This document shows positions 1-64,000 of a stretch of 64,000 bases of DNA, in pieces (positions within the stretch are counted from its first letter, which is position 1; the number at the start of each line of letters is the position of its first letter). The DNA is from Schaalia sp. ZJ405 (GTDB lineage Bacteria; Actinomycetota; Actinomycetes; Actinomycetales; Actinomycetaceae): the NCBI RefSeq assembly GCF_011038885.2, contig NZ_CP064952.1, positions 1,364,001 to 1,428,000 of the forward strand, in the 5' to 3' direction. The notes under the pieces were generated by a model, which worked only from the letters and a program-made list of their open reading frames with translations, was not told where the DNA came from and searched no databases. Both the position numbers and the translations under genes were made by a program.

Positions 1-91
1 TTCCAGGTTCGCAACCTCCTCGCTCACACAGTTTCCGTGGACGCCCAGTGCCGTCCTGTGTGCGGCGATGAGCGTGCGCGAATGTGTATGT

Positions 92-117
92 GATTGACAA
101 TCCCCGCCCCGTCAATC
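92..117. promoter_or_regulatory. 7-bp inverted repeat upstream of the first gene
   Basis: GATTGAC (92-98) and GTCAATC (111-117) form a perfect inverted repeat with a C/G-rich 12-base spacer, about 90 bases before the chosen start of the winged-helix gene. It could be an operator, possibly for that regulator itself. Only the symmetry is visible; the function is inferred. Confidence 0.3.
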
Positions 118-204
118 CTTAGCCGCAACACGTCCCCGTGTAGGGCGTCCTCGTTAATGAACTCACCCGAGGGCCGCGGCACATACACGAACTGGAAAAC
201 TCTC

Positions 205-639
205 ATGACACTCATCAACACCTCCTCCTCGTCCTTAGCCGCCACCATCGACGACACCCCCACGTCCTTCGACGATTTCCTCAAAGTCCTCTCTGGTCTG
301 TCGTTGACGTCAAATGTCATCGAAATCGACGTTGATCGCCAAAGGGTGACGATTGATGGAAAATCCGCGGGACTGTGCGCAAAGGAAATTGAGCTGCTGA
401 CGTATCTGGCTGCTCGGGCCGATCACGCGGTCTCACGCGCCGAACTGTTCGCCACGGTGTGGAGTGGTTCGGAGCTGGGTGATGATTCACGCACCGTCGA
501 CGCGCATATCCGTCGCCTCCGCAAGAAGCTGAGCATTGCTCCTGACTTGATCTCCACTGTTCGCGGCCAGGGATACCGCCTGAACTCGGCGCCGAGCATT
601 CACGTGCTGGCAACGCCTGTTCACGCGCTGGCTGCGTAG
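205..639 (+). CDS. Standalone winged-helix transcriptional regulator (OmpR/PhoB-type DNA-binding domain)
   Basis: This 144-residue protein is essentially one OmpR/PhoB-type C-terminal effector domain (Trans_reg_C) at about residues 38-127. The recognition helix is the stretch RTVDAHIRRLRKKL (96-109) and the wing hairpin is TVRGQGYRL (118-126). No receiver domain or kinase lies beside it, so it is an orphan regulator whose input is unknown. I chose ATG at 205, which follows GGAAAA (194-199). A TTG at 94 opens the same frame, but its extra 37 residues look non-coding and run over an inverted repeat and a copy of the GTCCTCGT motif. It is separated by a tRNA from the accessory genes that follow. 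Its target genes cannot be inferred from context. The family is secure; the start is less so. Confidence 0.85.
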   Translation: MTLINTSSSSLAATIDDTPTSFDDFLKVLSGLSLTSNVIEIDVDRQRVTIDGKSAGLCAKEIELLTYLAARADHAVSRAELFATVWSGSELGDDSRTVDAHIRRLRKKLSIAPDLISTVRGQGYRLNSAPSIHVLATPVHALAA

Positions 640-747
640 TGCGTCGTTCCCCGGAAGGATTGATCGACGCACGCTGCAGGTGGTTGCGTCGCGCACGGAA
701 ACTTGGGGACGCCAAGACTGATGACGGTCCCAGTTTTGGATTCTGAA

Positions 748-769
748 CACGTGTCCAGTCACGTGTCCA
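748..769. repeat. Two tandem CACGTGTCCA repeats
   Basis: The decamer CACGTGTCCA occurs at 748-757 and again at 760-769, separated by GT. Each copy contains the palindrome CACGTG. The pair sits downstream of the tRNA-Arg terminator, in the gap between two non-coding features. It could be a protein-binding site or a leftover of an attachment site next to the tRNA. Nothing else in the window repeats it exactly. Confidence 0.6.
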
Positions 770-777
770 TTTTCGGT

Positions 778-824
778 AAAAAGCCCGGAATATCAGCGAC
801 TTTTCGTTGACATTCCGGGCTTTT
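778..824 (-). terminator. Hairpin terminator of tRNA-Arg
   Basis: Arms GCCCGGAAT (783-791) and ATTCCGGGC (812-820) form a 9-bp stem. There are A residues on one side (778-782) and T residues on the other (821-824), so it can work as an intrinsic terminator on either strand. It lies immediately 3' of the minus-strand tRNA-Arg. Confidence 0.8.
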
Positions 825-899
825 GGTACCCCCGACAGGACTCGAACCTGCAACCTCGGGATTAGAAGGCCCTTGCTCTATCCATTGAGCTACGGAGGC
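824..899 (-). tRNA. tRNA-Arg (anticodon TCT), CCA encoded
   Basis: Read on the minus strand, the sequence has a D-arm (GCTC...GAGC), the anticodon loop CTTCTAA giving anticodon TCT, a T-loop TTCGAGT and an encoded CCA end. It would read AGA/AGG. Pairing is unusually poor. The anticodon stem AGGGC/TCCCG keeps only the three middle pairs, the acceptor stem has G-U pairs at 1-72 and 4-69, and the T-stem has a G-U. It may still be functional, since a plausible promoter and terminator flank it, but a drifting extra copy is possible. Confidence 0.82.
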
Positions 900-922
900 A
901 TCGCGCTGCCGCATCACAACTA

Positions 923-952
923 AGCCTACTGACTCCTGCGCTCTCTGCCCAA
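923..952 (-). promoter_or_regulatory. Candidate promoter of tRNA-Arg
   Basis: On the minus strand, TTGGGC (952-947) and TAGGCT (928-923) are separated by 18 bases and end about 24 bases before the tRNA. The -10 fits the actinobacterial TANNNT form. This is a weak match judged by eye. Confidence 0.4.
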
Positions 953-1620
953 AAATTTAGGGGAAAGTCACCCCACATTCGAGATCTCTTCAAGGTTTTC
1001 ACTACGAAAGGGGCATGCCGAGACTACTTGCCACACGGCGATCAATCTCCGGGGGCGTGCGCGTACACGACGGTGCCGCGGATCAGCAAGACGGGGGAAA
1101 GATGTCGATGTGGTGGACATGCTCGACTGAGCATCCCGCTGAGTGAGTTGCTTCTATTGACCCGCAGGTTGCAACCTGGTTGACCAGTGTGAGCACAGTG
1201 AGTGCAGTGCTTCAAACAGCCCCGGTACGTGAAGCAGCAAGACCGCGGAAAAGAGAGAGAAGAGCCTGTAGGCTCTTTGTCCTACAGACCCACCTCGGCT
1301 CATGATGGGAGACCTTGTCCCCACCTTCCAGCACGTCGATACTATCGCCAACGACGTGCTTTCACCAGAGAGAAACGCCTCTGCCCTTTCGGAGAGAAGC
1401 CACCGATACATCATCCTCGTCCAACGGTAGGCCTAGCGATACCCATACATTGCCGCAGCTCTCTGCAAAAAACTTCAGGGAAAGTTACGCACCGATCAGA
1501 CTGCCGTCAACGTGGCGCGATCAGGAGACTTTCCTTCGATCTCTTTCATTAGAAATGAAAAAATAAAGAAAATATGATACCTGAGGCTGTTCACATTCAG
1601 AGATGGGTTAGAAATATCTC
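953..1620. other. Gene-poor stretch with a degenerate direct repeat
   Basis: I see no convincing gene here; the reading frames present have no recognisable protein features. Visible structure: a roughly 33-base imperfect direct repeat, with copies at about 941-971 and 1459-1490 sharing CTCTCTGC and GGGAAAGT, and a 7-bp hairpin AGAGCCT-GT-AGGCTCT at 1261-1276 followed by TTTG. Base composition shifts to AT-rich from about 1540 onward, at the edge of the accessory genes. Confidence 0.5.
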
Positions 1621-1663
1621 TTGTCAGGATATGCACTCTGAGATTAGTCTCACATGTGTGAGA
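1621..1663 (+). promoter_or_regulatory. Candidate promoter with overlapping operator-like palindrome
   Basis: TTGTCA (1621-1626) and TAGTCT (1645-1650) are 18 bases apart. They are overlapped by the symmetrical element TCTCACA-TG-TGTGAGA (1648-1663), which would cover the start of transcription. The arrangement suggests repressor control of the secreted-protein/lipoprotein pair that follows. It is seen by eye only. Confidence 0.35.
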
Positions 1664-1706
1664 GGTGTTCTCATATTCATCGATGGAATGACTTCAAGGG
1701 CGAAGA

Positions 1707-2015
1707 ATGATAGGCAGGAGAATAGCTGCGTTCGCAATGATCGTGGCACTGAGTGCAACAAGTTTCCTCGCAGAAACTCGTGCGTTTGCGGCACCCGTGA
1801 CGTGTGAAGCTCATAAGGTCAGTCAAAATGTGATGAAGTCCTTGTGCTTGTATTCAACCCCGGGGAACAGTCACTATGCAGAGGCTCGCCTCCAGTTTGA
1901 TGGATACGCGGCATATCGCCATTCAGATACTGCACCTATGGGCATCGAGAGTATCTCCAGAGTGTTTCATGGTGGATATATTTCGCAGGGGCCTTGGCCG
2001 GTGGTTGTCCGGTGA
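1707..2015 (+). CDS. Small secreted protein of unknown function (102 aa)
   Basis: The protein begins with a clear Sec signal peptide (residues 1-29; basic MIGRR, hydrophobic core, cleavage after AFA) and leaves a mature part of about 73 residues with two cysteines and several Tyr/His/Ser residues. ATG at 1707 follows an AAGGGCGAAG ribosome-binding region. Its stop overlaps the start of the next gene (TGATG), so the two are translationally coupled. I do not recognise the family. Size, export and linkage to a lipoprotein are what one might see for a secreted toxin/peptide with a membrane partner, and a bacteriocin operon lies 2 kb away, but that role is only a guess. The sequence is AT-richer than the core genes, which suggests acquisition by transfer. 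Confidence 0.65.
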   Translation: MIGRRIAAFAMIVALSATSFLAETRAFAAPVTCEAHKVSQNVMKSLCLYSTPGNSHYAEARLQFDGYAAYRHSDTAPMGIESISRVFHGGYISQGPWPVVVR

Positions 2016-2641
2016 TGAAACAACGCATAGTTTGGGCACTATGGCTTCCATTGATGCTGATTCTTTCGGCGTGTGGTGGGGCAGATGCCCCTTCCCCACC
2101 ACACGGGGAAGGGTGGGAATCTAAACTTCAAGCGCTTAAGCAACAGGATATTTCTGAATTTGCTCAAAGAGTTTTCGAAGACAATGTCATCACAGAACAA
2201 GAGGCTGCCGAAGCGCGTGCCATCTATGTGGAGTGTGTGAATGCTTCTGGAAAATTAGTAGCAAGAAGTATAGCTGATGGAGGATATGAATTTACAGGTC
2301 CTGCAATAGATGATACGGATGAGTATCGGCGCATTGTTGATGAGTGTTATCAAGAGACCTCAAGCGGGTTAGTGACCATGTATTTTAATTCGATGCGTCA
2401 GAATCCTGATAATATCGATAATTACGAGTTGACTGCGTATTGCCTGGTCAAGCATCGTGTTGTCGAGCCCTCATATTCCGGTTCTGACTACGAAAACGAT
2501 CTTGAGCGTTATTTCCGTGAAGGAAAAAAGGTAGAGGGCGGAATTGTAGCTGCTCTCACTTTCGTTGACAAAGAACGAGGTCCTGAGGTATACGAGCGAT
2601 GCACGTCAATGACTGCTCCAGAAATTCTCGCACTTCCATAG
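2015..2641 (+). CDS. Putative lipoprotein coupled to the small secreted protein
   Basis: The 208-residue product starts with a lipoprotein signal (MKQRIVWALWLPLMLILSAC), with lipobox LSAC placing the lipidated cysteine at residue 20. The mature part is hydrophilic and helical-looking, rich in Asp/Glu, with five or so cysteines spaced through it (YVECV, DECYQ, AYCLV, YERCT). I chose ATG 2015 because it overlaps the preceding stop by one base (TGATG) and puts the lipobox at the right depth; an upstream in-frame start would hide it. No known family is recognised. By position it may protect against, receive or help release the small secreted protein, an inference from gene pairing only. Confidence 0.7.
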   Translation: MKQRIVWALWLPLMLILSACGGADAPSPPHGEGWESKLQALKQQDISEFAQRVFEDNVITEQEAAEARAIYVECVNASGKLVARSIADGGYEFTGPAIDDTDEYRRIVDECYQETSSGLVTMYFNSMRQNPDNIDNYELTAYCLVKHRVVEPSYSGSDYENDLERYFREGKKVEGGIVAALTFVDKERGPEVYERCTSMTAPEILALP

Positions 2642-2714
2642 ATCCCCAATAGAAGAGGGCGAATCTCATCCTCGCTTCGCTGAGCTCCCACTTCAACGAT
2701 CACCGCATGGCGGC

Positions 2715-3899
2715 CTAGGCTTTCGGCCTCGTGGCACGCTGACCAAGAAGGTGCGCAAGCAGTGGGAACAGCAGGACGGACGCGCCGCCGGCTGCCACAA
2801 GGAGCGAACCGATGTCGGACGGCATGATCTTGCCCGCAACGGCAACTTCTGTCACCGCAACAATGATCGGCAGACCCGATGCGGCATAAAGCCCCAGTCG
2901 GGCAGAATCACTCCATCCCATGCGCTGAACCGAACCGATGGTGCGCTCGGCGATCATCACCGGGACCCCGCGAGCCACAAGAATCGCTGCGACAAAGAAA
3001 AGGAGCATCCACGGTTGTTTGATGACCGCGTCCAGCGAGATCGTCATTCCAGATGTCACGAAGAAGATCGGAATGAGGAACGAGAAACCCAGAGTTCTCA
3101 GTTCCTTTTCCACGAGCGTGAAGTTCACGGGGGCGAGGGCGCGCACAATAATGCCCGCAGTGAATGCCCCGAGCACAATGTCAAGATCAAGGACTGACGA
3201 CAACGCCATGAGGCCGGTCAGGATGAAGATGACGACACGCATGAGTGTTTTCGAGGGCGTTTGCGATCCCATGAGAATCACTCGTCCCATAGCTGGATGG
3301 CGCAGGATGAACCGTGTGGGAACGACGATCGCTACGGCCGTGGTGATGACGAAAATCAACAAAATAACTGTGGATAATCCCGGATCACGCGACGATAGGA
3401 GAATCGACATTGCGAGAACGGGAGCCAACTCACCAATTGCTCCGTGAATGAGGACAGCGTTGCCCATCGGTTGACCGATGAGTTTCTCCTCGATGAGGAT
3501 CGGCAGCAACGTCCCCAACGCCGTTGATGTCAAAGCGATCCCCAGGGCAATTGACGAGGCAAACTTCGTTGGTGGCACAACCGCGTAGGCAACACCTGTC
3601 GCAACGGCACAGCAGACCAGCCAGACGCCAATCGCTACACGACCCGGTTTCGCACGAACCTGTGACACGTTGATTTCGGTTCCCGCAATGAGGAAAAGCA
3701 TTCCCATGCCGACTTCGCGGAATAGGTCGATCGAATGGGAGACTTCGGCAATACCGCAACCGGAGGGCCCGATGACCACGCCGAGGATCAGGAGCCACAC
3801 GACGTCGGGAATGCGTTTATGCGTCGCTGCGGCGAGCAGTGGCGCAAGGACAGCCGCGGAGGCGATGAAGAACAGAGAGAGCATGTCGGACTTCGGCAC
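2715..3899 (-). CDS. Cation/proton antiporter (CPA2/KefB-type membrane domain)
   Basis: This 394-residue integral membrane protein has about 11-13 hydrophobic segments covering nearly its whole length. It matches the Na+/H+ exchanger domain of the CPA2 family: an N-terminal LLAAATHKRIPDVVWLLILG segment with the family's typical G-rich LGVVIGPSG, then AFTAGIIV and a GLPIIVAVTEVAV helix near the C terminus. There is no C-terminal RCK/TrkA-N nucleotide-binding domain, so it is the short form. The frame opens with GTG at 3899, directly abutting GAGGGA; an ATG five codons later is also possible. It is transcribed toward the lipoprotein gene. Base composition matches the chromosomal core rather than the flanking AT-rich genes. 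The exact ion is unknown. Confidence 0.85.
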   Translation of the reverse strand: MPKSDMLSLFFIASAAVLAPLLAAATHKRIPDVVWLLILGVVIGPSGCGIAEVSHSIDLFREVGMGMLFLIAGTEINVSQVRAKPGRVAIGVWLVCCAVATGVAYAVVPPTKFASSIALGIALTSTALGTLLPILIEEKLIGQPMGNAVLIHGAIGELAPVLAMSILLSSRDPGLSTVILLIFVITTAVAIVVPTRFILRHPAMGRVILMGSQTPSKTLMRVVIFILTGLMALSSVLDLDIVLGAFTAGIIVRALAPVNFTLVEKELRTLGFSFLIPIFFVTSGMTISLDAVIKQPWMLLFFVAAILVARGVPVMIAERTIGSVQRMGWSDSARLGLYAASGLPIIVAVTEVAVAGKIMPSDIGSLLVAAGGASVLLFPLLAHLLGQRATRPKA

Positions 3900-3992
3900 T
3901 CCCTCATTAAAACGCCTTTCGCACCTTGCGGCGAGTAATCTTGGGCATTAGCCCGTATTTTGAGCGCAGCTCAGGCTTCTCATTCGGCTTGA

Positions 3993-4017
3993 GGCTTAGT
4001 GGTTAAAACGTGTTCGG
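3993..4017 (+). repeat. Solitary relict end of an IS1249-like element
   Basis: About 25 bases here resemble the terminal inverted repeats of the two IS1249-like elements in this window. They share GG-TTA-TGG spacing followed by AAAACGTGTT, compared with the ends starting at 7378 and 63340. No transposase follows. It looks like an end left behind after deletion, and it touches the 5' edge of the decayed Cpl-7 gene. Confidence 0.5.
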
Positions 4018-4045
4018 ACACAAGAGAAGACCTTCACCTCCACCG

Positions 4046-4297
4046 AATGCCCAGGCGAAATTGCAGGGCAGCCAACACTCTGCTGACATGGCACGCGCTC
4101 AGTATTGATTTGACCATATGAACTGCCAAGCTACGCCAGCGCCTGCTCCCAACCCAGAGCCTGCGGCTAAGAGCATCGATGGCCTCTCCTACGAAGTTAT
4201 TAAGGGCAAGTGGGGTAACGGAGATGAACGCCGACGGCGCCTGGGCAACCTCTACGGCCAAGTCCACGCACGCGTCAACGCCAAACTCGACTACTGA
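4046..4297 (+). pseudogene. Remnant of a peptidoglycan hydrolase: C-terminal Cpl-7 cell-wall-binding domain
   Basis: From ATG 4118 a 59-codon frame encodes a Pro/Ala linker (PAPAPNPEPA) and then one nearly complete Cpl-7 (CW_7) repeat. Its hallmarks are the EVIKGKWGNGDERRRRL core and QVHARVNAKL at the end. Such repeats anchor phage endolysins and lysozymes/amidases to muropeptides and sit at the protein's C terminus. The same frame continues upstream to 4046 with a TGA at 4106-4108, and no catalytic domain is left before the relict IS end. I therefore read it as the tail of a broken hydrolase gene, although the 59-residue piece could still be translated. It lies just upstream of the bacteriocin promoter. 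Confidence 0.75.
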
Positions 4298-4339
4298 TTC
4301 GCTGTTCACCAAAAACTTGCACAGATTTGACATTTTCTA

Positions 4340-4368
4340 TTGTATGCCCATTGGTTGTTCGGTATACT
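4340..4368 (+). promoter_or_regulatory. Candidate promoter of the bacteriocin operon
   Basis: TTGTAT (4340-4345) and TATACT (4363-4368) are 17 bases apart, about 50 bases before the bacteriocin start codon. The -10 is close to consensus. A TTGACA at 4327-4332 lacks a matching -10. Confidence 0.55.
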
Positions 4369-4420
4369 AAAAATGTGTGATGTATCGGGGCTTTACACAT
4401 TGGAATCTCAGGAGATCATC

Positions 4421-4735
4421 ATGAAGATTCTAAAGAAGGCAATCGGAGTTGTCGTGTCAGCAGCAACGTTAGTGGGAATGAGCGTCGGGGCCGCATTCGC
4501 TGAAGATCTGTTCGGTGGCGAGTGGTACCACGGCACAAATTACACAACCGGTAACGCGAGCTCATCCTTCTACCACGGATCACAGTGGCACTGGACATCC
4601 ATTGGGACGAGTTCTGGAAAATATGAGCGCTCCGCCGCTTTGACAGGTAAGACTGCCTCAACGTGGCTGTGGCACGTTCCTGGCTCTTCCGTGACTTTTA
4701 AAGCTGGAACTTCATCTCAGACGGCTACTCGTTAG
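4421..4735 (+). CDS. Lactococcin 972 family bacteriocin precursor
   Basis: The 104-residue product has a signal peptide (residues 1-27, ending GAAFA) and a mature part of about 77 residues. Its pattern is that of lactococcin 972: G-x-W-x-HG near the N terminus, then a YHGS-x-x-H segment and a later R-S...G...A-x-x-W region. Lactococcin 972 is a non-modified, Sec-exported bacteriocin that acts on cell-wall precursor (lipid II). ATG 4421 is chosen over an upstream in-frame ATG because AGGAG lies at 4410-4414 and the signal peptide starts here. The next genes, a large membrane protein and an ABC ATPase, are the usual partners of this family and probably give immunity. The AT-rich composition suggests horizontal acquisition. 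The family call is strong; activity is untested. Confidence 0.87.
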   Translation: MKILKKAIGVVVSAATLVGMSVGAAFAEDLFGGEWYHGTNYTTGNASSSFYHGSQWHWTSIGTSSGKYERSAALTGKTASTWLWHVPGSSVTFKAGTSSQTATR

Positions 4736-4765
4736 GTGAGTGTTGGGGGGGGAGGAAGTAAAGCG

Positions 4766-5443
4766 ATGATGCGGCGTTTGGTGGTTTTCTGCGGTGTAGT
4801 ATTGGGCGTCTTGGCTACTTGTCTTGGTTTTTTGCAAGCTATCCAGGAAGAAAGCGTACTACCCCTGAATACTTCCGACGTGGGTTTCATTAACTTCCAG
4901 CTTTCTGATATTCCACCTACTGCCGTAGATGAACAGCTCCAAGAGATCTCATCACGGCAGCAGGTGGAAATCTTTCAACTATCTGGCACCACAAGCGTGA
5001 AAACTGTACAAGTTATCGCCAGAGGAATCCCACAACCAACTGAGGCAAGCCCTATTATGTGGGTGAACCCCAGTAAAACTGGTCACCTGTTACCCGCTGA
5101 TCAAGCGAAGGATATTCCACCTTCAGGCGTGTATGCGCTTAAAGGAAGTGAGGAAAATATTGCGGGGTTTAAACACTGGTTAACTGATCGTGGAGCTGTG
5201 CATACTTGGGAGCAGTACACGAGTTTAGAATTACTGTTACTTCCTTTTGCCTACCAGGGAGTGATAGCAGTAGTGCTGGTCACTGCGTTACTTACCTTAA
5301 TCATTATTATTGGATGGTTTATTTCTAAACGACGATCGCAAACTGTACGAATGCTTAACGGTTATAGCAACCTCCAGATTGTTACGCGCGATTTGCGGGA
5401 TCTTATCTTTCCACTTTTCAGTGCCTGCGTATTGACACTATGA
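4766..5443 (+). CDS. Bacteriocin-associated membrane protein, N-terminal half
   Basis: The 225 residues comprise a first membrane helix (about 4-26), an exported domain of roughly 135 residues, a second helix (about 165-190) and the beginning of a third (IFPLFSACVLTL) at which the frame stops. This is the front half of the bacteriocin-associated integral membrane (putative immunity) family found next to lactococcin 972 genes, usually one protein of about 650-700 residues with FtsX-like topology. ATG 4766 is preceded by GGAGGAAG (4751-4758) at good spacing; the GTG at 4736 directly follows the bacteriocin stop. The stop overlaps the next start (ATGA, 5440-5443). Either the gene is naturally split and coupled, or one frameshift broke it. 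Confidence 0.75.
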   Translation: MMRRLVVFCGVVLGVLATCLGFLQAIQEESVLPLNTSDVGFINFQLSDIPPTAVDEQLQEISSRQQVEIFQLSGTTSVKTVQVIARGIPQPTEASPIMWVNPSKTGHLLPADQAKDIPPSGVYALKGSEENIAGFKHWLTDRGAVHTWEQYTSLELLLLPFAYQGVIAVVLVTALLTLIIIIGWFISKRRSQTVRMLNGYSNLQIVTRDLRDLIFPLFSACVLTL

Positions 5444-6660
5444 GCACTGCGATAGTAATGAAGTTCTTTAGCACTCGTATTTCACCGGTGATTATCACAG
5501 CAGGTAAGATTCTCATTGTCATAACTGTACTGGTTGCGCTTTTCAGTTTTATTGTTGCCGAGTTGTCTAGAGTGAGAATTAGTGAGTTCGCGCGGCGTAA
5601 GCCACTACCAGTTTCTTTTAGTATTATGAGCTTCCTCCTTCGTATGGTTGTTTTGTTGCTCATGTTCGCAACCATTCCGCTTACTTTTTATGCGTCTCAA
5701 GTTGCCCACTCAAACTATGTCGCCGCCCAAAAAGCAAGTGAGTATCCTCACTTATATACTGCCAACTTCGGAGGCATCGTAGACGAAGCTCGAGATTGGA
5801 ATCCTTACGTAGAGGAGTTTTCTAAACTCATCACCCGGTTAGAAAGCGAACACAAAATTTACTATGCGAAACTACATCCGCAAATAACTGCCTTTGTTAA
5901 TGAAGTTAAAGTAGATTCAGTGGTAGTTTATAATGAAGATGCCTTCAACCTCTTCCTTGCAGGTCAAACAACTGATTCGCGTGAAGTACCTGCGCAGGCT
6001 CTTTCTGAAGAAAGAATAGATTCCCTTGAATTAGATACAGGGGATGTTCGCGTTTTCCTCCCAGAAGAATCGCAAGCAGTTATCGGGGTTCGAGGTACCG
6101 GGCTGTTCCAGGTTGCAGAAAACCCTGTTATCATCGTAGCCCCACAGATAAGTAGGGTATATAACGGCGAGCTGTTAATGAGTGACGCCACCATCGGCGC
6201 CGTAATATTTACTGATTCGGATCAACTTTTGACGTCTACTTCGCAGATTGGGCTAAACCTAACCTTTGATAGAATTCGCGACAAGAACGCTATCTTTGCT
6301 TCCGATCAACGCTTAGCCTACCAGGTTTCAGTCTTTACGCTAGCCACTTTGCTTGTTTCATTCTTAGTGTCAACATTAATTTACGCCCTCATATATGCGA
6401 ACAGACGCAAACGCGCCCTGTTTCCCCGCTATCTTAACGGAATCAGCTGGGTAACGCTTTGCCGCGTGCCACTGCTCACTGATTTTTTCGGTTTAGCAAT
6501 CGCACTCACGTTGTCGTTAGTAATTGCACACCTCCTGAGCGTTAACCAACCTACGCTTCTTATAGCGGCTGCGTTACTTTTTGCGCTTATATCCGTTTTA
6601 ATTTATCGACAGACTTTACGTAAAGCCATGCTCGCTTTAGTTACGAGGAAGGGTGATTAA
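5440..6660 (+). CDS. Bacteriocin-associated membrane protein, C-terminal half
   Basis: The 406-residue product continues the same family. It has hydrophobic helices at about 14-40 and 64-87, a large exported domain (about 90-285), then a helix at about 290-315 and two more near the C terminus. Joined to the preceding product, the helices give the usual permease layout of this immunity/export family, and the break falls within or just after a membrane helix. The start ATG overlaps the preceding stop as ATGA and there is no separate strong ribosome-binding site, so expression depends on coupling or reinitiation. It is followed after two bases by the ABC ATPase, with which it should assemble in the membrane. 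Function as immunity or export is inferred from family and context. Confidence 0.75.
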   Translation: MSTAIVMKFFSTRISPVIITAGKILIVITVLVALFSFIVAELSRVRISEFARRKPLPVSFSIMSFLLRMVVLLLMFATIPLTFYASQVAHSNYVAAQKASEYPHLYTANFGGIVDEARDWNPYVEEFSKLITRLESEHKIYYAKLHPQITAFVNEVKVDSVVVYNEDAFNLFLAGQTTDSREVPAQALSEERIDSLELDTGDVRVFLPEESQAVIGVRGTGLFQVAENPVIIVAPQISRVYNGELLMSDATIGAVIFTDSDQLLTSTSQIGLNLTFDRIRDKNAIFASDQRLAYQVSVFTLATLLVSFLVSTLIYALIYANRRKRALFPRYLNGISWVTLCRVPLLTDFFGLAIALTLSLVIAHLLSVNQPTLLIAAALLFALISVLIYRQTLRKAMLALVTRKGD

Positions 6661-6662
6661 TA

Positions 6663-7295
6663 ATGGGGCTAGAAGCAAACGACTTGTCAATGAAAATTGG
6701 GGCACGCACACTGTTTCAGAGTGTTTCCCTGCAATGTACTAAAGGAAGTAGCCTGGCAATAGTCGGTGAATCAGGCGCGGGGAAAACCACCTTACTTAAT
6801 ATGCTCGCTCTCATCCTACCAACGAGTACAGGCACCATCTTATTTGACGGCGTACAAGCGCAATCTTGGAATGAGAGGAGAATCAGAAATTTCTGGAAGA
6901 CCAAAGTATCATTCATACTCCAAGACGCTGGTTTAGACGACAGCGAAACCGTCGCCTACAACATTACGCTTAAACATGGTTTACGCCGGTCACACAAGGA
7001 TGAGGAAGCGCACGCTGCCGCTCAGCAAGTAGGGCTGGTAGAGCGCTTAAAGTCACAAATCGTGGAACTAAGCGGAGGGGAACAACGCCGGGTAGCTATC
7101 GCCCGCGCAATCTACAAACAAGCAGACTACCTATTCGCTGATGAACCCACCGCCTCACTTGACGACAGCAACCGGCAACTCGTGCAAGACCTACTCGTAG
7201 AACAAGCCGCAAAAGGAGCCACAGTTATCATCGCTACGCACGACTTAGCATTAGCAGCCGCCTGCGACCAGACTTTTACACTGAGAAAAATATAA
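6663..7295 (+). CDS. ABC transporter ATPase, lactococcin 972 group
   Basis: The 210-residue protein is a complete single ABC ATPase domain. It has Walker A GESGAGKTT (35-43), Q-loop Gln87, signature LSGGEQRR (136-143), Walker B YLFADEP (156-162) and switch His193. It belongs to the LolD/MacB-like branch that accompanies lactococcin 972 bacteriocins and would energise the split membrane protein immediately upstream. ATG 6663 follows the previous stop after two bases, so the genes form one operon with the bacteriocin. All catalytic motifs are intact, which argues that the transporter is still in use despite the two-part permease. About 75 AT-rich bases separate it from an insertion sequence. 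Confidence 0.88.
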   Translation: MGLEANDLSMKIGARTLFQSVSLQCTKGSSLAIVGESGAGKTTLLNMLALILPTSTGTILFDGVQAQSWNERRIRNFWKTKVSFILQDAGLDDSETVAYNITLKHGLRRSHKDEEAHAAAQQVGLVERLKSQIVELSGGEQRRVAIARAIYKQADYLFADEPTASLDDSNRQLVQDLLVEQAAKGATVIIATHDLALAAACDQTFTLRKI

Positions 7296-7369
7296 ATACT
7301 TCTGCCAATTGCCTGTACTGGTCTATATTCCTTGCGCCTTATATATAAGATTTGGACTTATTAGCTAAT

Positions 7370-7377
7370 AAGTCTTG
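7370..7377. repeat. Left 8-bp target-site duplication of the IS1249-like element
   Basis: AAGTCTTG at 7370-7377 is repeated exactly at 8734-8741 on the other side of the element. An 8-bp duplication is typical of IS256-family transposition. Confidence 0.9.
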
Positions 7378-8733
7378 GGGTTAGCGGACAAAATGTGTTG
7401 GTAGTTTAGGTTTCAATTGTTGTGTTGGGGCTTTAGTCCCATCGATTTGTGTATGGGGTGGTGTGGTGGATTTCTGCCCAGACGATTGCGTCGCCCCATT
7501 GGGGGATTGATGTGGCGGTTTGGTGGTGTTGTCTGGCGTGGTGGTAGGTGTTTTCGATGTCGCTGTCAGTGGGGAAGGTTTTGAGGAGTTGTGCTGGTGG
7601 TAGCGGGTTTGGGCTGTGCATGTAGCACCACCAGAAGATCGCTTTGATGCGTCGGGTTAGGCTCATGCCTCTGTGATCGCGCAGCATTTGGCGTAGGGGT
7701 GCGTTGATGGCTCCTTCGATGCGGTTATTGGTTGATGGCATGGTGATGTCCCATTCGTCGTCAAGGAAGGTGAATAAGCGTTTGTCTGCGAGGATTTTGT
7801 TGGTGGAGTTTCGGGCTTTAACCAGGCGCGCATGGGTGTATTCGAGGGTTCCATTGGGGGTTGCGGTGCGTTGGGCAAGGAACGCCTCCCAGCGGCGAAG
7901 CCAGTCCATGTAGTCGCGGATCCATTGGCGTGCCGATTGGGGTGTTTTAGCTTTCAACAGCGCTAGGGCGAGCTGGCGAAGCTCTTGAGAGGCTGGTAGG
8001 CGTGGATGGCGTGTGGTGGCTGTGGTCAGGTTCATGAATACATGAAAGACACATCGTTGGACACTAGTGTCGGGCCAATGTTGGCGGCGAGCTTTCTCAA
8101 AACCACCACTGCCGTCAGTGACAACCACATCGGGTGGGGCGATGCGGCTCATAAGCGCACCCCACGCCCTGGAGTTCTCACTACGAGCCACATACCAGCC
8201 CAGCACGTGTTCGTTGGTGCAGGCAATCAACACGACCGCTTGACGGCCCAAATGCAGGCCATCAACGAAGACGACTGGGTGGACTTCGTCAACGACGGGA
8301 CAAAAAGGCCATAACTGCCACAAGCGTTCGTTCTTACGCCTAAACGTTCGTCCCGCCCCTGGCATGTTCTTTTGAAGTTCACCCGATGTCAGCCACTTCA
8401 AAAACCGCTCAAGAAGCTTCGCGGTGTTATCAATGCGCCCCACCCGTGACACGCCGCACGCGCGACACCTCCACCGTTGAGTTCCACGAGACGTGTACCC
8501 ATACCGCGTCATCACAAGACCACAAACTTCACATCGAGGAATATTCATTCCTCAACGATCAGAAAAAACAACTTCAACGCCAACTATTCACTGCAACCAC
8601 AACCAAAACACACCCACCGACCAACACAAAATGTCCGCGACGCAAGTTGGAAACCACCAACTTCAACACCGACTTTCCCCCGCCATACCAACGAAAAACA
8701 ACCCAAAAACCAACACGAAAAGTCCGCTAACCC
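7378..8733. mobile_element. Complete IS1249-like (IS256 family) insertion sequence
   Basis: The 1356-bp element has terminal inverted repeats starting GGGTTAGCGGAC at both ends; 12 bases are perfect and there is further similarity including GTGTTGG. It is bounded by a perfect 8-bp duplication (AAGTCTTG). One transposase gene fills it on the minus strand, leaving about 185 non-coding bases on its promoter side. Perfect duplications and an open transposase frame mean it inserted recently and may be active. Relatives lie at 63340 (partial) and as relics at 3993 and 19273. Confidence 0.93.
7433..8548 (-). CDS. IS1249-like transposase (DDE, IS256 superfamily)
   Basis: The 371-residue enzyme begins with a zinc-ribbon-like segment (CEVC at 6-9 and CRAC at 28-31), typical of the IS1249 group. 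It then has a DDE catalytic core: Asp96 in FVDGLHL, Asp145 in VTDGSGG and Glu278 in NNRIEGAINAPLR, with the family's conserved C-H-region (QRCVFHVF) between. It cuts and joins the ends of the surrounding element. The frame is uninterrupted. It is the same family as the partial gene at 63371, but clearly a different lineage. Confidence 0.93.
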   Translation of the reverse strand: MNIPRCEVCGLVMTRYGYTSRGTQRWRCRACGVSRVGRIDNTAKLLERFLKWLTSGELQKNMPGAGRTFRRKNERLWQLWPFCPVVDEVHPVVFVDGLHLGRQAVVLIACTNEHVLGWYVARSENSRAWGALMSRIAPPDVVVTDGSGGFEKARRQHWPDTSVQRCVFHVFMNLTTATTRHPRLPASQELRQLALALLKAKTPQSARQWIRDYMDWLRRWEAFLAQRTATPNGTLEYTHARLVKARNSTNKILADKRLFTFLDDEWDITMPSTNNRIEGAINAPLRQMLRDHRGMSLTRRIKAIFWWCYMHSPNPLPPAQLLKTFPTDSDIENTYHHARQHHQTATSIPQWGDAIVWAEIHHTTPYTNRWD

Positions 8734-8741
8734 AAGTCTTG
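8734..8741. repeat. Right 8-bp target-site duplication of the IS1249-like element
   Basis: Exact copy of AAGTCTTG at 7370-7377, directly after the terminal CCC of the element. Confidence 0.9.
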
Positions 8742-8760
8742 AGCGTTGACCGGATACACG

Positions 8761-8794
8761 AAAAGACCCGGCCCCAGAAGGGGAACCGGGTCTT
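8761..8794 (-). terminator. rpmF terminator
   Basis: On the minus strand, GACCCGG and CCGGGTC arms enclose an inner CCCC/GGGG pairing and are followed by TTTT. This is an intrinsic terminator about 15 bases after the rpmF stop. Confidence 0.85.
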
Positions 8795-8809
8795 CCAACT
8801 GGATCGAGA

Positions 8810-8980
8810 TCAGTCCTCGACGTCCAGGAGGCCGTTCTTGTATGCCTTCGCCAGACGGCGGGGCACGCGGATCTCACGGCCGGCAACCTTAACGGTGTTC
8901 AGCTCGGTGAGATCAGCCTTCCATGCAGACCGGCGAGTGCGGGTGTTGGCTCGCGACATCTTGCGCTTGGGAACTGCCAT
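8810..8980 (-). CDS. rpmF: 50S ribosomal protein L32
   Basis: The 56-residue basic protein begins [18 protein letters not shown], the unmistakable N terminus of bacterial L32, and ends in an acidic DVED tail. It contains no cysteine, so it is the zinc-independent form of L32; many bacteria encode this form alongside or instead of a four-cysteine one. ATG 8980 follows AGAGGAGCGAGGAC; a longer upstream frame lacks family similarity. A strong hairpin terminator follows at once, so it is a one-gene unit. The IS element lies just beyond its terminator. Confidence 0.95.
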
Positions 8981-9260
8981 GTCCTCGCTCCTCTTCTCAA
9001 TCGGACGTATTAACTTCGCCGATGACACGCAGACGCATCCTCAATCGGCAACCCGAAAACTCTAACATGAGCGTCACCCCGCCACGAAGTCCGGACGCTG
9101 TTTTTCAGTGCGATCCTCATTACATGCCCCGCAGCACGCGCATTCAGGAACGAAACGGGCACGCATCGCTACACTGAAATCTCCACGGGGAGGCGCCAAC
9201 TCGTCCTCGTCCCCCGAATCACTGATCCGCGAACGAAACACCCCAAGGAGTACGGCTCCC

Positions 9261-9920
9261 ATGAGCGCCCCGACAAACACGATCGCCGCCGGGACGCATA
9301 TTGTCCACGAAATTGAGATCAAACGCTCCCGGTTCATCACGACACTGGCGCGCACAGACTCACCCGAGGACGCTCGCGCCCTCATCGACCGCGTCAAAGC
9401 GAAGCATCCGCAGGCGCGACACAACTGCTCCGCATTTCTCATCGAGCAGGAAGGACGAAACGCCGTTCAACATTTCTCCGATGACGGCGAGCCATCCGGA
9501 ACCGCTGGACAACCCATGATCGAGGCGCTGCGCCTTGCGGATGTTTGGAACGTCACCGCGGTTGTCACCCGCTACTTCGGGGGAATCCTCCTGGGCGGAG
9601 GCGGCCTCATCCGCGCCTACTCGTCGTCCGTGTCCGAGGCACTCGCCCGGGCTCCCCGCGCTCATCTTCGTGACTTATCAGTCATTGAGGCGCAGGTGCC
9701 GGTCGCTCAGGCGGGTCGGATCGAAGCCGAATTTCGCGCACGCAACGCACATGTCCTCGGTGTCGAATGGGCAGATCAGGCAACTCTTCGATTGGGGGTC
9801 GACCCCAACGACATCGACGACTACTCGTCACTCCTTCAGGAACTGACGTCGGGTGTTACATCGTTTCGCTTAGCGGAAAATCGCCGCATCGAGGTGGACG
9901 GTCCCGCCCCGAGGATCTAA
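9261..9920 (+). CDS. IMPACT/YigZ family protein
   Basis: The 219-residue protein has the UPF0029/IMPACT domain (about residues 10-120), recognised by IKRSRFI, DDGEPSGTAGQPM and the glycine-rich VTRYFGGILLGGGGLIRAY, and then a smaller C-terminal domain (DUF1949-like). Bacterial YigZ proteins are widespread; the eukaryotic relative binds GCN1 and tunes translation, but the bacterial role is not settled. ATG 9261 is chosen for AAGGAG at 9245-9250; upstream in-frame codons look non-coding. A GTCCTCGT copy lies 50 bases upstream. No operon partner is seen. Confidence 0.9.
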   Translation: MSAPTNTIAAGTHIVHEIEIKRSRFITTLARTDSPEDARALIDRVKAKHPQARHNCSAFLIEQEGRNAVQHFSDDGEPSGTAGQPMIEALRLADVWNVTAVVTRYFGGILLGGGGLIRAYSSSVSEALARAPRAHLRDLSVIEAQVPVAQAGRIEAEFRARNAHVLGVEWADQATLRLGVDPNDIDDYSSLLQELTSGVTSFRLAENRRIEVDGPAPRI

Positions 9921-10357
9921 GCTCAACGATCGTGACTACCAATCAGACGTTCGCGATCAACGGCATGTGGATGCGCTCCATGCCCGCGGGCGAGGTATGT
10001 CTGTGCACCTGCATCTGTCAACCGGGCGAATGACCTTCCGGGTGCCCAGTGCACCGTCGTTCGCCCGTAATTCCCCTCGTATCCATTGCAGCGCCAACCG
10101 ATGGCAGGTCGACCGGAGAGCTCAGCTGTGACCGCAGTGCTTCACGCACCGGTGGTCATTGCCGAGGACGACGACCGCATCACGAAATGTGAGACCACAG
10201 CGTCGACATCCGTGACGTTGCCCCAGCCGTGATGGATGCCGGGAGCTCAGACACCGGCCAGTCCCCTACCAAACTCAGATCGCACAGAGACCCCGTTGAG
10301 GGACCTGACACTCACTTCTCGTTTGACCAAAAATCACCAGACATTTGTGGAGATATC
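9921..10357. other. Gene-free gap before cysK
   Basis: I see no supportable gene in these 437 bases. The one clear structure is an 8-bp inverted repeat CGGGCGAA (10023-10030) / TTCGCCCG (10060-10067) with a 29-base loop, which may end the upstream transcript. The cysK promoter must lie in the right part, but I cannot place it. GGAGA at 10349-10353 is the cysK ribosome-binding site. Confidence 0.5.
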
Positions 10358-11296
10358 ATGACTCGCATCGCAGAAAACGTTTCACAGCTCATCGGCTCAA
10401 CGCCCCTCGTCCGTATCAATAAGGTTGCAGGCACTGACGTTGACGTCGTCGCAAAGGTTGAAGCCTTCAACCCAGCGTCATCGGTCAAGGATCGAATCGC
10501 TGCGGCCATCATTGACGCAGCAGAAGCCTCGGGCGACCTTCAGCCGGGAGGCACAATCATCGAAGCAACATCCGGCAACACCGGCATCGCCCTGGCGATG
10601 GTTGGTGCGGCTCGCGGCTACAAAGTCGTCATCGTCATGCCGGCCTCGATGAGCAAGGAACGCCGGACGATCGTCCGCGCTTTCGGTGCTGAGCTTGTTC
10701 TCACCGACCCGAAGGGCGGTGTTTCCGCTGCGGTTGCTCAAGCTCAGCGCATCCGTGACGAACGCCCCGGTTCCATCATTGCCTCCCAGTTCACGAACCC
10801 CGCGAACCCGCAGATTCACCAAAAGACAACCGCGGAGGAAATCTGGGCCGACACCGACGGCCAGATTGATGTCTTTGTGGCCGGTGTTGGTACAGGCGGC
10901 ACAATCTCCGGAGTTGCTCGAATCCTCAAGGAACGCAATCCTCAGATCCGAATCATCGCCGTTCAGCCGTCGGAGTCCCCGCTGCTCACCGGCGGCCAGG
11001 CAGCCCCGCACGGAATCCAGGGCCTCATGCCAAACTTCATTCCCGACACATATAACGCCTCTGTCATTGACGAGGTCGTCTCTGTCACCTCTTCTACCGC
11101 ACTTGAGTTTGCTCGGCGCGCAGCCGCCGAAGAGGGGCTGCTCGTTGGAATCTCTTCCGGGGCAGCTCTTGCAGGAACCGCAGAGGTTGCCGCACGCGAA
11201 GAGTTTGCCGGAAAGAAAATCGTCACACTCCTTCCCGACACAGGTGAGCGGTACCTGTCAACGAAGCTCTTCGAGGATCTCCAGGTCGACGACTGA
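10358..11296 (+). CDS. cysK: Cysteine synthase A (O-acetylserine sulfhydrylase)
   Basis: The 312-residue PLP enzyme makes cysteine from O-acetylserine and sulfide. Family marks are the start region IGSTPLVRINKV, the PLP lysine in NPASSVKDR (Lys44), the substrate loop ATSGNTGIALA, the phosphate-binding GVGTGGTISG and the C-terminal PDTGERYLST. ATG 10358 follows GGAGA; the longer upstream frame has no family similarity. The partner gene cysE lies 1.6 kb downstream in the same direction and would be adjacent were it not for an IS3-family insertion. The original cysK terminator hairpin is split by that element, so its 3' end is now altered. Confidence 0.96.
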   Translation: MTRIAENVSQLIGSTPLVRINKVAGTDVDVVAKVEAFNPASSVKDRIAAAIIDAAEASGDLQPGGTIIEATSGNTGIALAMVGAARGYKVVIVMPASMSKERRTIVRAFGAELVLTDPKGGVSAAVAQAQRIRDERPGSIIASQFTNPANPQIHQKTTAEEIWADTDGQIDVFVAGVGTGGTISGVARILKERNPQIRIIAVQPSESPLLTGGQAAPHGIQGLMPNFIPDTYNASVIDEVVSVTSSTALEFARRAAAEEGLLVGISSGAALAGTAEVAAREEFAGKKIVTLLPDTGERYLSTKLFEDLQVDD

Positions 11297-11363
11297 GAAC
11301 GCTTGTGCTGCGTAGGCCCCGAATTCTGTTGAACTAGCCCCCGAAAGTTGGACTGGTTTTATT

Positions 11364-12257
11364 CTAGGGGGTTGGGGCTTTAAGGGTCTGATTCCGGTAT
11401 TGCATCGGGGTCAGACCCTTAAATCGTTGTTGGAGTCGGTCGTTGTTGTACCACAAGATGTAGTCATCAACGGCCTGGCAAAATTCGTCGACACTGGCGA
11501 AGTGCTCGCCGTGATACATCTCGGTCTTCAGATGCCCGAAGAAATTTTCTATGGTCGCATTGTCATAACAATTGCCCTTGCGCGACATCGACTGTGTGCC
11601 ATCGATAGAGTGAATCAGTTGACGCCAGCTTGAATGCTGGTACTGGAAGCCCTGATCGGTATGTACCATCAATCCTTCACCAGGTTGGTGCCAAGCAATC
11701 GCATTCTTCAACGATGTTGAGGTGAACTTAGTGGACGGCGAGGTAGACAACTCGTGCGCCAGGATACTGCGGTCGTATAAGTCCATGACCGGTGAGAGAT
11801 AGACCTTGGTGCCACAGACACGAAACTCGGTGACATCGCTGGCCCAGACAGTGTTGGGTTTATCGGGCATGAAGTTACGGTTCAAGAGATTCTCGGCGAT
11901 GTGGCTGGTCTGGCCTTTGAAGGAGTTGTACTTCTTGCGTGGGCGAACCTTGGATTTCAGTCCCATCTGATCCATGAGTTTGTAGACCAGCTTGTGATTG
12001 ACCTTCCACCCTTGGTTACGCAGTTCGCTCAGCACCCGACGGTAGCCATAACGGCGCTTCATCTTCTCAAAGATCAACATAATGGTCTTCTTAAGCTTGG
12101 CATGTGGATCGGGCCGGTCAAGTCGTGCCTGATGGTAAAAGTACGTCGACCGGGCAAGGCCCGCAGCTTGTAGAAGATCGTTGAGCGAGTGGTCTGACTT
12201 GAGGATGGCAACAACTTGCGTCTTCAGCCGCGCCTTTGGTTCCTCAAGTCCCGCAAT
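11364..12257 (-). CDS. IS3-family transposase, catalytic part (OrfB)
   Basis: This frame holds the helix-turn-helix_21-like region (RRYGYRRVLSELRNQGW) followed by the rve integrase core with its DDE residues: Asp in ASDVTEF, Asp in VHTDQGFQYQ and Glu in NATIENFFGHLK. The first ATG in frame (12080) is inside the protein. The frame is open back to the A7 slippery run at 12257-12263, so the true product is probably an OrfA-OrfB fusion made by -1 frameshifting: after the slip the reading continues as an IAGLEEPKARLK segment. It integrates the element it lies in. Confidence 0.9.
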   Translation of the reverse strand: MAGLEEPKARLKTQVVAILKSDHSLNDLLQAAGLARSTYFYHQARLDRPDPHAKLKKTIMLIFEKMKRRYGYRRVLSELRNQGWKVNHKLVYKLMDQMGLKSKVRPRKKYNSFKGQTSHIAENLLNRNFMPDKPNTVWASDVTEFRVCGTKVYLSPVMDLYDRSILAHELSTSPSTKFTSTSLKNAIAWHQPGEGLMVHTDQGFQYQHSSWRQLIHSIDGTQSMSRKGNCYDNATIENFFGHLKTEMYHGEHFASVDEFCQAVDDYILWYNNDRLQQRFKGLTPMQYRNQTLKAPTP

Positions 12258-12721
12258 TTTTTTAGATACGCATTTTCAGCCCGTAGCCGTTCCACTTCAC
12301 GGTGAAGCTTGTCTTCTGTAGTGACTACCTTCGGCCTGGCAGATCCTTTCGGACGGCCTTTCGGCTTGGGGCGAAGCGCATCGTCACCACCTTCACGCCA
12401 GGCGCGAACCCACCTCTGGATGATTTGAGCAGATGACAGTCCGAACTCACGCGCGAGATTCATTTTCGTCTCACCAGCTAGAAAACGCTCAACAACTTCC
12501 TTCTTCACCTCGAAGGAATACTGTTGCCTGGTTGGTTTCTCCACAAGACATAGCCTGCCATGAAGCTTAAACCTACGCTCAAGCTTCCTAACCGGATACA
12601 AACCAACTCCCAACCAATGAGCTGCTGCGGTGTAACCCACACCCTGCTCAAACAACTCAACAAGCTGTTCACGCTGCAACCGACCCAGAGAACTTCGTGC
12701 TCTCAAAAAACTACCCCCCAC
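12224..12721 (-). CDS. IS3-family OrfA, DNA-binding part of the transposase
   Basis: OrfA carries two helix-turn-helix segments (LVELFEQGVGYTAAAHWLGV and LAREFGLSSAQIIQRWVRAW), a basic linker (RPKPKGRPKGSARPK) and a leucine-zipper-like end (KLHREVERLRAENAYLKKL), the usual order in the IS150 group. I chose GTG 12721; a longer frame reaches back to an ATG at 12766 that is created by the target duplication itself and is therefore unlikely to be native. It ends at 12224, overlapping the OrfB frame by about 34 bases. The run of seven A residues at 12257-12263 lies in the overlap. Confidence 0.85.
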   Translation of the reverse strand: MGGSFLRARSSLGRLQREQLVELFEQGVGYTAAAHWLGVGLYPVRKLERRFKLHGRLCLVEKPTRQQYSFEVKKEVVERFLAGETKMNLAREFGLSSAQIIQRWVRAWREGGDDALRPKPKGRPKGSARPKVVTTEDKLHREVERLRAENAYLKKLRDLRNQRRG

Positions 12722-12910
12722 TAGCCAAAACTGATTTCTCAGTCCAACCAATGGGGAGCAGTTCATGTCACGGTTTTCGGGGCCTACGTGCTCAAGGAAA
12801 CTGCCGTGCGCGTGTGGTGTTGAACATCCCTGCTTTTCTCAGCGGGCTTGTCCAACGTCAACGCGCTAAAGTCGAAGCCGCCTCACGATCCGCAATGAGG
12901 AAGGACCTCC

Positions 12911-13519
12911 ATGCCGCTTGTTCCCCGACGCGCTTTTCGCCTGTTCACCGAAGATGTGACAAACGCTCGCCGGCGTGACCCTGCGGCGACGAACTCGCTG
13001 GAGGTTGCCCTGACTTATCCGGGTGTCCACGCGATCTGGTCGTATCGGGTCGCCCACGCCCTGTGGAAATCCGGAGCAAAGACCCCCGCACGTGTGCTGT
13101 CGTCTCTTGCACGGTCAATCACCGGTGTCGATATTCATCCGGGTGCGAGAATTGGTCGGCGGGTCTTTATTGACCACGCAACAGGTGTTGTGATCGGTGA
13201 GACCGCCTCGATTGGCAACGATGTTGTTATTTTCCACGGCGTCACCCTGGGTGGGGTTGCCATGACTCCAGGTAAACGTCACCCCACGGTGGGCAATCAC
13301 GTGATGATTGGCGCCGGGGCCAAGGTTCTCGGGCCGATTCGTCTGGGCAACGGAGTCAAAGTTGGCGCAAACGCCGTGGTCACCAAGGACGTTCCTTGTG
13401 GCAGCGTTGCTATTGGCGTTCCAGCGCGGAATCTTCCCAAGCACTCGAAGGATCATCGCGATCGTGATCTCATCGTTGATCCATCGTATTTCTTCGAGGA
13501 ACCCGCCCTCTACATCTGA
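12911..13519 (+). CDS. cysE: Serine O-acetyltransferase
   Basis: The 202-residue protein activates serine with acetyl-CoA to O-acetylserine, the substrate of CysK. A short helical N-terminal region is followed by a left-handed parallel beta helix of hexapeptide repeats (DIHPGARIGRRVFIDHATG, VVIGETASIGNDV, then IFHGVTLGG and GAGAKVLGPIRLG). The family's catalytic His-Asp pair is in the first and middle part. ATG 12911 follows GAGGAAGGA. It lacks the longer N-terminal domain of enteric CysE, as is common outside Proteobacteria. It now lies behind an IS3-family element, so if it once depended on read-through from cysK it needs another promoter, which may lie in 12790-12900. Confidence 0.94.
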   Translation: MPLVPRRAFRLFTEDVTNARRRDPAATNSLEVALTYPGVHAIWSYRVAHALWKSGAKTPARVLSSLARSITGVDIHPGARIGRRVFIDHATGVVIGETASIGNDVVIFHGVTLGGVAMTPGKRHPTVGNHVMIGAGAKVLGPIRLGNGVKVGANAVVTKDVPCGSVAIGVPARNLPKHSKDHRDRDLIVDPSYFFEEPALYI

Positions 13520-13677
13520 TGTGCTTGGCCATCCGCAACCACGGTTCATTGGAGCTGTGGCGAGGCTGCCTTGCCAGGTGACGGGGAGGAACCGGTGAGG
13601 CGTGACAAAGTGCGACACGTCCTCGGCAATGACCGAAATCCCGAGACATAGTGACGCTGGTCACCTATGCTTGGGCT

Positions 13678-14169
13678 ATGGAACAACGAACTCTACAAAC
13701 CCAGTTGGATGTGTTGGCACGCGCCGCCCGCCCTGCGAGCGTAGAGATCGCCACACTCACCACCTACGACATCCCTCAGCTTGCCGCACTCACCAATGAG
13801 GCATACGGCGTTGCCAACACTCCAGAAGCCCTCCTGGAAACCTCTGAAGAACTTCGCATGACCTTCGAGGGAGCCTTCGGGAGAACAACAGAGGACTCAT
13901 TTGTTGGCGCATGGGACGGCGGAACCCTCGTCGGAGCGATCCTCGTCATCCGACAGTCCCCGTGGGATGACATCGAAGACGGACCATTCGTCGTCGACCT
14001 CGTTGTGGCACCGGAATACCGCCGACAGGGAATCGCAACAGCCCTGATTTCCGAAATCTCCGAACGCTGCATCGACTGGGGATACACCTCACTTTCCCTG
14101 CGCATCGACAATCGACACCACGGGGCTGCTGAGCTGTATCACGTCCTCGGATTCGAGCAAGTCAGCTAG
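13678..14169 (+). CDS. GNAT family N-acetyltransferase
   Basis: The 163-residue protein has the GNAT fold. Acetyl-CoA is bound by motif A, here FVVDLVVAPEYRRQGIATALI with the RRQGIA pyrophosphate loop, and the C terminus has the typical NxxA-like ELYHVLGFEQ. The substrate is unknown. I chose ATG 13678, the last bases of which lie 8 bases after TATGCT (13665-13670), with no ribosome-binding site in between. The message may be leaderless, which is common in actinobacteria. A GTG at 13651 would add nine residues. It stands between cysE and the Nei gene with no clear operon. Confidence 0.87.
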   Translation: MEQRTLQTQLDVLARAARPASVEIATLTTYDIPQLAALTNEAYGVANTPEALLETSEELRMTFEGAFGRTTEDSFVGAWDGGTLVGAILVIRQSPWDDIEDGPFVVDLVVAPEYRRQGIATALISEISERCIDWGYTSLSLRIDNRHHGAAELYHVLGFEQVS

Positions 14170-14237
14170 TCATCCCCAGCACCGGTAGCGCCGGCTCCCC
14201 CACCCTCGGCCCTGATCAACCACTTGGGTCGGTGTCT

Positions 14238-15200
14238 CTACCGCTGGCAGCTCGGGCACCAGAACAGGCGACGATTCTGCATGAGCGCCTCGCGAATCGG
14301 CGTGCCACAGCGCAGACACGGCCTGCCGGTACGGTGATAGACGTACCACCGAGAGGCCTCTTCATCACCTTCGATCGGAGGGTTCGGCGCCTCATCCGGA
14401 TCCATCGTCTCTAACCGCCCCGCCGCAAGACCCCGGTTCATCAGGTCACAAATGAGAACCCACAGATCACGGAGGCGCTGCTGAGAAATGTTCACGCCCT
14501 TGCGGTGCGGAGATATTCCCGCAAGAAAGAGCGCATCAGCGCGATAGATGTTCCCCACTCCTGCGATGATCGACTGATCCATAACGATTTCACCGATCGA
14601 TCGTCTCTTCGTGTGGGCAACCGAAGCAAAACGCTCCATTGCTTGACGATCCTCGCGTGCCCCAGGGTCAAGAGGATCCGGACCGAGCTTGGCCTCAGCG
14701 ATGACGCGTTCCTCATCTGAAATCAACTCGCATCGATTTGGTCCCACGAGGTCGGCAACCGCATGGGAGTTCAACATCCTCAAACGGACCTGGCCAACCG
14801 GTTCAGGCGGCTCCCACGTGCCAGTTTTCGCTTCGCCGTATCCTTCACCCCAGCGGGTTTCCGAATGACCATCCCATTGCCCCTTTGGAACCGGGGCAAT
14901 CCGATGGGCAACACCGTAGCCCTCATCAACGACCGTTTCATCACCGTTGAAACGCCACCACCCGTAGAGACCCAGGTGAATGTGGATCCACTGAGACGGC
15001 CATGTTCCTGCGGCATCGGCGGGGACAAAGCCAAGGAACATGTGCTTGCCATGAACTCGCACTTTTTCAAGGAGCGCGCCGTCGAGCTGAGCGGCGGACA
15101 GCGCGAATCGTCCCTGCGGTGACGACGTTTCAACAACGCCACCAACAAAAAGTTCATTCAGCGTCCCCGCGAGGCGACGAATGGCATCCCCCTCAGGCAT
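14238..15200 (-). CDS. Fpg/Nei family DNA glycosylase/AP lyase
   Basis: This 320-residue base-excision repair enzyme begins MPEGD: Pro2 forms the Schiff base with DNA and Glu3 is catalytic. It keeps the H2TH region (IGEIVMDQSIIAGVGNIYRADALF, with the conserved GVGNIY turn) and ends in a four-cysteine zinc finger (CLRCGTP...FWCPSC). The MPEGD start and internal features resemble the actinobacterial Nei2 group more than Fpg, so oxidised pyrimidines are the likely substrates. It is longer than usual because of an insertion around residues 95-130 rich in Trp/Gly. It is convergent with the GNAT gene and precedes nothing obvious in an operon. Confidence 0.9.
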   Translation of the reverse strand: MPEGDAIRRLAGTLNELFVGGVVETSSPQGRFALSAAQLDGALLEKVRVHGKHMFLGFVPADAAGTWPSQWIHIHLGLYGWWRFNGDETVVDEGYGVAHRIAPVPKGQWDGHSETRWGEGYGEAKTGTWEPPEPVGQVRLRMLNSHAVADLVGPNRCELISDEERVIAEAKLGPDPLDPGAREDRQAMERFASVAHTKRRSIGEIVMDQSIIAGVGNIYRADALFLAGISPHRKGVNISQQRLRDLWVLICDLMNRGLAAGRLETMDPDEAPNPPIEGDEEASRWYVYHRTGRPCLRCGTPIREALMQNRRLFWCPSCQR

Positions 15201-15352
15201 TGTGCTCCTTCACGTCGTCTATCGTTTCCCGCAACCAGCAGCGGTCAGGAAGCGACCTATGAAAAGAACGGCCGCATGAAAAGAATGCGGGGCCGGCGAT
15301 CCACCCTCCGGTGAGCGCATCAAAAGGCCGATCCCCGCATCCCTTCACGATC

Positions 15353-18286
15353 TCAGGCCTTCGGTACGACAACATTCACGAGGGACGGTGCACGAACAAT
15401 GACCTTCAGTGGATCATGACCACCCAAGGCCTTGTCGATCGGTCCCTGTGCGAGCGCAAGCTCGCGCAGGTCGTCCTCGTTAATTGACGGCGGCACCTCA
15501 AGACGAGCACGCACCTTGCCGTTCACCTGGACAATCGCGGTGACGGTTTCCTCAACGAGGAGCGACTGATCGGAAACCGTGGGGAAAGGCTCACGCGCAA
15601 GCGACTGCGGGTGTCCTAGACGCATCCACAGTTCCTCACAGATATGCGGAGCAACCGGCGACAGCATGAGGATCAACGGCTCCACAGCCGCACGTGGCAC
15701 CGACTCAAGCGACGTCAGGTGATTATTCAGCACAATGAGCTTCGAGATCGCCGTGTTGATACGGAGATTCTCGTACTCCTCCGTCACCTCAACAATTGTT
15801 CGCGCCACGAGGCGCTGAGTTTCAAGATCCGCTTCATCATCGGTCACCGTGGGCTCGCCGGTTTCCTCGTCAACGGTGTTGCGCCACAGGCGTTGAAGGA
15901 ATCGCTGTGATCCAACAACTGCGCGTGTTTCCCACGGACGTGAGACATCAAGCGGCCCCATGCTCATCTCGTAGACACGGAACACGTCAGCACCGTACGC
16001 GTCATACATCTCATCAGGGGTCACGATGTTCTTCAGGGACTTGCCCATTTTCCCGTATTCGCGGGTCACCGACTCACCGTTCCACGTGAATCCGGTGTGC
16101 TCGTCGCCCTCGACCTCGTCAGCGGGAACGTATTGCCCGCGCGCATCCTTGAAGGCATACGCCTGAACATATCCCTGGTTGAACAGCGTATGATACGGCT
16201 CCGAATCAGGGACTTTCCCCAGATCAAAGAGGACTTTCTGCCAGAAACGTGAATACAGGAGGTGGAGGACAGCGTGCTCGACACCACCGATGTACATGTC
16301 GGTTCCCCCCGACACCTTGCTCGGTGTGGGCCCCATCCAATATTCAAGGTTTGCTTGTGACGCCAGCGCATCGGAGTTATTCGGATCCGTGTAGCGCATT
16401 TCGTACCAGCAGGAGCCCGCCCACTGGGGCATCGTGTTAGTTTCACGACGGTAGGTTTTGAGTCCATCCCCCAGGTCGAGTTCAACATTCACCCACTCTT
16501 CGGCCCGACCCAGCGGTGCCTCCGGGGAGGAATCCGCATCATCCGGATCAAAGGTCCGCGGAGAATAGTCCGTGATCTCCGGGAGGTTGATTGGCAGCAT
16601 CTCTTCAGGGACTGCGTGAGCGCACCCGTCCTCGTCCCAGACAATGGGGAAAGGTTCACCCCAGTAGCGCTGGCGCGAGAAGAGCCAGTCGCGCAGACGA
16701 TAGGTCACCGTGCGATGTCCCAATCCCTTGTCTGCGAGCCACTGCGTCATCGCCGCTTTGGCTTCGTCCTTCGCGAGGCCGTTAAGTGAGATTTCATCAT
16801 TTGCGGAGTCAACAGCAACGCCGTCACCGGTGTAGGCGGACTGATCAAGATCGTATCCTTCGGGGTCGTCGGCGGGGCCGATCGTGCGGATGATCTCCAG
16901 CTCGTACTTCTTGGCAAACGTCCAGTCACGGTCATCGTGGGCGGGAACAGCCATGATCGCGCCGGTCCCGTATCCCCACAGGACGTAGTCAGCAACGAAC
17001 ACGGGAACGTTGCGGCCATTCACCGGGTTAATTCCGAAGAGACCCGTAAAGACACCCGTCTTCGTCCGCTCCTCATCGGCACGTTCCGTTTCGGATTTTG
17101 CAGCGGCCTGGGCACGATAGGTGGCCACGGCTTCGCGGGGGTGAGAGGCTCCCCCGGTCCATGCGTGACGAGTTCCCTCGGGCCATTCATCCGGAACCGT
17201 CAGGGCCGCGCCGTCAGAAGACTCCCCACCCTGGGTTCCCCCAAGGATCGGGTGCTCCGGGGCGACAACCATGAAGGTTGCACCAAATAGCGTGTCAGGG
17301 CGCGTTGTGTACACCTCAAGAGAATCTTCTACGGCCCGAGCATCCTTGGCCGCGGGCACCTCGAAGCGAACGGTGGCTCCCTCGGAACGTCCGATCCAGT
17401 TGCGCTGCATTGTGCGGACCTTTTCGGGCCAGTCGATCGTGTCAAGATCGTCAGCCAGACGCTTGCCGTAAGCGGTGATCCGCATCATCCACTGACGAAG
17501 ATTCCGCTTAAATACGGGGTAGTTTCCGCGTTCTGAGCGCCCTTCGGCGGTGACTTCTTCATTGGCGAGGACGGTGCCCAGTCCAGGGCACCAGTTGACC
17601 GGAGCCTCAGAGACGTAGGCCAATCGGAAGGAATCCACAACCTTTGCCCGCTCGACCTCGTCAAGGTCTGCCCACACGCGACCATCGGGAACGCCGACCT
17701 CGCCAGAAGTAAGCTTTTCCCGCAGTTCACTGATGGGACGAGCCGCCCCTGCCGAACCATCCGGCGCTGTGGCGTGCGGATCGAACCACGAGTTGAAGAT
17801 CTGAAGAAAAATCCATTGCGTCCACCGCACGTAGTCGGTGTCTGTTGTTGCCAGCGTCCGACGCGAATCGTGGGACAGGCCGAGGCGACGCAGCTGGCGA
17901 CGCATATTCGCAATGTTTTGCTCGGTCGTGATGCGCGGATGCTGACCTGTCTGCACGGCGAATTGCTCGGCGGGCAGGCCGAAAGCGTCGTACCCCATTG
18001 TGTAGAGGACATTGTCGCCTTTCATGCGGCGGAATCGCGCGAGAGTATCGGTCGCAATGTATCCGAGCGGATGGCCGACGTGCAGCCCCTTACCCGAGGG
18101 GTAGGGGAACATGTCAAGGAGGAAAAACGGGGTGGATGTCGCAAGCGGACCCGCAAGATCACCTTCGGGGTTGTCAGCGTAGAAGGTGCCGCGTTCTTCC
18201 CAGCGGTCCTGCCACTCGATTTCGATCTGCCCCGCAAGTTCGGCGGTGTAGCGCTGTGCCGGCTGCGTTCCGGGGGTCTGAGTCAT
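15353..18286 (-). CDS. leuS: Leucyl-tRNA synthetase
   Basis: This 977-residue class I synthetase charges tRNA-Leu. It shows the HIGH-type motif as HVGH (69-72, within [17 protein letters not shown]), a long editing domain insertion in the middle (with the typical [17 protein letters not shown]), the KMSKS-type motif as KMGKS near residue 740, and the anticodon-binding and C-terminal domains at the end. ATG 18286 is chosen because GGGGAG precedes it and the family starts here; the frame continues further upstream without similarity. It diverges from the HIT gene. A GTCCTCGT copy lies near its 3' end (15473). No T-box leader was seen. Confidence 0.97.
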
Positions 18287-18402
18287 CGGGTTCTCCCCTT
18301 TTTCCTCTGTGTTTTCTCGACTCATCAAGGGTAGACCATTGGCAGAACGAAACGCGGGGCCCAACCCTGGCGGATCGTCAGTGAATACGTGAGAATGGCC
18401 GC

Positions 18403-18849
18403 ATGACGACTGTTTTCCACAAGATCATCACCGGTGAGTTTCCGGGCCGCTTTGTCTGGGCAGACGACATCTGCGTTGCGTTCGCAACAATCGAACCGAC
18501 ATCACCCGGTCACGTCCTCGTTGTTCCCCGTGAGCCTTTTGCTCAGTGGACCCACGGCCCCTCAACAACGGCAACCCACCTTTTTGACGTTGCTCGAATC
18601 ATCGGCCAAGCTCAGGAGCAGGCCTTCGGCGTGGCTCGGGCGGGACTGGCAATCGCCGGTTTCGAGGTTCCGCATACGCACCTCCACGTCATCCCACTGC
18701 GGGATGAAAAAGACATTCTTCTCTCTCGCGCCCGCGCTGCATCTGACGAGGAGCTCGATCAGGCAATGACTGCGCTACGTGCCGCACTCATCAGCATGGG
18801 CCACGAGTCTCACGTCCCTGCGTCAATGGGCTCGCCTGCACTGTCCTAG
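18403..18849 (+). CDS. HIT family nucleotide hydrolase/transferase
   Basis: The 148-residue protein belongs to the histidine triad family. The active-site motif is HTHLHVIP at 91-98 (H-x-H-x-H), and a typical [12 protein letters not shown] lies near residue 35. HIT proteins of the HINT/Fhit type hydrolyse nucleoside phosphoramidates or dinucleoside polyphosphates; the substrate here cannot be told. It lies head to head with leuS. A GTCCTCGT copy (18514) falls in the VLVV codons. It is followed by the tRNA-Lys pair. Confidence 0.92.
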
Positions 18850-18949
18850 GGCTCTGCACGCGCCGGCGCACGACGCCACACCATCCCGGATGCGGAAATC
18901 CTGAGGTGATGATCCACCAAGAGTGTGGCGATTACCTCTCTGAGCTATT

Positions 18950-18979
18950 TTGCCAGATGCCTTTACGGACGGGTAAAGT
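18950..18979 (+). promoter_or_regulatory. Candidate promoter of the tRNA-Lys pair
   Basis: TTGCCA (18950-18955) and TAAAGT (18974-18979), 18 bases apart, lie 24 bases before the first tRNA-Lys. The position and hexamers fit a housekeeping promoter. Confidence 0.5.
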
Positions 18980-19002
18980 ATTTTCTCGGTCGCAAGGCCG
19001 TT

Positions 19003-19075
<73 letters not shown>

Positions 19076-19111
19076 CAGCTCACTCGTGGTGATCCCACGT
19101 GGGAGCCTTTC

Positions 19112-19187
<76 letters not shown>

Positions 19188-19194
19188 GAGTCTC

Positions 19195-19229
19195 GCAGTA
19201 CCAGGTTTCGGCGACTGCAAGATTTTTTT
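19195..19229 (+). terminator. Terminator of the tRNA-Lys pair
   Basis: Arms GCAGT (19195-19199) and ACTGC (19214-19218) are followed closely by seven T residues (19223-19229). The stem is short but the T-run is strong. Confidence 0.5.
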
Positions 19230-19272
19230 ATCACTCACTTTCGGTCGCATCCCCTATGACGATCTCACCCAG

Positions 19273-19477
19273 AGTTGTTTAACAATCAACCAATTGGTAA
19301 GACAGGGACGCGTATTCACTTTCCTTGCCTCACAATGGAATCAGCTCGTGCCAGTAATGAACAACCATGTCGACGGTGGAGTCAATGCTCTGCCACGGCA
19401 CCCCTATAACAACGCCCGGTCAAGATCCCACGATCTTGGTTGAAAATTCGTCTACCAACACATGAGCCGCATGACCC
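19273..19477 (+). pseudogene. Relic of an IS1249-like transposase and its right end
   Basis: A short frame reads LTINQLVRQGRVFTFL and NNHVDGGVNALPR, which lines up with the region around the catalytic Glu of both IS1249-like transposases in this window (STNKILADKRLFTFL and NNRIEGAINAPLR). The catalytic Glu is Asp here. The rest of the gene is missing. It is followed at 19451-19477 by a stretch beginning TCTACCAACACAT and ending in ACCC that matches the reverse complement of the element ends. It is a dead fragment between the tRNA-Lys genes and the adhesin, on the plus strand. Confidence 0.65.
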
Positions 19478-19513
19478 ACATCTTGAAAAGTCACCCTTGA
19501 GGAAGGCCGCGAA

Positions 19514-22500
19514 ATGAGTACGAGACGCAGACTTTTTCCCGGTTTACTGGCTGTAGCAATTTGCCTTGCCGGGCTTCCAGCACTTGCCGTTGCGCCAGAT
19601 TCCGAGGCATCCCCTTCAACTCCCCCTTCCGCGGCACCAGAGTCTTTAGCAGTAGCTGAATCTTCAGCAGATTCGGGGACACGTGATCCTGCCACCGACG
19701 AACCAACAGGCAGCGAGCCCGATCGTGCTGAAGCTAGCGATCCTTCATCTTCTCCCGGCGCATTGACGACGATGACACCTGCACCTCCCCCGGCACCGGC
19801 TGTGCGTTCCCGAGCTGATGGTGACCCTGGGGGCAGGGATGATGACACGTCACGTGTGACGATGACGGTTGGTACCCTCACTGACTCTGGAATCCTCAAG
19901 GGAAAGAGCGAATACCGGACGAATGAGCCTGTCGCAGATGTCGTCAACATCAATATCTCGGGCAAGGACTATTCGCTGAAGAATCCGTATCTTCAGATTC
20001 GCTTCCCGAAGACGTCTAAGCTCGCCGACATCACAGTTGTTGATTCCCAAGCCGGAACAACCGAACGAACCGATGATGAGCAGTATCACTATGTGACCTA
20101 TCGTTTTCCCTCATTGTCAGGAGGGGTGGATTTCACCTACTCTTACAGCTTCTCCATCGACGGACGCAGCGCCAAACCTGGGGACACGTTCACCGTCGAC
20201 GCAACCCTCTACTCAGCCGACGGAAAGGAAGTTGTCAGCGATTCCAAGACGTACACAGCTCTCGGCGTCGGCTACGCCGCTTATTCGCAGTCGAACTTGA
20301 CGTCGTCGAAGATCGAAAATGGACACCTTAATACCGCGCGCGTCTTGGTGACGGATCCAAACGCGACGGCAATACCCGACGACGCACCGGTGACATCGAA
20401 GCTTTATCTGTCGATCTCCCCGGATAACGGAAATACAACCAACGAAGGACTTGTTGTTCCCACGAACGTCAAGATGGTTGTCACTCTTCCCGCAACCGCG
20501 CGAATCCAGCTCCCTGGTCCAGGTGTCACCGTCAAAGATCTGCCCGACGGCCGTCAAGAGGCCACCTTCGTGAAATCTCATCCAGAGTTTAAGAAGCCTC
20601 CCATTCACGGTGGTCAGCCCGTCACGCCCTATTACACGCAGGACAAGTACGTCACAATGGGAGAGTTCTCGCGTTTTTCCGAAACAGCAAAGTCTCCCGC
20701 TCCCTATATTTCGCTTCTGTTCACCGGCTCTCCTTTTGACACAAATCTTCCAGTCGACATTGACTACTACGTCAATGCACACGAGGACGGGTCGGGAGGT
20801 ACCCCGGTTGATTCTCGTCGGGAGATTTATCGTTTCCAGGGACTGTACTTCTATCCAACAGGCAACCTAGTTGTCGAAAAGTCTGGCGTCGTCAGTCAAG
20901 GGCACGGCCTCTCCCCCGATTCTGATGGCTGGGTATCTGCTTACACCGGGTCAAACTACTACTGGTACGACGGGCATCTCTATGTCGGCGTGAAAGATTT
21001 TACTGATCCAGGTCTTGGCTACTATGCCCGTTTCGGTAACGAAAACAACGGGTCTGGACCTACAGGACGCGATCGATATCAAGGCGGAAAGACCAGTTCA
21101 ATCACTGAGGTTGTTACAGAAAACACCAACTCGCGAACCCGATTCTCGTCTTTTCACCTAACCCCAGAAGTCAGCACAGAATTAACAGTCAACGCCGATA
21201 ACCGCGACATCATCGAAGCGAACAAGAAGATCGTTGAAGAAGGAATCAACAAGGGCAACACAAAGCTCTATGGCGTCCGCGCGGATGGGACTCGTCAGCT
21301 GATCAAAGAGAATGTTCAGCTCGGTGACAACATCCCTGTGGGTGAACAAACCGAAGGAGAGTTCACAAAACTTGTCCTCACCTTTGACAACCCCGTCATC
21401 TTCGATAACACACTCGTAGAATTCAGGACATTCTCCGCGCTGACTTCAGCAGAAAACGACCGTCTCACAGCATCACCAGCCTTCGATCCATACACGATAC
21501 GCGAAAGCGTCACAGTCAACGGGGTCAGGCAATCAGCGACTGTGGACATCAATCCGCTGCGGCCAACCGTTGATCAAAACCAGCCCAAAGACGTGGCGAA
21601 GATTTACCAGATGCGGAATGATTTCACGCTGACAGTTGGCCCGGACTTGAGGCAGCTTCAGACCCAGGGACCGTTCACGGTCATTCGGAACATGAGGACC
21701 GTGACGCTATTACCCGTCGGTGTTGGATATGACGGCTCTTCGAGAGACTTTTCACCCAACCTGAACATCCGGACGGTTGCGAACTATCACGGTACTGGTC
21801 AGACAGCGGTCATCGTCGACTACGGAAATATACGGGCTGATGAAACGTCTTTTGTGGACCTCAAGCTCCATGCAACTGCCGCTACGGCTAGTGGACCGAA
21901 CGCGATTCCCACATATTTAGTATGGGATAGTAACGACAAAGTAAAGCCAGCTTACAGCCCGTACACTGATGCTCTTGATCTGGACGAGGACGGCGACACA
22001 ACCGAAGTTTTCCAGGTCAAGACCGCGACGCTGACGTTTACACCACCCCAAGAACTCTCATTGGTGAAGCAAGCGACCGTCAGTGGCATCACTTCAGGTG
22101 AGGTGACCGGTGATCTTGGATCAGACCTGTCATATCAACTGCTGGTGTACAACGGAACACAGACCCCAGTCAAGGCGCTAACGCTTGTTGATGTCTTGCC
22201 ATATGAGGGTGACCACACCATCGTCCCAAGCGCTGCGGGGACATATCCGCAACGTGGCTCAACCTTCGCCACCGGTTTAACTGGCAGTTTAGAGGATGCG
22301 AATACCCCGGAGGTGAATGAGAAGTTTGCGTTCTCCTACCAGCTCGCCCCGCAAGGTGCTGACCTCCCATCTGTGCGTGATGGAGAGTGGGTGCCGGCAG
22401 ACCACGTCACCGATTTTTCTCACGTGAAGTCCGTGCGTGTCATCCTCAAAGACGGCCAGCAGATTCCGGCTAATACGAATCTCGCCATCATCATCCCCTC

Positions 22501-24610
22501 ACGGACGCCCACAGACACATCACTCAAGGACTCCACCGAACAAGATCCTCAGACATCCGAGTGGTTAAATCCCGATAAGAGTGTAAATACGGCCGCGTTC
22601 TCCACCGATGGTCAGGACTTCACCGAAGCAACCAGTGTGACGGTGATGATTCAGAAATACCGCATCACAGGAATCTACTTCGCTGACATTGATAGGAACT
22701 CGGTTTTTACGAACGGTACAGATAGACCGATTGGCGGACGCCAGCTCCAGATCGTTGATGCCAATGGCAACCCCGCAAAGGATCCCAGCGGCCAGGCCTT
22801 GCCACCCGTGGTGACTAACGCCGACGGATACTACAGTGCACCCGTCTATGCCAGGGGAACGTATCGTGTTGTTGCCTCGAAGGAGAGTACAGAGGACTTC
22901 GTAACCACCCCAGGCACCTCTTACACAGGTAACAACAACATTGATGGGGAGACGATCGTAGGGAATACGGCGAAAACAACGAGCGTTAAACTCACTCCGT
23001 TATCCCCAACTCGGGAGCTCAATGTTGCTGTCAGGTTGATTCCTGGCACGGTGACGATCGCGAAGACATCAAAAGCTGAGGACGGGGCTGCGGCTGCTCC
23101 TTTGGCTGGTGCGGTGTTCCGCATCACGGATGCAGACGATCAGCAGATCCGGGGAACCGACGGCAAGATCATCGAGGACGTGACCACAAATGCCCAAGGG
23201 AAGGCGACGTTGAACAACGTCCCTCTGGGTTCCTACAGGGTTGTTGAGGTCAAAGCTCCTCAGGGCTACGTCCTCTCCACTGTCAAGCACGATGTCACGC
23301 TGACGCGCGATAACACAGACGTCACCATTGCCGTGGAAAACAGCCGCGATCACGCATCAGTGAAGGTGTCGAAGGTGTGGGAGGATGCGGGTAATCAGGA
23401 TGGTATTCGCCCAGACTCGGTCACTGTCAGGCTGCTAGCTAACGGTGAGGAGACGGGCAAAACCCTCACCTTGACCGCCAAGGACACGTGGACTGGGACC
23501 TTCACCGGTCTTGACACCAACACGGCGGGTAAAGAAATCCAGTACACGATTGCTGAAGAAGCGGTCGCTGGGTATGACTCGGCGATCACTGGGAGTGCTG
23601 GTGATGGATACACCGTGACCAACACCCACAAGGTCGCCAAGCGTGACATTGTCGTGTCGAAGGTGTGGGATGATGCGGATAACCAAGACGCTATTCGCCC
23701 AGATTCAGTGACCATCAAGCTACTCGCAAACGGTGAGGACACAGGCAAAACCCTCACCCTGAATGCTAAGGACAAGTGGACTGGAGTCTTCACTGGTCTT
23801 GACACCAACAAGGCCGGTAAAGAAATCCAATACACAATCACCGAGGATCCGGTCAAGGGATACACCCCGTCCTATTCAGGGTCGATGAAGGCGGGTCTGA
23901 CCGTCACCAACACCCACAAGGCCGCCAAGCGTGACATTGTGGTGTCGAAGGTGTGGGAGGATGCGGACAACAAGGATGGTGTGCGTCCTGAAACTGTGAC
24001 GATGCGCTTGTACGCCAACAACAAGCCAACCACCACCAGCATCACCTTGACCAAGGACACCAACTGGAAGGGCGCGTTCACGAATGTGGACGTCAACACC
24101 GCCGGTAAGGAAATCCACTACACGGTTGTTGAAGACCCAGTCAAGGGATACGACACGGCTGTTACTGGGAGTGCTGGTGATGGATACACCGTGACCAACA
24201 CCCTCATCCACGGCAACATCACCCTCACCAAGGTCAGTGACACCGGCACACCCCTAGCAGGTGCTGTGTTTGAGTTACGTCGCAACGACGGACACGTCGC
24301 AGACACCCAAACCACCAGCCGGGATGGGACGCTTGTGTTCACCAGGGTTGCCTACGGCAAATACACGGTTGTGGAAACACACGCCCCCAAGGGATACCGC
24401 AACACCACCCACAGGTTGTCCGCGCAGATCACCACACACGGTGAAACAGTGGACCTGGGCACAGTGGTCAACAAGAAAATCCCCACCCTGGCACACACCG
24501 GCACCAACACCCTAATCACAGGAACACTCGGAGCAAGCCTCCTCATCCTCGGAACACTCCTCACCCAACGACACCGACGCCGACGCCGAATGGACGCCGA
24601 ACTCTTCTAG
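19514..24610 (+). CDS. Large cell-wall-anchored adhesin with SpaA/Cna-B domains and LAHTG sorting signal
   Basis: The 1698-residue surface protein has a Sec signal peptide (about 1-26), a Ser/Pro/Ala-rich disordered stretch (about 27-115), then a long beta-rich region (about 115-1045) of adhesin/isopeptide type that I cannot subdivide. An SdrD-B-like domain (about 1048-1170) follows, then a SpaA/prealbumin-like domain (about 1178-1275), three Cna-B domains in tandem (about 1280-1565) and a second SpaA-like domain (about 1566-1650). The sorting signal is LAHTG at 1659-1663, then a hydrophobic helix and an RHRRRRR tail. LAxTG suggests a class E housekeeping sortase. ATG 19514 follows GAGGAAGG. 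It probably mediates attachment to host or bacterial surfaces. It is monocistronic, with its own terminator; no pilin sortase lies beside it, so a fimbrial shaft is less likely. Confidence 0.93.
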   Translation: MSTRRRLFPGLLAVAICLAGLPALAVAPDSEASPSTPPSAAPESLAVAESSADSGTRDPATDEPTGSEPDRAEASDPSSSPGALTTMTPAPPPAPAVRSRADGDPGGRDDDTSRVTMTVGTLTDSGILKGKSEYRTNEPVADVVNINISGKDYSLKNPYLQIRFPKTSKLADITVVDSQAGTTERTDDEQYHYVTYRFPSLSGGVDFTYSYSFSIDGRSAKPGDTFTVDATLYSADGKEVVSDSKTYTALGVGYAAYSQSNLTSSKIENGHLNTARVLVTDPNATAIPDDAPVTSKLYLSISPDNGNTTNEGLVVPTNVKMVVTLPATARIQLPGPGVTVKDLPDGRQEATFVKSHPEFKKPPIHGGQPVTPYYTQDKYVTMGEFSRFSETAKSPAPYISLLFTGSPFDTNLPVDIDYYVNAHEDGSGGTPVDSRREIYRFQGLYFYPTGNLVVEKSGVVSQGHGLSPDSDGWVSAYTGSNYYWYDGHLYVGVKDFTDPGLGYYARFGNENNGSGPTGRDRYQGGKTSSITEVVTENTNSRTRFSSFHLTPEVSTELTVNADNRDIIEANKKIVEEGINKGNTKLYGVRADGTRQLIKENVQLGDNIPVGEQTEGEFTKLVLTFDNPVIFDNTLVEFRTFSALTSAENDRLTASPAFDPYTIRESVTVNGVRQSATVDINPLRPTVDQNQPKDVAKIYQMRNDFTLTVGPDLRQLQTQGPFTVIRNMRTVTLLPVGVGYDGSSRDFSPNLNIRTVANYHGTGQTAVIVDYGNIRADETSFVDLKLHATAATASGPNAIPTYLVWDSNDKVKPAYSPYTDALDLDEDGDTTEVFQVKTATLTFTPPQELSLVKQATVSGITSGEVTGDLGSDLSYQLLVYNGTQTPVKALTLVDVLPYEGDHTIVPSAAGTYPQRGSTFATGLTGSLEDANTPEVNEKFAFSYQLAPQGADLPSVRDGEWVPADHVTDFSHVKSVRVILKDGQQIPANTNLAIIIPSRTPTDTSLKDSTEQDPQTSEWLNPDKSVNTAAFSTDGQDFTEATSVTVMIQKYRITGIYFADIDRNSVFTNGTDRPIGGRQLQIVDANGNPAKDPSGQALPPVVTNADGYYSAPVYARGTYRVVASKESTEDFVTTPGTSYTGNNNIDGETIVGNTAKTTSVKLTPLSPTRELNVAVRLIPGTVTIAKTSKAEDGAAAAPLAGAVFRITDADDQQIRGTDGKIIEDVTTNAQGKATLNNVPLGSYRVVEVKAPQGYVLSTVKHDVTLTRDNTDVTIAVENSRDHASVKVSKVWEDAGNQDGIRPDSVTVRLLANGEETGKTLTLTAKDTWTGTFTGLDTNTAGKEIQYTIAEEAVAGYDSAITGSAGDGYTVTNTHKVAKRDIVVSKVWDDADNQDAIRPDSVTIKLLANGEDTGKTLTLNAKDKWTGVFTGLDTNKAGKEIQYTITEDPVKGYTPSYSGSMKAGLTVTNTHKAAKRDIVVSKVWEDADNKDGVRPETVTMRLYANNKPTTTSITLTKDTNWKGAFTNVDVNTAGKEIHYTVVEDPVKGYDTAVTGSAGDGYTVTNTLIHGNITLTKVSDTGTPLAGAVFELRRNDGHVADTQTTSRDGTLVFTRVAYGKYTVVETHAPKGYRNTTHRLSAQITTHGETVDLGTVVNKKIPTLAHTGTNTLITGTLGASLLILGTLLTQRHRRRRRMDAELF
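23366..24207 (+). repeat. Three tandem 288-bp repeats encoding Cna-B domains
   Basis: Units begin at 23366, 23654 and 23942 with the same GTGTCGAAGGTGTGGGA sequence, exactly 288 bases apart, and each encodes one Cna-B domain (SKVWEDADN...VTNTHK). Similarity at the DNA level is high, so the repeats have duplicated or been homogenised recently and could change in number. Confidence 0.9.
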
Positions 24611-24630
24611 CTGCATGGGAGACGAAAGTT

Positions 24631-24670
24631 GGGGCCGGTACCTCTCGGTACCGGCCCCGACATCTTTTTT
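24631..24670 (+). terminator. Adhesin terminator
   Basis: Arms GGGGCCGGTACC and GGTACCGGCCCC form a perfect 12-bp stem with a 4-base loop, followed after GACATC by TTTTTT. This is a strong intrinsic terminator 20 bases after the stop. Confidence 0.95.
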
Positions 24671-24849
24671 CGCCGTCATTAAATAGTGGTCAATAGATTT
24701 GCTCGTCCCGTTAGACCCGTGAGGATCTGAGTCGCAAATGAAGAACCGCACGAATGTGCGATCACCCCTGATAATTTGCACTTTCGATAGTCATGTCACA
24801 TTTCGTCGGACGCTCGTGAACACCATAGTTTCCTGTTATCCTTCATCGC

Positions 24850-25713
24850 ATGGATATTCTCAACACGTACTATGACCACTCCGCAACCGCAGACGGCATT
24901 TTCGGTCTGCTGTTATTCTTTGGGAGCTTCTTAATGGTCGCCGTGATCGCCGTCCCGGTGATCTACATCATTCGTTCGATCTTCCAGATGCGTCTGCTTC
25001 AGGCTGTCGGACACCAGAACCCCGTTTCCGCGTGGATCCCGCTCTGGCGTGACATCACTCTTCTTGAAGCCGGCGGTATTCGCCAGCCTGTGATCTGGGT
25101 TCTCATTCTCTGGTGTGGCACAGTCGTGCTGGGCTGGATTCCTGTGATCGGTCAGCTGCTCGTTTTCGCTATTGGGGTCGCAGGCCTGATGCTCGGATTC
25201 TGGCGTGCGCGCGCAATCCAGGAAGGTTTCGGCATCAACTCAACCGGTGGCGCGATCTTCGGTGCAATCCTCCCCTTCTTCTGGGTGATCTGGATTTCCT
25301 CCGTTGCACAGCGCGCACAGTTCAACCGCGATCACGCAATCCAGGTTGGCGGCACGTTCCCCCTGAATTTCTTCGGCGAAGGAAACCCCTACGCTCCCTT
25401 CGGATTCACCAGCTCCCCCAACTACGCTCAGCCTCAGGCCGACTACGGATATCAGGATCAGGCTCAGCAGGGTTACGGCAATCCTGGGGCTCCGCAGCCC
25501 GGTTACGGGACCCCCTACACTCAGCCTGATGCGCCCCAGCAGCCGGGATACAGCTCCCCGATGTCTGCGCAGCCGCCTTATGGAACCCCCGCGGCACCCC
25601 AGCAGCCCTACGCCCAGCCTGATCCCAATGCTCCACAGGTTCCCCAGCAGCCGCTGAGCTACCCCCAGTCCCCGGAGCCACCGCAGACGGATGATCCCAG
25701 CACCCAGCAGTAG
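24850..25713 (+). CDS. Multi-pass membrane protein with Pro/Gln/Tyr-rich tail
   Basis: Of 287 residues, the first about 160 form four hydrophobic helices (around 17-42, 82-97, 98-117 and 130-147). Between the first two is a hydrophilic segment with AVGHQNPVSAWIPLWRDITLLEAGG, a pattern seen in DUF5684-type membrane proteins. The rest (about 180-287) is low complexity, rich in Pro, Gln, Tyr and Gly with repeated YG/PQQP steps, and probably lies in the cytoplasm as a disordered tail. No enzymatic motif is visible. ATG 24850 lacks a ribosome-binding site; TTATCC just upstream could be a -10, so the mRNA may be leaderless. Family assignment is tentative and function unknown. Confidence 0.75.
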   Translation: MDILNTYYDHSATADGIFGLLLFFGSFLMVAVIAVPVIYIIRSIFQMRLLQAVGHQNPVSAWIPLWRDITLLEAGGIRQPVIWVLILWCGTVVLGWIPVIGQLLVFAIGVAGLMLGFWRARAIQEGFGINSTGGAIFGAILPFFWVIWISSVAQRAQFNRDHAIQVGGTFPLNFFGEGNPYAPFGFTSSPNYAQPQADYGYQDQAQQGYGNPGAPQPGYGTPYTQPDAPQQPGYSSPMSAQPPYGTPAAPQQPYAQPDPNAPQVPQQPLSYPQSPEPPQTDDPSTQQ

Positions 25714-25810
25714 GTCATCCGATGTGTCAGTGACCCGCGAGGGTGGCAATCCTATTCGGAGAACACCGTTGGGCACACTCGTTGACGCGGCATAGTCATC
25801 GACTCTATGC

Positions 25811-25843
25811 ACTGTGGGGAGGGACACCGTCCCTCCCCACAGT
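25811..25843. terminator. Perfect 14-bp hairpin between convergent genes
   Basis: ACTGTGGGGAGGGA (25811-25824) and TCCCTCCCCACAGT (25830-25843) form a perfect stem with a 5-base loop between the membrane protein gene and the converging bcp. There is no T-run, but it can stop transcription from both sides or mark the end of the transcripts. Confidence 0.65.
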
Positions 25844-25963
25844 CATCTCCGGACCGTCAACACATTCGCGGATTCACAACGCTCATCACAACTACGCCGC
25901 TCGTCCTCGTCCCCTGACAAAGTCTCCTCATGGGGTCCCTTCAGGAGCAGCCCGACGCTTCAC

Positions 25964-26440
25964 TCACGCATCCACACCCAGGTCACGCCGCAACCTGGCC
26001 ACATGACCCGTTGCCTTGACGTTGTACTGTGCGTGAATCACGGTCCCATCCTTGGCCACAACAACGGTTGACCGAATAATCCCCATGTACGTGCGCCCGT
26101 AGTTCTTCTTCTCACCCCAGGCTCCCCACGGCTGAAGAATCGCGTGCTCCGGGTCAGACACGAGAGGAAAGTTCAGGGACTGCTTCGAGGCAAACTTTTC
26201 CAGACTTTCCATCGAGTCGGCGCTGACACCGACCACTGAATACCCTGCACCCGCGAAAGAATTCAAGGAATCACGAAAGTCACACGCTTCCTTTGTGCAC
26301 CCCGGGGTCGAAGCCTTCGGATAGAAATAAACAACGACACCGCGATCGCTCTGGTCAAGCAGCTGCGAGAGTGACACCGTTCCCTGGGTTGATTCCGCCG
26401 TAAAATCCGGGGCCTGCTGCCCCTGAGTCAAAAGAGTCAT
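25964..26440 (-). CDS. bcp: Thiol peroxidase of the Bcp/PrxQ type
   Basis: The 158-residue peroxiredoxin reduces hydrogen peroxide and organic peroxides using thioredoxin. The peroxidatic cysteine is Cys48 in PKASTPGCTKEAC and the resolving cysteine Cys53, the five-residue spacing of the Bcp/PrxQ atypical two-Cys type. The YFYPK strand and the GVSADS and WGAWGEKKNYGRTYMGI segments are also typical. It starts at ATG 26440 and stands alone, convergent with the membrane protein gene. It acts in the cytoplasm. Confidence 0.95.
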   Translation of the reverse strand: MTLLTQGQQAPDFTAESTQGTVSLSQLLDQSDRGVVVYFYPKASTPGCTKEACDFRDSLNSFAGAGYSVVGVSADSMESLEKFASKQSLNFPLVSDPEHAILQPWGAWGEKKNYGRTYMGIIRSTVVVAKDGTVIHAQYNVKATGHVARLRRDLGVDA

Positions 26441-26628
26441 AACGGCATCGTAATCAGCACCTCGCCAACGCGCAGTTCAGCTCATCGCAGGATGACACAC
26501 GATCGACCGATGAGAGGGGCAAGCAACCCGCGCATCGAATCCATTACTCTAAGGCACTGCACATGCCCCAACCGGTCAGGCGCGTCGCCAACGAGCCACT
26601 GAGCCGGACATGCCGAAGGTGAAACACA

Positions 26629-28203
26629 ATGTCACAGACCTATCCGATCCTCACGATCCTCCCGCCTCTCCTTGCGATCGTTCTGGTCATTTGGACGAAG
26701 AAGGTCATTCCTTCGTTGCTTTCTGGAATTGTGTTGGCCGCCCTGCTGTTGGCCGACGCGGGCATCGCAGGAACGTTCATCAACGTATGGAATGCGTTCT
26801 CCCACCTTTTCTGGGCTGACGGTGCCGTGGAGTGGTATTACGTCCAGATCATCATCTTCCTCATGACCCTCGGCATCATCACGTCGTTCGTCCTCATGTC
26901 CGGAGGAACATCGGCATTCACCGAGTGGGCAATGACAAAGATCCGCTCACGTCGAGGAGCCCAGGTTCTGGCTGCTGCACTGGGAACGGTGATCTTCATT
27001 GATGACTATTTCAACGCCCTGGCCGTCGGCCAGGTTGCCCGCCCCGTGTCCGATCGTTACAGGGTCTCTCGTGCGAAACTCGCCTATCTCATCGATTCGT
27101 CGTCAGCGCCGGTGGCAGTTCTCGCTCCCTTCTCATCCTGGGGTGCATCAATCATCGGAATCCTCGCCCCAATCATCGCTCTCGTTGGACTGAACACAAC
27201 GGAAGTTGAGGCGTTTATCGGAGCCGCGGTCATGAACTACTACGCGATTGGCGCCGTCGTTCTCCTCTGGCTCACCGTGATTTTCGAGGTCAACTTCGGT
27301 CCGATGCTTACAGAGGAACGCCGCGCTGTTGACAAAGGGCAGCTTCACGACCCGGATGAAACGATTCCCGGTCAGCTCACCGATTCCCTTCCGCGCCACG
27401 AACCCGGCGCGATGCGGGCGCTCATTGTTCCTTTCGTCTTCCTTGTTGTCGGAGTCATCGGCGGGATCTTCGCTACCGGCTGGAGTGCCTCCGGCTCCTC
27501 AAACCCCATCGACATGCTCGCCTCCACGGACGTCGCCGCATCCCTTAACTATGGCGGGCTCCTTGGCCTGGCATCGTCGATCTATTACTACCTGCGCTAC
27601 ACCCATGCCGACAGCCGCTTTTCCCGCCGTACCTTCGCCAAGGGCGCCTGGGAGGGGGCACGTTCCATGTTCCCTGCGATCGCGATTCTTCTGTGTGCGT
27701 GGATGCTCGGTTCGCTCATTTCAGACCTCGGCACGGGCGCGTACCTGGGATCGCTGGTCCAAGCCGCACATGTGTCTGCCAATTGGATCGTTCCGTTGCT
27801 CTTCATTGTTGCGGGGGCAATTGCCTTCGCGACGGGGACGTCGTGGGGGTCCTTTGGCTTGTTGCTTCCCATTGCCGGTGACATTATGCACGCTGTGCCT
27901 AACGGCGCTGCTCTGCTTGTTCCCGCGTTTGGTGCGGTCCTGGCTGGAGCCGTGTGGGGCGACCACTGCTCCCCTATTTCAGATACAACGATCCTGTCGT
28001 CCACAGGAGCGGGGTGTCATCACATCACTCACGTCAATACGCAGCTTCCCTACGCTCTCTCGGGTGCGGGCGCCTCGTTACTTGGCTACGTGCTGTTCTC
28101 TGCGACCGGGTCAGGCATCCTCGGGTTGGCAGCCGTCATCGGTGTGCTTGTCGCTGTGGCTTTGATTTTCCGCCAGAAGACGCCTCAGCCGGTCGCCTCC
28201 TAG
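26629..28203 (+). CDS. nhaC: NhaC-family Na+/H+ antiporter
   Basis: The 524-residue protein has about 11-12 membrane helices. Features of the NhaC/ArsB-like antiporters are the AALGTVIFIDDYFNALAVGQVARPVSDRYRVSRAKLAYLIDSSSAPVAVL region and a second half with FATGTSWGSFGLLLPI and AVWGDHCSPISDTTILSS. It should expel Na+ (or exchange an organic acid such as malate for lactate in the MleN branch) against protons. ATG 26629 follows GAAGGTGAAAC. It appears to be a single-gene unit; the next feature is a tRNA-Leu on the other strand. Substrate choice cannot be made from sequence alone. Confidence 0.92.
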   Translation: MSQTYPILTILPPLLAIVLVIWTKKVIPSLLSGIVLAALLLADAGIAGTFINVWNAFSHLFWADGAVEWYYVQIIIFLMTLGIITSFVLMSGGTSAFTEWAMTKIRSRRGAQVLAAALGTVIFIDDYFNALAVGQVARPVSDRYRVSRAKLAYLIDSSSAPVAVLAPFSSWGASIIGILAPIIALVGLNTTEVEAFIGAAVMNYYAIGAVVLLWLTVIFEVNFGPMLTEERRAVDKGQLHDPDETIPGQLTDSLPRHEPGAMRALIVPFVFLVVGVIGGIFATGWSASGSSNPIDMLASTDVAASLNYGGLLGLASSIYYYLRYTHADSRFSRRTFAKGAWEGARSMFPAIAILLCAWMLGSLISDLGTGAYLGSLVQAAHVSANWIVPLLFIVAGAIAFATGTSWGSFGLLLPIAGDIMHAVPNGAALLVPAFGAVLAGAVWGDHCSPISDTTILSSTGAGCHHITHVNTQLPYALSGAGASLLGYVLFSATGSGILGLAAVIGVLVAVALIFRQKTPQPVAS

Positions 28204-28315
28204 GGGCGTTGCAGTCACTTTATTAACGAGGACGAGGCTGCCTCGATGAATACTGAGCGCGCAAAAATACGCGCTGGAAGCGAAGTCACGGGCACTGCGT
28301 GCAAAAGAACGTGAA

Positions 28316-28400
<85 letters not shown>

Positions 28401-28573
28401 GTCCGAATCAGTGTACTAGAGCTGGTCGCACGGCCTCAATTTGCCCATCCGCAACGGCCTCGAATCTCACGAGGACCTCACAACAACCTCACGACGCCGC
28501 CGATGGCCCATAGGACCGTCACAGCACACGTCAAGCGATACATCTACCGGGCCACGCCCGGCAAAAACAGGGG

Positions 28574-29686
28574 TCAGTCGCGCCGCGCGGACTCGATTGT
28601 TGCCTCAGCGAGCACGCGACTGCCACGGTAGATGACGAGCGACTGTCCCGCGGCGACCCCGCGAATTGTTTCGGCAAGATGCACCGATACTGAGCCGGAA
28701 GAATCCTCGCGATGAGACTCACCGCGCCGCTCAACACGCGCCACAGGAACAGGGGCCCCATGCGCCCGAACCTGAACGAACAGGTCCCTCCCATCAGCTG
28801 CGTCATCATCGCGAGCAAGCCACACAAGATGGGAGGCATCGATCCGGTTGACCGACAAAAGCTCTGAAGCCCCAACGACAACCTGGTTCGTTGACGGCCG
28901 CGTTTCCAGGACGTAACGGGGACGCCCGTCGGGCGCGGGACGGTCAATGTGCAGGCCGCGTCGCTGTCCGATCGTGAAATTCCAATACCCGGAGTGTGTA
29001 CCGAGAACTTCGCCCTCGGGAGTGACGATGTCACCGGATGCCGAGCCCAGGTGTTGGCGGAGGAATCCTTGCGTATCTCCGTCAGGGATGAAGCAAATGT
29101 CGTAGGAGTCCGGTTTGTTGGACACACCGAGTCCGAGCCTTTCAGCTTCGGCGCGGACCCAGGCTTTCGAGGGCGCGTGACCCAGCGGCAGCACAACTCG
29201 CGTGAGTTCTTCGGGTCCCATGACGGCCAGAACGTATGACTGGTCTTTGAGCGTGTCGTTCCCTCGATGCAGCTCGGGACCGTGGGGGCCGTCAACGATT
29301 TTCGCGTAGTGTCCGGTGCACACGGCATCGAAACCGAGGGCTTTGCCGCGTTCAGCGAGCTCACGGAATTTAACGAATTCATTGCATCGTACACACGGAT
29401 TGGGGGTGTGGCCCTTGCGATACTGGTCAACGAAGTCAGAGATCACCGTACGCTCAAATTCTTCAGCAAGATCCCACACGTAGAAAGGAATGCCGATAAT
29501 TTCAGCGGCTCGTGCGGCATCCCCCGCATCCTCAATGGAACAGCATCCACGCGATCCGATGCGGCATTCTTGGGGTTGGCTCGACAGCGCCATATGCACG
29601 CCAACGACGTCGTGTCCGGCTTCGACAGCTTGTGCAGCCGCAACCGCCGAGTCAACGCCTCCCGATAATGCAGCGAGCACGCGCAT
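28574..29686 (-). CDS. mnmA: tRNA-uridine 2-sulfurtransferase
   Basis: The 370-residue enzyme makes 2-thiouridine at position 34 of tRNA-Lys/Glu/Gln. The PP-loop SGGVDS is at 8-13. The catalytic cysteines are Cys101 in NPCVRCNEFVKF and Cys198 in SYDICFIPDG, and the GQRRGL region follows. It is the third step after sulfur is mobilised by a cysteine desulfurase, and the desulfurase gene lies about 100 bases upstream on the same strand, so the pair works as one pathway. ATG 29686 is the natural start. Between the two genes sits the hairpin made of two opposed GTCCTCGT copies. Confidence 0.96.
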   Translation of the reverse strand: MRVLAALSGGVDSAVAAAQAVEAGHDVVGVHMALSSQPQECRIGSRGCCSIEDAGDAARAAEIIGIPFYVWDLAEEFERTVISDFVDQYRKGHTPNPCVRCNEFVKFRELAERGKALGFDAVCTGHYAKIVDGPHGPELHRGNDTLKDQSYVLAVMGPEELTRVVLPLGHAPSKAWVRAEAERLGLGVSNKPDSYDICFIPDGDTQGFLRQHLGSASGDIVTPEGEVLGTHSGYWNFTIGQRRGLHIDRPAPDGRPRYVLETRPSTNQVVVGASELLSVNRIDASHLVWLARDDDAADGRDLFVQVRAHGAPVPVARVERRGESHREDSSGSVSVHLAETIRGVAAGQSLVIYRGSRVLAEATIESARRD

Positions 29687-29720
29687 CCGTTCGTGTCCTT
29701 TCCGTTGGTTCCGCGAGCCT

Positions 29721-29753
29721 CGTCCTCGTTCATGGATGTCATTGACGAGGACG
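29721..29753. repeat. Inverted pair of the GTCCTCGT motif between desulfurase and mnmA
   Basis: CGTCCTCGT (29721-29729) and ACGAGGACG (29745-29753) are exact complements with a 15-base loop. Two copies of the over-represented motif thus form a hairpin in the intergenic space, which could attenuate or end the desulfurase transcript. Confidence 0.8.
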
Positions 29754-29788
29754 ATGCCGTCTCATCTTCCGTCAGACGGAAGGTTTTG

Positions 29789-31000
29789 TCATGGTGAACC
29801 CGGTGTTTGGTGAGGCATTGCGCGTCCCTGAACGTGCGTGATGGTGTCGAGGCAGCGGGCTGAGTCAAGGGCGTGGGGAAGAGCCGCGAGGAAAGCATCG
29901 ATGTCATCGGTGGTTGTCTCCCAGCCCAGTGAGATGCGCAGGACACCTAGGGCTTGTTCCTCGGTGCGTCCCATTCTCATGACGATGTCGGAGGGACGGG
30001 TCACCCCTGCGTGGCATGCAGATCCGGCAGACACCATGACTCCGGCCATGTCCATGTGCATCAGCACTGCTTCGGGTCTGGCCGTGGGGATTGACAGATG
30101 AATAATTGAGGGCACAGCAGCATCGAGCCGCACACTGGGAACAACCTCGTCCGGTAGTCCGCGGATCAGGTGGTCACGCAGCTCCTGGGCTCGGTGTTGC
30201 CAGGTATGACGCCTGGCGACTGTGGCGTCAAGAGCGGCGGCGAATGCGCAGGCCCCAGCAACATCTGGGGTTCCTGAACGGATGCCGCGTTCGTGCCCAC
30301 CCCCGGGGCGGTCGGAGTGGAATGGGATGCCGCGTCGGATCACGAGAGCTCCTGTGCCCACGGGCGCTCCGATTTTGTGTCCGCCAACCGTCATGAGGTC
30401 AACGCCTAAAGCGTCGAAGCGGGTGTCGATGATGGGGATGGCTTGGGCTGCGTCGGTGTGCACGTAGCCGCCCGCGTGCGATGCTGCGGTGGTGCAGACC
30501 AGCTCTGTGACCGGCTGAATCGTCCCGATCTCGGAGGAAACGAGGGACATTGACGTCACAGCGATCCTCGCTCGATGATCCTCAAACCACCGGTGGTCAA
30601 CGACGCTAACACCGTCACCGTCAACGTCGAGGACGTGGACGAGGAATCCTTCGCGAGTCAGAGAATCAGCCTGTTTCGCAACGGCGTCGTGTTCAATTCC
30701 GGAAAGAACAACGAGATCGCGTTCGGGGTGAGCTGAGCGCATTCCGCGCGCAGTTCCCGAAACAGCCAGGACATCCGATTCTGTTGCACCCGAGGTGAAA
30801 ACCACTTCGTGAGGATCGGCGCCCAGGGCATGTCCAACTCTCGCACGCGCGTCCTCGAGCATGCGGCGTGCCCGCCGTCCTCCCGCGTGGAGTGCGGATG
30901 GATTCCCCGGGAATTTGGCGAGATCACGCTGGGCGCGCGTCCACGCTTCGAGCGCTTCGGGGATCAGCGGAGAAGTCGCCGCATGGTCAAGGTAATGCAT
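29789..31000 (-). CDS. Cysteine desulfurase (NifS/IscS type)
   Basis: The 403-residue PLP enzyme takes sulfur from cysteine. PLP is bound by Lys209 in VGGHKIGAPVG, with His and Ser/Thr residues in FTSGATESD and GIEHDAV. The persulfide cysteine is Cys329 in SAGSACHAGV, on a loop of group I length. The start is ATG 31000, which overlaps the etfA stop as TGATG; a GTG one codon earlier is also possible. It is therefore coupled to etfBA upstream and precedes mnmA, so it most likely supplies sulfur for tRNA thiolation. It might serve Fe-S clusters as well; no iscU-like gene is present here. Confidence 0.93.
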   Translation of the reverse strand: MHYLDHAATSPLIPEALEAWTRAQRDLAKFPGNPSALHAGGRRARRMLEDARARVGHALGADPHEVVFTSGATESDVLAVSGTARGMRSAHPERDLVVLSGIEHDAVAKQADSLTREGFLVHVLDVDGDGVSVVDHRWFEDHRARIAVTSMSLVSSEIGTIQPVTELVCTTAASHAGGYVHTDAAQAIPIIDTRFDALGVDLMTVGGHKIGAPVGTGALVIRRGIPFHSDRPGGGHERGIRSGTPDVAGACAFAAALDATVARRHTWQHRAQELRDHLIRGLPDEVVPSVRLDAAVPSIIHLSIPTARPEAVLMHMDMAGVMVSAGSACHAGVTRPSDIVMRMGRTEEQALGVLRISLGWETTTDDIDAFLAALPHALDSARCLDTITHVQGRAMPHQTPGSP

Positions 31001-31992
31001 CACTGCGCCTGGTGCGCCTTTGAGAGAGCCTCAATCGCCTGAGGAACGACCTCGTTGAGGTCTCCGACTACGCCGAAGTCCGCGATCTCAAAAATTGGTG
31101 CATCCGGGTCGTCACAGACGGCAACGATGTGGGCGCTCGACTGCATACCGACCGTGTGATGGATCGCCCCCGACACCCCGAGCCCGATGTAGAGGTTCGG
31201 CGAAATGGCCACACCCGTCTGTCCGATCTGCGCTGTGCGGGGAGCCCAGCCTTCGTCAGTTGCCACGCGGGTGGCTCCCACGGCCCCACCGAGGACGTCA
31301 GCGAGCTGTTCAACGAGGCCGAAGTCCCCGTCAACTCCACGCCCGCCAACAACAACGGTTGAGGCTTCCGTAAGAGAAACGCGTCCGTCCTCGTCGTGTC
31401 TGCCCGATGAGATGACCTCAACTCGCGCGGCTTCCGGCGACAGGGAAAGCTCAATCTCCACGTGTTCAACCTGAGTGGGCATTTGAGCATCCTGAGCGTC
31501 ATACACCGAGGGGCGCAGCGCAATGATGGGTGTCCCACTGACAATGCTCACGCGAGTGGACCATGAGCCCGCGAGCGCCGACTGATCAACAACGAATGTC
31601 TCATCGACGTATTCGACGGCTGTGGCGTCAACGACGGCTCCCCAGTCGTGAAGAGCGGCGATACGTGAGGCAACTTCACGGCCGCGATATGTGGATGCAA
31701 GGAGGAGTGCGCCGTAGGAATCGCGTGAGAGAGCGCAGTCAACCCCGTCGGCTACGACGGCGGATACGCGGGTGCGGTCGGCGGGGATCTGGGGTTGCAG
31801 TGCGCGTCGAACGCCTAAGCGTCCGAGGGTCTGTGTGTCGAGTTCCCCAAAGGCAACGACGTCCACTCCCCCTGTGGTGAGGGAACGGGCTGCTGTGATC
31901 ACCTGAGCGGATGAGGTGGTCAGGTTGACGCCCTGCGGCGTGGATTCGTGGTCGACGAGCACGAGGATGGGCTGCGTGATCTTCTGGGTCAT
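31000..31992 (-). CDS. etfA: Electron transfer flavoprotein alpha subunit
   Basis: The 330-residue protein has an N-terminal Rossmann-like domain and a C-terminal FAD-binding domain. The FAD signature is the stretch from GQTGVAISPNLYIGLGVSGAIHHTVGM, followed by VAVCDDPDAPIFEIADFGVVGDLNEVVP. With EtfB it shuttles electrons from flavin dehydrogenases, such as acyl-CoA dehydrogenases, to the membrane. It starts two bases after the etfB stop and its own stop overlaps the desulfurase start, so three genes are in one transcript. The dehydrogenase partners are not in this window. Confidence 0.95.
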   Translation of the reverse strand: MTQKITQPILVLVDHESTPQGVNLTTSSAQVITAARSLTTGGVDVVAFGELDTQTLGRLGVRRALQPQIPADRTRVSAVVADGVDCALSRDSYGALLLASTYRGREVASRIAALHDWGAVVDATAVEYVDETFVVDQSALAGSWSTRVSIVSGTPIIALRPSVYDAQDAQMPTQVEHVEIELSLSPEAARVEVISSGRHDEDGRVSLTEASTVVVGGRGVDGDFGLVEQLADVLGGAVGATRVATDEGWAPRTAQIGQTGVAISPNLYIGLGVSGAIHHTVGMQSSAHIVAVCDDPDAPIFEIADFGVVGDLNEVVPQAIEALSKAHQAQ

Positions 31993-31994
31993 CG

Positions 31995-32786
31995 TTACTT
32001 CACCACTTGACGAATATATGCGGCCAGCTGTGCGCCGGCGTCACCGGAATCGGGGATGATTGTTCCGTTGCCGTCTCTGACGACTTCGGCGGTGTCAACG
32101 ACGCTGGTCGTTGGTGTTCGCTCGGCGAGTCCGGCTCCGTTGCGCGTATCGGCGAGGTCGTCGATGTTCCACTGGTCTCGTGGTTTTGATCGTGCGGCTT
32201 TCATTGCGGCGAAAGCCGGGTAGCGTGGCTCGTTGACCTGGTCGGTAACGGAGACGACTGCGGGAAGCGCGGTCCGTAGCTGGTCGGTAAATCCATCGGC
32301 CTCGCGAGTGATTGTCACCGTTGATTCTTGCGTGTCGACAAGCAGCGTGTGGGCGAGCCCAAGCAGAGGCAGTTTGAGGCGTGTTGCGAGGGCGGCTGGC
32401 AGCATGGACGTCATGGAGTCCAGTGAGGCCATTCCGGTCAGGACGAGGTCGATAGGTGATTCCTGTGCGATTTTTTCAATGGCAGCGCCAAGCGTTGAAG
32501 CAGTGGTGGCGACGTCCGCTCCTTGGAGGGCATCATCGGTGACGAGGACGCCTCTGTCTGCTCCCATCTGGAGTGCACGCATCAGGGCGTCTTCAGCGTC
32601 CTCGGGACCCATTGTCAGAGCAATAACTTCACCGCCGTTGTCTTCAACGAGGCTGACGGCTGCTTCGATGGCATTTTCATCAAGTTCGTTGAGCACATCG
32701 TCCTCGCCGCGCACCAGGCGTCCTTCTTCGAAACGCCGCTCCGACTGAACGTCGGGGACGTGTTTCACACACACGACAATTCTCAT
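31995..32786 (-). CDS. etfB: Electron transfer flavoprotein beta subunit
   Basis: The 263-residue protein starts MRIVVCVKHVPDVQSERRF, a hallmark of EtfB, and holds the AMP-binding/recognition segments DENAIEAAVSL, ADRGVLVTDD and LTGMASLDSMTSMLPAALA. It forms the ETF dimer with the next gene. It is first in the etfB-etfA-desulfurase run and is divergent from glgX; the 200 bases between them must hold both promoters. Actinobacterial ETF pairs often sit next to a cysteine desulfurase and mnmA, so the order is conserved rather than odd. Confidence 0.95.
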   Translation of the reverse strand: MRIVVCVKHVPDVQSERRFEEGRLVRGEDDVLNELDENAIEAAVSLVEDNGGEVIALTMGPEDAEDALMRALQMGADRGVLVTDDALQGADVATTASTLGAAIEKIAQESPIDLVLTGMASLDSMTSMLPAALATRLKLPLLGLAHTLLVDTQESTVTITREADGFTDQLRTALPAVVSVTDQVNEPRYPAFAAMKAARSKPRDQWNIDDLADTRNGAGLAERTPTTSVVDTAEVVRDGNGTIIPDSGDAGAQLAAYIRQVVK

Positions 32787-32986
32787 GTCTTAAGCGTGCC
32801 ACAGGTTGCGTCCTCAGCCACGCGGAGATTGCTCATCATTATTCTTCCCACAGTGATTGAGGTCTGATTCGGCGCGCATGAGAGATGGACACACGTACTC
32901 GTCTTCGGTGTTTCATGACGTCGACTATGCTGGTGCTCTACTGTGAATGAAGTCTTGGTAGGACCCAGAAATTCAGGAGTCGCCTC

Positions 32987-35275
32987 ATGCCCGGCGTGAC
33001 AGCCTCACCATCATCTTTCCCCTTCTACCAAGCATCCCCTGCTCCTCGCCCCACCATGCCGCTTGGCATCCATGTAAACAACGGAGGACTTGACGTTGCG
33101 GTTGTGTCCACGAACGCGACAGCCGTCTACTTCTGCATCCTTGACGACGAGGGGCTGAGTGAACGTCGCTATGCGCTCAACGGTCCTGTGCTGGGCGTCT
33201 GGTCAGGACGTGTCGAGGGTTTCGGCCCGGGAACCCGTTACGGTTTCCGTGTTGACGGACCGTGGGATCCTGACGGTGGAAAGTTCTTCAATCCGAACAA
33301 GTTCCTCATTGATCCCTACGCCCGAGGGATCGACGGAATCGTTGAAACCGTTCCCCACGTTTTTGCTCACCGCGTTGATGAGGAGCTGTACCCGACCTCG
33401 TACCCCTTGGAACGTTCTAACCTTGATTCGCTGGGACATGTGCCCGCTTCGGTGGTGACCGTCAATTCATTCCCCGTCTCACCCAAACCGGAAATCCCGT
33501 GGGATCAAACGGTGATCTACGAACTCCACGTCAAGGGGTTCACTCAGAATATGCCGGACGTTCCCTGTGAGCTGCGAGGAACCTATGCGGGGCTCGCACA
33601 CCCGGCCAGCGTGTCCTACCTGAAGAACCTGGGGATCACGGCGGTTGAGCTTCTTCCCGTCCATGCCAAATGCGATGAAATGTTCCTCTCGGAACGCGGA
33701 CTGACGAACTATTGGGGGTACTCAACTCTCGGTTTCTTCGCCCCGGAACCTTCCTACGCCACCAGGGCAGCGAGGATGCGAGGGGCCCAGGCCGTTGTCG
33801 ATGAGTTCCGCGGAATGGTGTCGATCCTTCACGAGGCCGGAATCGAAGTCATCCTCGACGTCGTGTACAACCACACCTGTGAAAGTGGCGACGCGGGCCC
33901 TTCTCTGTCGTGGCGAGGCATGGACTCTGACCTGTATTACCGTCACACCCCGTCACGCCCCACGCAGATGATTGACGTCACCGGTACGGGAAACACGGTC
34001 AATGTTGATCAGCCCTACACCATCGCGATGATCCTCGATTCCTTGCGCTATTGGATTAGCGACATGGGGATCGACGGGTTCCGTTTCGATCTTGCAGCAA
34101 CACTTGGGCGCTTTGCTTCGGGTTACACTCCGCTCCACCCCCTTCTTGTGTCCATGACAACCGACCCGGTGATTTCCGGAGCGAAACTCATTGCCGAACC
34201 GTGGGACATCGGCCCCGGCGGATGGCAAACCGGTAATTTCCCCGCTCCTTTCTCCGAATGGAACGACCACTATCGAGGAGCGCTTCGCAACTTCTGGCTC
34301 ACTGAGTTTCGTTCACTCACAGAATCGGGCTACGCCCCCGGACCTCGGGAATTAGCAACACGTCTCGCGGGTTCTCGTGACGTTTTTGGAAACGGCGCGA
34401 GAATCCTGCGCGGACCCCGCGCATCCATCAACTTCATTACCGCGCACGACGGGTTCACGCTCGCTGATCTAACGACCTACAACGTCAAGCACAACCGTGC
34501 CAACCTCGAAGGTAACCGCGACGGATCCGACGACAACCGGTCCTGGAATCACGGGGTCGAGGGGTTGCTTGCGATGTCCCCCGACAACACGTGGAACACC
34601 GACACAGCTGTCCTCTCCCACGCTTCGGCTCTGGAACTCACGCGAATCCGCAGACGCACCCAACGTAACCTGCTGGCCTCGATGCTGATCTCCGCTGGCA
34701 CCCCAATGATCACCGCGGGCGACGAGTTTTCCCGCACCCAATATGGAAACAACAACGCCTACTGCCAAGACAGTCCGATCTCGTGGCTCGACTGGAACCT
34801 CACAGAAGATCAGGAAGACCAGATCAGCCTGATCCGCTGGCTCATTTCTTTGCGCACTCACCACCCGGTCCTCCACCCCTGGCGATTCGCCACCGGCCAT
34901 CCCGCAGGCGAGGACACCATTGTCGATCTCGCGTGGTTTTCTCGTTCGGGTGAGCCGCTGTGCCCCGAAAACTGGGCAAATCCCGAATCACGTGTTTTCC
35001 AGATGCTGCGCTCCGGACATCCTTTCGACGACCAAGATCTCCTTGTCGTTTTCAATGCGACTCTTGAACCAACGAAGGTGTCCCTGGCACAGGGCCACGG
35101 ACATCCGTGGCGCCTCGTTTTCCATTCCGCATGGTCCTCGCCCTTAGAAGGCAACATCGGATTGCCGGGCCATGACCCACGAACACTTGCCGACTGCGGA
35201 GTTCTCTACGAACCAGGGGCCACCCCACTCGTTGATCTCCAGTCGGTCCTCATCTTCTTCTCCGACCCGGCGTAA
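32987..35275 (+). CDS. glgX: Glycogen debranching enzyme
   Basis: The 762-residue GH13 isoamylase-type enzyme cuts alpha-1,6 branches in glycogen. A CBM48 domain (about 20-150) precedes the catalytic barrel. The nucleophile Asp is in GIDGFRFDLAATLGR, the acid Glu in LIAEPWDIGPGGWQTGNFP and the third acid in FITAHDGFTLADL. The GNRDGSDDNRSWNHGVEG stretch is typical of GlgX/TreX. ATG 32987 follows CAGGAG. It lies upstream of the GlgE-pathway genes, separated by trpS and a VIT gene, so it belongs to the same alpha-glucan economy. Confidence 0.96.
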   Translation: MPGVTASPSSFPFYQASPAPRPTMPLGIHVNNGGLDVAVVSTNATAVYFCILDDEGLSERRYALNGPVLGVWSGRVEGFGPGTRYGFRVDGPWDPDGGKFFNPNKFLIDPYARGIDGIVETVPHVFAHRVDEELYPTSYPLERSNLDSLGHVPASVVTVNSFPVSPKPEIPWDQTVIYELHVKGFTQNMPDVPCELRGTYAGLAHPASVSYLKNLGITAVELLPVHAKCDEMFLSERGLTNYWGYSTLGFFAPEPSYATRAARMRGAQAVVDEFRGMVSILHEAGIEVILDVVYNHTCESGDAGPSLSWRGMDSDLYYRHTPSRPTQMIDVTGTGNTVNVDQPYTIAMILDSLRYWISDMGIDGFRFDLAATLGRFASGYTPLHPLLVSMTTDPVISGAKLIAEPWDIGPGGWQTGNFPAPFSEWNDHYRGALRNFWLTEFRSLTESGYAPGPRELATRLAGSRDVFGNGARILRGPRASINFITAHDGFTLADLTTYNVKHNRANLEGNRDGSDDNRSWNHGVEGLLAMSPDNTWNTDTAVLSHASALELTRIRRRTQRNLLASMLISAGTPMITAGDEFSRTQYGNNNAYCQDSPISWLDWNLTEDQEDQISLIRWLISLRTHHPVLHPWRFATGHPAGEDTIVDLAWFSRSGEPLCPENWANPESRVFQMLRSGHPFDDQDLLVVFNATLEPTKVSLAQGHGHPWRLVFHSAWSSPLEGNIGLPGHDPRTLADCGVLYEPGATPLVDLQSVLIFFSDPA

Positions 35276-35344
35276 CGACCACCACCGAGGTCAACCGAAG
35301 ATACGCGCCTGGCCTATTGCCGTGAGCGCGCTAAGATCAACCCC

Positions 35345-36448
35345 ATGACTAGCAGCAGTGAAGAGGCCCTTGCACACTCGACATCTGAGGCATCCTTGGC
35401 GCGTTCTAAGGAACGCTCCGCCCAGATTGACATCGCAATCACCGAAGATCCCAGCCGTTTTCGCATCCTCACGGGTGACCGCCCCACGGGGCATCTCCAT
35501 TTGGGACACTACTTCGGCACCCTGCGTAATCGCGTTCTCCTCCAGAACCGCGGAGTCGACACCTGGGTCCTCGTTGCTGACTATCAGGTGATCACTGACC
35601 GCGACGGCGTTGGACCGATCCGCGAGCGCGTCATCAACCTCGTTGCCGACTATATTGCTGCGGGCATCGACCCTGAACGTTCAACGATTTTCAATCACTC
35701 AGCGATCCCGGCTCTCAACCAGCTCCTGCTTCCTTTCCTCTCCCTCGTCACCGAATCTGAGCTGCACCGCAACCCCACGGTCAAGTCCGAGCTGGAAGCA
35801 ACGAATGGCCGCGCGATGAGCGGTCTCATGCTGACCTACCCCGTACACCAGGCCGCAGATATTCTCTTTTGTAAAGCGAACCTCGTTCCCGTTGGGCAAG
35901 ATCAGCTCCCCCACCTCGAACAGGCCCGCCTCATTGCTCAACGTTTTGACAAGCGCTACGGCCGTGCAGACGCATCACGCCCCGTGTTCCCACGTCCCGA
36001 AGCTCTGCTCTCCGAAGTTCCCCTCCTGCTGGGCACGGACGGCACGAAGATGTCGAAGTCGCGTGGCAACACCATCGAACTGGGCATGAGTGCTGACGAA
36101 ACCGCGAAGATCCTCAAGAAAGCCAAGACCGATGCGGAACGTCATATTTCTTACGATCCGCTCAATCGTCCCGAGGTGTCCAACCTCCTCATGCTCGCTT
36201 CCCTGGCATCCGGTGAGGATCCTCATGTCATTGCCGAGCAGATCGGTGACAAAGGCGCCGGCGCACTGAAGATGTACGTCACAGATGCCCTCAACGCCAT
36301 GCTCGCGCCGATGCGTGAGCGCCGCGCGGAACTCATTGCACACGAGGATTACCTGCTGTCCGTCCTACGTGCTGGCAACGATCGGGCGAACGAGCAGGCG
36401 AACGCCACACTCGCCGAAGTTCGCCAGGCGATGCAGATGAACTACTAG
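35345..36448 (+). CDS. trpS: Tryptophanyl-tRNA synthetase
   Basis: The 367-residue class I synthetase has HIGH as HLGH (TGHLHLGHYFG, near residue 52) and KMSKS as TKMSKSRGN (near residue 237). The ATP/tryptophan pocket motif VPVGQDQLPHLEQARLIAQRF is characteristic of TrpRS. The first 35 residues are a family-free extension. ATG 35345 has no clear ribosome-binding site but lies 8 bases after TAAGAT (35332-35337), so the message may be leaderless. It is essential for translation and unrelated in function to its glucan neighbours. Confidence 0.96.
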   Translation: MTSSSEEALAHSTSEASLARSKERSAQIDIAITEDPSRFRILTGDRPTGHLHLGHYFGTLRNRVLLQNRGVDTWVLVADYQVITDRDGVGPIRERVINLVADYIAAGIDPERSTIFNHSAIPALNQLLLPFLSLVTESELHRNPTVKSELEATNGRAMSGLMLTYPVHQAADILFCKANLVPVGQDQLPHLEQARLIAQRFDKRYGRADASRPVFPRPEALLSEVPLLLGTDGTKMSKSRGNTIELGMSADETAKILKKAKTDAERHISYDPLNRPEVSNLLMLASLASGEDPHVIAEQIGDKGAGALKMYVTDALNAMLAPMRERRAELIAHEDYLLSVLRAGNDRANEQANATLAEVRQAMQMNY

Positions 36449-36552
36449 GAGACCAGGGCATCCAAAGATCTGTTGTCTAAGGGTATCCACAGCGATATCA
36501 GCAGCGCTTATCCTTCGTGGAAACGGCGCGATTTCAACGATAAAGTGCCCTT

Positions 36553-37287
36553 ATGACATGTGTGATCACCGAAGCGGTTCCCTCCGTTGACGAGGCTCGT
36601 CCTCGTTCATCCTCGATCAGTGGGAAACTCAACTGGCTGCGCGCCGGTGTCCTTGGAGCAAACGACGGTATTGTCTCCATTTCGGGTCTCCTCGTTGGTG
36701 TGGCCGCCGTCAACCCCGAGAACACGGGAGCCATTGCGATCGCGGGAATCGCCGGAATTGTTTCCGCTTCGCTGTCAATGGCTGTCGGTGAATACGTCTC
36801 CGTGTCCACTCAACGCGATTCAGAGGAACAGCTCATCCGCCTCCAGCGTCGTGCCATTGAGGCTGATCCCGCGGGTCAAGAACGGCGCCTCGCACGCATG
36901 TGGACATCGAAAGGGCTCAGCCCTAAGGTCGCTGCCCAGGTTGCCCGCGAATTGACGGAAAAGGACGCGGTCGGAGCTCACCTGACAGCGGAGCACAACA
37001 TTGACCCCGAAGACCTCACAAGCCCGTGGGCAGCGGCTTTCTCCTCGCTCATCGCTTTTATTTGCGGAGCTCTCCTCCCCCTTCTCACGATGTTACTTTT
37101 CCCGCCGTCGCTGCGGATCGTTGCAACGTTCGTGTCCGTCCTCGTTGCTCTTGCCCTCACCGGGTACGTCTCGGCGTGGCTGGGAGATTCTCCGCGAGGC
37201 CGAGCCGTCCTGCGACTCCTCACCGGTGGAAGCGCAGCGATGGCCCTGACCTTCCTTGTTGGTCACATCTTCGGGGTGAATGCGTAA
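36553..37287 (+). CDS. VIT/CCC1-family iron/manganese transporter
   Basis: The 244-residue membrane protein has five hydrophobic helices. The first pair carries the conserved LRAGVLGANDGIVSISGLLVGVA and ASLSMAVGEYVSVSTQRD segments (acidic residue, Met and Ser in the helices typical of VIT1/CCC1). A cytoplasmic helical bundle with Glu-rich turns (EEQLIRLQRRAIE, REL-TEKDAVGAHLTAEHN) lies between helices 2 and 3 and in eukaryotic VIT1 binds metal. It should move Fe2+ or Mn2+ out of the cytosol. It lacks the ferritin-like domain of some bacterial members. ATG 36553 is used. Confidence 0.92.
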   Translation: MTCVITEAVPSVDEARPRSSSISGKLNWLRAGVLGANDGIVSISGLLVGVAAVNPENTGAIAIAGIAGIVSASLSMAVGEYVSVSTQRDSEEQLIRLQRRAIEADPAGQERRLARMWTSKGLSPKVAAQVARELTEKDAVGAHLTAEHNIDPEDLTSPWAAAFSSLIAFICGALLPLLTMLLFPPSLRIVATFVSVLVALALTGYVSAWLGDSPRGRAVLRLLTGGSAAMALTFLVGHIFGVNA

Positions 37288-37335
37288 TTGTCCGCATTGG
37301 GTGCCAACTCCCCAGCAACTGCGACGTTTGCCGGG

Positions 37336-37341
37336 TAGGGT
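37336..37341 (+). promoter_or_regulatory. -10 element for a leaderless glgE message
   Basis: TAGGGT (TANNNT type) ends 6 bases before the GTG at 37348, and there is no ribosome-binding site between them. Transcription would begin at or next to the start codon. Confidence 0.5.
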
Positions 37342-37347
37342 AAATAT

Positions 37348-39408
37348 GTGACTGAGAGCCTGATTCCCCGTATTCCCGCCATCGAACTTTTCCCCGTCAT
37401 CGAGGACGCAACCCTGGCCGCGAAAGCGACGGAGAACGAACCTTTCCCGATTCGTGCGACCGTTTTCCGCGAAGGGCATGACTCCTGCTGCGCCGAGGCC
37501 GTCCTCATTGATCCGGAAGGTCGTGAGTATTCACGCACGCTCATGAGTGACATTGCTCCGGGCCTTGACCGCTACGAGGCATGGGTTGTTGCCAACCGGC
37601 CCGGCGCGTGGAGCTTTTGCGTGGAAACCTGGTCAAACCCCTACGCCACGTGGCAGCACGATGCAACGGTGAAGATCGACGCCGGAATCGACGTTGAACT
37701 CATGCTTGAAGAGGGGGCACGGCTCCTTGAACGCGCAATCGCCGGGCACGCCCTGAACAACCCGACTCAGAAGCCAGCCGACGCGCAAGATGCAGCGGTT
37801 CTTCGTGACGCAGCCGCAGCGATGCGCAACACTCAGCGTTCAGCCCAGCAGCGCCTCTCCGCTGGAGTGTCCTCTGAAGTTCGCGCGATTTTCCGCGATC
37901 ACCCCCTGCGCGATCTCCTCGGACACACTCGCCGCTACCCGCTTGACGTAAGCCGTGAGCGCGCTCTTACAGGATCGTGGTACGAACTCTTCCCTCGTTC
38001 TGCCGGTGCTTTCCAAAAGCCGGATGGAACGTGGGTATCGGGCACGCTGCGTCACGCCGCCGACGACCTCGACCGTATTGCAGACATGGGATTCAACGTC
38101 GTCTATCTCACCCCTATTCATCCCATCGGAACAACGCATCGTAAAGGCCGAAACAACACCCTTGAAGCCCAGCCCGGAGACCCCGGTTCTCCCTACGGCA
38201 TTGGTTCCGACCTCGGCGGTCACGACGCGATCCACCCCGACCTGGGAGATTTCGACGATTTCGACGCGTTCGTTGCCCGCGCCCGCGAACTCGACATGGA
38301 AGTCGCCCTCGACATCGCTCTTCAATGTTCCCCCGACCACCCGTGGGTCACAGAACATCCCGAATGGTTCACGATGCGAGCCGACGGTTCGATTGCCTAC
38401 GCAGAAAACCCCCCGAAGAAGTATCAGGACATCTACCCCCTGAATTTCGACAATGACCCCAAGGGAATTTACCGGGCGATCCGCGACGTCTTCCTCACGT
38501 GGATCCGTCACGGCGTGACGATTTTCCGCGTCGACAACCCGCATACGAAGCCCGTGCCTTTCTGGCAGGAAATCATCGCTGATATTAAACGCATCCACCC
38601 CGAGGTCATTTTCCTCGCCGAAGCCTTCACTCGGCCCGCGATGATGCGCACCCTGGGTTCCGTTGGTTTCGACCAGTCGTACACATACTTCGCATGGCGC
38701 ACTGGCAAAGAGGAGATCTGCGACTACCTGACGGAGGTGTCCACGCAGACCGCGCACATGATGCGCCCAACATTCTGGCCAACAACGCACGACATTCTCA
38801 CCCCTCAGATGACAACGGGGGGAACCGCGATCTTCGCGATCCGCGCAATGCTCGCGGCTCTTGGCTGCCCGAACTGGGGAATTTACTCCGGCTACGAGTT
38901 CGTTGAAAATGTTCAACGCCCCGGGTTCGAGGAACACAACGACAACGAAAAATATGAGTTCCGACCCAGGCGCTGGGAGGATGCTGAGCCACTGGGAATC
39001 TCCCAGCTGCTGACGCTGCTCAATCGCGCCCGAGCGAAACATCCCGCACTGCGTCAGCTGCACCAGATTCGCATCCACCCAACAAGTCACCCCGAACTCG
39101 TGTGCTTCTCCCGGCAGATTCCCGGTCGTTTTACCGCCACGGGACAGCCGGACACAGTGATCTGCGTGATTTCCCTCAATCCGCATCACGGGGTTGACGG
39201 TTCCATCCACCTTGACCTGTCCGACCTGGGCATCGAGAACCGCTCAGGCCGTTTCACCGTGGTTGATGAATTGGATGGCTCCACATACACCTGGTCCCAT
39301 GACAACTACGTCTCACTGTCCCCCGTGACCAGATTGGGACACGTCATGGCCGTGCAAACACCTGAAAACTCCTGGGCTCTTTCACGTCCTCGTCAGCGTC
39401 AGGCGTAG
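37348..39408 (+). CDS. glgE: Maltosyltransferase GlgE (alpha-1,4-glucan:maltose-1-phosphate)
   Basis: The 686-residue GH13_3 enzyme transfers maltosyl units from alpha-maltose 1-phosphate onto growing alpha-1,4-glucan. The N-terminal beta domain (about 1-110) and helical insert (about 110-200) are typical. The catalytic nucleophile Asp is in FRVDNPHTKPVPFW, the acid/base Glu in FLAEAFTRP, and the third Asp is in TTHDILTP. GTG 37348 is preceded by TAGGGT at leaderless distance. The gene is followed by treS after two bases and then pep2 with an ATGA overlap, a three-gene operon that turns trehalose into glucan. This enzyme is absent from animals and is a known lethal target in mycobacteria. Confidence 0.96.
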   Translation: MTESLIPRIPAIELFPVIEDATLAAKATENEPFPIRATVFREGHDSCCAEAVLIDPEGREYSRTLMSDIAPGLDRYEAWVVANRPGAWSFCVETWSNPYATWQHDATVKIDAGIDVELMLEEGARLLERAIAGHALNNPTQKPADAQDAAVLRDAAAAMRNTQRSAQQRLSAGVSSEVRAIFRDHPLRDLLGHTRRYPLDVSRERALTGSWYELFPRSAGAFQKPDGTWVSGTLRHAADDLDRIADMGFNVVYLTPIHPIGTTHRKGRNNTLEAQPGDPGSPYGIGSDLGGHDAIHPDLGDFDDFDAFVARARELDMEVALDIALQCSPDHPWVTEHPEWFTMRADGSIAYAENPPKKYQDIYPLNFDNDPKGIYRAIRDVFLTWIRHGVTIFRVDNPHTKPVPFWQEIIADIKRIHPEVIFLAEAFTRPAMMRTLGSVGFDQSYTYFAWRTGKEEICDYLTEVSTQTAHMMRPTFWPTTHDILTPQMTTGGTAIFAIRAMLAALGCPNWGIYSGYEFVENVQRPGFEEHNDNEKYEFRPRRWEDAEPLGISQLLTLLNRARAKHPALRQLHQIRIHPTSHPELVCFSRQIPGRFTATGQPDTVICVISLNPHHGVDGSIHLDLSDLGIENRSGRFTVVDELDGSTYTWSHDNYVSLSPVTRLGHVMAVQTPENSWALSRPRQRQA

Positions 39409-39410
39409 GG

Positions 39411-41135
39411 ATGCCGATGAGCCACCCCTACCCACCGGACCATCGTCAGCCCGTCCTCGGCGCCTCATCACTGCCGCCACTGACTGAGGATACGCACTGG
39501 TATCGGCGCGCTGTCTTCTACGAGGTTATGGTCCAGTCTTTCAAGGACTCCAACGGCGACGGTATCGGAGATTTCCCCGGTCTGATGTCAACCCTTGACT
39601 ACCTGTCGTGGTTGGGGGTCGACTGCCTCTGGGTTCCACCGTTCTACCCCTCACCGGGAAAAGACGACGGCTACGACGTCGCAGACTACATGAGCGTTAA
39701 CCCAGCGTATGGAACTCTTGAGGATTTCACTCGCTTTGTCCGCGAGGCGCACGTGCGAGGCATCCGCGTCCTCGTGGATATGGTGCTCAACCACACCTCC
39801 GACCAGCACCCGTGGTTCCAGTCATCACGCGAGGACCCCGCGGGCCCATTCGGTGACTTCTACGTCTGGCGCGACACACCCACCGGATACCCCGATGTCC
39901 GTGTGATCTTCACCGACACCGAGGAATCGAACTGGGCGTGGGATCCTGTGCGCAGGCAGTTCTACTGGCATCGTTTCTTCTCTCATCAACCAGATCTCAA
40001 CTATGAGAACCCCGCGGTACGCCGCGCAGTCATTGATGTTGTCCGCTTCTGGTGTTCCACCGGTGTTGACGGTTTCCGACTCGATGCCATCCCGTATCTT
40101 TTTGAGGAAGAAGGAACGAACGGCGAAAGCCTCCCGGCAACGCACCACTTCATCGCGACCCTGCGCGAGGTGATCGACACGGAATTCCCCGGAACGGTGA
40201 TGCTCGCTGAAGCTAATCAGCCGCCACGCGACGTCGTTGCCTATTTTGGGTCCGATGACCAACCCGAATGCCATATGTGTTTCCATTTCCCTGTGATGCC
40301 GCGGATTTTCCAGGCGCTGCGCGAGGAATCCTCCCAGGGATTGCGCACGATCCTTGCTGAAACGCCGCCGCTGCCTCAGGGTGGTCAGTGGGCAATGTTC
40401 CTACGCAACCACGATGAACTCACCCTGGAGATGGTCTCGGATGAGGAACGGGACAACATGTACCGGTGGTATGCGCCGGACCCGCAGATGCGCGCCAACG
40501 TCGGCATTGGTCGTCGGCTGGCTCCTTTGCTTCATGGGTCCCAGCGTGAAGTTGAAATCGCCCACGCGCTGCTGTTGTCGCTCCCGGGTTCGCCGTTCCT
40601 GTACTACGGCGATGAAATTGGCATGGGTGACAACTACACCCTTCCTGACCGTTACGGGGTGCGCACGCCAATGCAGTGGGATGCCGGTCCCGGCGGCGGC
40701 TTTTCTGATGCGGATCCGACGGATTTTGTGCTCCCGATGGTGTCGTCCCCGGGGTGGGACCATCGCGCCATCAATGTTTCTCAATCACGCCAGCGCGAAC
40801 ATTCCCTGCTCAATTGGCTCAGGAAAATGCTCGCTGTGCGGCGCGAGCATCCGGCATTCGGTATAGGGTCGATGTCTTTGCTGTCCACGGATGACGACGC
40901 AGTGCTTGCGTTCCTGCGCCGCGACGAATCTGAAACGATTCTTTGCGTCACGAACCTGTCGTCCTCGTCACGTGCAGTGAGGATTCAGCTTCCCGGGATG
41001 GGTGGCTGGGGACTGACGGACCTGGCAACAGGCCATCCCTTCCCCACGGTCAACGAACACGAATACGTTGACATCACCCTTCCACGTCATTCGTTCTACT
41101 GGTTAAGTGTTTCGATGCCGAAGGAGCAGGCATGA
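39411..41135 (+). CDS. treS: Trehalose synthase / maltose isomerase
   Basis: The 574-residue GH13_16 enzyme interconverts trehalose and maltose by intramolecular rearrangement. The barrel carries the nucleophile Asp in GVDGFRLDAIPYL, Glu in VMLAEANQPP and the third acid in FLRNHDELTLEM. The DDGYDVADYMSVNPAYGTLEDF region is also characteristic. ATG 39411 follows the glgE stop by two bases; an ATG two codons on is possible. The maltose it makes is phosphorylated by the next gene product, Pep2, with which TreS often forms a complex. The stop overlaps the pep2 start as ATGA. Confidence 0.95.
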   Translation: MPMSHPYPPDHRQPVLGASSLPPLTEDTHWYRRAVFYEVMVQSFKDSNGDGIGDFPGLMSTLDYLSWLGVDCLWVPPFYPSPGKDDGYDVADYMSVNPAYGTLEDFTRFVREAHVRGIRVLVDMVLNHTSDQHPWFQSSREDPAGPFGDFYVWRDTPTGYPDVRVIFTDTEESNWAWDPVRRQFYWHRFFSHQPDLNYENPAVRRAVIDVVRFWCSTGVDGFRLDAIPYLFEEEGTNGESLPATHHFIATLREVIDTEFPGTVMLAEANQPPRDVVAYFGSDDQPECHMCFHFPVMPRIFQALREESSQGLRTILAETPPLPQGGQWAMFLRNHDELTLEMVSDEERDNMYRWYAPDPQMRANVGIGRRLAPLLHGSQREVEIAHALLLSLPGSPFLYYGDEIGMGDNYTLPDRYGVRTPMQWDAGPGGGFSDADPTDFVLPMVSSPGWDHRAINVSQSRQREHSLLNWLRKMLAVRREHPAFGIGSMSLLSTDDDAVLAFLRRDESETILCVTNLSSSSRAVRIQLPGMGGWGLTDLATGHPFPTVNEHEYVDITLPRHSFYWLSVSMPKEQA

Positions 41136-42526
41136 CTTTCCCTTTCCCCACGTCAGCTCTCTTTCCGTCACTGTGTCACTGGGTGCGTCAGCGTCGGTGG
41201 TTTCCCGGCGAGGACGACACACCGATTTCTCTGGTCGATGTGTCCCAATGGCCTCTTCCTGACGAGGACGAGCACGCACCTTCCCCACGCACACGCGTCT
41301 TTTCGGTTGTCCTGGGTGCGGGTGAAGCGCTGCTTTTCGTTCCCCTCGTTGTTACTGGGCAGCGTCCAGACAGCGAAACCGCGGTGATTGCTCACATTGA
41401 GGACCAGTGGGTTGTTGATGGGCCTCAGCATCCTGCGACGATCCGCGCGTGGGCGATGCGGGCTCGCTCCCAGGCAACGATGCCCAACGAGGTGTACTCC
41501 AGTCTGTGTGTGGCGGCTGCGAATGCACGGATGCTCACGGGGGAACAATCGAATTCTTCAGTGCTTGTGCCCACGGATTCAGGTCCCCGGCTCATCAAGT
41601 TCTACCGAGTGCTCCAGCCGGGAATCCACCCGGAACTTGAAGTAACGCTTGCTCTGGGGCGTGCTGGTTGGTCGCATGTGTCAGCGCCGCAGGCCTATTC
41701 TTTGGCAACGATTCCCGGACATGCCGATTCTGCTCTCGAAGTCATCCTCTCTCCTTTCGTCACCGATGTTGACGACGGATTTGAGTTCTTCACGTCGCTT
41801 GCGGCCGCTGATGCTGACCCACGGGAACCGGCGTATTCGCTCGGCGAAGTCATCGCCTCCATGCACCGGGCGTTGGCGGAGGAATTCGGGGCACACCCCT
41901 CTGCTTCGGGAGCTGAGATCGCTCGTCGCGTGAAGATCGGGATCGCAGCTGCGGCGGCGGAGGTTGCAGAGATTACGCCGGACATCGTCGCAGGACTCAA
42001 TGCCCGTTTGGACAAGCTCGCGAGCTTTGATGAGCTTCCCCAGTTGATTCGTATCCACGGAGATCTTCATTTAGGTCAGACCCTGCATGGAGACAGCTGG
42101 CATGTTTTGGACTTCGAGGGTGAGCCGATGCGTCCTCTCGATGAGCGTCGACGCCCCGATTTCGCTGCGCGCGACGTTGCCGGAATGCTTCGTTCTTTCT
42201 CCTACGCCGCAGCTCAGGTGGGCGTTGACGAGCATGCGAATCTCCATGATCCTCACGACACCGCGGAAATTCCCGTTGTTTCTGCGGTGGGTGTGCAGTC
42301 TCGGCTTGTCCACGAGCGTTCCGTTGAGTGGGAGCGCGCCGCGAGGGAGGCGTTTATCGAGGGGTATGTTGCTGGCGGGCACTTGTCTGAGGGTGAGCGT
42401 CTGCTCATTGAGGCGCTCATGGTTGAAAAAGCCGCATATGAAACGGTGTATGAGCATCGGTTCCGACCGGGATGGTTGCGGATTCCGCTGGGGGCGTTGC
42501 GGGAGTTCGCAGGTCTTGAGCGCTAG
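41132..42526 (+). CDS. pep2: Maltokinase
   Basis: The 464-residue kinase phosphorylates maltose to alpha-maltose 1-phosphate, the substrate of GlgE. The C-terminal kinase lobe shows the choline-kinase-like catalytic loop IRIHGDLHLGQTLHG with the catalytic Asp, and VLDFEGEP carries the Mg-binding Asp. An N-terminal cap domain (about 1-110) precedes it. ATG 41132 overlaps the treS stop (ATGA), so translation is coupled. It is the last gene of the glgE-treS-pep2 operon. Its fusion with TreS in some relatives confirms they work together. Confidence 0.93.
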   Translation: MTFPFPTSALFPSLCHWVRQRRWFPGEDDTPISLVDVSQWPLPDEDEHAPSPRTRVFSVVLGAGEALLFVPLVVTGQRPDSETAVIAHIEDQWVVDGPQHPATIRAWAMRARSQATMPNEVYSSLCVAAANARMLTGEQSNSSVLVPTDSGPRLIKFYRVLQPGIHPELEVTLALGRAGWSHVSAPQAYSLATIPGHADSALEVILSPFVTDVDDGFEFFTSLAAADADPREPAYSLGEVIASMHRALAEEFGAHPSASGAEIARRVKIGIAAAAAEVAEITPDIVAGLNARLDKLASFDELPQLIRIHGDLHLGQTLHGDSWHVLDFEGEPMRPLDERRRPDFAARDVAGMLRSFSYAAAQVGVDEHANLHDPHDTAEIPVVSAVGVQSRLVHERSVEWERAAREAFIEGYVAGGHLSEGERLLIEALMVEKAAYETVYEHRFRPGWLRIPLGALREFAGLER

Positions 42527-42590
42527 CATCTATGCGCGATAAGTCAAAGATTCTCAATCTAGTCTCTGAGTTTTCTTCCAAAGCGATCAT

Positions 42591-42612
42591 TTTGTGAGCC
42601 ACGGCTCACAAA
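42591..42612. promoter_or_regulatory. Perfect LacI-type palindrome upstream of glgB
   Basis: TTTGTGAGCC (42591-42600) and GGCTCACAAA (42603-42612) are perfect 10-base arms with a 2-base AC spacer. The outer half-sites TTGTGAGC/GCTCACAA match a symmetrical lac-type operator with 4 extra centre bases. It lies 29 bases before the glgB start and 64 after pep2, in the right place for a repressor. Confidence 0.6.
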
Positions 42613-42640
42613 GTGTCCGTGTTCATGAGAACATTAGTAC

Positions 42641-44833
42641 ATGGAACGTGACTTCTCCCCTATTCATGTTGATCTCGATATTCTCGCTTCGGTCGCTGCG
42701 GGCACCTACTACATGCCCCATGCGGTGCTTGGTGCACACCACGGTGACAGCGGCGTAACGATCCGGACCGTTCACCACCTGGCGGACGCCGTCGAGGTCG
42801 TCACGTCGTCGCACGCCTATCCCGCAGTCCACGAGCACAATGGCATCTGGGTTGCTGTTTTGCCTGTCGACGAGATCCCGGATTACCGCGTGCGCGTGAC
42901 CTACGGGGATCAGATCACCACCCTCGATGACCCGTATCGTTTCCTCCCGACCCTGGGGGAAATGGATACCTATCTCATTTCCGAGGGGCGCCACGAAGCC
43001 CTGTGGAAGGTGCTGGGAGCCCATGTCAAGCACTATGACGGGGAAATGGGCGAGGTCTGCGGTGTGGCATTCGCTGTGTGGGCGCCCAATGCCCGGGCTG
43101 TCCGCGTCATCGGCGACTTTAACTACTGGGACGGGACGGGCACCGCGATGCGGTCACTGGGGTCATCCGGTGTCTGGGAGATTTTCGTTCCCGGGGTCCA
43201 GGTTGGTGCTCGCTACAAGTTCGAGATTCAGGGACCGGGAGGAAACTGGTTCCAAAAGGCCGATCCGCTGGCCCGTGCCACCGAGATTCCTCCGGCCACT
43301 GCCTCTGTTGTGACCGACTACTTCCACGAGTGGACCGACGACGAGTGGATGCGCACGCGGGCAACGGTGAATCCCCACACGAAACCCATGTCAATTTACG
43401 AAGTCCACGTCGGCTCGTGGAAACAGGGGTTGGGCTATCGTGGCCTCGCTGATGAGCTGGTCCCCTACGTCAAGGAAATGGGCTTCACGCACGTGGAGTT
43501 CATGCCGGTTGCGGAACATCCTTTTGGCGGGTCGTGGGGCTACCAGGTGACATCGTATTACGCGCCGACCGCACGTTTTGGCACTCCTGACGATTTCCGT
43601 TACCTCATCGACGCGTTCCACAACGCCGGTATCGGCGTTATTCTCGACTGGGTTCCCGCGCACTTCCCGAAGGATGAATGGGCCCTCGCCCGTTTCGATG
43701 GCACCCCCCTGTATGAAGATCCCGACCCCTTGCGTGGTGAGCATCCCGACTGGGGCACGTATGTGTTTAACTTTGGGCGACGCGAAGTCAAGAACTTCCT
43801 TGTTGCCAACGCGCTGTATTGGCTTGAAGATTTCCACATTGACGGTCTGCGCGTCGATGCGGTTGCCTCCATGCTGTACCTGGACTATTCGCGTCAAGAA
43901 GGACAGTGGCGTCCAAACCAATACGGTGGACGTGAAAACCTTGAAGCCATTGATTTCCTTCAAGAAGCCAACGCCACAGCCTATCGTCAACACCCCGGAA
44001 TCGTCATGATCGCCGAAGAATCAACGGCGTGGCCGGGTGTCACCGCACCAACCAGCGGCGGCGGTCTTGGATTCGGTATGAAATGGAATATGGGGTGGAT
44101 GAATGACACCCTTCGATATCTCCAAGAAGATCCCGTTAATCGCCGGTGGCACCACGGCGAACTGACTTTCTCATTGGTGTACGCATTCTCGGAGAACTAC
44201 ATTCTTCCGCTCTCACACGATGAAGTCGTTCACGGCAAAGGCACTCTGGCTGCGAAGATGCCCGGTGATGACTGGCAGAAACTCGCCGGTGTTCGCTCAC
44301 TCTTTGCCTACCAGTGGTCACATCCGGGCAAGCAGCTCGTCTTCATGGGACAGGAGCTGGCAACGTGGCAGGAATGGAATGAGTCATATTCCCTGGACTG
44401 GTGGCTCGCCGACGACAATCTGCACGCCGGTGTTCAGCGCCTTGTTGCAGAACTCAACCGTATCTATGCCTCAAGCCCGGCATTCTGGGACGACGACTAC
44501 ACGGGTTTCGAGTGGATTGATGCCTCCGATGGCGACCATAACCTCATCTCTTACCTCCGCAAGGGCGTGAATGACAACGGAGAACAACAGGTCGTCGTCT
44601 GCGTATCAAACTTCGCGGGAACCCCGCACGAGGGCTACCGCGTGGGTCTTCCCTTCGGGGGCGAGTGGGTGGAAATCCTCAATACGGATGCAGAGACCTT
44701 CGGCGGATCCGGAGTGGTCAACGTCGGTTCGGTCATTGCCGAGGAAGTCCCGTGGAATGGCCGACCAGCATCAGCTCAGCTGCGTATTCCTCCATTGGGT
44801 GCCATCTGGCTGACGCCAAAGTCAATGGCCTAG
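42641..44833 (+). CDS. glgB: 1,4-alpha-glucan branching enzyme
   Basis: The 730-residue GH13_9 enzyme adds alpha-1,6 branches. A CBM48 N-terminal domain (about 120-225) has [22 protein letters not shown]. The catalytic residues are Asp in [17 protein letters not shown], Glu in [12 protein letters not shown] and Asp in [15 protein letters not shown]. The first about 110 residues form the extra N1 domain found in actinobacterial GlgB. ATG 42641 has no strong ribosome-binding site. It completes the GlgE pathway (TreS, Pep2, GlgE, GlgB), but is separated by a 114-base gap with a palindrome, so it can be regulated separately. Confidence 0.96.
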
Positions 44834-44907
44834 GGTTTTCCTTTGACGGGAGGCTCTCAAGCCTTGCGCACCTTCCGGCGAAACTCTGCGAACTCATCGC
44901 ACGCAGA

Positions 44908-44943
44908 GCGTGGGGCTCCCACCTTCAGGTGGGAGCCCCACGC
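44908..44943. terminator. Terminator between glgB and the converging thioredoxin-like gene
   Basis: A perfect 17-bp stem with a 2-base loop (arms GCGTGGGGCTCCCACCT and its complement) stands between convergent genes. There is no T-run. The stem is very stable and could end both transcripts. Confidence 0.75.
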
Positions 44944-44992
44944 GTCATGCGATCCGCAGTTCTGAGCCCACATGAGCAGTCACTACACGCAC

Positions 44993-45931
44993 TTAGATCA
45001 TGAGAAGCGACGCTAGACGCATCCGCGCTTTCTTCACCTCCGGGGTGTTACCGGCAACTCTCAACAGGTCAAGCAGACGCACACGCGCTGATTCCTTAGC
45101 TTGCGCATCATCCGCAGTTGCCATGACGTTGAGGAGAATATCGAAAGCACGCTCCACTTCGCCTGCTCCGAAGAGCTGATCAGCCTGAGCTGCCGGGTCA
45201 GAAAGATCAGCGTGCTCAGATCGCACACGCAGCCGCACACGCGACAGGTGAGCCTTTGCGTCCTCGTCCCTCGGATTAAGCTCAATCACTTTCTCCCATG
45301 CCGTCACCGCGTCTTCAAGACGGCCCTCGTCCTCGGCGCTGAGGGCGTCGAGATGTTCGGGCGGGATCGGAGCGAGCGTGTCCTGCTCGTCAACGCGAAT
45401 AACTCCCGTGACCCCCATCTGTTGAGCAGCTTGAAGGAGTTGATCAATGATGGAACGAACCTGATCTTTGACGGCATTGCCCTGGAAGAGAGGAACCGGG
45501 CGTCCACCAACGAGGGCGACCGTCGTCGGCACGGCCTGAATCTGGAAGGCCTGCGCAACTTGAGGGGCCTGCTCAATGTCGATCTTCACCAACTGGAATG
45601 CGCCCCGCAGATCGCGAGCCACCTCTTCCAACGTGTCGATGGCCGGTTTTGACTCAAGAGAGCGTCCCGACCACATGACGATCACCACGGGAACTGTCTG
45701 CGACGTCGCCATAACGTCCTGGAACGTTGCCTCGGTCGCCTCCGTGATCAGCGGAAGATCAATGGTGATCCGGGCCTGCCCTCCATCGGCTTCCGTCCTG
45801 CTCGCCGCATCGTCGGACACACTGCGAGCAGACGCTGCCAGATCAACCGCTCCTCGTGAATCCGCCGGCTCGTTCACGTGTTCGTTGTCGTGTTCCACAG
45901 GTCCTTCTTTCGCCACGTCACGTCTTTTCAT
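44993..45931 (-). CDS. Thioredoxin-fold/TPR protein of the YbbN (CnoX) type, without CxxC
   Basis: The 312-residue protein has a charged N-terminal stretch (about 1-60), a thioredoxin fold (about 65-165; VVIVMWSGRSLESKPAIDTLEEVA and the cis-Pro loop QAVPTTVALVGG) and helical TPR-like repeats (about 190-312). The redox motif is missing: SGRS replaces CGPC, as in YbbN/CnoX, which act as holdases/co-chaperones rather than reductases. ATG 45931 is a best guess; an upstream TTG (45961) abuts the stop of the preceding gene and a later GTG also fits. It closes a three-gene set with a lipoprotein and a membrane protein, so it may help fold or stabilise them. Confidence 0.8.
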   Translation of the reverse strand: MKRRDVAKEGPVEHDNEHVNEPADSRGAVDLAASARSVSDDAASRTEADGGQARITIDLPLITEATEATFQDVMATSQTVPVVIVMWSGRSLESKPAIDTLEEVARDLRGAFQLVKIDIEQAPQVAQAFQIQAVPTTVALVGGRPVPLFQGNAVKDQVRSIIDQLLQAAQQMGVTGVIRVDEQDTLAPIPPEHLDALSAEDEGRLEDAVTAWEKVIELNPRDEDAKAHLSRVRLRVRSEHADLSDPAAQADQLFGAGEVERAFDILLNVMATADDAQAKESARVRLLDLLRVAGNTPEVKKARMRLASLLMI

Positions 45932-45961
45932 CGTCAGTCTTGAGTCTTCACTCAGACTCAA

Positions 45962-46966
45962 TCATGCATCCGGATTGGACGAATCGTCGCGATCAACCTT
46001 CTCGATCGTCCTCTCCCCACCGATCACTTGAATTTGTCCGCCTGCCTTTGCGCTGGGGATCCTCAAAATCACGGTTCCCAGGTAGTGCGCTGTCGCTGTG
46101 CCAACGACCTTGTCTCCTTCTCCGTCGTAAAGCACCGCAGTCTGTCCACCAAGGCGCATCGTTGACTTCGCAATTGTTCGCGCATAGGTCAAGGTATAGG
46201 TGAATTGCGCGGCGACCAGCGCCGACCCGTCCTGCATGACGACGCCAGAGATCGGCATATCAGAGGCGCTGACCTGCGCGGTAACGGTGCCAGCGACCGC
46301 AAGATTCGTTGACAGCTGCGTGAGTGTATCGAAATACTTCGTTGTGTATTCGTCGCTCGTGAATTTTTCCGTGTTAACTTCGCGGGCATTGAGCATCGCG
46401 ACGTAGCTGTTCAGTGCTTCCTTCGGCGTCAACACGAAGCCCGTCGCGTCGTCGGACACAAATCCTGATCCCGAGGAAATCGCTGGCAACGTCAGTGACG
46501 TTCCCGCCAGGAGCCGGCTCCACGAGGTCAGTGCATACGGAGAACGCGGGTCCTGTTGGACAAGAACTTCAACAACCGGCAGCGCTGCCGATTCCCTCCC
46601 CGTGATGTTGATGATCGCTCGTGGCCATGTTGAGGAATTCGTAATCGCGAGATTCTGCGGTTTCATGTCGAGTTCGGGCAGCTCACCACCGCTAGCCGCG
46701 GCCAGTGTGTACTGAGCAGAACGCATCCGCGCGGCCCCATCGATGAGTCGCCCCTTAAAGAGCGTGCTGTCTTTGGCCTTGTCCGCAGCCGCGAGAGCCT
46801 CAGAAACATTCGTCAACGCCGAGTCAATCCGCTCAGTGTCAAGGTTGGGCATCGATGATGATTGCGCCGACTCTGCCGTTGGGGGGGCGACGGTTTCTCC
46901 CGCGCATCCGGCGAGCGCAATGGTTGCGGCAAAGGTTGCCACAAGAATGGGGGCGCGTTTCATCAC
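45962..46966 (-). CDS. Putative lipoprotein
   Basis: The 334-residue product has a lipoprotein signal with lipobox LAGC (Cys21), a Ser/Pro-rich stretch, then a domain with LTSWSRLLAGTSLTLPAI and DDATGFVLTPKEALNSYVAMLN (about 150-220) and a second beta-rich part. I do not recognise it beyond an actinobacterial uncharacterised extracytoplasmic family. It overlaps the upstream gene as ATGA and is followed by the YbbN-like gene, so the three form an operon. It should be attached to the outer face of the membrane. Confidence 0.75.
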   Translation of the reverse strand: MMKRAPILVATFAATIALAGCAGETVAPPTAESAQSSSMPNLDTERIDSALTNVSEALAAADKAKDSTLFKGRLIDGAARMRSAQYTLAAASGGELPELDMKPQNLAITNSSTWPRAIINITGRESAALPVVEVLVQQDPRSPYALTSWSRLLAGTSLTLPAISSGSGFVSDDATGFVLTPKEALNSYVAMLNAREVNTEKFTSDEYTTKYFDTLTQLSTNLAVAGTVTAQVSASDMPISGVVMQDGSALVAAQFTYTLTYARTIAKSTMRLGGQTAVLYDGEGDKVVGTATAHYLGTVILRIPSAKAGGQIQVIGGERTIEKVDRDDSSNPDA

Positions 46967-48513
46967 TGGTCTCCCTCATCGACCGCTTGGTTCTTCCCGC
47001 CGAAGATTCTGCCGAAAACTCCGCGTTTCGCCGTCTGTTCTGAGTCGGGTGTTTCTGGGGACGAGGACGAGGCCGGCTTTTCGGCGTCGATGACGAGAAT
47101 AAGCCCGGTGGTAAACTCGCGTCCCTCGATGATGATCTTGTCTTGTCCCTTTTCGCGTGCCTCGCGGATCGCGCGACGCGAGGGGAACACCATTCCCGGT
47201 CTGATTGCTGAAACGTCAATAATTCCTGTGTCCGTGGGCACGGTCTCCGGTGGATCTTCATCACGCGGGCCGTCAATCTTGCCGTGGCGTCCCTGAGGCT
47301 GCTCAGCATCGGCTTCGCTGTCTTCCACGGTCGTCGGCGCCTCGTCCTGCAGCGCAGTAGCATCATCCATCGACACCTGATCATCTGCAGGTGCGTCGTC
47401 TTCTTCGGCCTCAAAGGGGCGGTCGCTTTCCGTTGCATGATCCTGCTCAGCCTCGACAACATCTCGAGTCTGGTCAGTATCGTCACTACGGTGCTCGTCA
47501 TCCTGGTCGTCGCCAGCATCATCCGACGATTCATTTTCGACTGACGAGTCATCCAGCTGCGACATCGTCGACGCAGAGCTGGGTTCGTCCTCGTCCTCGG
47601 CCCCGTTCGTGGAGGGTTCGTCGCTTTCATGCGTGCCAGCAACCATCGAGGCAACCTGCGCCGTATCAATCGACTGTGTCTCGGTGATATCTGCCCCGGC
47701 CTGAGAGGCGAGCTTTTCAGCGCGTTCTTCACGGCTGCGCAGAGTGCGGGCCCGTCCAATCGCGAGGATCACAGCGATGACCGCGAGAACTCCCGCAAGG
47801 AGGAACGAAATAATCGCCACAACATTTGCCTGTCGTGTCTGCCATGTCAGCGTCAGGGTGAGATCCTCAGCTCCACCGGCCGAAATCGCAAGAATTGACC
47901 GACCATCGGGAATGTCATCAATAGTCAGCGATGCCCGAGAGGCGTGCGTCGCGCTCTGAAGCCACATGTCAGATTCCGAGGCAAGTGCAACCAACTCAGC
48001 AGCCGCTGGGTTTCCAGAAGAAGAGGAAGCGCCCGACTGGGCGTTCTCACCGCTTCCAGCGTCACCGGATCGGGCCGTAGTCCGTGCCGATTCCCTCATT
48101 TTTTCTAAGGTGTCATTCGACTTGGCCACCATGCCCGACTGCGCACCCGACTGGGCGTTTCGATCATCTGGAGCGCCGCGGTGCTCTTCAATTTTCAGTT
48201 GGGAACGATCCGAAGAGATTCCCACGACCTCTGTGTAAGCATCGGACCCGATCCACCCCGTGACATCGCTGACGGTTCCCAAAGCAAGAACAACGTCCTG
48301 ACCCGATGCCGAGGCCGCAGTGACGGTCACCTTCGAGTCGATGAGCGGAAGAACTCCGTTTCTCGTCATCGTGATCGCGGTTGGAGAGACCGTCGACGAA
48401 CTCAGCTCATGAGCAGGCTTGAGAACAGTCACACTGAGAATTCCGATGATCAGACAGATCATCGCCGCAACGGCAACAGCGAGGGCCGACGTGTACTGTT
48501 TGAGTCGTTCCAC
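46963..48513 (-). CDS. Membrane protein with acidic cytoplasmic region
   Basis: The 516-residue protein has one N-terminal membrane helix (about 10-30), an exported Ser/Ala-rich domain (about 35-225), a second helix (about 229-252) and then a long Asp/Glu/Ser/Thr-rich tail with a basic stretch at the end (about 255-516). The tail contains VSAIRPGMVFPSRRAIREAREKGQDKIIIEG near residue 440. I recognise no enzyme motif. It is the first gene of the operon with the lipoprotein (ATGA overlap) and the YbbN-like protein; the three may form an envelope complex. ATG 48513 is the natural start. Confidence 0.7.
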   Translation of the reverse strand: MERLKQYTSALAVAVAAMICLIIGILSVTVLKPAHELSSSTVSPTAITMTRNGVLPLIDSKVTVTAASASGQDVVLALGTVSDVTGWIGSDAYTEVVGISSDRSQLKIEEHRGAPDDRNAQSGAQSGMVAKSNDTLEKMRESARTTARSGDAGSGENAQSGASSSSGNPAAAELVALASESDMWLQSATHASRASLTIDDIPDGRSILAISAGGAEDLTLTLTWQTRQANVVAIISFLLAGVLAVIAVILAIGRARTLRSREERAEKLASQAGADITETQSIDTAQVASMVAGTHESDEPSTNGAEDEDEPSSASTMSQLDDSSVENESSDDAGDDQDDEHRSDDTDQTRDVVEAEQDHATESDRPFEAEEDDAPADDQVSMDDATALQDEAPTTVEDSEADAEQPQGRHGKIDGPRDEDPPETVPTDTGIIDVSAIRPGMVFPSRRAIREAREKGQDKIIIEGREFTTGLILVIDAEKPASSSSPETPDSEQTAKRGVFGRIFGGKNQAVDEGDQ

Positions 48514-48622
48514 AGCTAAAATCTCCTCGGTTCAGGCACAGATCGAGTGAATCTCTTCAACTTTACGTGTTTCCGGCATGATGATGCGCGTATGTTGCTC
48601 AGTCCGTGACTAATCACATGAG

Positions 48623-48919
48623 TCACAGGGGTCTCAGTCGCCGTTTCCAACACCAGGGGTGCCAGTGACGCCGCCCCTCGACTCCCTGCTGCATCCCGAA
48701 CGGGGCTTCCTGCGGCCAAGCAACAACATGGGCCGCACCCACCGTCACTGCCTGAAGGCATGCGGGGCAGACGTACTCTTTGCGGGCGTGAGGAAGATAC
48801 TGTACCTGGTAGAGCACACCATCGGGTCCCGTTTCCGAACGAGCAACCGAGCCGAGACGATCGACGTTCAGGCGACGATGCTCACTGCCCCACGGGCGTT
48901 TATTCGACCGACGTCCCAT
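48623..48919 (-). CDS. Small conserved zinc-type protein
   Basis: The 98-residue basic protein begins MGRRSNKRPW and has a CPACLQ pair, then a HVVAWP segment and RRHWHPWCWKRR, giving a Cys-Cys...His...Cys set that could hold one zinc ion. Such short proteins with the C-x-x-C ... HVVAWP ... RRHWHxxCW pattern are widespread in actinobacteria and unassigned. It lies directly after nagA on the same strand, three bases apart, so it is in that transcript. The role is unknown. Confidence 0.8.
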   Translation of the reverse strand: MGRRSNKRPWGSEHRRLNVDRLGSVARSETGPDGVLYQVQYLPHARKEYVCPACLQAVTVGAAHVVAWPQEAPFGMQQGVEGRRHWHPWCWKRRLRPL

Positions 48920-48922
48920 CGG

Positions 48923-50152
48923 CTACGCAACCGCCTTTCCGTTCTTCCACACGCCTTCAACACTCCAATCATGTGCCACACACACGATGTCGGCTGCCCG
49001 ACCGGCCTCCAGCGCACCAATCGACGCAGATCCCAGGATCCGCGCCCCCTGCATTGATGCCATGAACACCGCATCAACGAGCGGGATTCCGGCTTTCTCG
49101 ACGGCCGTACGCACACATTCGAGGAGATGCGACGTTCCCCCGGCCATCGTTCCTCCCCGGGTGAGCCTGGCAACCCCATTCTCCACTGTGACACTGACTG
49201 TGCCGAGTACGTAACTCCCGTCCGGCATTCCGGCAGCAGCTGTTGCATCGGTAATGAACACACAGTGATCCCGACCGACGATCTCATACACATCTCGTAC
49301 CAGTGAAGGCTTGACGTGGATGCCATCGCAGATCATCTCACACATCACCCCACCGCGCGCTGCGTCAGAAAGAAACTCCGCAATCGGCCCGGGGTCACGT
49401 TGATGCAAAGGACGCATCCCATTAAATAGATGCGTCACCGTTGACGCGACCCCGCGCCCACCTCCCCGAGAATCCGCACACTGCTCACGCATCTGCTGTG
49501 CAAAATCCATCGCAGCGCGGGCATGGTGGTCGCTTGCATCCGTGTGTCCCCACGAAGGGACAACTCCCGAACGCACAAGTTCCTCAACGACGGAACCTCC
49601 GCCATAAGCTCCGGGGACCTCGGGGGCAAGAGTCATTGACACCGCATGCCCCCGCGCAGCCGCGAGCAGCTGTCGGGTCTGCTCAACATCGGGGGCACAC
49701 ACGTAGGCGGGATCTTGGGCGCCACACCGATGCGGAGAAATGAACGGTCCCTCAAAATGAATCCCCGCGATCGTTCCCTCGTCGGCCAGCTCGGCCAGGG
49801 TTTTCGCCCTCGACACCAGATCATCGATCGGCGCAGTGACCAGCGACGCAACGAGCGTCGTTGTCCCGTGCGCCATATGCTCAGCCGTCACTCTCCGCGC
49901 CTCGTCAAGCGTTGAAAAGTTCGCGAATGAGGCTCCGCCACCTCCGTGGCAGTGAACATCAACGAGCCCCGGGAGAAAGGTTCCAGCGGATCGTGGAAGC
50001 TCGCGCAACTGCTCGCGTTCCTGATCACTGAGTTCATGCGAATCCACGTCAACGATCGACGCAATCACGCCGTGATCGACGCGGATCACCCCGTCGTCAA
50101 TGACGGAATCCGCAGTGACAATACGCCCACGAAGTGCAAACTGATGATTCAT
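48923..50152 (-). CDS. nagA: N-acetylglucosamine-6-phosphate deacetylase
   Basis: The 409-residue metal-dependent amidohydrolase removes acetyl from GlcNAc-6-P, the first committed step of amino-sugar use and recycling. Metal ligands are in the N-terminal LVDVHCHGG and HFEGPFISPHRCGAQDPA, and later in SWGHTDASD and THLFNGMRPLHQRDPG. The catalytic Asp is in VFITDATAAAGMPDG. It precedes a small zinc-type gene and is not next to nagB or a transporter here. ATG 50152 is clear. Confidence 0.95.
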   Translation of the reverse strand: MNHQFALRGRIVTADSVIDDGVIRVDHGVIASIVDVDSHELSDQEREQLRELPRSAGTFLPGLVDVHCHGGGGASFANFSTLDEARRVTAEHMAHGTTTLVASLVTAPIDDLVSRAKTLAELADEGTIAGIHFEGPFISPHRCGAQDPAYVCAPDVEQTRQLLAAARGHAVSMTLAPEVPGAYGGGSVVEELVRSGVVPSWGHTDASDHHARAAMDFAQQMREQCADSRGGGRGVASTVTHLFNGMRPLHQRDPGPIAEFLSDAARGGVMCEMICDGIHVKPSLVRDVYEIVGRDHCVFITDATAAAGMPDGSYVLGTVSVTVENGVARLTRGGTMAGGTSHLLECVRTAVEKAGIPLVDAVFMASMQGARILGSASIGALEAGRAADIVCVAHDWSVEGVWKNGKAVA

Positions 50153-50234
50153 GGATCAATTCTGCCCCACTCGCCCACACCGGTCGGGGAGATTTCGGAG
50201 AAACCTGCCGGGTTCGTCCTCGTTAATCCCTCTA

Positions 50235-50933
50235 TTAGAAGAGGCGAGATTCCGGGTCATCGAACCCCCGCATCGCATCGTAATCGAGGATCAGGCAGTC
50301 AATTCCTCGATCCTGGGCAAGAGTGCGCGCCTGACGCGAAATCTCCTGGCCGGCAAAAATACCGCGCAGACCTGCGAGCATTGGATCTCGCGCAAGAAGC
50401 GAAACATAGCGGGTGAGCTGCTCAACCCCGTCAATGCCTCCTCGACGCTTAACTTCGATCGCAACGGGGAGTCCTTCGGGATCACGAACAAGCAGATCAA
50501 CAGGGCCAACGGGAGTGGGATACTCGCGTCGCACAAGTTCCCATCCTTTGCCGAGGATCTGAGGGACCTGCTCGGCAAGAAGCTCCTGTAGGTGAGTCTC
50601 CACGCCGTCCTTGACGAGGCCCGGATCAATTCCGAGGTCCTGCGCGATATCCTCGACAATGTCGTGAATGCGAATGACCAGCTGATCGTCCGTCTTCGCT
50701 GCTTTGACCGTCCACACTTGGGTCACGCCGTCGGATTCTTCGATATCTTCGGGTTCCTCGACGGTCACCGTACACGGGGCATTCATCCAGTTCAGGGGTT
50801 TATACGATCCCCCGTCAGAATGAATGAGAACAGACCCGTCGGCTTTGAGCATGATCACCCGTTTCGCGGGGTCAAGATGGGCACTGAGTCGACCCGAATA
50901 GTCGACGGTACACGTAGCAATAAGGACTCGCAC
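50235..50933 (-). CDS. nucS: Mismatch-specific endonuclease NucS/EndoMS
   Basis: The 232-residue protein cleaves both strands at mismatches, the main non-MutS mismatch repair route of actinobacteria and some archaea. The N-terminal domain starts [19 protein letters not shown], and the C-terminal nuclease lobe has [10 protein letters not shown] and VAIEVKRR (catalytic Asp, Glu and Lys). The C terminus ends in DDPESRLF, a likely sliding-clamp-binding tail. GTG 50933 is the start used by the family and lies 7 bases after TAAGCT, so the message may be leaderless; the frame extends to ATG 50975 without support. A GTCCTCGT copy lies just upstream (50950-50957). Confidence 0.94.
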
Positions 50934-50940
50934 GGCCCAT

Positions 50941-50946
50941 AGCTTA
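50941..50946 (-). promoter_or_regulatory. -10 element for a leaderless nucS message
   Basis: TAAGCT (TANNNT) on the minus strand ends 7 bases before the GTG at 50933, with no ribosome-binding site between. Judged by eye. Confidence 0.4.
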
Positions 50947-51155
50947 GCCACGAGGACGAGCGCGGGCTTGCCCACACTCCGGTTCTTGGCGCGGGGCGGC
51001 CGAAGTCACGTGATGGGGACTGACCCGCAACCGGCTCGATCACAGGTTTCGCAGCCGTGTTCAATAGCCCGCTCAGTGGCGAGGCAGGGGGATTTGACGG
51101 GGATTAGAAACGCCGACGGCCTGAAGATAGCACGCTCAGTTGCGCGCGGAAGAAG

Positions 51156-51578
51156 TCAGGATTGTGCTCGAGGCGGCCCAGATTCAATCCAGGAGACAAT
51201 ACCGTTGTAATCCTCCCGGGTCACCGCGAGCTCGTAGCGTTTCTCTCCGGCCTTGATGCGCACCTCAACGATCTGACCATCGATCGAATGTTCAAGAGGA
51301 CCCGACAGCGTCAAGCCGCCGCGGGGAAGAACATAGACCGGACGATTTGACAGCGCGACAAGGCGATACCACGAGAGTGTGTCAACGCCGTATTGGGCAA
51401 GGCCCGGAACCCACCCTGAGTGCGTATCTTGGCGCGACCACGCACGAAACATCCCAATGTGATGACTCAACCTGCGAGCTCGGATATTGAGGTAGACGAT
51501 GACAATGATCGCCACACCGATCAGCACAAGGAATACCCACAGAAGTGCCCACAAAATGGCGCTAGATAAGGACAGCAT
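51156..51578 (-). CDS. DUF2550 family membrane-anchored protein
   Basis: The 140-residue protein has one N-terminal membrane helix (about 4-30) followed by a small basic domain with HIGMFRAW, VPGLAQYGVDTLSWYRLVALSNRPVYVLPRGGL and KRYELAVTREDYNGIVSWIE, the actinobacterial DUF2550 pattern. Its place right after atpC is conserved in the phylum, but the function is unknown. ATG 51578 follows AGGGAGGAG; a longer frame upstream is unsupported. An ATP-synthase terminator lies between it and atpC. Confidence 0.9.
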   Translation of the reverse strand: MLSLSSAILWALLWVFLVLIGVAIIVIVYLNIRARRLSHHIGMFRAWSRQDTHSGWVPGLAQYGVDTLSWYRLVALSNRPVYVLPRGGLTLSGPLEHSIDGQIVEVRIKAGEKRYELAVTREDYNGIVSWIESGPPRAQS

Positions 51579-51615
51579 CAGTGACTCCTCCCTGGACTTG
51601 TCAATAAATGATGAA

Positions 51616-51641
51616 CCCCCGTCCGGCACGCCGGACGGGGG
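51616..51641 (-). terminator. ATP synthase operon terminator
   Basis: CCCCCGTCCGG (51616-51626) and CCGGACGGGGG (51631-51641) form a perfect 11-bp stem with a 4-base loop, 9 bases after the atpC stop on the minus strand. A T-rich stretch (TTCATCATTTATT) follows. Confidence 0.8.
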
Positions 51642-51649
51642 CCTCATTC

Positions 51650-51912
51650 TTAGGCAACTGTACCGTGATCTGCAACGACCGTCACAAAGTCGGAATCAAC
51701 AGAGATGAATCCGCCATCAACTGCAACCGATTCGCGTCCCTGAGCCGTCGTAATGATGACGTCACCCTTCGCTAATTGCGCAAGCAGCGGCTGACGCCCC
51801 GGGAGAATCCCCAAACCACCATCGACAACGGGAACCTGAACCTGCGAGCCTCTGCCGCTAAACAGGCTCCCCTCACGAGAGACAATCTCGACCTGAAGCT
51901 CACGACCGGACA

Positions 51913-51913
<1 letters not shown>
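51650..51913 (-). CDS. atpC: ATP synthase epsilon subunit
   Basis: The 87-residue subunit of the F1 central stalk has the family's N-terminal beta sandwich (LQVEIVSREGSLFSGRGSQVQVPVVDGGLGILPGRQPLLAQLAKGDV). The short length means it lacks the C-terminal helical hairpin that brakes the enzyme in many bacteria, as in other short actinobacterial forms. ATG 51913 overlaps the atpD stop (TGATG), so translation is coupled. It is last in the operon and is followed by a terminator. Confidence 0.95.
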
Positions 51914-53388
<1,475 letters not shown>

Positions 53389-54318
53389 TCAGCCCGCGAC
53401 CAAGGCGTCGGCCCCGCCCACGATCTCGGTGATCTCCTGGGTGATCTCCGCCTGGCGGGCCGAATTGGCCAGACGTGTGTACTTCGTAATGAGTTCCTCA
53501 GCGTTGTCCGTTGCCGTGTGCATCGCCCGCTGACGCGACGCCAGTTCGGAAGCCGCCGACTGAAGAATGACGTTGTGAATACGGCTTCCCACATACTGCG
53601 GAAGAAGCGCCTCCAACACAGCCTCCGGAGACGGAATGAACTGATATTCAGGCAATGCTGCAGAAGGATCGTCGCTATAGCCGCGCTCTCCCACACGATT
53701 TTCATCGGCTTGCGGGGCATCAACGATGGTCAACGGAAGCATCTGGCGGACCTGAGGAACCTGGCTCATGAGGTTCTTGAACCGCGTGTACACCAGGTGT
53801 ACCTCGGACACGCCCCGAGTCGGATCAACGTCAACGAAGCGCCCGAGCAGTTCTTGAGCAATCTCGTGGCTTGTTGCCGACGTCGGATGATCCGATTCTC
53901 CTTCCCAGCTCCGCTCAATGGCCACGCCACGGAAGCGGAAATACGCCGCCGCGCGCCGACCGAAGGTGTAGAGAACAGGGGTCTTCCCGGATTGGGTCAA
54001 CCGCTCGATGAGTTTCTCAGATTCACGCAGAATCGTCGCTGAATAGGCACCAGCCATTCCGCGATCCGAGGCGATAACGAGGACGGCAACGCGCCCGGTA
54101 TCGGTGCGCTCACGCGTCAACGGATGGTCGAGGTCCGTGTGAACCGCAACGGCCGCCACCGCCTGGGTGAGTGCCTTTTCATACGGGCCGATCTCCGTTG
54201 CCGCACGACGGGCGGCCCCGATTCGTGACGCCGCAATCATCTCCATCGCGCGGAAGACCTTCGCAAGCGTGCGCGTCGACGCAATTCGCTGCTTATAGAT
54301 CCTCTGCTGTCCACCCAT
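53389..54318 (-). CDS. atpG: ATP synthase gamma subunit
   Basis: The 309-residue rotor subunit begins MGGQQRIYKQRIASTRTLAKVFRAMEMIAASRI, the conserved N-terminal helix. It ends with AMHTATDNAEELITKYTRLANSARQAEITQEITEIVGGADAL, the conserved C-terminal helix that turns inside the alpha/beta ring. The middle holds the Rossmann-like part with an insertion (SATSHEIAQELLGRFVDVD). It follows atpA by 3 bases. Confidence 0.97.
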   Translation of the reverse strand: MGGQQRIYKQRIASTRTLAKVFRAMEMIAASRIGAARRAATEIGPYEKALTQAVAAVAVHTDLDHPLTRERTDTGRVAVLVIASDRGMAGAYSATILRESEKLIERLTQSGKTPVLYTFGRRAAAYFRFRGVAIERSWEGESDHPTSATSHEIAQELLGRFVDVDPTRGVSEVHLVYTRFKNLMSQVPQVRQMLPLTIVDAPQADENRVGERGYSDDPSAALPEYQFIPSPEAVLEALLPQYVGSRIHNVILQSAASELASRQRAMHTATDNAEELITKYTRLANSARQAEITQEITEIVGGADALVAG

Positions 54319-54321
54319 TGA

Positions 54322-55959
54322 TCAGGCCTTCCCGCCCTGACGACCGCGGGTGATTTCCTCGTGAGCGATCTCTGCCTCAGTTTCGCCGCCGTCCTCGTCA
54401 ATGACACCGTGACCACCCGACACCCACTGATCGTGGCACTGCGTCACCTGTTGGCGCAGCGTCTCCTCAGTGTCGTCGTCGAGAACACCTGTCTCTTGGA
54501 TTGTTTCGAGGATCGATGTGTTGTGACGCAGATGGTTGATCAGCGTGCGCTCAAAGTCGAGGACGTCCTCGACTTCCAGATCATCAAGGAAGCCGTGCGT
54601 TCCCGCCCAAATCGAGGCGACCTGCTCGCTGACAGAATACGGCGAGGACTGCGGTTGCTTGAGCAACTCCATGAGGCGCTGACCGCGGGTCAACTGCTGG
54701 CGAGTTGCTGCATCAAGGTCGGAGGCGAACATCGCAAAGGCTGCCATTGACCGGTACTGAGCGAGCGTGAGCTTGAGCGTACCCGCGACTTTCTTCATGG
54801 CCTTGATCTGCGCGTCACCACCGACTCGGGACACCGAGATTCCGACATCCACGGCGGGTCGCTGGTTGGAGTTGAACAGATCGGACTGAAGGAAGATCTG
54901 ACCGTCGGTGATCGAAATGACGTTCGTCGGAATGTAGGCCGACACGTCGTTTGCCTTGGTTTCGATAATCGGAAGGCCCGTCATCGAACCGCCACCCAAT
55001 TCATCGGAGAGCTTCGCGCAGCGCTCAAGGAGGCGTGAGTGCAGGTAGAAGACATCACCGGGGTAGGCTTCACGCCCCGGCGGGCGGCGCAGAAGGAGCG
55101 ACACCGCACGGTAGGCCTCCGCCTGCTTGGAGAGGTCATCAAACACGATGAGGACGTGCTTGCCCTGATACATCCAGTGCTGCCCAATCGCTGAACCGGT
55201 GTAGGGAGCCATGTACTTGTAGCCCGCGGGATCGGATGCCGGGGATGCCACAATCGTTGTGTATTCAAGGGCTCCGGCATCTTCAAGCGTCGAACGCACC
55301 GACGCAATTGTTGACCCCTTCTGACCGATGGCAACGTAGATGCAGCGCACCTGCTTCTTCGGGTCACCCGAAAGCCAGTTGTCACGCTGGTTGAGAATCG
55401 TATCCAGCGCGATCGCTGTCTTTCCGGTCTTACGGTCACCGATGATCAGCTGACGCTGTCCACGACCAATCGGGATCATCGAGTCAATGGCCTTCAGACC
55501 GGTTTCCAGCGGCTCATGCACGGACTTACGCATCATGACGCCCGGGGCCTGAAGCTCCAACGCGCGACGCCCATCAATGTCCGTGATCTCTCCGCGGCCA
55601 TCGATCGGACGTCCCAGCGGATCGACTGTACGGCCGAGGTATCCGTCACCAACCGGAACTGACAGCACCTCCCCGGTGCGGCGGACAACCTGTCCTTCTT
55701 CGATCCCACCGAAATCGCCGAGGACGACGGCACCGATCTCACGCTGATCAAGGTTCATCGCCAGGCCAAGTGTGCCGTCCTCGAAAGTCAGCAGCTCATT
55801 GGCCATAGTGCCGGGCAGGCCCTCGACGTGGGCGATACCGTCGGCCGTTTCAGTAACACGCCCGATTTCCTCGGTTGCCACCTTCGAGGGGCGGTACGAG
55901 TCCATGAAGGAGTCCAACGCGCTGCGGATCTCCTCCGGACTGATTGACAGGTCAGCCAT
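54322..55959 (-). CDS. atpA: ATP synthase alpha subunit
   Basis: The 545-residue non-catalytic nucleotide-binding F1 subunit has the P-loop GDRKTGKT, the [35 protein letters not shown] segment and the signature [17 protein letters not shown]. The start is ATG 55959, which follows AAGGA at good distance; an ATG two codons earlier lies within that site. Its C terminus is acidic and includes IDEDGG, where a copy of the GTCCTCGT motif (54391-54398) is read in reverse. Confidence 0.98.
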
Positions 55960-56028
55960 GAGCATTCCTTCTGTGTGCGGTATGAGAGTTACGAGTAGTG
56001 GGCGGATGAGCCACGAGCCGGCTCAGTT

Positions 56029-56847
56029 CTAACGTGCCAGGCGGCGTTGCAGATCAGCTAGCCGGGTAGCCAGCGACGCATCGACCGACGTTGCACCCGA
56101 AACGATGCGGAATCCTCCAACAACATCCGGGTTGACCGATAGCGCCAGAGAAAGTTCCTTGCCGAAACGCTTCGTGAGAATTTCTCTCAGACGATCGACT
56201 TGTGCGGCAGATAGCTGTGTCGCTGTTTCCACGGTGACGAGGAGGCGATCGCGTAGCGTTGCTGCCCACCGGGCGAAACGACGGAGATTATGCAGAAGAC
56301 GACCGTGACGAGAACGTCCAACGCCGCGGCGCAGCAGCCTCATCGTCCAGGGTGACACATGAGATGAGAAAACCGTTGAGGCCAGGTCGGCACGCTCGCG
56401 AGACGAGTATTCTTTCATGTCCGACAGTCGTTGACGCAGCTCCCGGTGATCTGTCAAAACCTCGATGAGGTTCATCAGTTCGTGCTCCACGGTGACGATC
56501 ATGTCTGCGCGTTGCGCATCCGTCAGCACCGCAAGGATCCCCAAAACTTCAAGTGAGTTCTTCAGGTCGCTTGGATTTGACCAGTGATCGGCCACCATGA
56601 CATCGAGGACGCTCAGCGTCGCGGGAGCCAGGTGAGAGGAAAACGCACCGGCGACAAGGGCCTGCTTATCGGCGCTATCACGCCCCGGGTCTGTCAACGC
56701 ACGGCGCAGCTGAGAGTTCGTTGCAACGACATCAGCCAACCCGAAGAAGTCCTCCGCAACGCGCATGACATCCGTACCCGCCGGGGCAAGCGCCTGGTCG
56801 AGTTCCTTCACGTACGCAACGGATTCGATTCTTCCTTCGCCGTTCAT
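56029..56847 (-). CDS. atpH: ATP synthase delta subunit
   Basis: The 272-residue peripheral-stalk subunit is of the longer actinobacterial size. It has the N-terminal helical bundle (about 1-110) and a C-terminal beta/helix part with LRLLVTVETATQLSAAQVDRLREIL- and VDASLATRLADLQRRL-like ends of the OSCP family. It is not fused to the b subunit as in mycobacteria. The start overlaps atpF by four bases (ATGA-type). It links F1 to the b dimer. Confidence 0.93.
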   Translation of the reverse strand: MNGEGRIESVAYVKELDQALAPAGTDVMRVAEDFFGLADVVATNSQLRRALTDPGRDSADKQALVAGAFSSHLAPATLSVLDVMVADHWSNPSDLKNSLEVLGILAVLTDAQRADMIVTVEHELMNLIEVLTDHRELRQRLSDMKEYSSRERADLASTVFSSHVSPWTMRLLRRGVGRSRHGRLLHNLRRFARWAATLRDRLLVTVETATQLSAAQVDRLREILTKRFGKELSLALSVNPDVVGGFRIVSGATSVDASLATRLADLQRRLAR

Positions 56848-57410
56848 CGCGTTTCCACCTGCTGTGCGGCCGCAGAGTCGGCTTCGAGATCGTCAAGGAA
56901 ACGATCAATGACACGAGAGGTCAGTTCCTGATCTTTCAGGTGCTCACCGATGATCTTCTCCGCCAATTCGCTGGCCAAGAGTCCAACATCGGAACGCAAG
57001 GAGATTTCTGCGGCCTGACGTTCGGCAAGAATCTGACGCTCCGCGGTATCGATGATCCGCGCGGATTCGTCCTGAGCTTCCGATCTGGCGGCCTGGATGA
57101 TCCTCTTGGCATCTTCGTGAGCAGCGTCGCGAATTCCCTGGGCATCCACCTGGGCTTGACGAATGAGTTCGTCACGTTCCCGAGCGGCAGCAGCCCGGTC
57201 TTCTTTCGCCTTTTCCGCAGCTCCCAGCCCCTCGGCGATCTTCTCTTGGCGTTCATCGAGCGTCTGGTAGAGACGCGGCAGTGCGAACTTGCCAACGATG
57301 ATCAGGAGGACGAGGAGAACAACCGCCGACCAGAAGATCTCATACAGCGGTGGGAAGACAACGTCGAGACCCCCGACTTCCTCCCCCGACGCAGCGATAA
57401 TCTGGTTCAT
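56844..57410 (-). CDS. atpF: ATP synthase b subunit
   Basis: The 188-residue subunit has one N-terminal membrane helix (LYEIFWSAVVLLVLLIIVGKFALPRLY) and then a long charged coiled coil (QKIAEGLGAAEKAKEDRAAAARERDELIRQAQVDA onward), which forms the stator with delta. ATG 57410 is chosen; an upstream TTG would add three residues. It lies 5 bases after the atpE stop. Confidence 0.95.
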   Translation of the reverse strand: MNQIIAASGEEVGGLDVVFPPLYEIFWSAVVLLVLLIIVGKFALPRLYQTLDERQEKIAEGLGAAEKAKEDRAAAARERDELIRQAQVDAQGIRDAAHEDAKRIIQAARSEAQDESARIIDTAERQILAERQAAEISLRSDVGLLASELAEKIIGEHLKDQELTSRVIDRFLDDLEADSAAAQQVETR

Positions 57411-57415
57411 CAGAA

Positions 57416-57667
<252 letters not shown>

Positions 57668-57679
57668 TCATCGATCGAC

Positions 57680-58600
57680 CTAGTGGCTTTCGATGGACAA
57701 CTTGATGTAAACAGCGGAGAGGATCGTGAAAATGTACGCCTGGATGAAGGCAACAAAAATCTCGAACCCCGTCATGATGAACATCGCCGCTCCGGTCAGC
57801 ACACCCGTCGCTGAGAGAGCGGAGAGCTGCTGAAGGAGGAACGCTGTTCCAAAGTAGGTCATGCCAAGAAGCAAGTGCCCGGCGATCATGTTGCACAGGA
57901 GACGCAAGGTCAGCGTCACCGGACGGACAATGAAGTTCGACAGGAATTCAATCGGCGTGATGAGGAGGTAGATCGGCTTGGGTAAGCCCGCGGGCACAAG
58001 CTGAGACTTCAAGAATCCACCAACCCCGTGCGCACGGATCCCCGCACCGATGAAAATCACGTAGGAGATGAGTGCGAAGACCAGCGGAACCGCGACCACC
58101 GACGAGGCAGCAATGTTGATTCCAGGGATCACACCGGCAAGATTCATGAAAAGCACCGAGAAAAAGGCAAACCCGGTGAAACCTGCGAAGCGACGCCCCT
58201 GCTTGTTCCCCAGCATCTCCAGCGCAACGTTCGTACGAATGTACTCCGCGATCACCTCGATAACGGCTTGGCCGCGGCCCGGAATGAGCTTGGGACGACG
58301 GGCAACACCAAGCATCACCAGAATCAGGAGGAGGGCCATAATGACACGTGCAAGCGTGAGGCGATTAGCCTCAAAGAACGTGCCGTCACCGAAGATTGCC
58401 GAGGGGAAGAAGTCTGCAAGTCCCGGCTGATGAGGAGCCTTCGTGAACGCGGGAACCGCCGTGACCGCAATGACGACAACGAGGAGGCCACACAGCACCC
58501 AGTACCACAGCGGCAACGGCTTCTTCGCGGCCTTCTGCGAAGTTACGCTTTGAGTAGTCAGGGGGACCTCCTGAGCGTCTCGAACATCGTTGGCGGACAA
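57680..58600 (-). CDS. atpB: ATP synthase a subunit
   Basis: The 306-residue membrane subunit holds the proton half-channels. The essential Arg is in VRPVTLTLRLLCNMIAGHLLLG, and conserved segments GVARRPKLIPGRGQAVIEVIAEYIRTNV and GFTGFAFFSVLFMNLAGVIPGIN are present. The start is uncertain. TTG 58600 (MSANDV) follows GAGGAAG at good spacing. A CTG at 58561 follows a perfect AGGAGG (58572-58567) at 5 bases. A GTG at 58642 lacks a site. No ATG fits, so a rare codon is used in any case. It is first of the F-ATP synthase core after atpI. Confidence 0.9.
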   Translation of the reverse strand: MSANDVRDAQEVPLTTQSVTSQKAAKKPLPLWYWVLCGLLVVVIAVTAVPAFTKAPHQPGLADFFPSAIFGDGTFFEANRLTLARVIMALLLILVMLGVARRPKLIPGRGQAVIEVIAEYIRTNVALEMLGNKQGRRFAGFTGFAFFSVLFMNLAGVIPGINIAASSVVAVPLVFALISYVIFIGAGIRAHGVGGFLKSQLVPAGLPKPIYLLITPIEFLSNFIVRPVTLTLRLLCNMIAGHLLLGMTYFGTAFLLQQLSALSATGVLTGAAMFIMTGFEIFVAFIQAYIFTILSAVYIKLSIESH

Positions 58601-58764
58601 GTTTTCTTCCTCGTCAAGGAACCTCGTATATGGTACCAGCACCCGGCGTTGTTACCAGTCCCCGTCACCCGCATTCCCCCGATGAGTGTCCATGTTCACG
58701 CCTGATTTTGGCGCGCGCACGTCAACCCGCACTGAACGTCCCTGAGGGTGCGCGCTCGTCCTCG

Positions 58765-59217
58765 TCAATGAGAAGAGGAATCTCCGCTAAGAAACGACTG
58801 GTCGACAGTCATCTGACGCATCGACGACAGAACGAAAACCTGCGAGAACGATGCGACAAGAATCGCGAGGATCGCCGCGATTGCGGGGAAACGAATATCG
58901 ACACCAAGGGCACGCGGAACGTAGAGACTGAGAATGAGAATCCCCACCTTCACCGCGTAGGACCCAAGCACCCAGGCAACGACGCGCGAGGAGTCACGGC
59001 TGGCACGCGCAAGGAAAAACCACTCTGCCACGAGGACGAGGAGGGTCGTTGCCACCGCAAGGCACGCGGATAAGGCAGGCATGTGCAGGACGAGGGCGAC
59101 GATGCCCTCACCGAGAACGAGGACAACCCCGGCGACGCTCAGGAGATGAACCAAACGGCGAATCGCCTGATCAAGGGGGCTCATCGGCGACAAAGACGAA
59201 GATGGCACGAAGGTCAC
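58765..59217 (-). CDS. AtpI-like membrane protein
   Basis: The 150-residue protein has four hydrophobic helices and lies where actinobacteria encode AtpI or a similar protein before atpB. Hydrophobic segments at about 25-50, 51-70, 83-102 and 108-128 and a loop of charged residues fit. AtpI helps assemble the c-ring, and relatives may carry Mg2+ or Ca2+. It overlaps the WecA-like gene by four bases. Its 3' end coincides with a GTCCTCGT copy (58758-58765). The family is inferred partly from place. Confidence 0.8.
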   Translation of the reverse strand: MTFVPSSSLSPMSPLDQAIRRLVHLLSVAGVVLVLGEGIVALVLHMPALSACLAVATTLLVLVAEWFFLARASRDSSRVVAWVLGSYAVKVGILILSLYVPRALGVDIRFPAIAAILAILVASFSQVFVLSSMRQMTVDQSFLSGDSSSH

Positions 59218-60350
59218 TCCTTGGAAGTGGGAGGCAGCACCCGTCGTCGGTTCGCGGAACGAGACAGGTGACGCGCATTGGGGAATTCAGACAAGGTCAA
59301 GGCAACCGCAACCAAGAAAGCCGGAATCGTAAAGACAAGGACCCGGGTCCACTCAGTGACGAGTAACCCAACGGCGGGGAGGCAGACAATTGCCGTCCAC
59401 ATCCACAGGATCGCCACGACCGATCGGTGCGAGTGTCCACGCAGAAGAAGCCGGTCATGGAAATGCGAACGATCTGCCTTGAAGGGGCTGTGACCGCGAA
59501 GCATTCGGCGGATCGACGTCACAACAAGATCCGCTACCGGCATGAAAATCACCGACAGAGGCAGCAGAAGCGGCAGCACACCAACGAAGATCTGCTGACC
59601 CCCCAACTGCGACGGGTCGATCTGGCCGGTGACAATAATGCCCGCTCCGGCAAGAACGAGACCAAGAGTTTCCGCTCCCCCACCCATCATGATCGAGGAC
59701 GGGTGGAAATTGAACCACAGGAAACCCAGGCACACGCCCATGAGGGCAATGACTGCCAGCGACGCGGTTGTCGCATAGGACGCTGCGCCCATGATCCGGG
59801 TGAGGATGTAGGAATAGATAAAGAACGCTCCCGCTCCGATCGCGACCATTCCGGCAGCGAGCCCATCAAGTCCGTCAATGAAGTTCACCGCGTTGACGAT
59901 GCCGACGACAAGGAAAACCGTGACGATGAGCGACAGCCGCGATGAGCCGATCGTCACACCGAAAATCGGGAAGGTCACCAGCTGAACACCGTAGAAGGCC
60001 ATGACTCCGGCGATGAGGATCTGACCGGCAAGTTTCGCCATCCAGTCGAGCTCAAAGATGTCGTCAATGACCCCCAAGACACACATGGCGGCCGCGGCTC
60101 CCATGAGCGCCCAAGGAACGTGTGTTGTAAAGAGCGGAACCATGTACGGGATCCGCGATGCCACAAGCATCGTCACAAGCAATCCGATGGTCATCGCGAC
60201 CCCGCCGAGGCGTGGAATAGGCTGGGCCTGAAGGTCTCGGCTCCTGAGCTCAGGAACAATCCCCCACGTGACGCATGCCCACCGTACGAGGGGAGTCATC
60301 AACACGGTGACCCCCATCGCGACGAGCATGAGGAGGAGATAAACCTTCAT
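59214..60350 (-). CDS. WecA/MraY-family polyprenyl-phosphate sugar-1-phosphate transferase
   Basis: The integral membrane enzyme (about 378 residues from ATG 60350) joins UDP-GlcNAc and polyprenyl phosphate to start a cell-wall polymer. Family motifs are GVIDDIFELDW (the DD of the first loop), VNFIDGLDGLAAG, and the last-loop HFHDRLLLRGHSHR with its His cluster, in about 11 helices. Its position between tsaC and atpI is the conserved actinobacterial rfe/wecA place. The frame extends to GTG 60455 with a basic leader; I prefer the ATG at 60350, where the first membrane helix starts. Exact sugar is unproven. Confidence 0.9.
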   Translation of the reverse strand: MKVYLLLMLVAMGVTVLMTPLVRWACVTWGIVPELRSRDLQAQPIPRLGGVAMTIGLLVTMLVASRIPYMVPLFTTHVPWALMGAAAAMCVLGVIDDIFELDWMAKLAGQILIAGVMAFYGVQLVTFPIFGVTIGSSRLSLIVTVFLVVGIVNAVNFIDGLDGLAAGMVAIGAGAFFIYSYILTRIMGAASYATTASLAVIALMGVCLGFLWFNFHPSSIMMGGGAETLGLVLAGAGIIVTGQIDPSQLGGQQIFVGVLPLLLPLSVIFMPVADLVVTSIRRMLRGHSPFKADRSHFHDRLLLRGHSHRSVVAILWMWTAIVCLPAVGLLVTEWTRVLVFTIPAFLVAVALTLSEFPNARHLSRSANRRRVLPPTSKE

Positions 60351-60478
60351 CCGTTGCGGGTTTTCCTTTGTTCTCGAAAGTCGTGTCAGTCTCTGGCGTG
60401 GCATCGAGGCCGAGAGCGGTTGTTCAGATTCCTTCCCAAGCGAAGCTGCGGACACAGCCTACGACGAGCAACGCTGAC

Positions 60479-61135
60479 TTAAACGGACCGAACGTCACAC
60501 CCGATCACCTCAGACAGCTGCGACAAGGATAAAGCGCCGACGCGGATTGCGGCGACCCCGCCATGCGCAAGGTCAAGAATCGTTGAGGGGGTTGAGGACT
60601 GTGTCGGTCCGGCATCAACGTACCCTGCGATTGAGTCACCGAATGCCTCTTGCGCTTGGGCAACAGTGGTTGCTGGTGGCTGCCCCGTCTTATTCGCACT
60701 GGTCACAGCCATCGGCCCGGTTTTTTCCAGCAGGGTGAGCATCGCCGGATGATTCGGCATACGCAAGGCAACCGTCCCACCGGTTTCCCCCAGATCCCAT
60801 CCCAGGTTCGGCCTCGCCGGAAGGATCACGGTCAGCGCACCCGGCCAGAAAGTCCCCGTCAAAGCTCCCACCGCCTCAGCGGCTGACCTCGGGATGATAC
60901 AGATTTTCTCAATGTCATCTGGGTGATGGACGAGGACGGGCGGCGGCATATGCCTGCCCCGGCCTTTGGCTGCGAGCACATTGAGCACGGCCTCGGGATC
61001 ATCGGCTCGCGCACCAATTCCATACACCGTATCCGTGGGAACAACGAGGACGCCGCCTGCACTAACCAGGTCGCTCGCCAATGTCAAGTCGTCACAGTTC
61101 CACGAGGGAATCACTGAAAATACGTGTGCCGTCAC
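60479..61135 (-). CDS. tsaC: L-threonylcarbamoyladenylate synthase
   Basis: The 218-residue YrdC/Sua5-type enzyme makes threonylcarbamoyl-AMP from threonine, bicarbonate and ATP for tRNA t6A37. Family features are VVPTDTVYGIGARADDPEAV, the ligand-binding KGRGRHMPPPVLVHHPDDI, LRMPNHPAMLTLLEKTGPMAVTSANKTGQPP and the final VRVGAL-type end (AAIRVGALS). It overlaps prmC by four bases (ATGA), so it is in an operon with prfA and prmC. Two GTCCTCGT copies lie in it. Confidence 0.95.
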   Translation of the reverse strand: MTAHVFSVIPSWNCDDLTLASDLVSAGGVLVVPTDTVYGIGARADDPEAVLNVLAAKGRGRHMPPPVLVHHPDDIEKICIIPRSAAEAVGALTGTFWPGALTVILPARPNLGWDLGETGGTVALRMPNHPAMLTLLEKTGPMAVTSANKTGQPPATTVAQAQEAFGDSIAGYVDAGPTQSSTPSTILDLAHGGVAAIRVGALSLSQLSEVIGCDVRSV

Positions 61136-62163
61136 GGAAGAATTCTCTCACTTCTCACTGCGTGACCCGAAGATACAGCGGCGGTTTCATCCGAAAGTAC
61201 GACTGCGCAATCACCTGAGCGAGGTGCTCGTGCCCGAAGAAAACGCTCGGTTCCGCCAAGATCGCGTTGTGTCGTGATGTCAACGAAGCCGAGTTTTTGC
61301 GCAGCGTGGCGCATGAGGGACGATTGGCTCGGTGAATGTTCAACAACAACCAGTCCACCGGGGGCAAGAAAGTCTCGGGCGCGGCGAAGAATCGCCGTCG
61401 GAACGTCCATCCCGTCCTCGCCTCCACCGTAGAGAGCGAGCGCAGGATCAGCCGCAGCCTCAGGTTGTGTCGGCGCTTCACATGGGGGAACGTAAGGGGG
61501 ATTTGACACAACAACATCAACTAATCCGTTGAGTTCTGACAAAACCTGAGCGTCGGTGGCATCCCCGGGGACAACGCGAACCCCGCCGGGAGCAAGCCGG
61601 TCAACGTTTACCCGAGCAAGACCCACGGCATCGGGATCGAGTTCGACAGCGTACACGCGGGACCCGGGAACTTCCGTTGCCACCGCCAGTGCAATCGCCC
61701 CCGAACCTGTGCACAGGTCAACAACGATCGGAGATTGTTGCGCGTCCTCGTTCACTGGTGTGCGCGGCGTCGTGGCATTGATCGTGCGAAGGTGATCGAT
61801 AGCCGCTCCCGCAACACTTTCTGTCTCTGGACGAACAACGAACACGCCGGGCGCCGAGCGCAATGTCAGGGAACGGAAGTACATTCGTCCCGTGATGTGC
61901 TGCAAAGGCACGCGCGCACACCGTCGATGAACACCATCAATGAATCGGTGGATCACATCGGCATCGACCGGTTGAGGAATACTCCACGTTGAGCTCGTCT
62001 GCGCAGCCCATTCGAGGAGCTCTCGTGCCTCAATATGACCATTGACCTCGCCGATCGCACTCAGCTGCATCCTTGCCCAGCGCAGCAGTGAGGCAACCGT
62101 TGTTCCGGGATTGTCGTCCTCGTCTGGCTGACCGTCACCGACGAAGGTCCGCCGCTCAGCCAT
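61132..62163 (-). CDS. prmC: Peptide chain release factor N5-glutamine methyltransferase
   Basis: The 343-residue SAM enzyme methylates the glutamine of the GGQ motif in release factors. SAM is bound by [32 protein letters not shown], and the catalytic NPPY is in [40 protein letters not shown] is the conserved region that precedes it. ATG 62163 overlaps the prfA stop by eight bases (ATGGCTGA); the frame extends upstream without similarity. Its target PrfA is encoded immediately before it. The last about 40 residues are an extension with no clear role. Confidence 0.95.
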
Positions 62164-63262
62164 TCGCCGCGGATGCCAGGCGCTCGGCCTCGTCAACTTC
62201 CTGAAGCGAGGCAATGACATCGGTGAGCGCCCCAGCAAGTACCTGGTCGAGATTGTGGGCTTTGTATCCCGTTCGGTGATCAGTGATCCGATTCTCAGGG
62301 AAGTTATACGTCCGAATACGTTCCGAACGGTCGACCGTGCGCACCTGCGACCTGCGCTGAGCGGATGCTTCCTCTTCTTTGCGTGTCCGAGCCTCTGCCG
62401 CCAGACGTGACGCGAGGACGCGCAGTGCCGCCTCTTTGTTCTGCAATTGCGACTTCTCGTTCTGCATCGACACGACAATTCCTGAGGGCAGGTGCGTGAT
62501 ACGAACCGCAGAATCCGTTGTGTTCACGGACTGTCCGCCGGGGCCCGAGGACCGATACACGTCAATGCGCAGGTCATTGGGGTCAATGACGATTTCGCCC
62601 TCGTCCTCGATCTCAGGCATGACAAAAACTCCGGCGGCGCTGGTGTGGATGCGTCCTTGAGATTCCGTCACAGGAACGCGCTGCACGCGGTGAACCCCAC
62701 CCTCAAATTTCAGATGTGCCCACACGCCCTGGTCAGGTGCAGGAGTCCCTTTTGCTCGAATCGCTAGGGTGATGTCTTTATAGCCGCCGAGTTCCGTGTG
62801 GGTCGCCGACAGCTCCGTGACGCTCCACCCCTGTGTCTCGGCGTATCGCGCATACATTCGGGCCAGATCCGACGCGAAAAGCGCCGACTCTTCTCCCCCC
62901 TCGCCCGCTTTGATTTCGAGAATAGTGTCGAGGGCGTCCTCGGGATCACGGGGAGCAAGGATCGTCATTAACGCATCGTGGGCGTTGTCGAGTTCATTTT
63001 CGAGGGCGGGGATCTCTTCAGCGAAACTGGAATCCTCATCGGCGAGTTCCCGGGCCGCTCCCAGGTCATCACGGGCCGCAGTGAAACGATCAGCCGCAGC
63101 CTTGATACGTCCCAGCTCGGCGTAACGACGCCCGACCTTACGCATGAGCGAAGGATCAGCCAGGGTCTGCGGGGCAGACATCTGCGCCTCAACCTCACGG
63201 TATTCGTTGAGAATGGGGCCGAGAGCCGAAAGCTCGTCGTCCGCAGGATTTTCAGAAGTCAT
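62156..63262 (-). CDS. prfA: Peptide chain release factor 1
   Basis: The 368-residue factor ends translation at UAA/UAG. The stop-codon-reading tripeptide is PVT (197-199 in [19 protein letters not shown]), and the catalytic GGQ is at 242-244 in [24 protein letters not shown]. It is first in prfA-prmC-tsaC-wecA-like. The 5' side has about 80 bases before the partial IS1249-like element, so the promoter must be close to or inside that element's left flank. Confidence 0.97.
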
Positions 63263-63339
63263 CGGGTTGTCTCCAACTCACAGGGTCGTCACCGGCACAC
63301 ACAGGTCTGTCGGTCGAAAGAAAGCCTAGCGAAGATGTG

Positions 63340-64000
63340 GGGTTATTGGCCAAAACGTGTTGGTTTTGTGTTAGTAGGTTTCGTGCCAGGTGCCGTTGTG
63401 GTGGAAGTCGGTCCAGTTAACGCCAGTGCCCCAGTGTTCGATTTGGGTTTGTGCGTTTGCTCGGTGTCTGGTGGTTTCGAACAGGTTGATGATCTGTTGG
63501 TCGGTGATCGTGTGCTTAAGGATGTGGGCTGGTGTGCCGGGATATTCGGTGTGCAGGTAGCACCACCACAAGGCGGTTTTGACTTGGTGATCAAGGCTCA
63601 TCCCCCGATGAACACGCAGCAAGGCCCTCAGTTGGGCGTTAATCCCTCCCTCGATCAGATTCGAAGTCCTAGGAATGGGATCAGCATCGACATGGAGTCT
63701 GGGGTCAAGATAGGTAAACAGAGTGCCTTTCTTGACCAGCGTGTTCAGCGAGTTCTTCGCCTGGATCAACCGGGCGTGGGTGGGAACCCACCGGCCGTTA
63801 GGTAGGCGCGTCTGCTGGGCGAGGAACGTCTTATACGCGTTGTTCCAGTGGGCAAGATGGCTCATCCATTGAGTTGCCTGATCGAGTGTGTCAATCCTTA
63901 AGAGGGCTTTAGCCAGGGCATACAGGTCAACACCTGCCTGGGTGCGAGGCCGGGTCGTGGTCTTACGCTTGACCGCGCTAAAAGCATGAAACGTGCAGCG
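63340..64000. mobile_element. Left part of a second IS1249-like element (continues past the window)
   Basis: It begins GGGTTATTGGCC then AAAACGTGTTGG, close to but distinct from the ends at 7378. The transposase gene runs off the window, so the right end and target duplication cannot be seen; AAGATGTG (63332-63339) is the expected left duplicate. The element lies between prfA and the genes to the right. Confidence 0.88.
63371..64000 (-). CDS. IS1249-like transposase, C-terminal 209 residues (cut by window edge)
   Basis: The visible part starts in RCTFHAFSAVKRK at the window edge and ends in HNGTWHETY. It aligns with the transposase of 7433-8548 from its QRCVFHVF region to the end and keeps the catalytic Glu in SNLIEGGINAQLR. 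The frame is open to the last base, so the protein continues outside. Sequence differs widely from the other copy, so this is a separate IS lineage of the same group. Confidence 0.9.
   Translation of the reverse strand, partial: RCTFHAFSAVKRKTTTRPRTQAGVDLYALAKALLRIDTLDQATQWMSHLAHWNNAYKTFLAQQTRLPNGRWVPTHARLIQAKNSLNTLVKKGTLFTYLDPRLHVDADPIPRTSNLIEGGINAQLRALLRVHRGMSLDHQVKTALWWCYLHTEYPGTPAHILKHTITDQQIINLFETTRHRANAQTQIEHWGTGVNWTDFHHNGTWHETY

Follow-up and report, generated by a model that had tools for sequence, protein, structure and literature searches.

The window, by which we mean the whole 64-kb stretch of DNA from Schaalia sp. ZJ405 (G000) analysed here, contains, besides genes resembling leuS and atpA, 35 exact copies of the word GTCCTCGT, 21 on the forward (+) and 14 on the reverse (−) strand. 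The initial annotation had listed 33 of these, all at correct positions, but it gave strand totals of 20 forward and 13 reverse and overlooked the copies at 28469 (−) and 39386 (+). The top 8-mer of the window is CGTCCTCG, which occurs 58 times against 4.8 expected under an order-2 Markov model. This core starts one base upstream of GTCCTCGT, and the longer consensus around it is near cgNccTCGTCCTCGTCAATGA. The form CGTCCTCGT is taken by 32 of the 35 copies, and the previously proposed YAATGA extension is real.

Intergenic copies of the motif are CGTCCTCGTTaatga at 146..155 (+), CGTCCTCGTTaata at 28225..28234 (−) and CGTCCTCGTTaat at 50215..50224 (+); CGTCCTCGTCaatgag lies at a gene boundary (58757..58766, +) and CGTCCTCGTTaattga antisense in the leuS-like gene (15472..15481, +). 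CGTCCTCGTCaatgac is found antisense in the atpA-like gene (54390..54399, +) and as the right arm of an inverted pair (29744..29753, −), whose left arm is an intergenic CGTCCTCGTT (29721..29730, +) and whose hairpin has a folding energy of −26.9 kcal/mol (z −4.8). Further copies of CGTCCTCGTT are at 18513..18522 (+), 36598..36607 (+), 37137..37146 (+), 54076..54085 (−), 61043..61052 (−) and 61743..61752 (+), and CGTCCTCGTG occurs at 20780..20789 (−), 39767..39776 (+), 50949..50958 (−) and 59029..59038 (−). CGTCCTCGTC is intergenic at 9202..9211 (+) and 25902..25911 (+), antisense in the leuS-like gene at 16627..16636 (+), and is also found at 21983..21992 (−), 31386..31395 (+), 32541..32550 (−), 39385..39394 (+, one of the two overlooked copies), 40960..40969 (+), 41261..41270 (−), 45259..45268 (+), 47060..47069 (−), 47586..47595 (+), 60929..60938 (−) and 62115..62124 (+). 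In the remaining copies GTCCTCGT is preceded by G (28468..28477, −, intergenic, the other overlooked copy; 35566..35575, +) or by T (59116..59125, −).

Cores are also found outside these copies. CGTCCTCGGCaatgac is intergenic at 10161..10170 (−) and 13618..13627 (+), and CGTCCTCGCCaatga lies in the leuS-like gene (17564..17573, −). On the forward strand, CGTCCTCG occurs at 14142..14151, 30850..30859, 32597..32606, 32699..32708, 39452..39461, 45328..45337, 47592..47601 (overlapping the copy at 47586..47595 in a 6-bp register), 54564..54573, 55776..55785, 61413..61422, 62602..62611 and 62935..62944; on the reverse strand it occurs at 9363..9372, 23171..23180, 30626..30635, 31288..31297, 37399..37408, 41207..41216, 54556..54565, 55717..55726, 56602..56611, 59692..59701 and 62411..62420.

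Dinucleotide shuffling of the window (n=100) left a mean of 3.44 copies of GTCCTCGT (sd 2.04, largest 10). The complete genome of 2,345,961 bases holds 1,174 copies (612 + and 562 −) against 137 of the reversed word (73 and 64), and thus not a number near Markov expectation. The claim that the motif is over-represented on both strands is therefore borne out.

Within a 504-kb sample, 341 of 414 CGTCCTCG cores lie in called genes, in both orientations. It had been argued that the motif is read in various frames and that codon preference therefore cannot explain it. The premise was wrong, as two frames hold 279 of the 341 coding cores (C-GTC-CTC-G in sense, 136; C-GAG-GAC-G in antisense, 143), but the conclusion survives: synonymous-codon shuffling within genes (60 shuffles) reduced the coding cores to 74.8 ± 7.3. 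Codon use does not account for the motif in ZJ405, whose excess extends genome-wide beyond both composition and codon use, as in the uptake sequences DUS and USS. A by-product of preferred codons or dipeptides (Val-Leu, Glu-Asp), or of mutation that depends on neighbouring bases, would suit the dominance of two frames, and GC-rich genomes do show a 1.2–1.8-fold word excess without other signs of a signal. Yet the excess over codon shuffles is 4.5-fold in ZJ405, 6.5–7.5-fold in genomes of the genus with a GGCCTCGG dialect, and 13.7- and 17.3-fold in G211, from another genus, whereas it is about 1 or less in samples of Trueperella/Arcanobacterium, Actinomyces oris and Rothia. For ZJ405, G211 and the GGCCTCGG genomes this explanation is already contradicted, though not for the relatives G146 and G171, and as an account of the motif we regard it as very improbable.

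Enrichment between genes, also claimed initially, is not shown by the window alone, because our crude gene calls leave 22% of the window uncalled and place 8 of its 35 copies between genes (with one more across a gene boundary). It does appear in the 504-kb sample for the CGTCCTCGTC 10-mer (0.436 per kb between genes, 0.239 within), a further point against a codon by-product; the density of the CGTCCTCG core is not raised (0.805 intergenic, 0.823 genic per kb). A small number of nearly perfect hairpins between genes, that at 29721-29753 among them, would fit a dispersed repeat element or transcriptional terminators, but most cores lie inside called genes in either orientation and the copies share nothing beyond the consensus, so that such an origin is hardly credible. 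Among DUS, inverted pairs are frequent at terminators; here, convergent motif pairs less than 50 bp apart number 10 in ZJ405 (one hairpin counted twice) against 4.7 expected, and 3 against 4.1 in G211.

Relative to replication, 194 of the 378 CGTCCTCG cores in a 464-kb sample of ZJ405 have leading-strand sense and 184 the other. The comparison around origin and terminus that had been suggested thus reveals no replichore polarity, and the strand excess of the window is not a general trend; strand totals are equal in other genomes, yet such totals cannot test replication polarity. Chi and KOPS are likewise short, frequent, over-represented and asymmetric, but they are polar with replication, and the missing polarity speaks against both. 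The motif could still be a Chi-like recombination hotspot, read during break repair by a nuclease of the RecBCD or AdnAB type: it is short and asymmetric, has about one core per 1.2 kb in genic and intergenic DNA alike, and Chi words vary between bacterial groups. Besides the lack of polarity, however, the presence of several dialects within one genus and the long extended consensus with its AT-rich tail make this quite unlikely.

Each of 21 sampled places has at least one CGTCCTCG core, with just 1 in the place that includes a stretch of phage genes, and no clustering near origin or terminus was seen among them; parS and matS are confined to one or the other of these regions, and the motif is not. 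Counts per bin are near Poisson (variance/mean 0.98–1.28), and we found no regularity of spacing beyond this. At a genome mean of 0.8 per kb, one stretch of 19.27 kb lacks CGTCCTCG altogether, and of six proteins scanned there, three are a phage portal protein, an antirepressor and a protein with an integrase core. Depletion in newly acquired mobile DNA, a property of DUS and USS, is thus seen in this one stretch. The second-longest gap without CGTCCTCG measures 9.9 kb (locus L010).

The corresponding words of relatives share the scaffold CG-N-CCTCG, in which N is mostly T, G or C, or have GGCCTCGG with the same tail. The positions that vary between species are mainly those tolerated inside ZJ405, where variants at core position 3 retain an 8.9–16-fold excess and variants of CCTC only 0–3.4-fold. 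Of 35 genomes of the genus, 24 could be assigned a dialect, the other 11 having a mixed, weak or atypical signal or no clear one. Four have the GGCCTCGG type, and in 20 further genomes CGTCCTCGTC, CGGCCTCGTC or CGCCCTCGTC leads at least 1.55-fold (10 G, 9 C, 1 T) in raw whole-genome counts, which in GC-rich genomes partly reflect codon use. Taken together, the labels cluster on a tree of 32 genomes (10 changes, shuffled mean 19.1); label C alone clusters weakly, needing 6 changes against a mean of 8.0 over 500 shuffles, 24 of which were as low. As in DUS and USS, species dialects around an invariant core thus follow phylogeny. Individual sites, whose conservation had been proposed as a check, are also kept: G-dialect sites are unchanged in 865 of 1,416 comparisons, permuted words in 9,334 of 23,362.

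In GC-rich genomes the reversed word makes a weak control, as it does for CCTCGTCAAT, of which many genomes of other genera also have about 10 copies against 0–2 reversed; we therefore used codon shuffles in the cross-genome comparison (20 per set). Besides G211, two genomes from other genera showed an excess, G186 (6.1- and 6.5-fold) and G120 (4.6-fold), so that three genera outside that of ZJ405 are represented, and one genome of another genus has 3,300 CGYCCTCG in 1.9 Mb. G146 and G171 have high raw counts that we did not take for a signal, since their 1.2–1.8-fold excess resembles that of a Microbacterium control (1.2–1.8). Within the genes of G151, G169, G167 and G145 the leading word does not stand apart, each of the four core words being 1.3–2.6-fold in excess, and in G163 the G word is conspicuous between genes only. 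In GC-rich relatives, codon use covers part or all of the motif counts. A sample of the nearest named species, Schaalia cardiffensis, reached only 1.1–2.0-fold. Of 80 atpA-named loci (most about 21 kb), those above 15 kb were scanned, and dialect words were prominent in few. The relative G170 has no clear signal (8 CGTCCTCG against 3.6 in 120 kb; 160 CGYCCTCG against 222 reversed).

Near-uniform, non-polar spread, conserved sites and position-specific tolerance would all suit a binding site for a chromosome-organising or nucleoid protein. We nevertheless consider this role unlikely: clustering at origin or terminus, as in parS or matS, is missing from the 21 places, turnover of dialects would demand co-change of a core protein, and G170 manages without the motif.

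ZJ405 encodes comEA-comEC and a Flp/Tad cluster, and thus, as hosts of DUS and USS do, a natural transformation machinery. ComEC is found in 33 and DprA in 34 of the 35 genomes of the genus, but the presence of competence and pilus genes discriminates little, because 10 to 13 of the 14 control genomes also match these families. A second tad cluster is not needed for the signal, as it is absent from four genomes that carry it. Five of the six genomes of the genus without CGTCCTCGT excess also lack an adjacent TadB/TadC pair (T2SSF matches), but we rejected a joint loss of Tad cluster and signal because four of these five carry the GGCCTCGG dialect. Nor is loss of competence genes supported as the cause of the missing signal in G170, which has ComEC, DprA and Flp/Tad genes, a combination that counts against a role in uptake.

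The initial annotation had likened the motif to an uptake, recombination or chromosome-architecture signal. Uptake fits best of the three, given the lack of polarity, the near-Poisson spread, the absence from the phage stretch, the dialects at tolerant positions and the competence genes. With a probability of roughly two in three, the motif is a DNA-uptake sequence of a Schaalia-like actinomycete, with dialects within the genus and core relatives in other genera of the Actinomycetaceae, which would be the third family with such tags and a Gram-positive one. We also lean towards the fuller reading that several genera of this family share an independently evolved uptake tag, in CG-N-CCTCG dialects told apart mainly by one core base and recognised by a Flp/Tad-pilus or ComEA-type receptor; sexual isolation by uptake tags would then occur for the first time outside the Proteobacteria.

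We infer from these patterns that uptake depends on the motif and that a protein reads it, and likewise which protein this would be. A DNA receptor on the surface, for which a minor Flp/Tad pilin or ComEA is the likeliest candidate, would bind CG-N-CCTCG with flanking TC(AATGA); tagged DNA would be drawn in, handed by ComEA to ComEC and then protected and recombined by DprA/RecA. As tagged fragments would be imported more often, copies would build up by molecular drive wherever they are tolerated; if the receptor came to prefer another form, the tag would follow and dialects would arise. If true, this independent case would allow a test of how uptake tags arise and switch dialect, imply a so far unknown receptor for DNA in Gram-positive transformation, predict partners in gene exchange among microbiota species and hint at a route for DNA delivery into bacteria that resist manipulation.

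The Pasteurellaceae/Haemophilus USS word differs from the CGNCCTCG motif. Among the matches listed from open-licence papers, none describes the motif or reports uptake sequences from Actinobacteria, and according to a 2025 paper only two Gram-negative families are known to have uptake tags (PMC12616744). The Neisseriaceae DUS (receptor ComP), GCCGTCTGAA, is neither the same word nor a dialect, and its hosts are Gram-negative, whereas those of the motif are Gram-positive actinobacteria with Flp/Tad-type pilus genes; inverted pairs, reported 'in high numbers' for DUS (PMC3630211), are few here, which may count against uptake. DUS (PMC3630211, PMC6370729) resemble the motif in being short, strongly over-represented, genic as well as intergenic and in some cases paired in inverted orientation, with dialects that track phylogeny while a core stays invariant. 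The Pasteurellaceae USS (candidate receptor PpdA/ComN), from a phylum other than that of the motif hosts, shares with the motif a core with weaker flanks over about 17–20 bases and, in its two dialects, invariant positions (PMC12616744). In Micrococcus luteus, the main texts of PMC8467076 and PMC4322843 do not contain the term 'uptake sequence'; these papers describe transformation that depends on a Flp/Tad pilus, with a comEA-comEC operon and tad genes, both of which are also present in ZJ405.

We read the motif noted in the initial annotation, GTCCTCGT, as probably belonging to a DNA-uptake sequence with dialects. All positions listed there for GTCCTCGT are correct, and two copies it overlooked bring the total in the window to 35, against 3.44 in shuffled sequences. 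Throughout the genome of Schaalia sp. ZJ405 (G000, one contig of 2,345,961 bases, with the window at 1,364,001-1,428,000) the word has 612 forward and 562 reverse copies, its reversed word 73 and 64. In a 464-kb sample, consisting of the window and 20 evenly spaced 20-kb stretches, the top 8-mer was the core CGTCCTCG (378 copies, 56 expected from an order-3 Markov model) and the top 9-mer CGTCCTCGT (217 against 14, same model). Aligning the flanks of the copies widens the consensus to about cgNccTCGTCCTCGTCAATGA, and the extended form CGTCCTCGTYAATGA proposed earlier is therefore right. The upstream part of this consensus repeats CGNCCT in a 6-bp register.

Codon use was analyzed in 504 kb of G000, where a crude caller assigned 82% of the sequence to 407 genes; synonymous codons were then shuffled 60 times inside each gene. 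Coding copies of CGTCCTCG numbered 341 against 74.8 ± 7.3 after shuffling, those of the 10-mer CGTCCTCGTC 99 against 14.1, and those of CCTCGTCAAT 35 against 4.7. Since 279 of the 341 coding CGTCCTCG copies lie in two frames, Val-Leu in sense and Glu-Asp in antisense, the dipeptides that are tolerated shape the placement of copies, not their number. CGTCCTCGTC was denser in intergenic DNA (0.436 per kb) than in genes (0.239 per kb), and the density of the core was about equal (0.805 and 0.823 per kb, respectively); because the gene caller leaves 18% of the 504 kb uncalled, some real genes are probably scored as intergenic in these figures.

A Chi or KOPS site would have a replication polarity, which the motif lacks: in the 464-kb sample, hand-summed counts of CGTCCTCG were 194 in leading-strand sense and 184 in the opposite sense, with the origin (about position 1) and terminus (about 1.1-1.2 Mb) set from the GC skew of the samples only. 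We therefore disfavour this explanation. We also disfavour a parS or matS site, as the motif is evenly spread: for bin sizes from 2 to 10 kb, its counts deviate little from Poisson (variance-to-mean ratio 1.13 to 1.28, or 0.98 to 1.08 once the stretch L015 is removed). A nucleoid-protein site is a possible explanation. The longest copy-free gap measures 19,270 bases; it starts at genome position 1,670,731 and runs until the sampled stretch ends at 1,690,000. It falls in L015, which is apparently a prophage: of six proteins scanned there, one was an SPP1-type phage portal, one a KilAC/Bro-N antirepressor and one had an integrase core, and the other three had no family match. The second-longest gap (9.9 kb) is in stretch L010; the third, window 145-9,201, contains not only a gene for a mutator-type transposase but one for a sodium/hydrogen exchanger as well. 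An IS3-type transposase gene (L129:14206-15609) lies downstream of a Flp/Tad cluster, within a 6.5-kb core-free gap.

Within the genus (35 genomes including G000, among 213 genomes of the family Actinomycetaceae counted), CGTCCTCGT ranges from about 1,000 copies down to background, the latter in G152, G158, G161, G164, G170 and G175. In the stretches sampled from these six, k-mer counting shows GGCCTCGG and a tail of AAT type in four genomes, and GCCTCGTCAA in G175. Whole-genome counts of CGTCCTCGTC, CGGCCTCGTC, CGCCCTCGTC and GGCCTCGGMAA in the 35 genomes were, in this order, 593, 186, 127 and 28 in G000; 127, 732, 132 and 21 in G163; 355, 187, 1,245 and 6 in G157; and 13, 146, 6 and 158 in G158. 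GGCCTCGGMAA occurred 158-172 times in the four GGCCTCGG genomes and at most 59 times in the remaining 31. We named types after the base N prevailing in the scaffold CG-N-CCTCG, wherever one of the first three words led the other two by 1.55-fold or more in raw whole-genome counts. G000 itself is the only T type (lead 3.2), ten genomes beyond the GGCCTCGG four are G type (smallest lead 2.5-fold) and nine are C type (smallest lead 1.57). Nine show a mixed or weak pattern (G144, G145, G146, G149, G150, G153, G167, G171, G176), including the 70% complete G150, where the G word leads by 1.51; G175 forms its own type, and no clear signal is seen in G170. CCTCGTCAAT occurs 229 times in G000, 312 in G173, 214 in G159 and 156 in G175, and its reversed word 0 to 3 times, a control that is weak here because counts of about 10 against 0-2 are seen in many genomes outside the genus.

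Dialect words in GC-rich genomes partly reflect codon use, as seen in codon-shuffle controls (24 sets, 20 shuffles each). After this correction we find the T type in G000 (4.5-fold), the GGCCTCGG type in its clade (6.5-7.5), the C type in G173 (6.4) and G159 (2.7), and the G type in G148 (2.3, with 12 intergenic copies). The G type of G155 and G163 rests mainly on intergenic copies; in G163 the leading word was not distinguished within genes, and the G word was prominent only between them (18 copies against 2-3). An unrelated repeated word, AACCTATCCG, was also seen in G163 (L133-L135). Nor was the leading word distinguished in the genes of G151 and G169, where all four core words were at 1.3-2.0-fold (intergenically, 2 copies against 0-1 in G151, and 10 of CGCCCTCG against 2 per other core word in G169), or in those of G167 and G145 (1.9-2.6-fold for the four core words). 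In G176 the excess was 5.5 for C and 3.6 for T. The GC-rich G146 and G171, at 1.2 to 1.8, were indistinguishable from a Microbacterium control (four core words, 1.2 to 1.8), and 22 kb of the nearest named species, Schaalia cardiffensis, gave only 1.1 to 2.0. The nearest named records by AtpA include S. cardiffensis (87% identity), a record labelled Xylanimonas cellulosilytica 352_XCEL (86%; L021, JVKM01000015.1), whose title is probably wrong, and one labelled Actinomyces sp. S6-Spd3 (85%).

On a tree of six concatenated neighbouring chromosomal proteins including ComEC, covering 32 of the 35 genomes (a usable region was lacking in G150, G156 and G172), the dialect labels need 10 changes, against 19.1 when shuffled; these labels are looser than the typing (C for G146 and G153, T for G167, T/C for G145, G171 and G176). 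The GGCCTCGG genomes form a single, fully supported clade whose sister is the G-type group (2 changes, against a shuffled mean of 8.6). Taken by itself, label C clusters weakly (6 changes, against a shuffled mean of 8.0, equally low in 24 of 500), and G170 and G175 are sisters.

We compared all single changes of CGTCCTCGTC with an order-2 Markov model in 440 kb of G000. Changed words reached only 0- to 3.4-fold at positions 4-7 (CCTC) and 1.0- to 3.8-fold at positions 1, 2 and 8; alternative bases at position 3 retained an 8.9- to 16.1-fold excess, and changes at positions 9 and 10 gave 6.5- to 28-fold. The largest differences between types are at positions 3 and 9. In G211, from another genus, C (35-fold) and A (12-fold) are tolerated at position 3 but G is not (0.9), and position 8 also accepts A and T (10-12-fold; 14 and 9 copies). 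Among ordered pairs of ten G-type genomes, CGGCCTCG was unchanged in the partner at 865 of 1,416 alignable sites, against 9,334 of 23,362 for 114 permuted words with the same letters and CpG number; the region spans up to 20 kb around comEC, with about 20 sites each, and the pairs are non-independent.

Convergent pairs closer than 50 bp numbered 10 against 4.7 expected in G000 (one hairpin counted twice through overlapping copies), 6 against 3.7 in G-type genomes, 3 against 0.3 in G159, 0 against 0.3 in G173, 0 against 0.2 in G175 and 3 against 4.1 in G211; the four found against 2.2 in the GGCCTCGG genomes are one site common to all four. The inverted pair at window 29,721-29,753 has a hairpin energy of -26.9 kcal/mol (z -4.8). 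Inverted pairs of the Neisseriaceae DUS are reported in 'high numbers' (PMC3630211); the tendency seen for the motif studied here is weaker.

The core was found in three of four sampled genomes of other genera: G211 (80 kb; CGTCCTCG 81 against 1.5, CGCCCTCG 81 against 2.3), G120 (74 kb; 52 against 2.6) and G186 (20 kb; 20 against 0.9); it was absent from the top words in 20 kb of G134. The T and C words exceeded the codon shuffle 13.7- and 17.3-fold in G211, 6.1- and 6.5-fold in G186, and 4.6- and 3.7-fold in G120. For the four core words, controls gave 0.9 to 1.2 in Trueperella/Arcanobacterium, 0.6 to 1.0 in Actinomyces oris and at most 0.9 in Rothia. Whole-genome counts of CGYCCTCG and its reversed word, in a non-random sample with seven of eleven genomes picked for high earlier counts, were 3,300 and 118 in G211, 3,434 and 325 in G186, 2,214 and 273 in G117, 1,954 and 202 in G114, 1,885 and 342 in G120, 1,864 and 199 in G185, 1,635 and 165 in G188, 2,544 and 327 in G000, 2,609 and 341 in G173, 271 and 207 in G175, and 160 and 222 in G170.

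Other repeated words were seen in further loci and genomes. CGGCATCC (reverse GGATGCCG) is possibly another tag: 216 kb contained 127 coding copies, where codon shuffling leaves 35.6, and 19 intergenic ones, in loci of Microbacteriaceae (L047, L050, L054, L060, L061, L065, L068, L081, L094) and an unclassified actinobacterial MAG (L051), several of them selected for its prominence. Five Cellulomonas-type loci showed no excess of it (10 against 11.3). CCTCATGA, which resembles CCTCGTCAA in shape, had 6 coding copies against 0.3 codon-shuffled and 2 intergenic ones in 21 kb of Mobiluncus mulieris (L029). Coding CGACGTCG numbered 47 against 20.6 in A. oris (L028, L031, L036) and 5 against 0.2 in Rothia (L090, L093), and G120 (L174-L177) has the unrelated words CACGTCAACG and GCACGTCAAC.

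Of the transformation proteins, ComEC was found in 33 of the 35 genus genomes (missing in G150 and G172, completeness 70 and 88), DprA in 34 (missing in G150) and T2SSF in all 35, 33 of them above cut-off; these families also match in 10, 11 and 13 of 14 control genomes, respectively. The neighbour of ComEC in G000 is a ComEA-like protein that has both SLBB and helix-hairpin-helix domains (L013). A first Flp/Tad cluster (92.5-97.5 kb) encodes TadA (TIGR03819) and an Rv3654c-type TadE-like protein (TIGR03816), both above cut-off, a TadZ/Ssd-like and a TadE-like protein below theirs, one T2SSF protein and a DUF4244 pilin; a second (1.715-1.720 Mb) encodes a T2SSE ATPase, two T2SSF proteins and TadE. 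G170 has T2SSE, T2SSF (just below cut-off), DUF4244 and a TadE-like protein (below cut-off); this genome carries ComEC, DprA and Flp/Tad genes, yet the 120 kb sampled from it (L125, L126, L165-L168) show no clear dialect word. The window also encodes a 1,698-aa protein resembling sortase-assembled pilins, in which Cna_B stretches occur three times and SpaA stretches twice (19514-24610), and glycogen/trehalose-type genes for an isoamylase-type protein, GlgE and GlgB (32987-44833). Transformation of Micrococcus luteus is stated to require comEA, comEC and tad-1 genes (PMC8467076), and surface pilins of Pasteurellaceae are modelled with DNA (PMC12616744).

The odds for an uptake tag (motif CGTCCTCGTCAATGA) come from G000, the GGCCTCGG clade, G173 and G211. 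The DUS of Neisseriaceae and the USS of Pasteurellaceae are non-polar, evenly spread and codon-independent words with dialects. As the motif of G000 shares these properties, we regard it as a candidate third, independently evolved uptake-tag system beside DUS and USS, with a probability that we put at roughly two in three.
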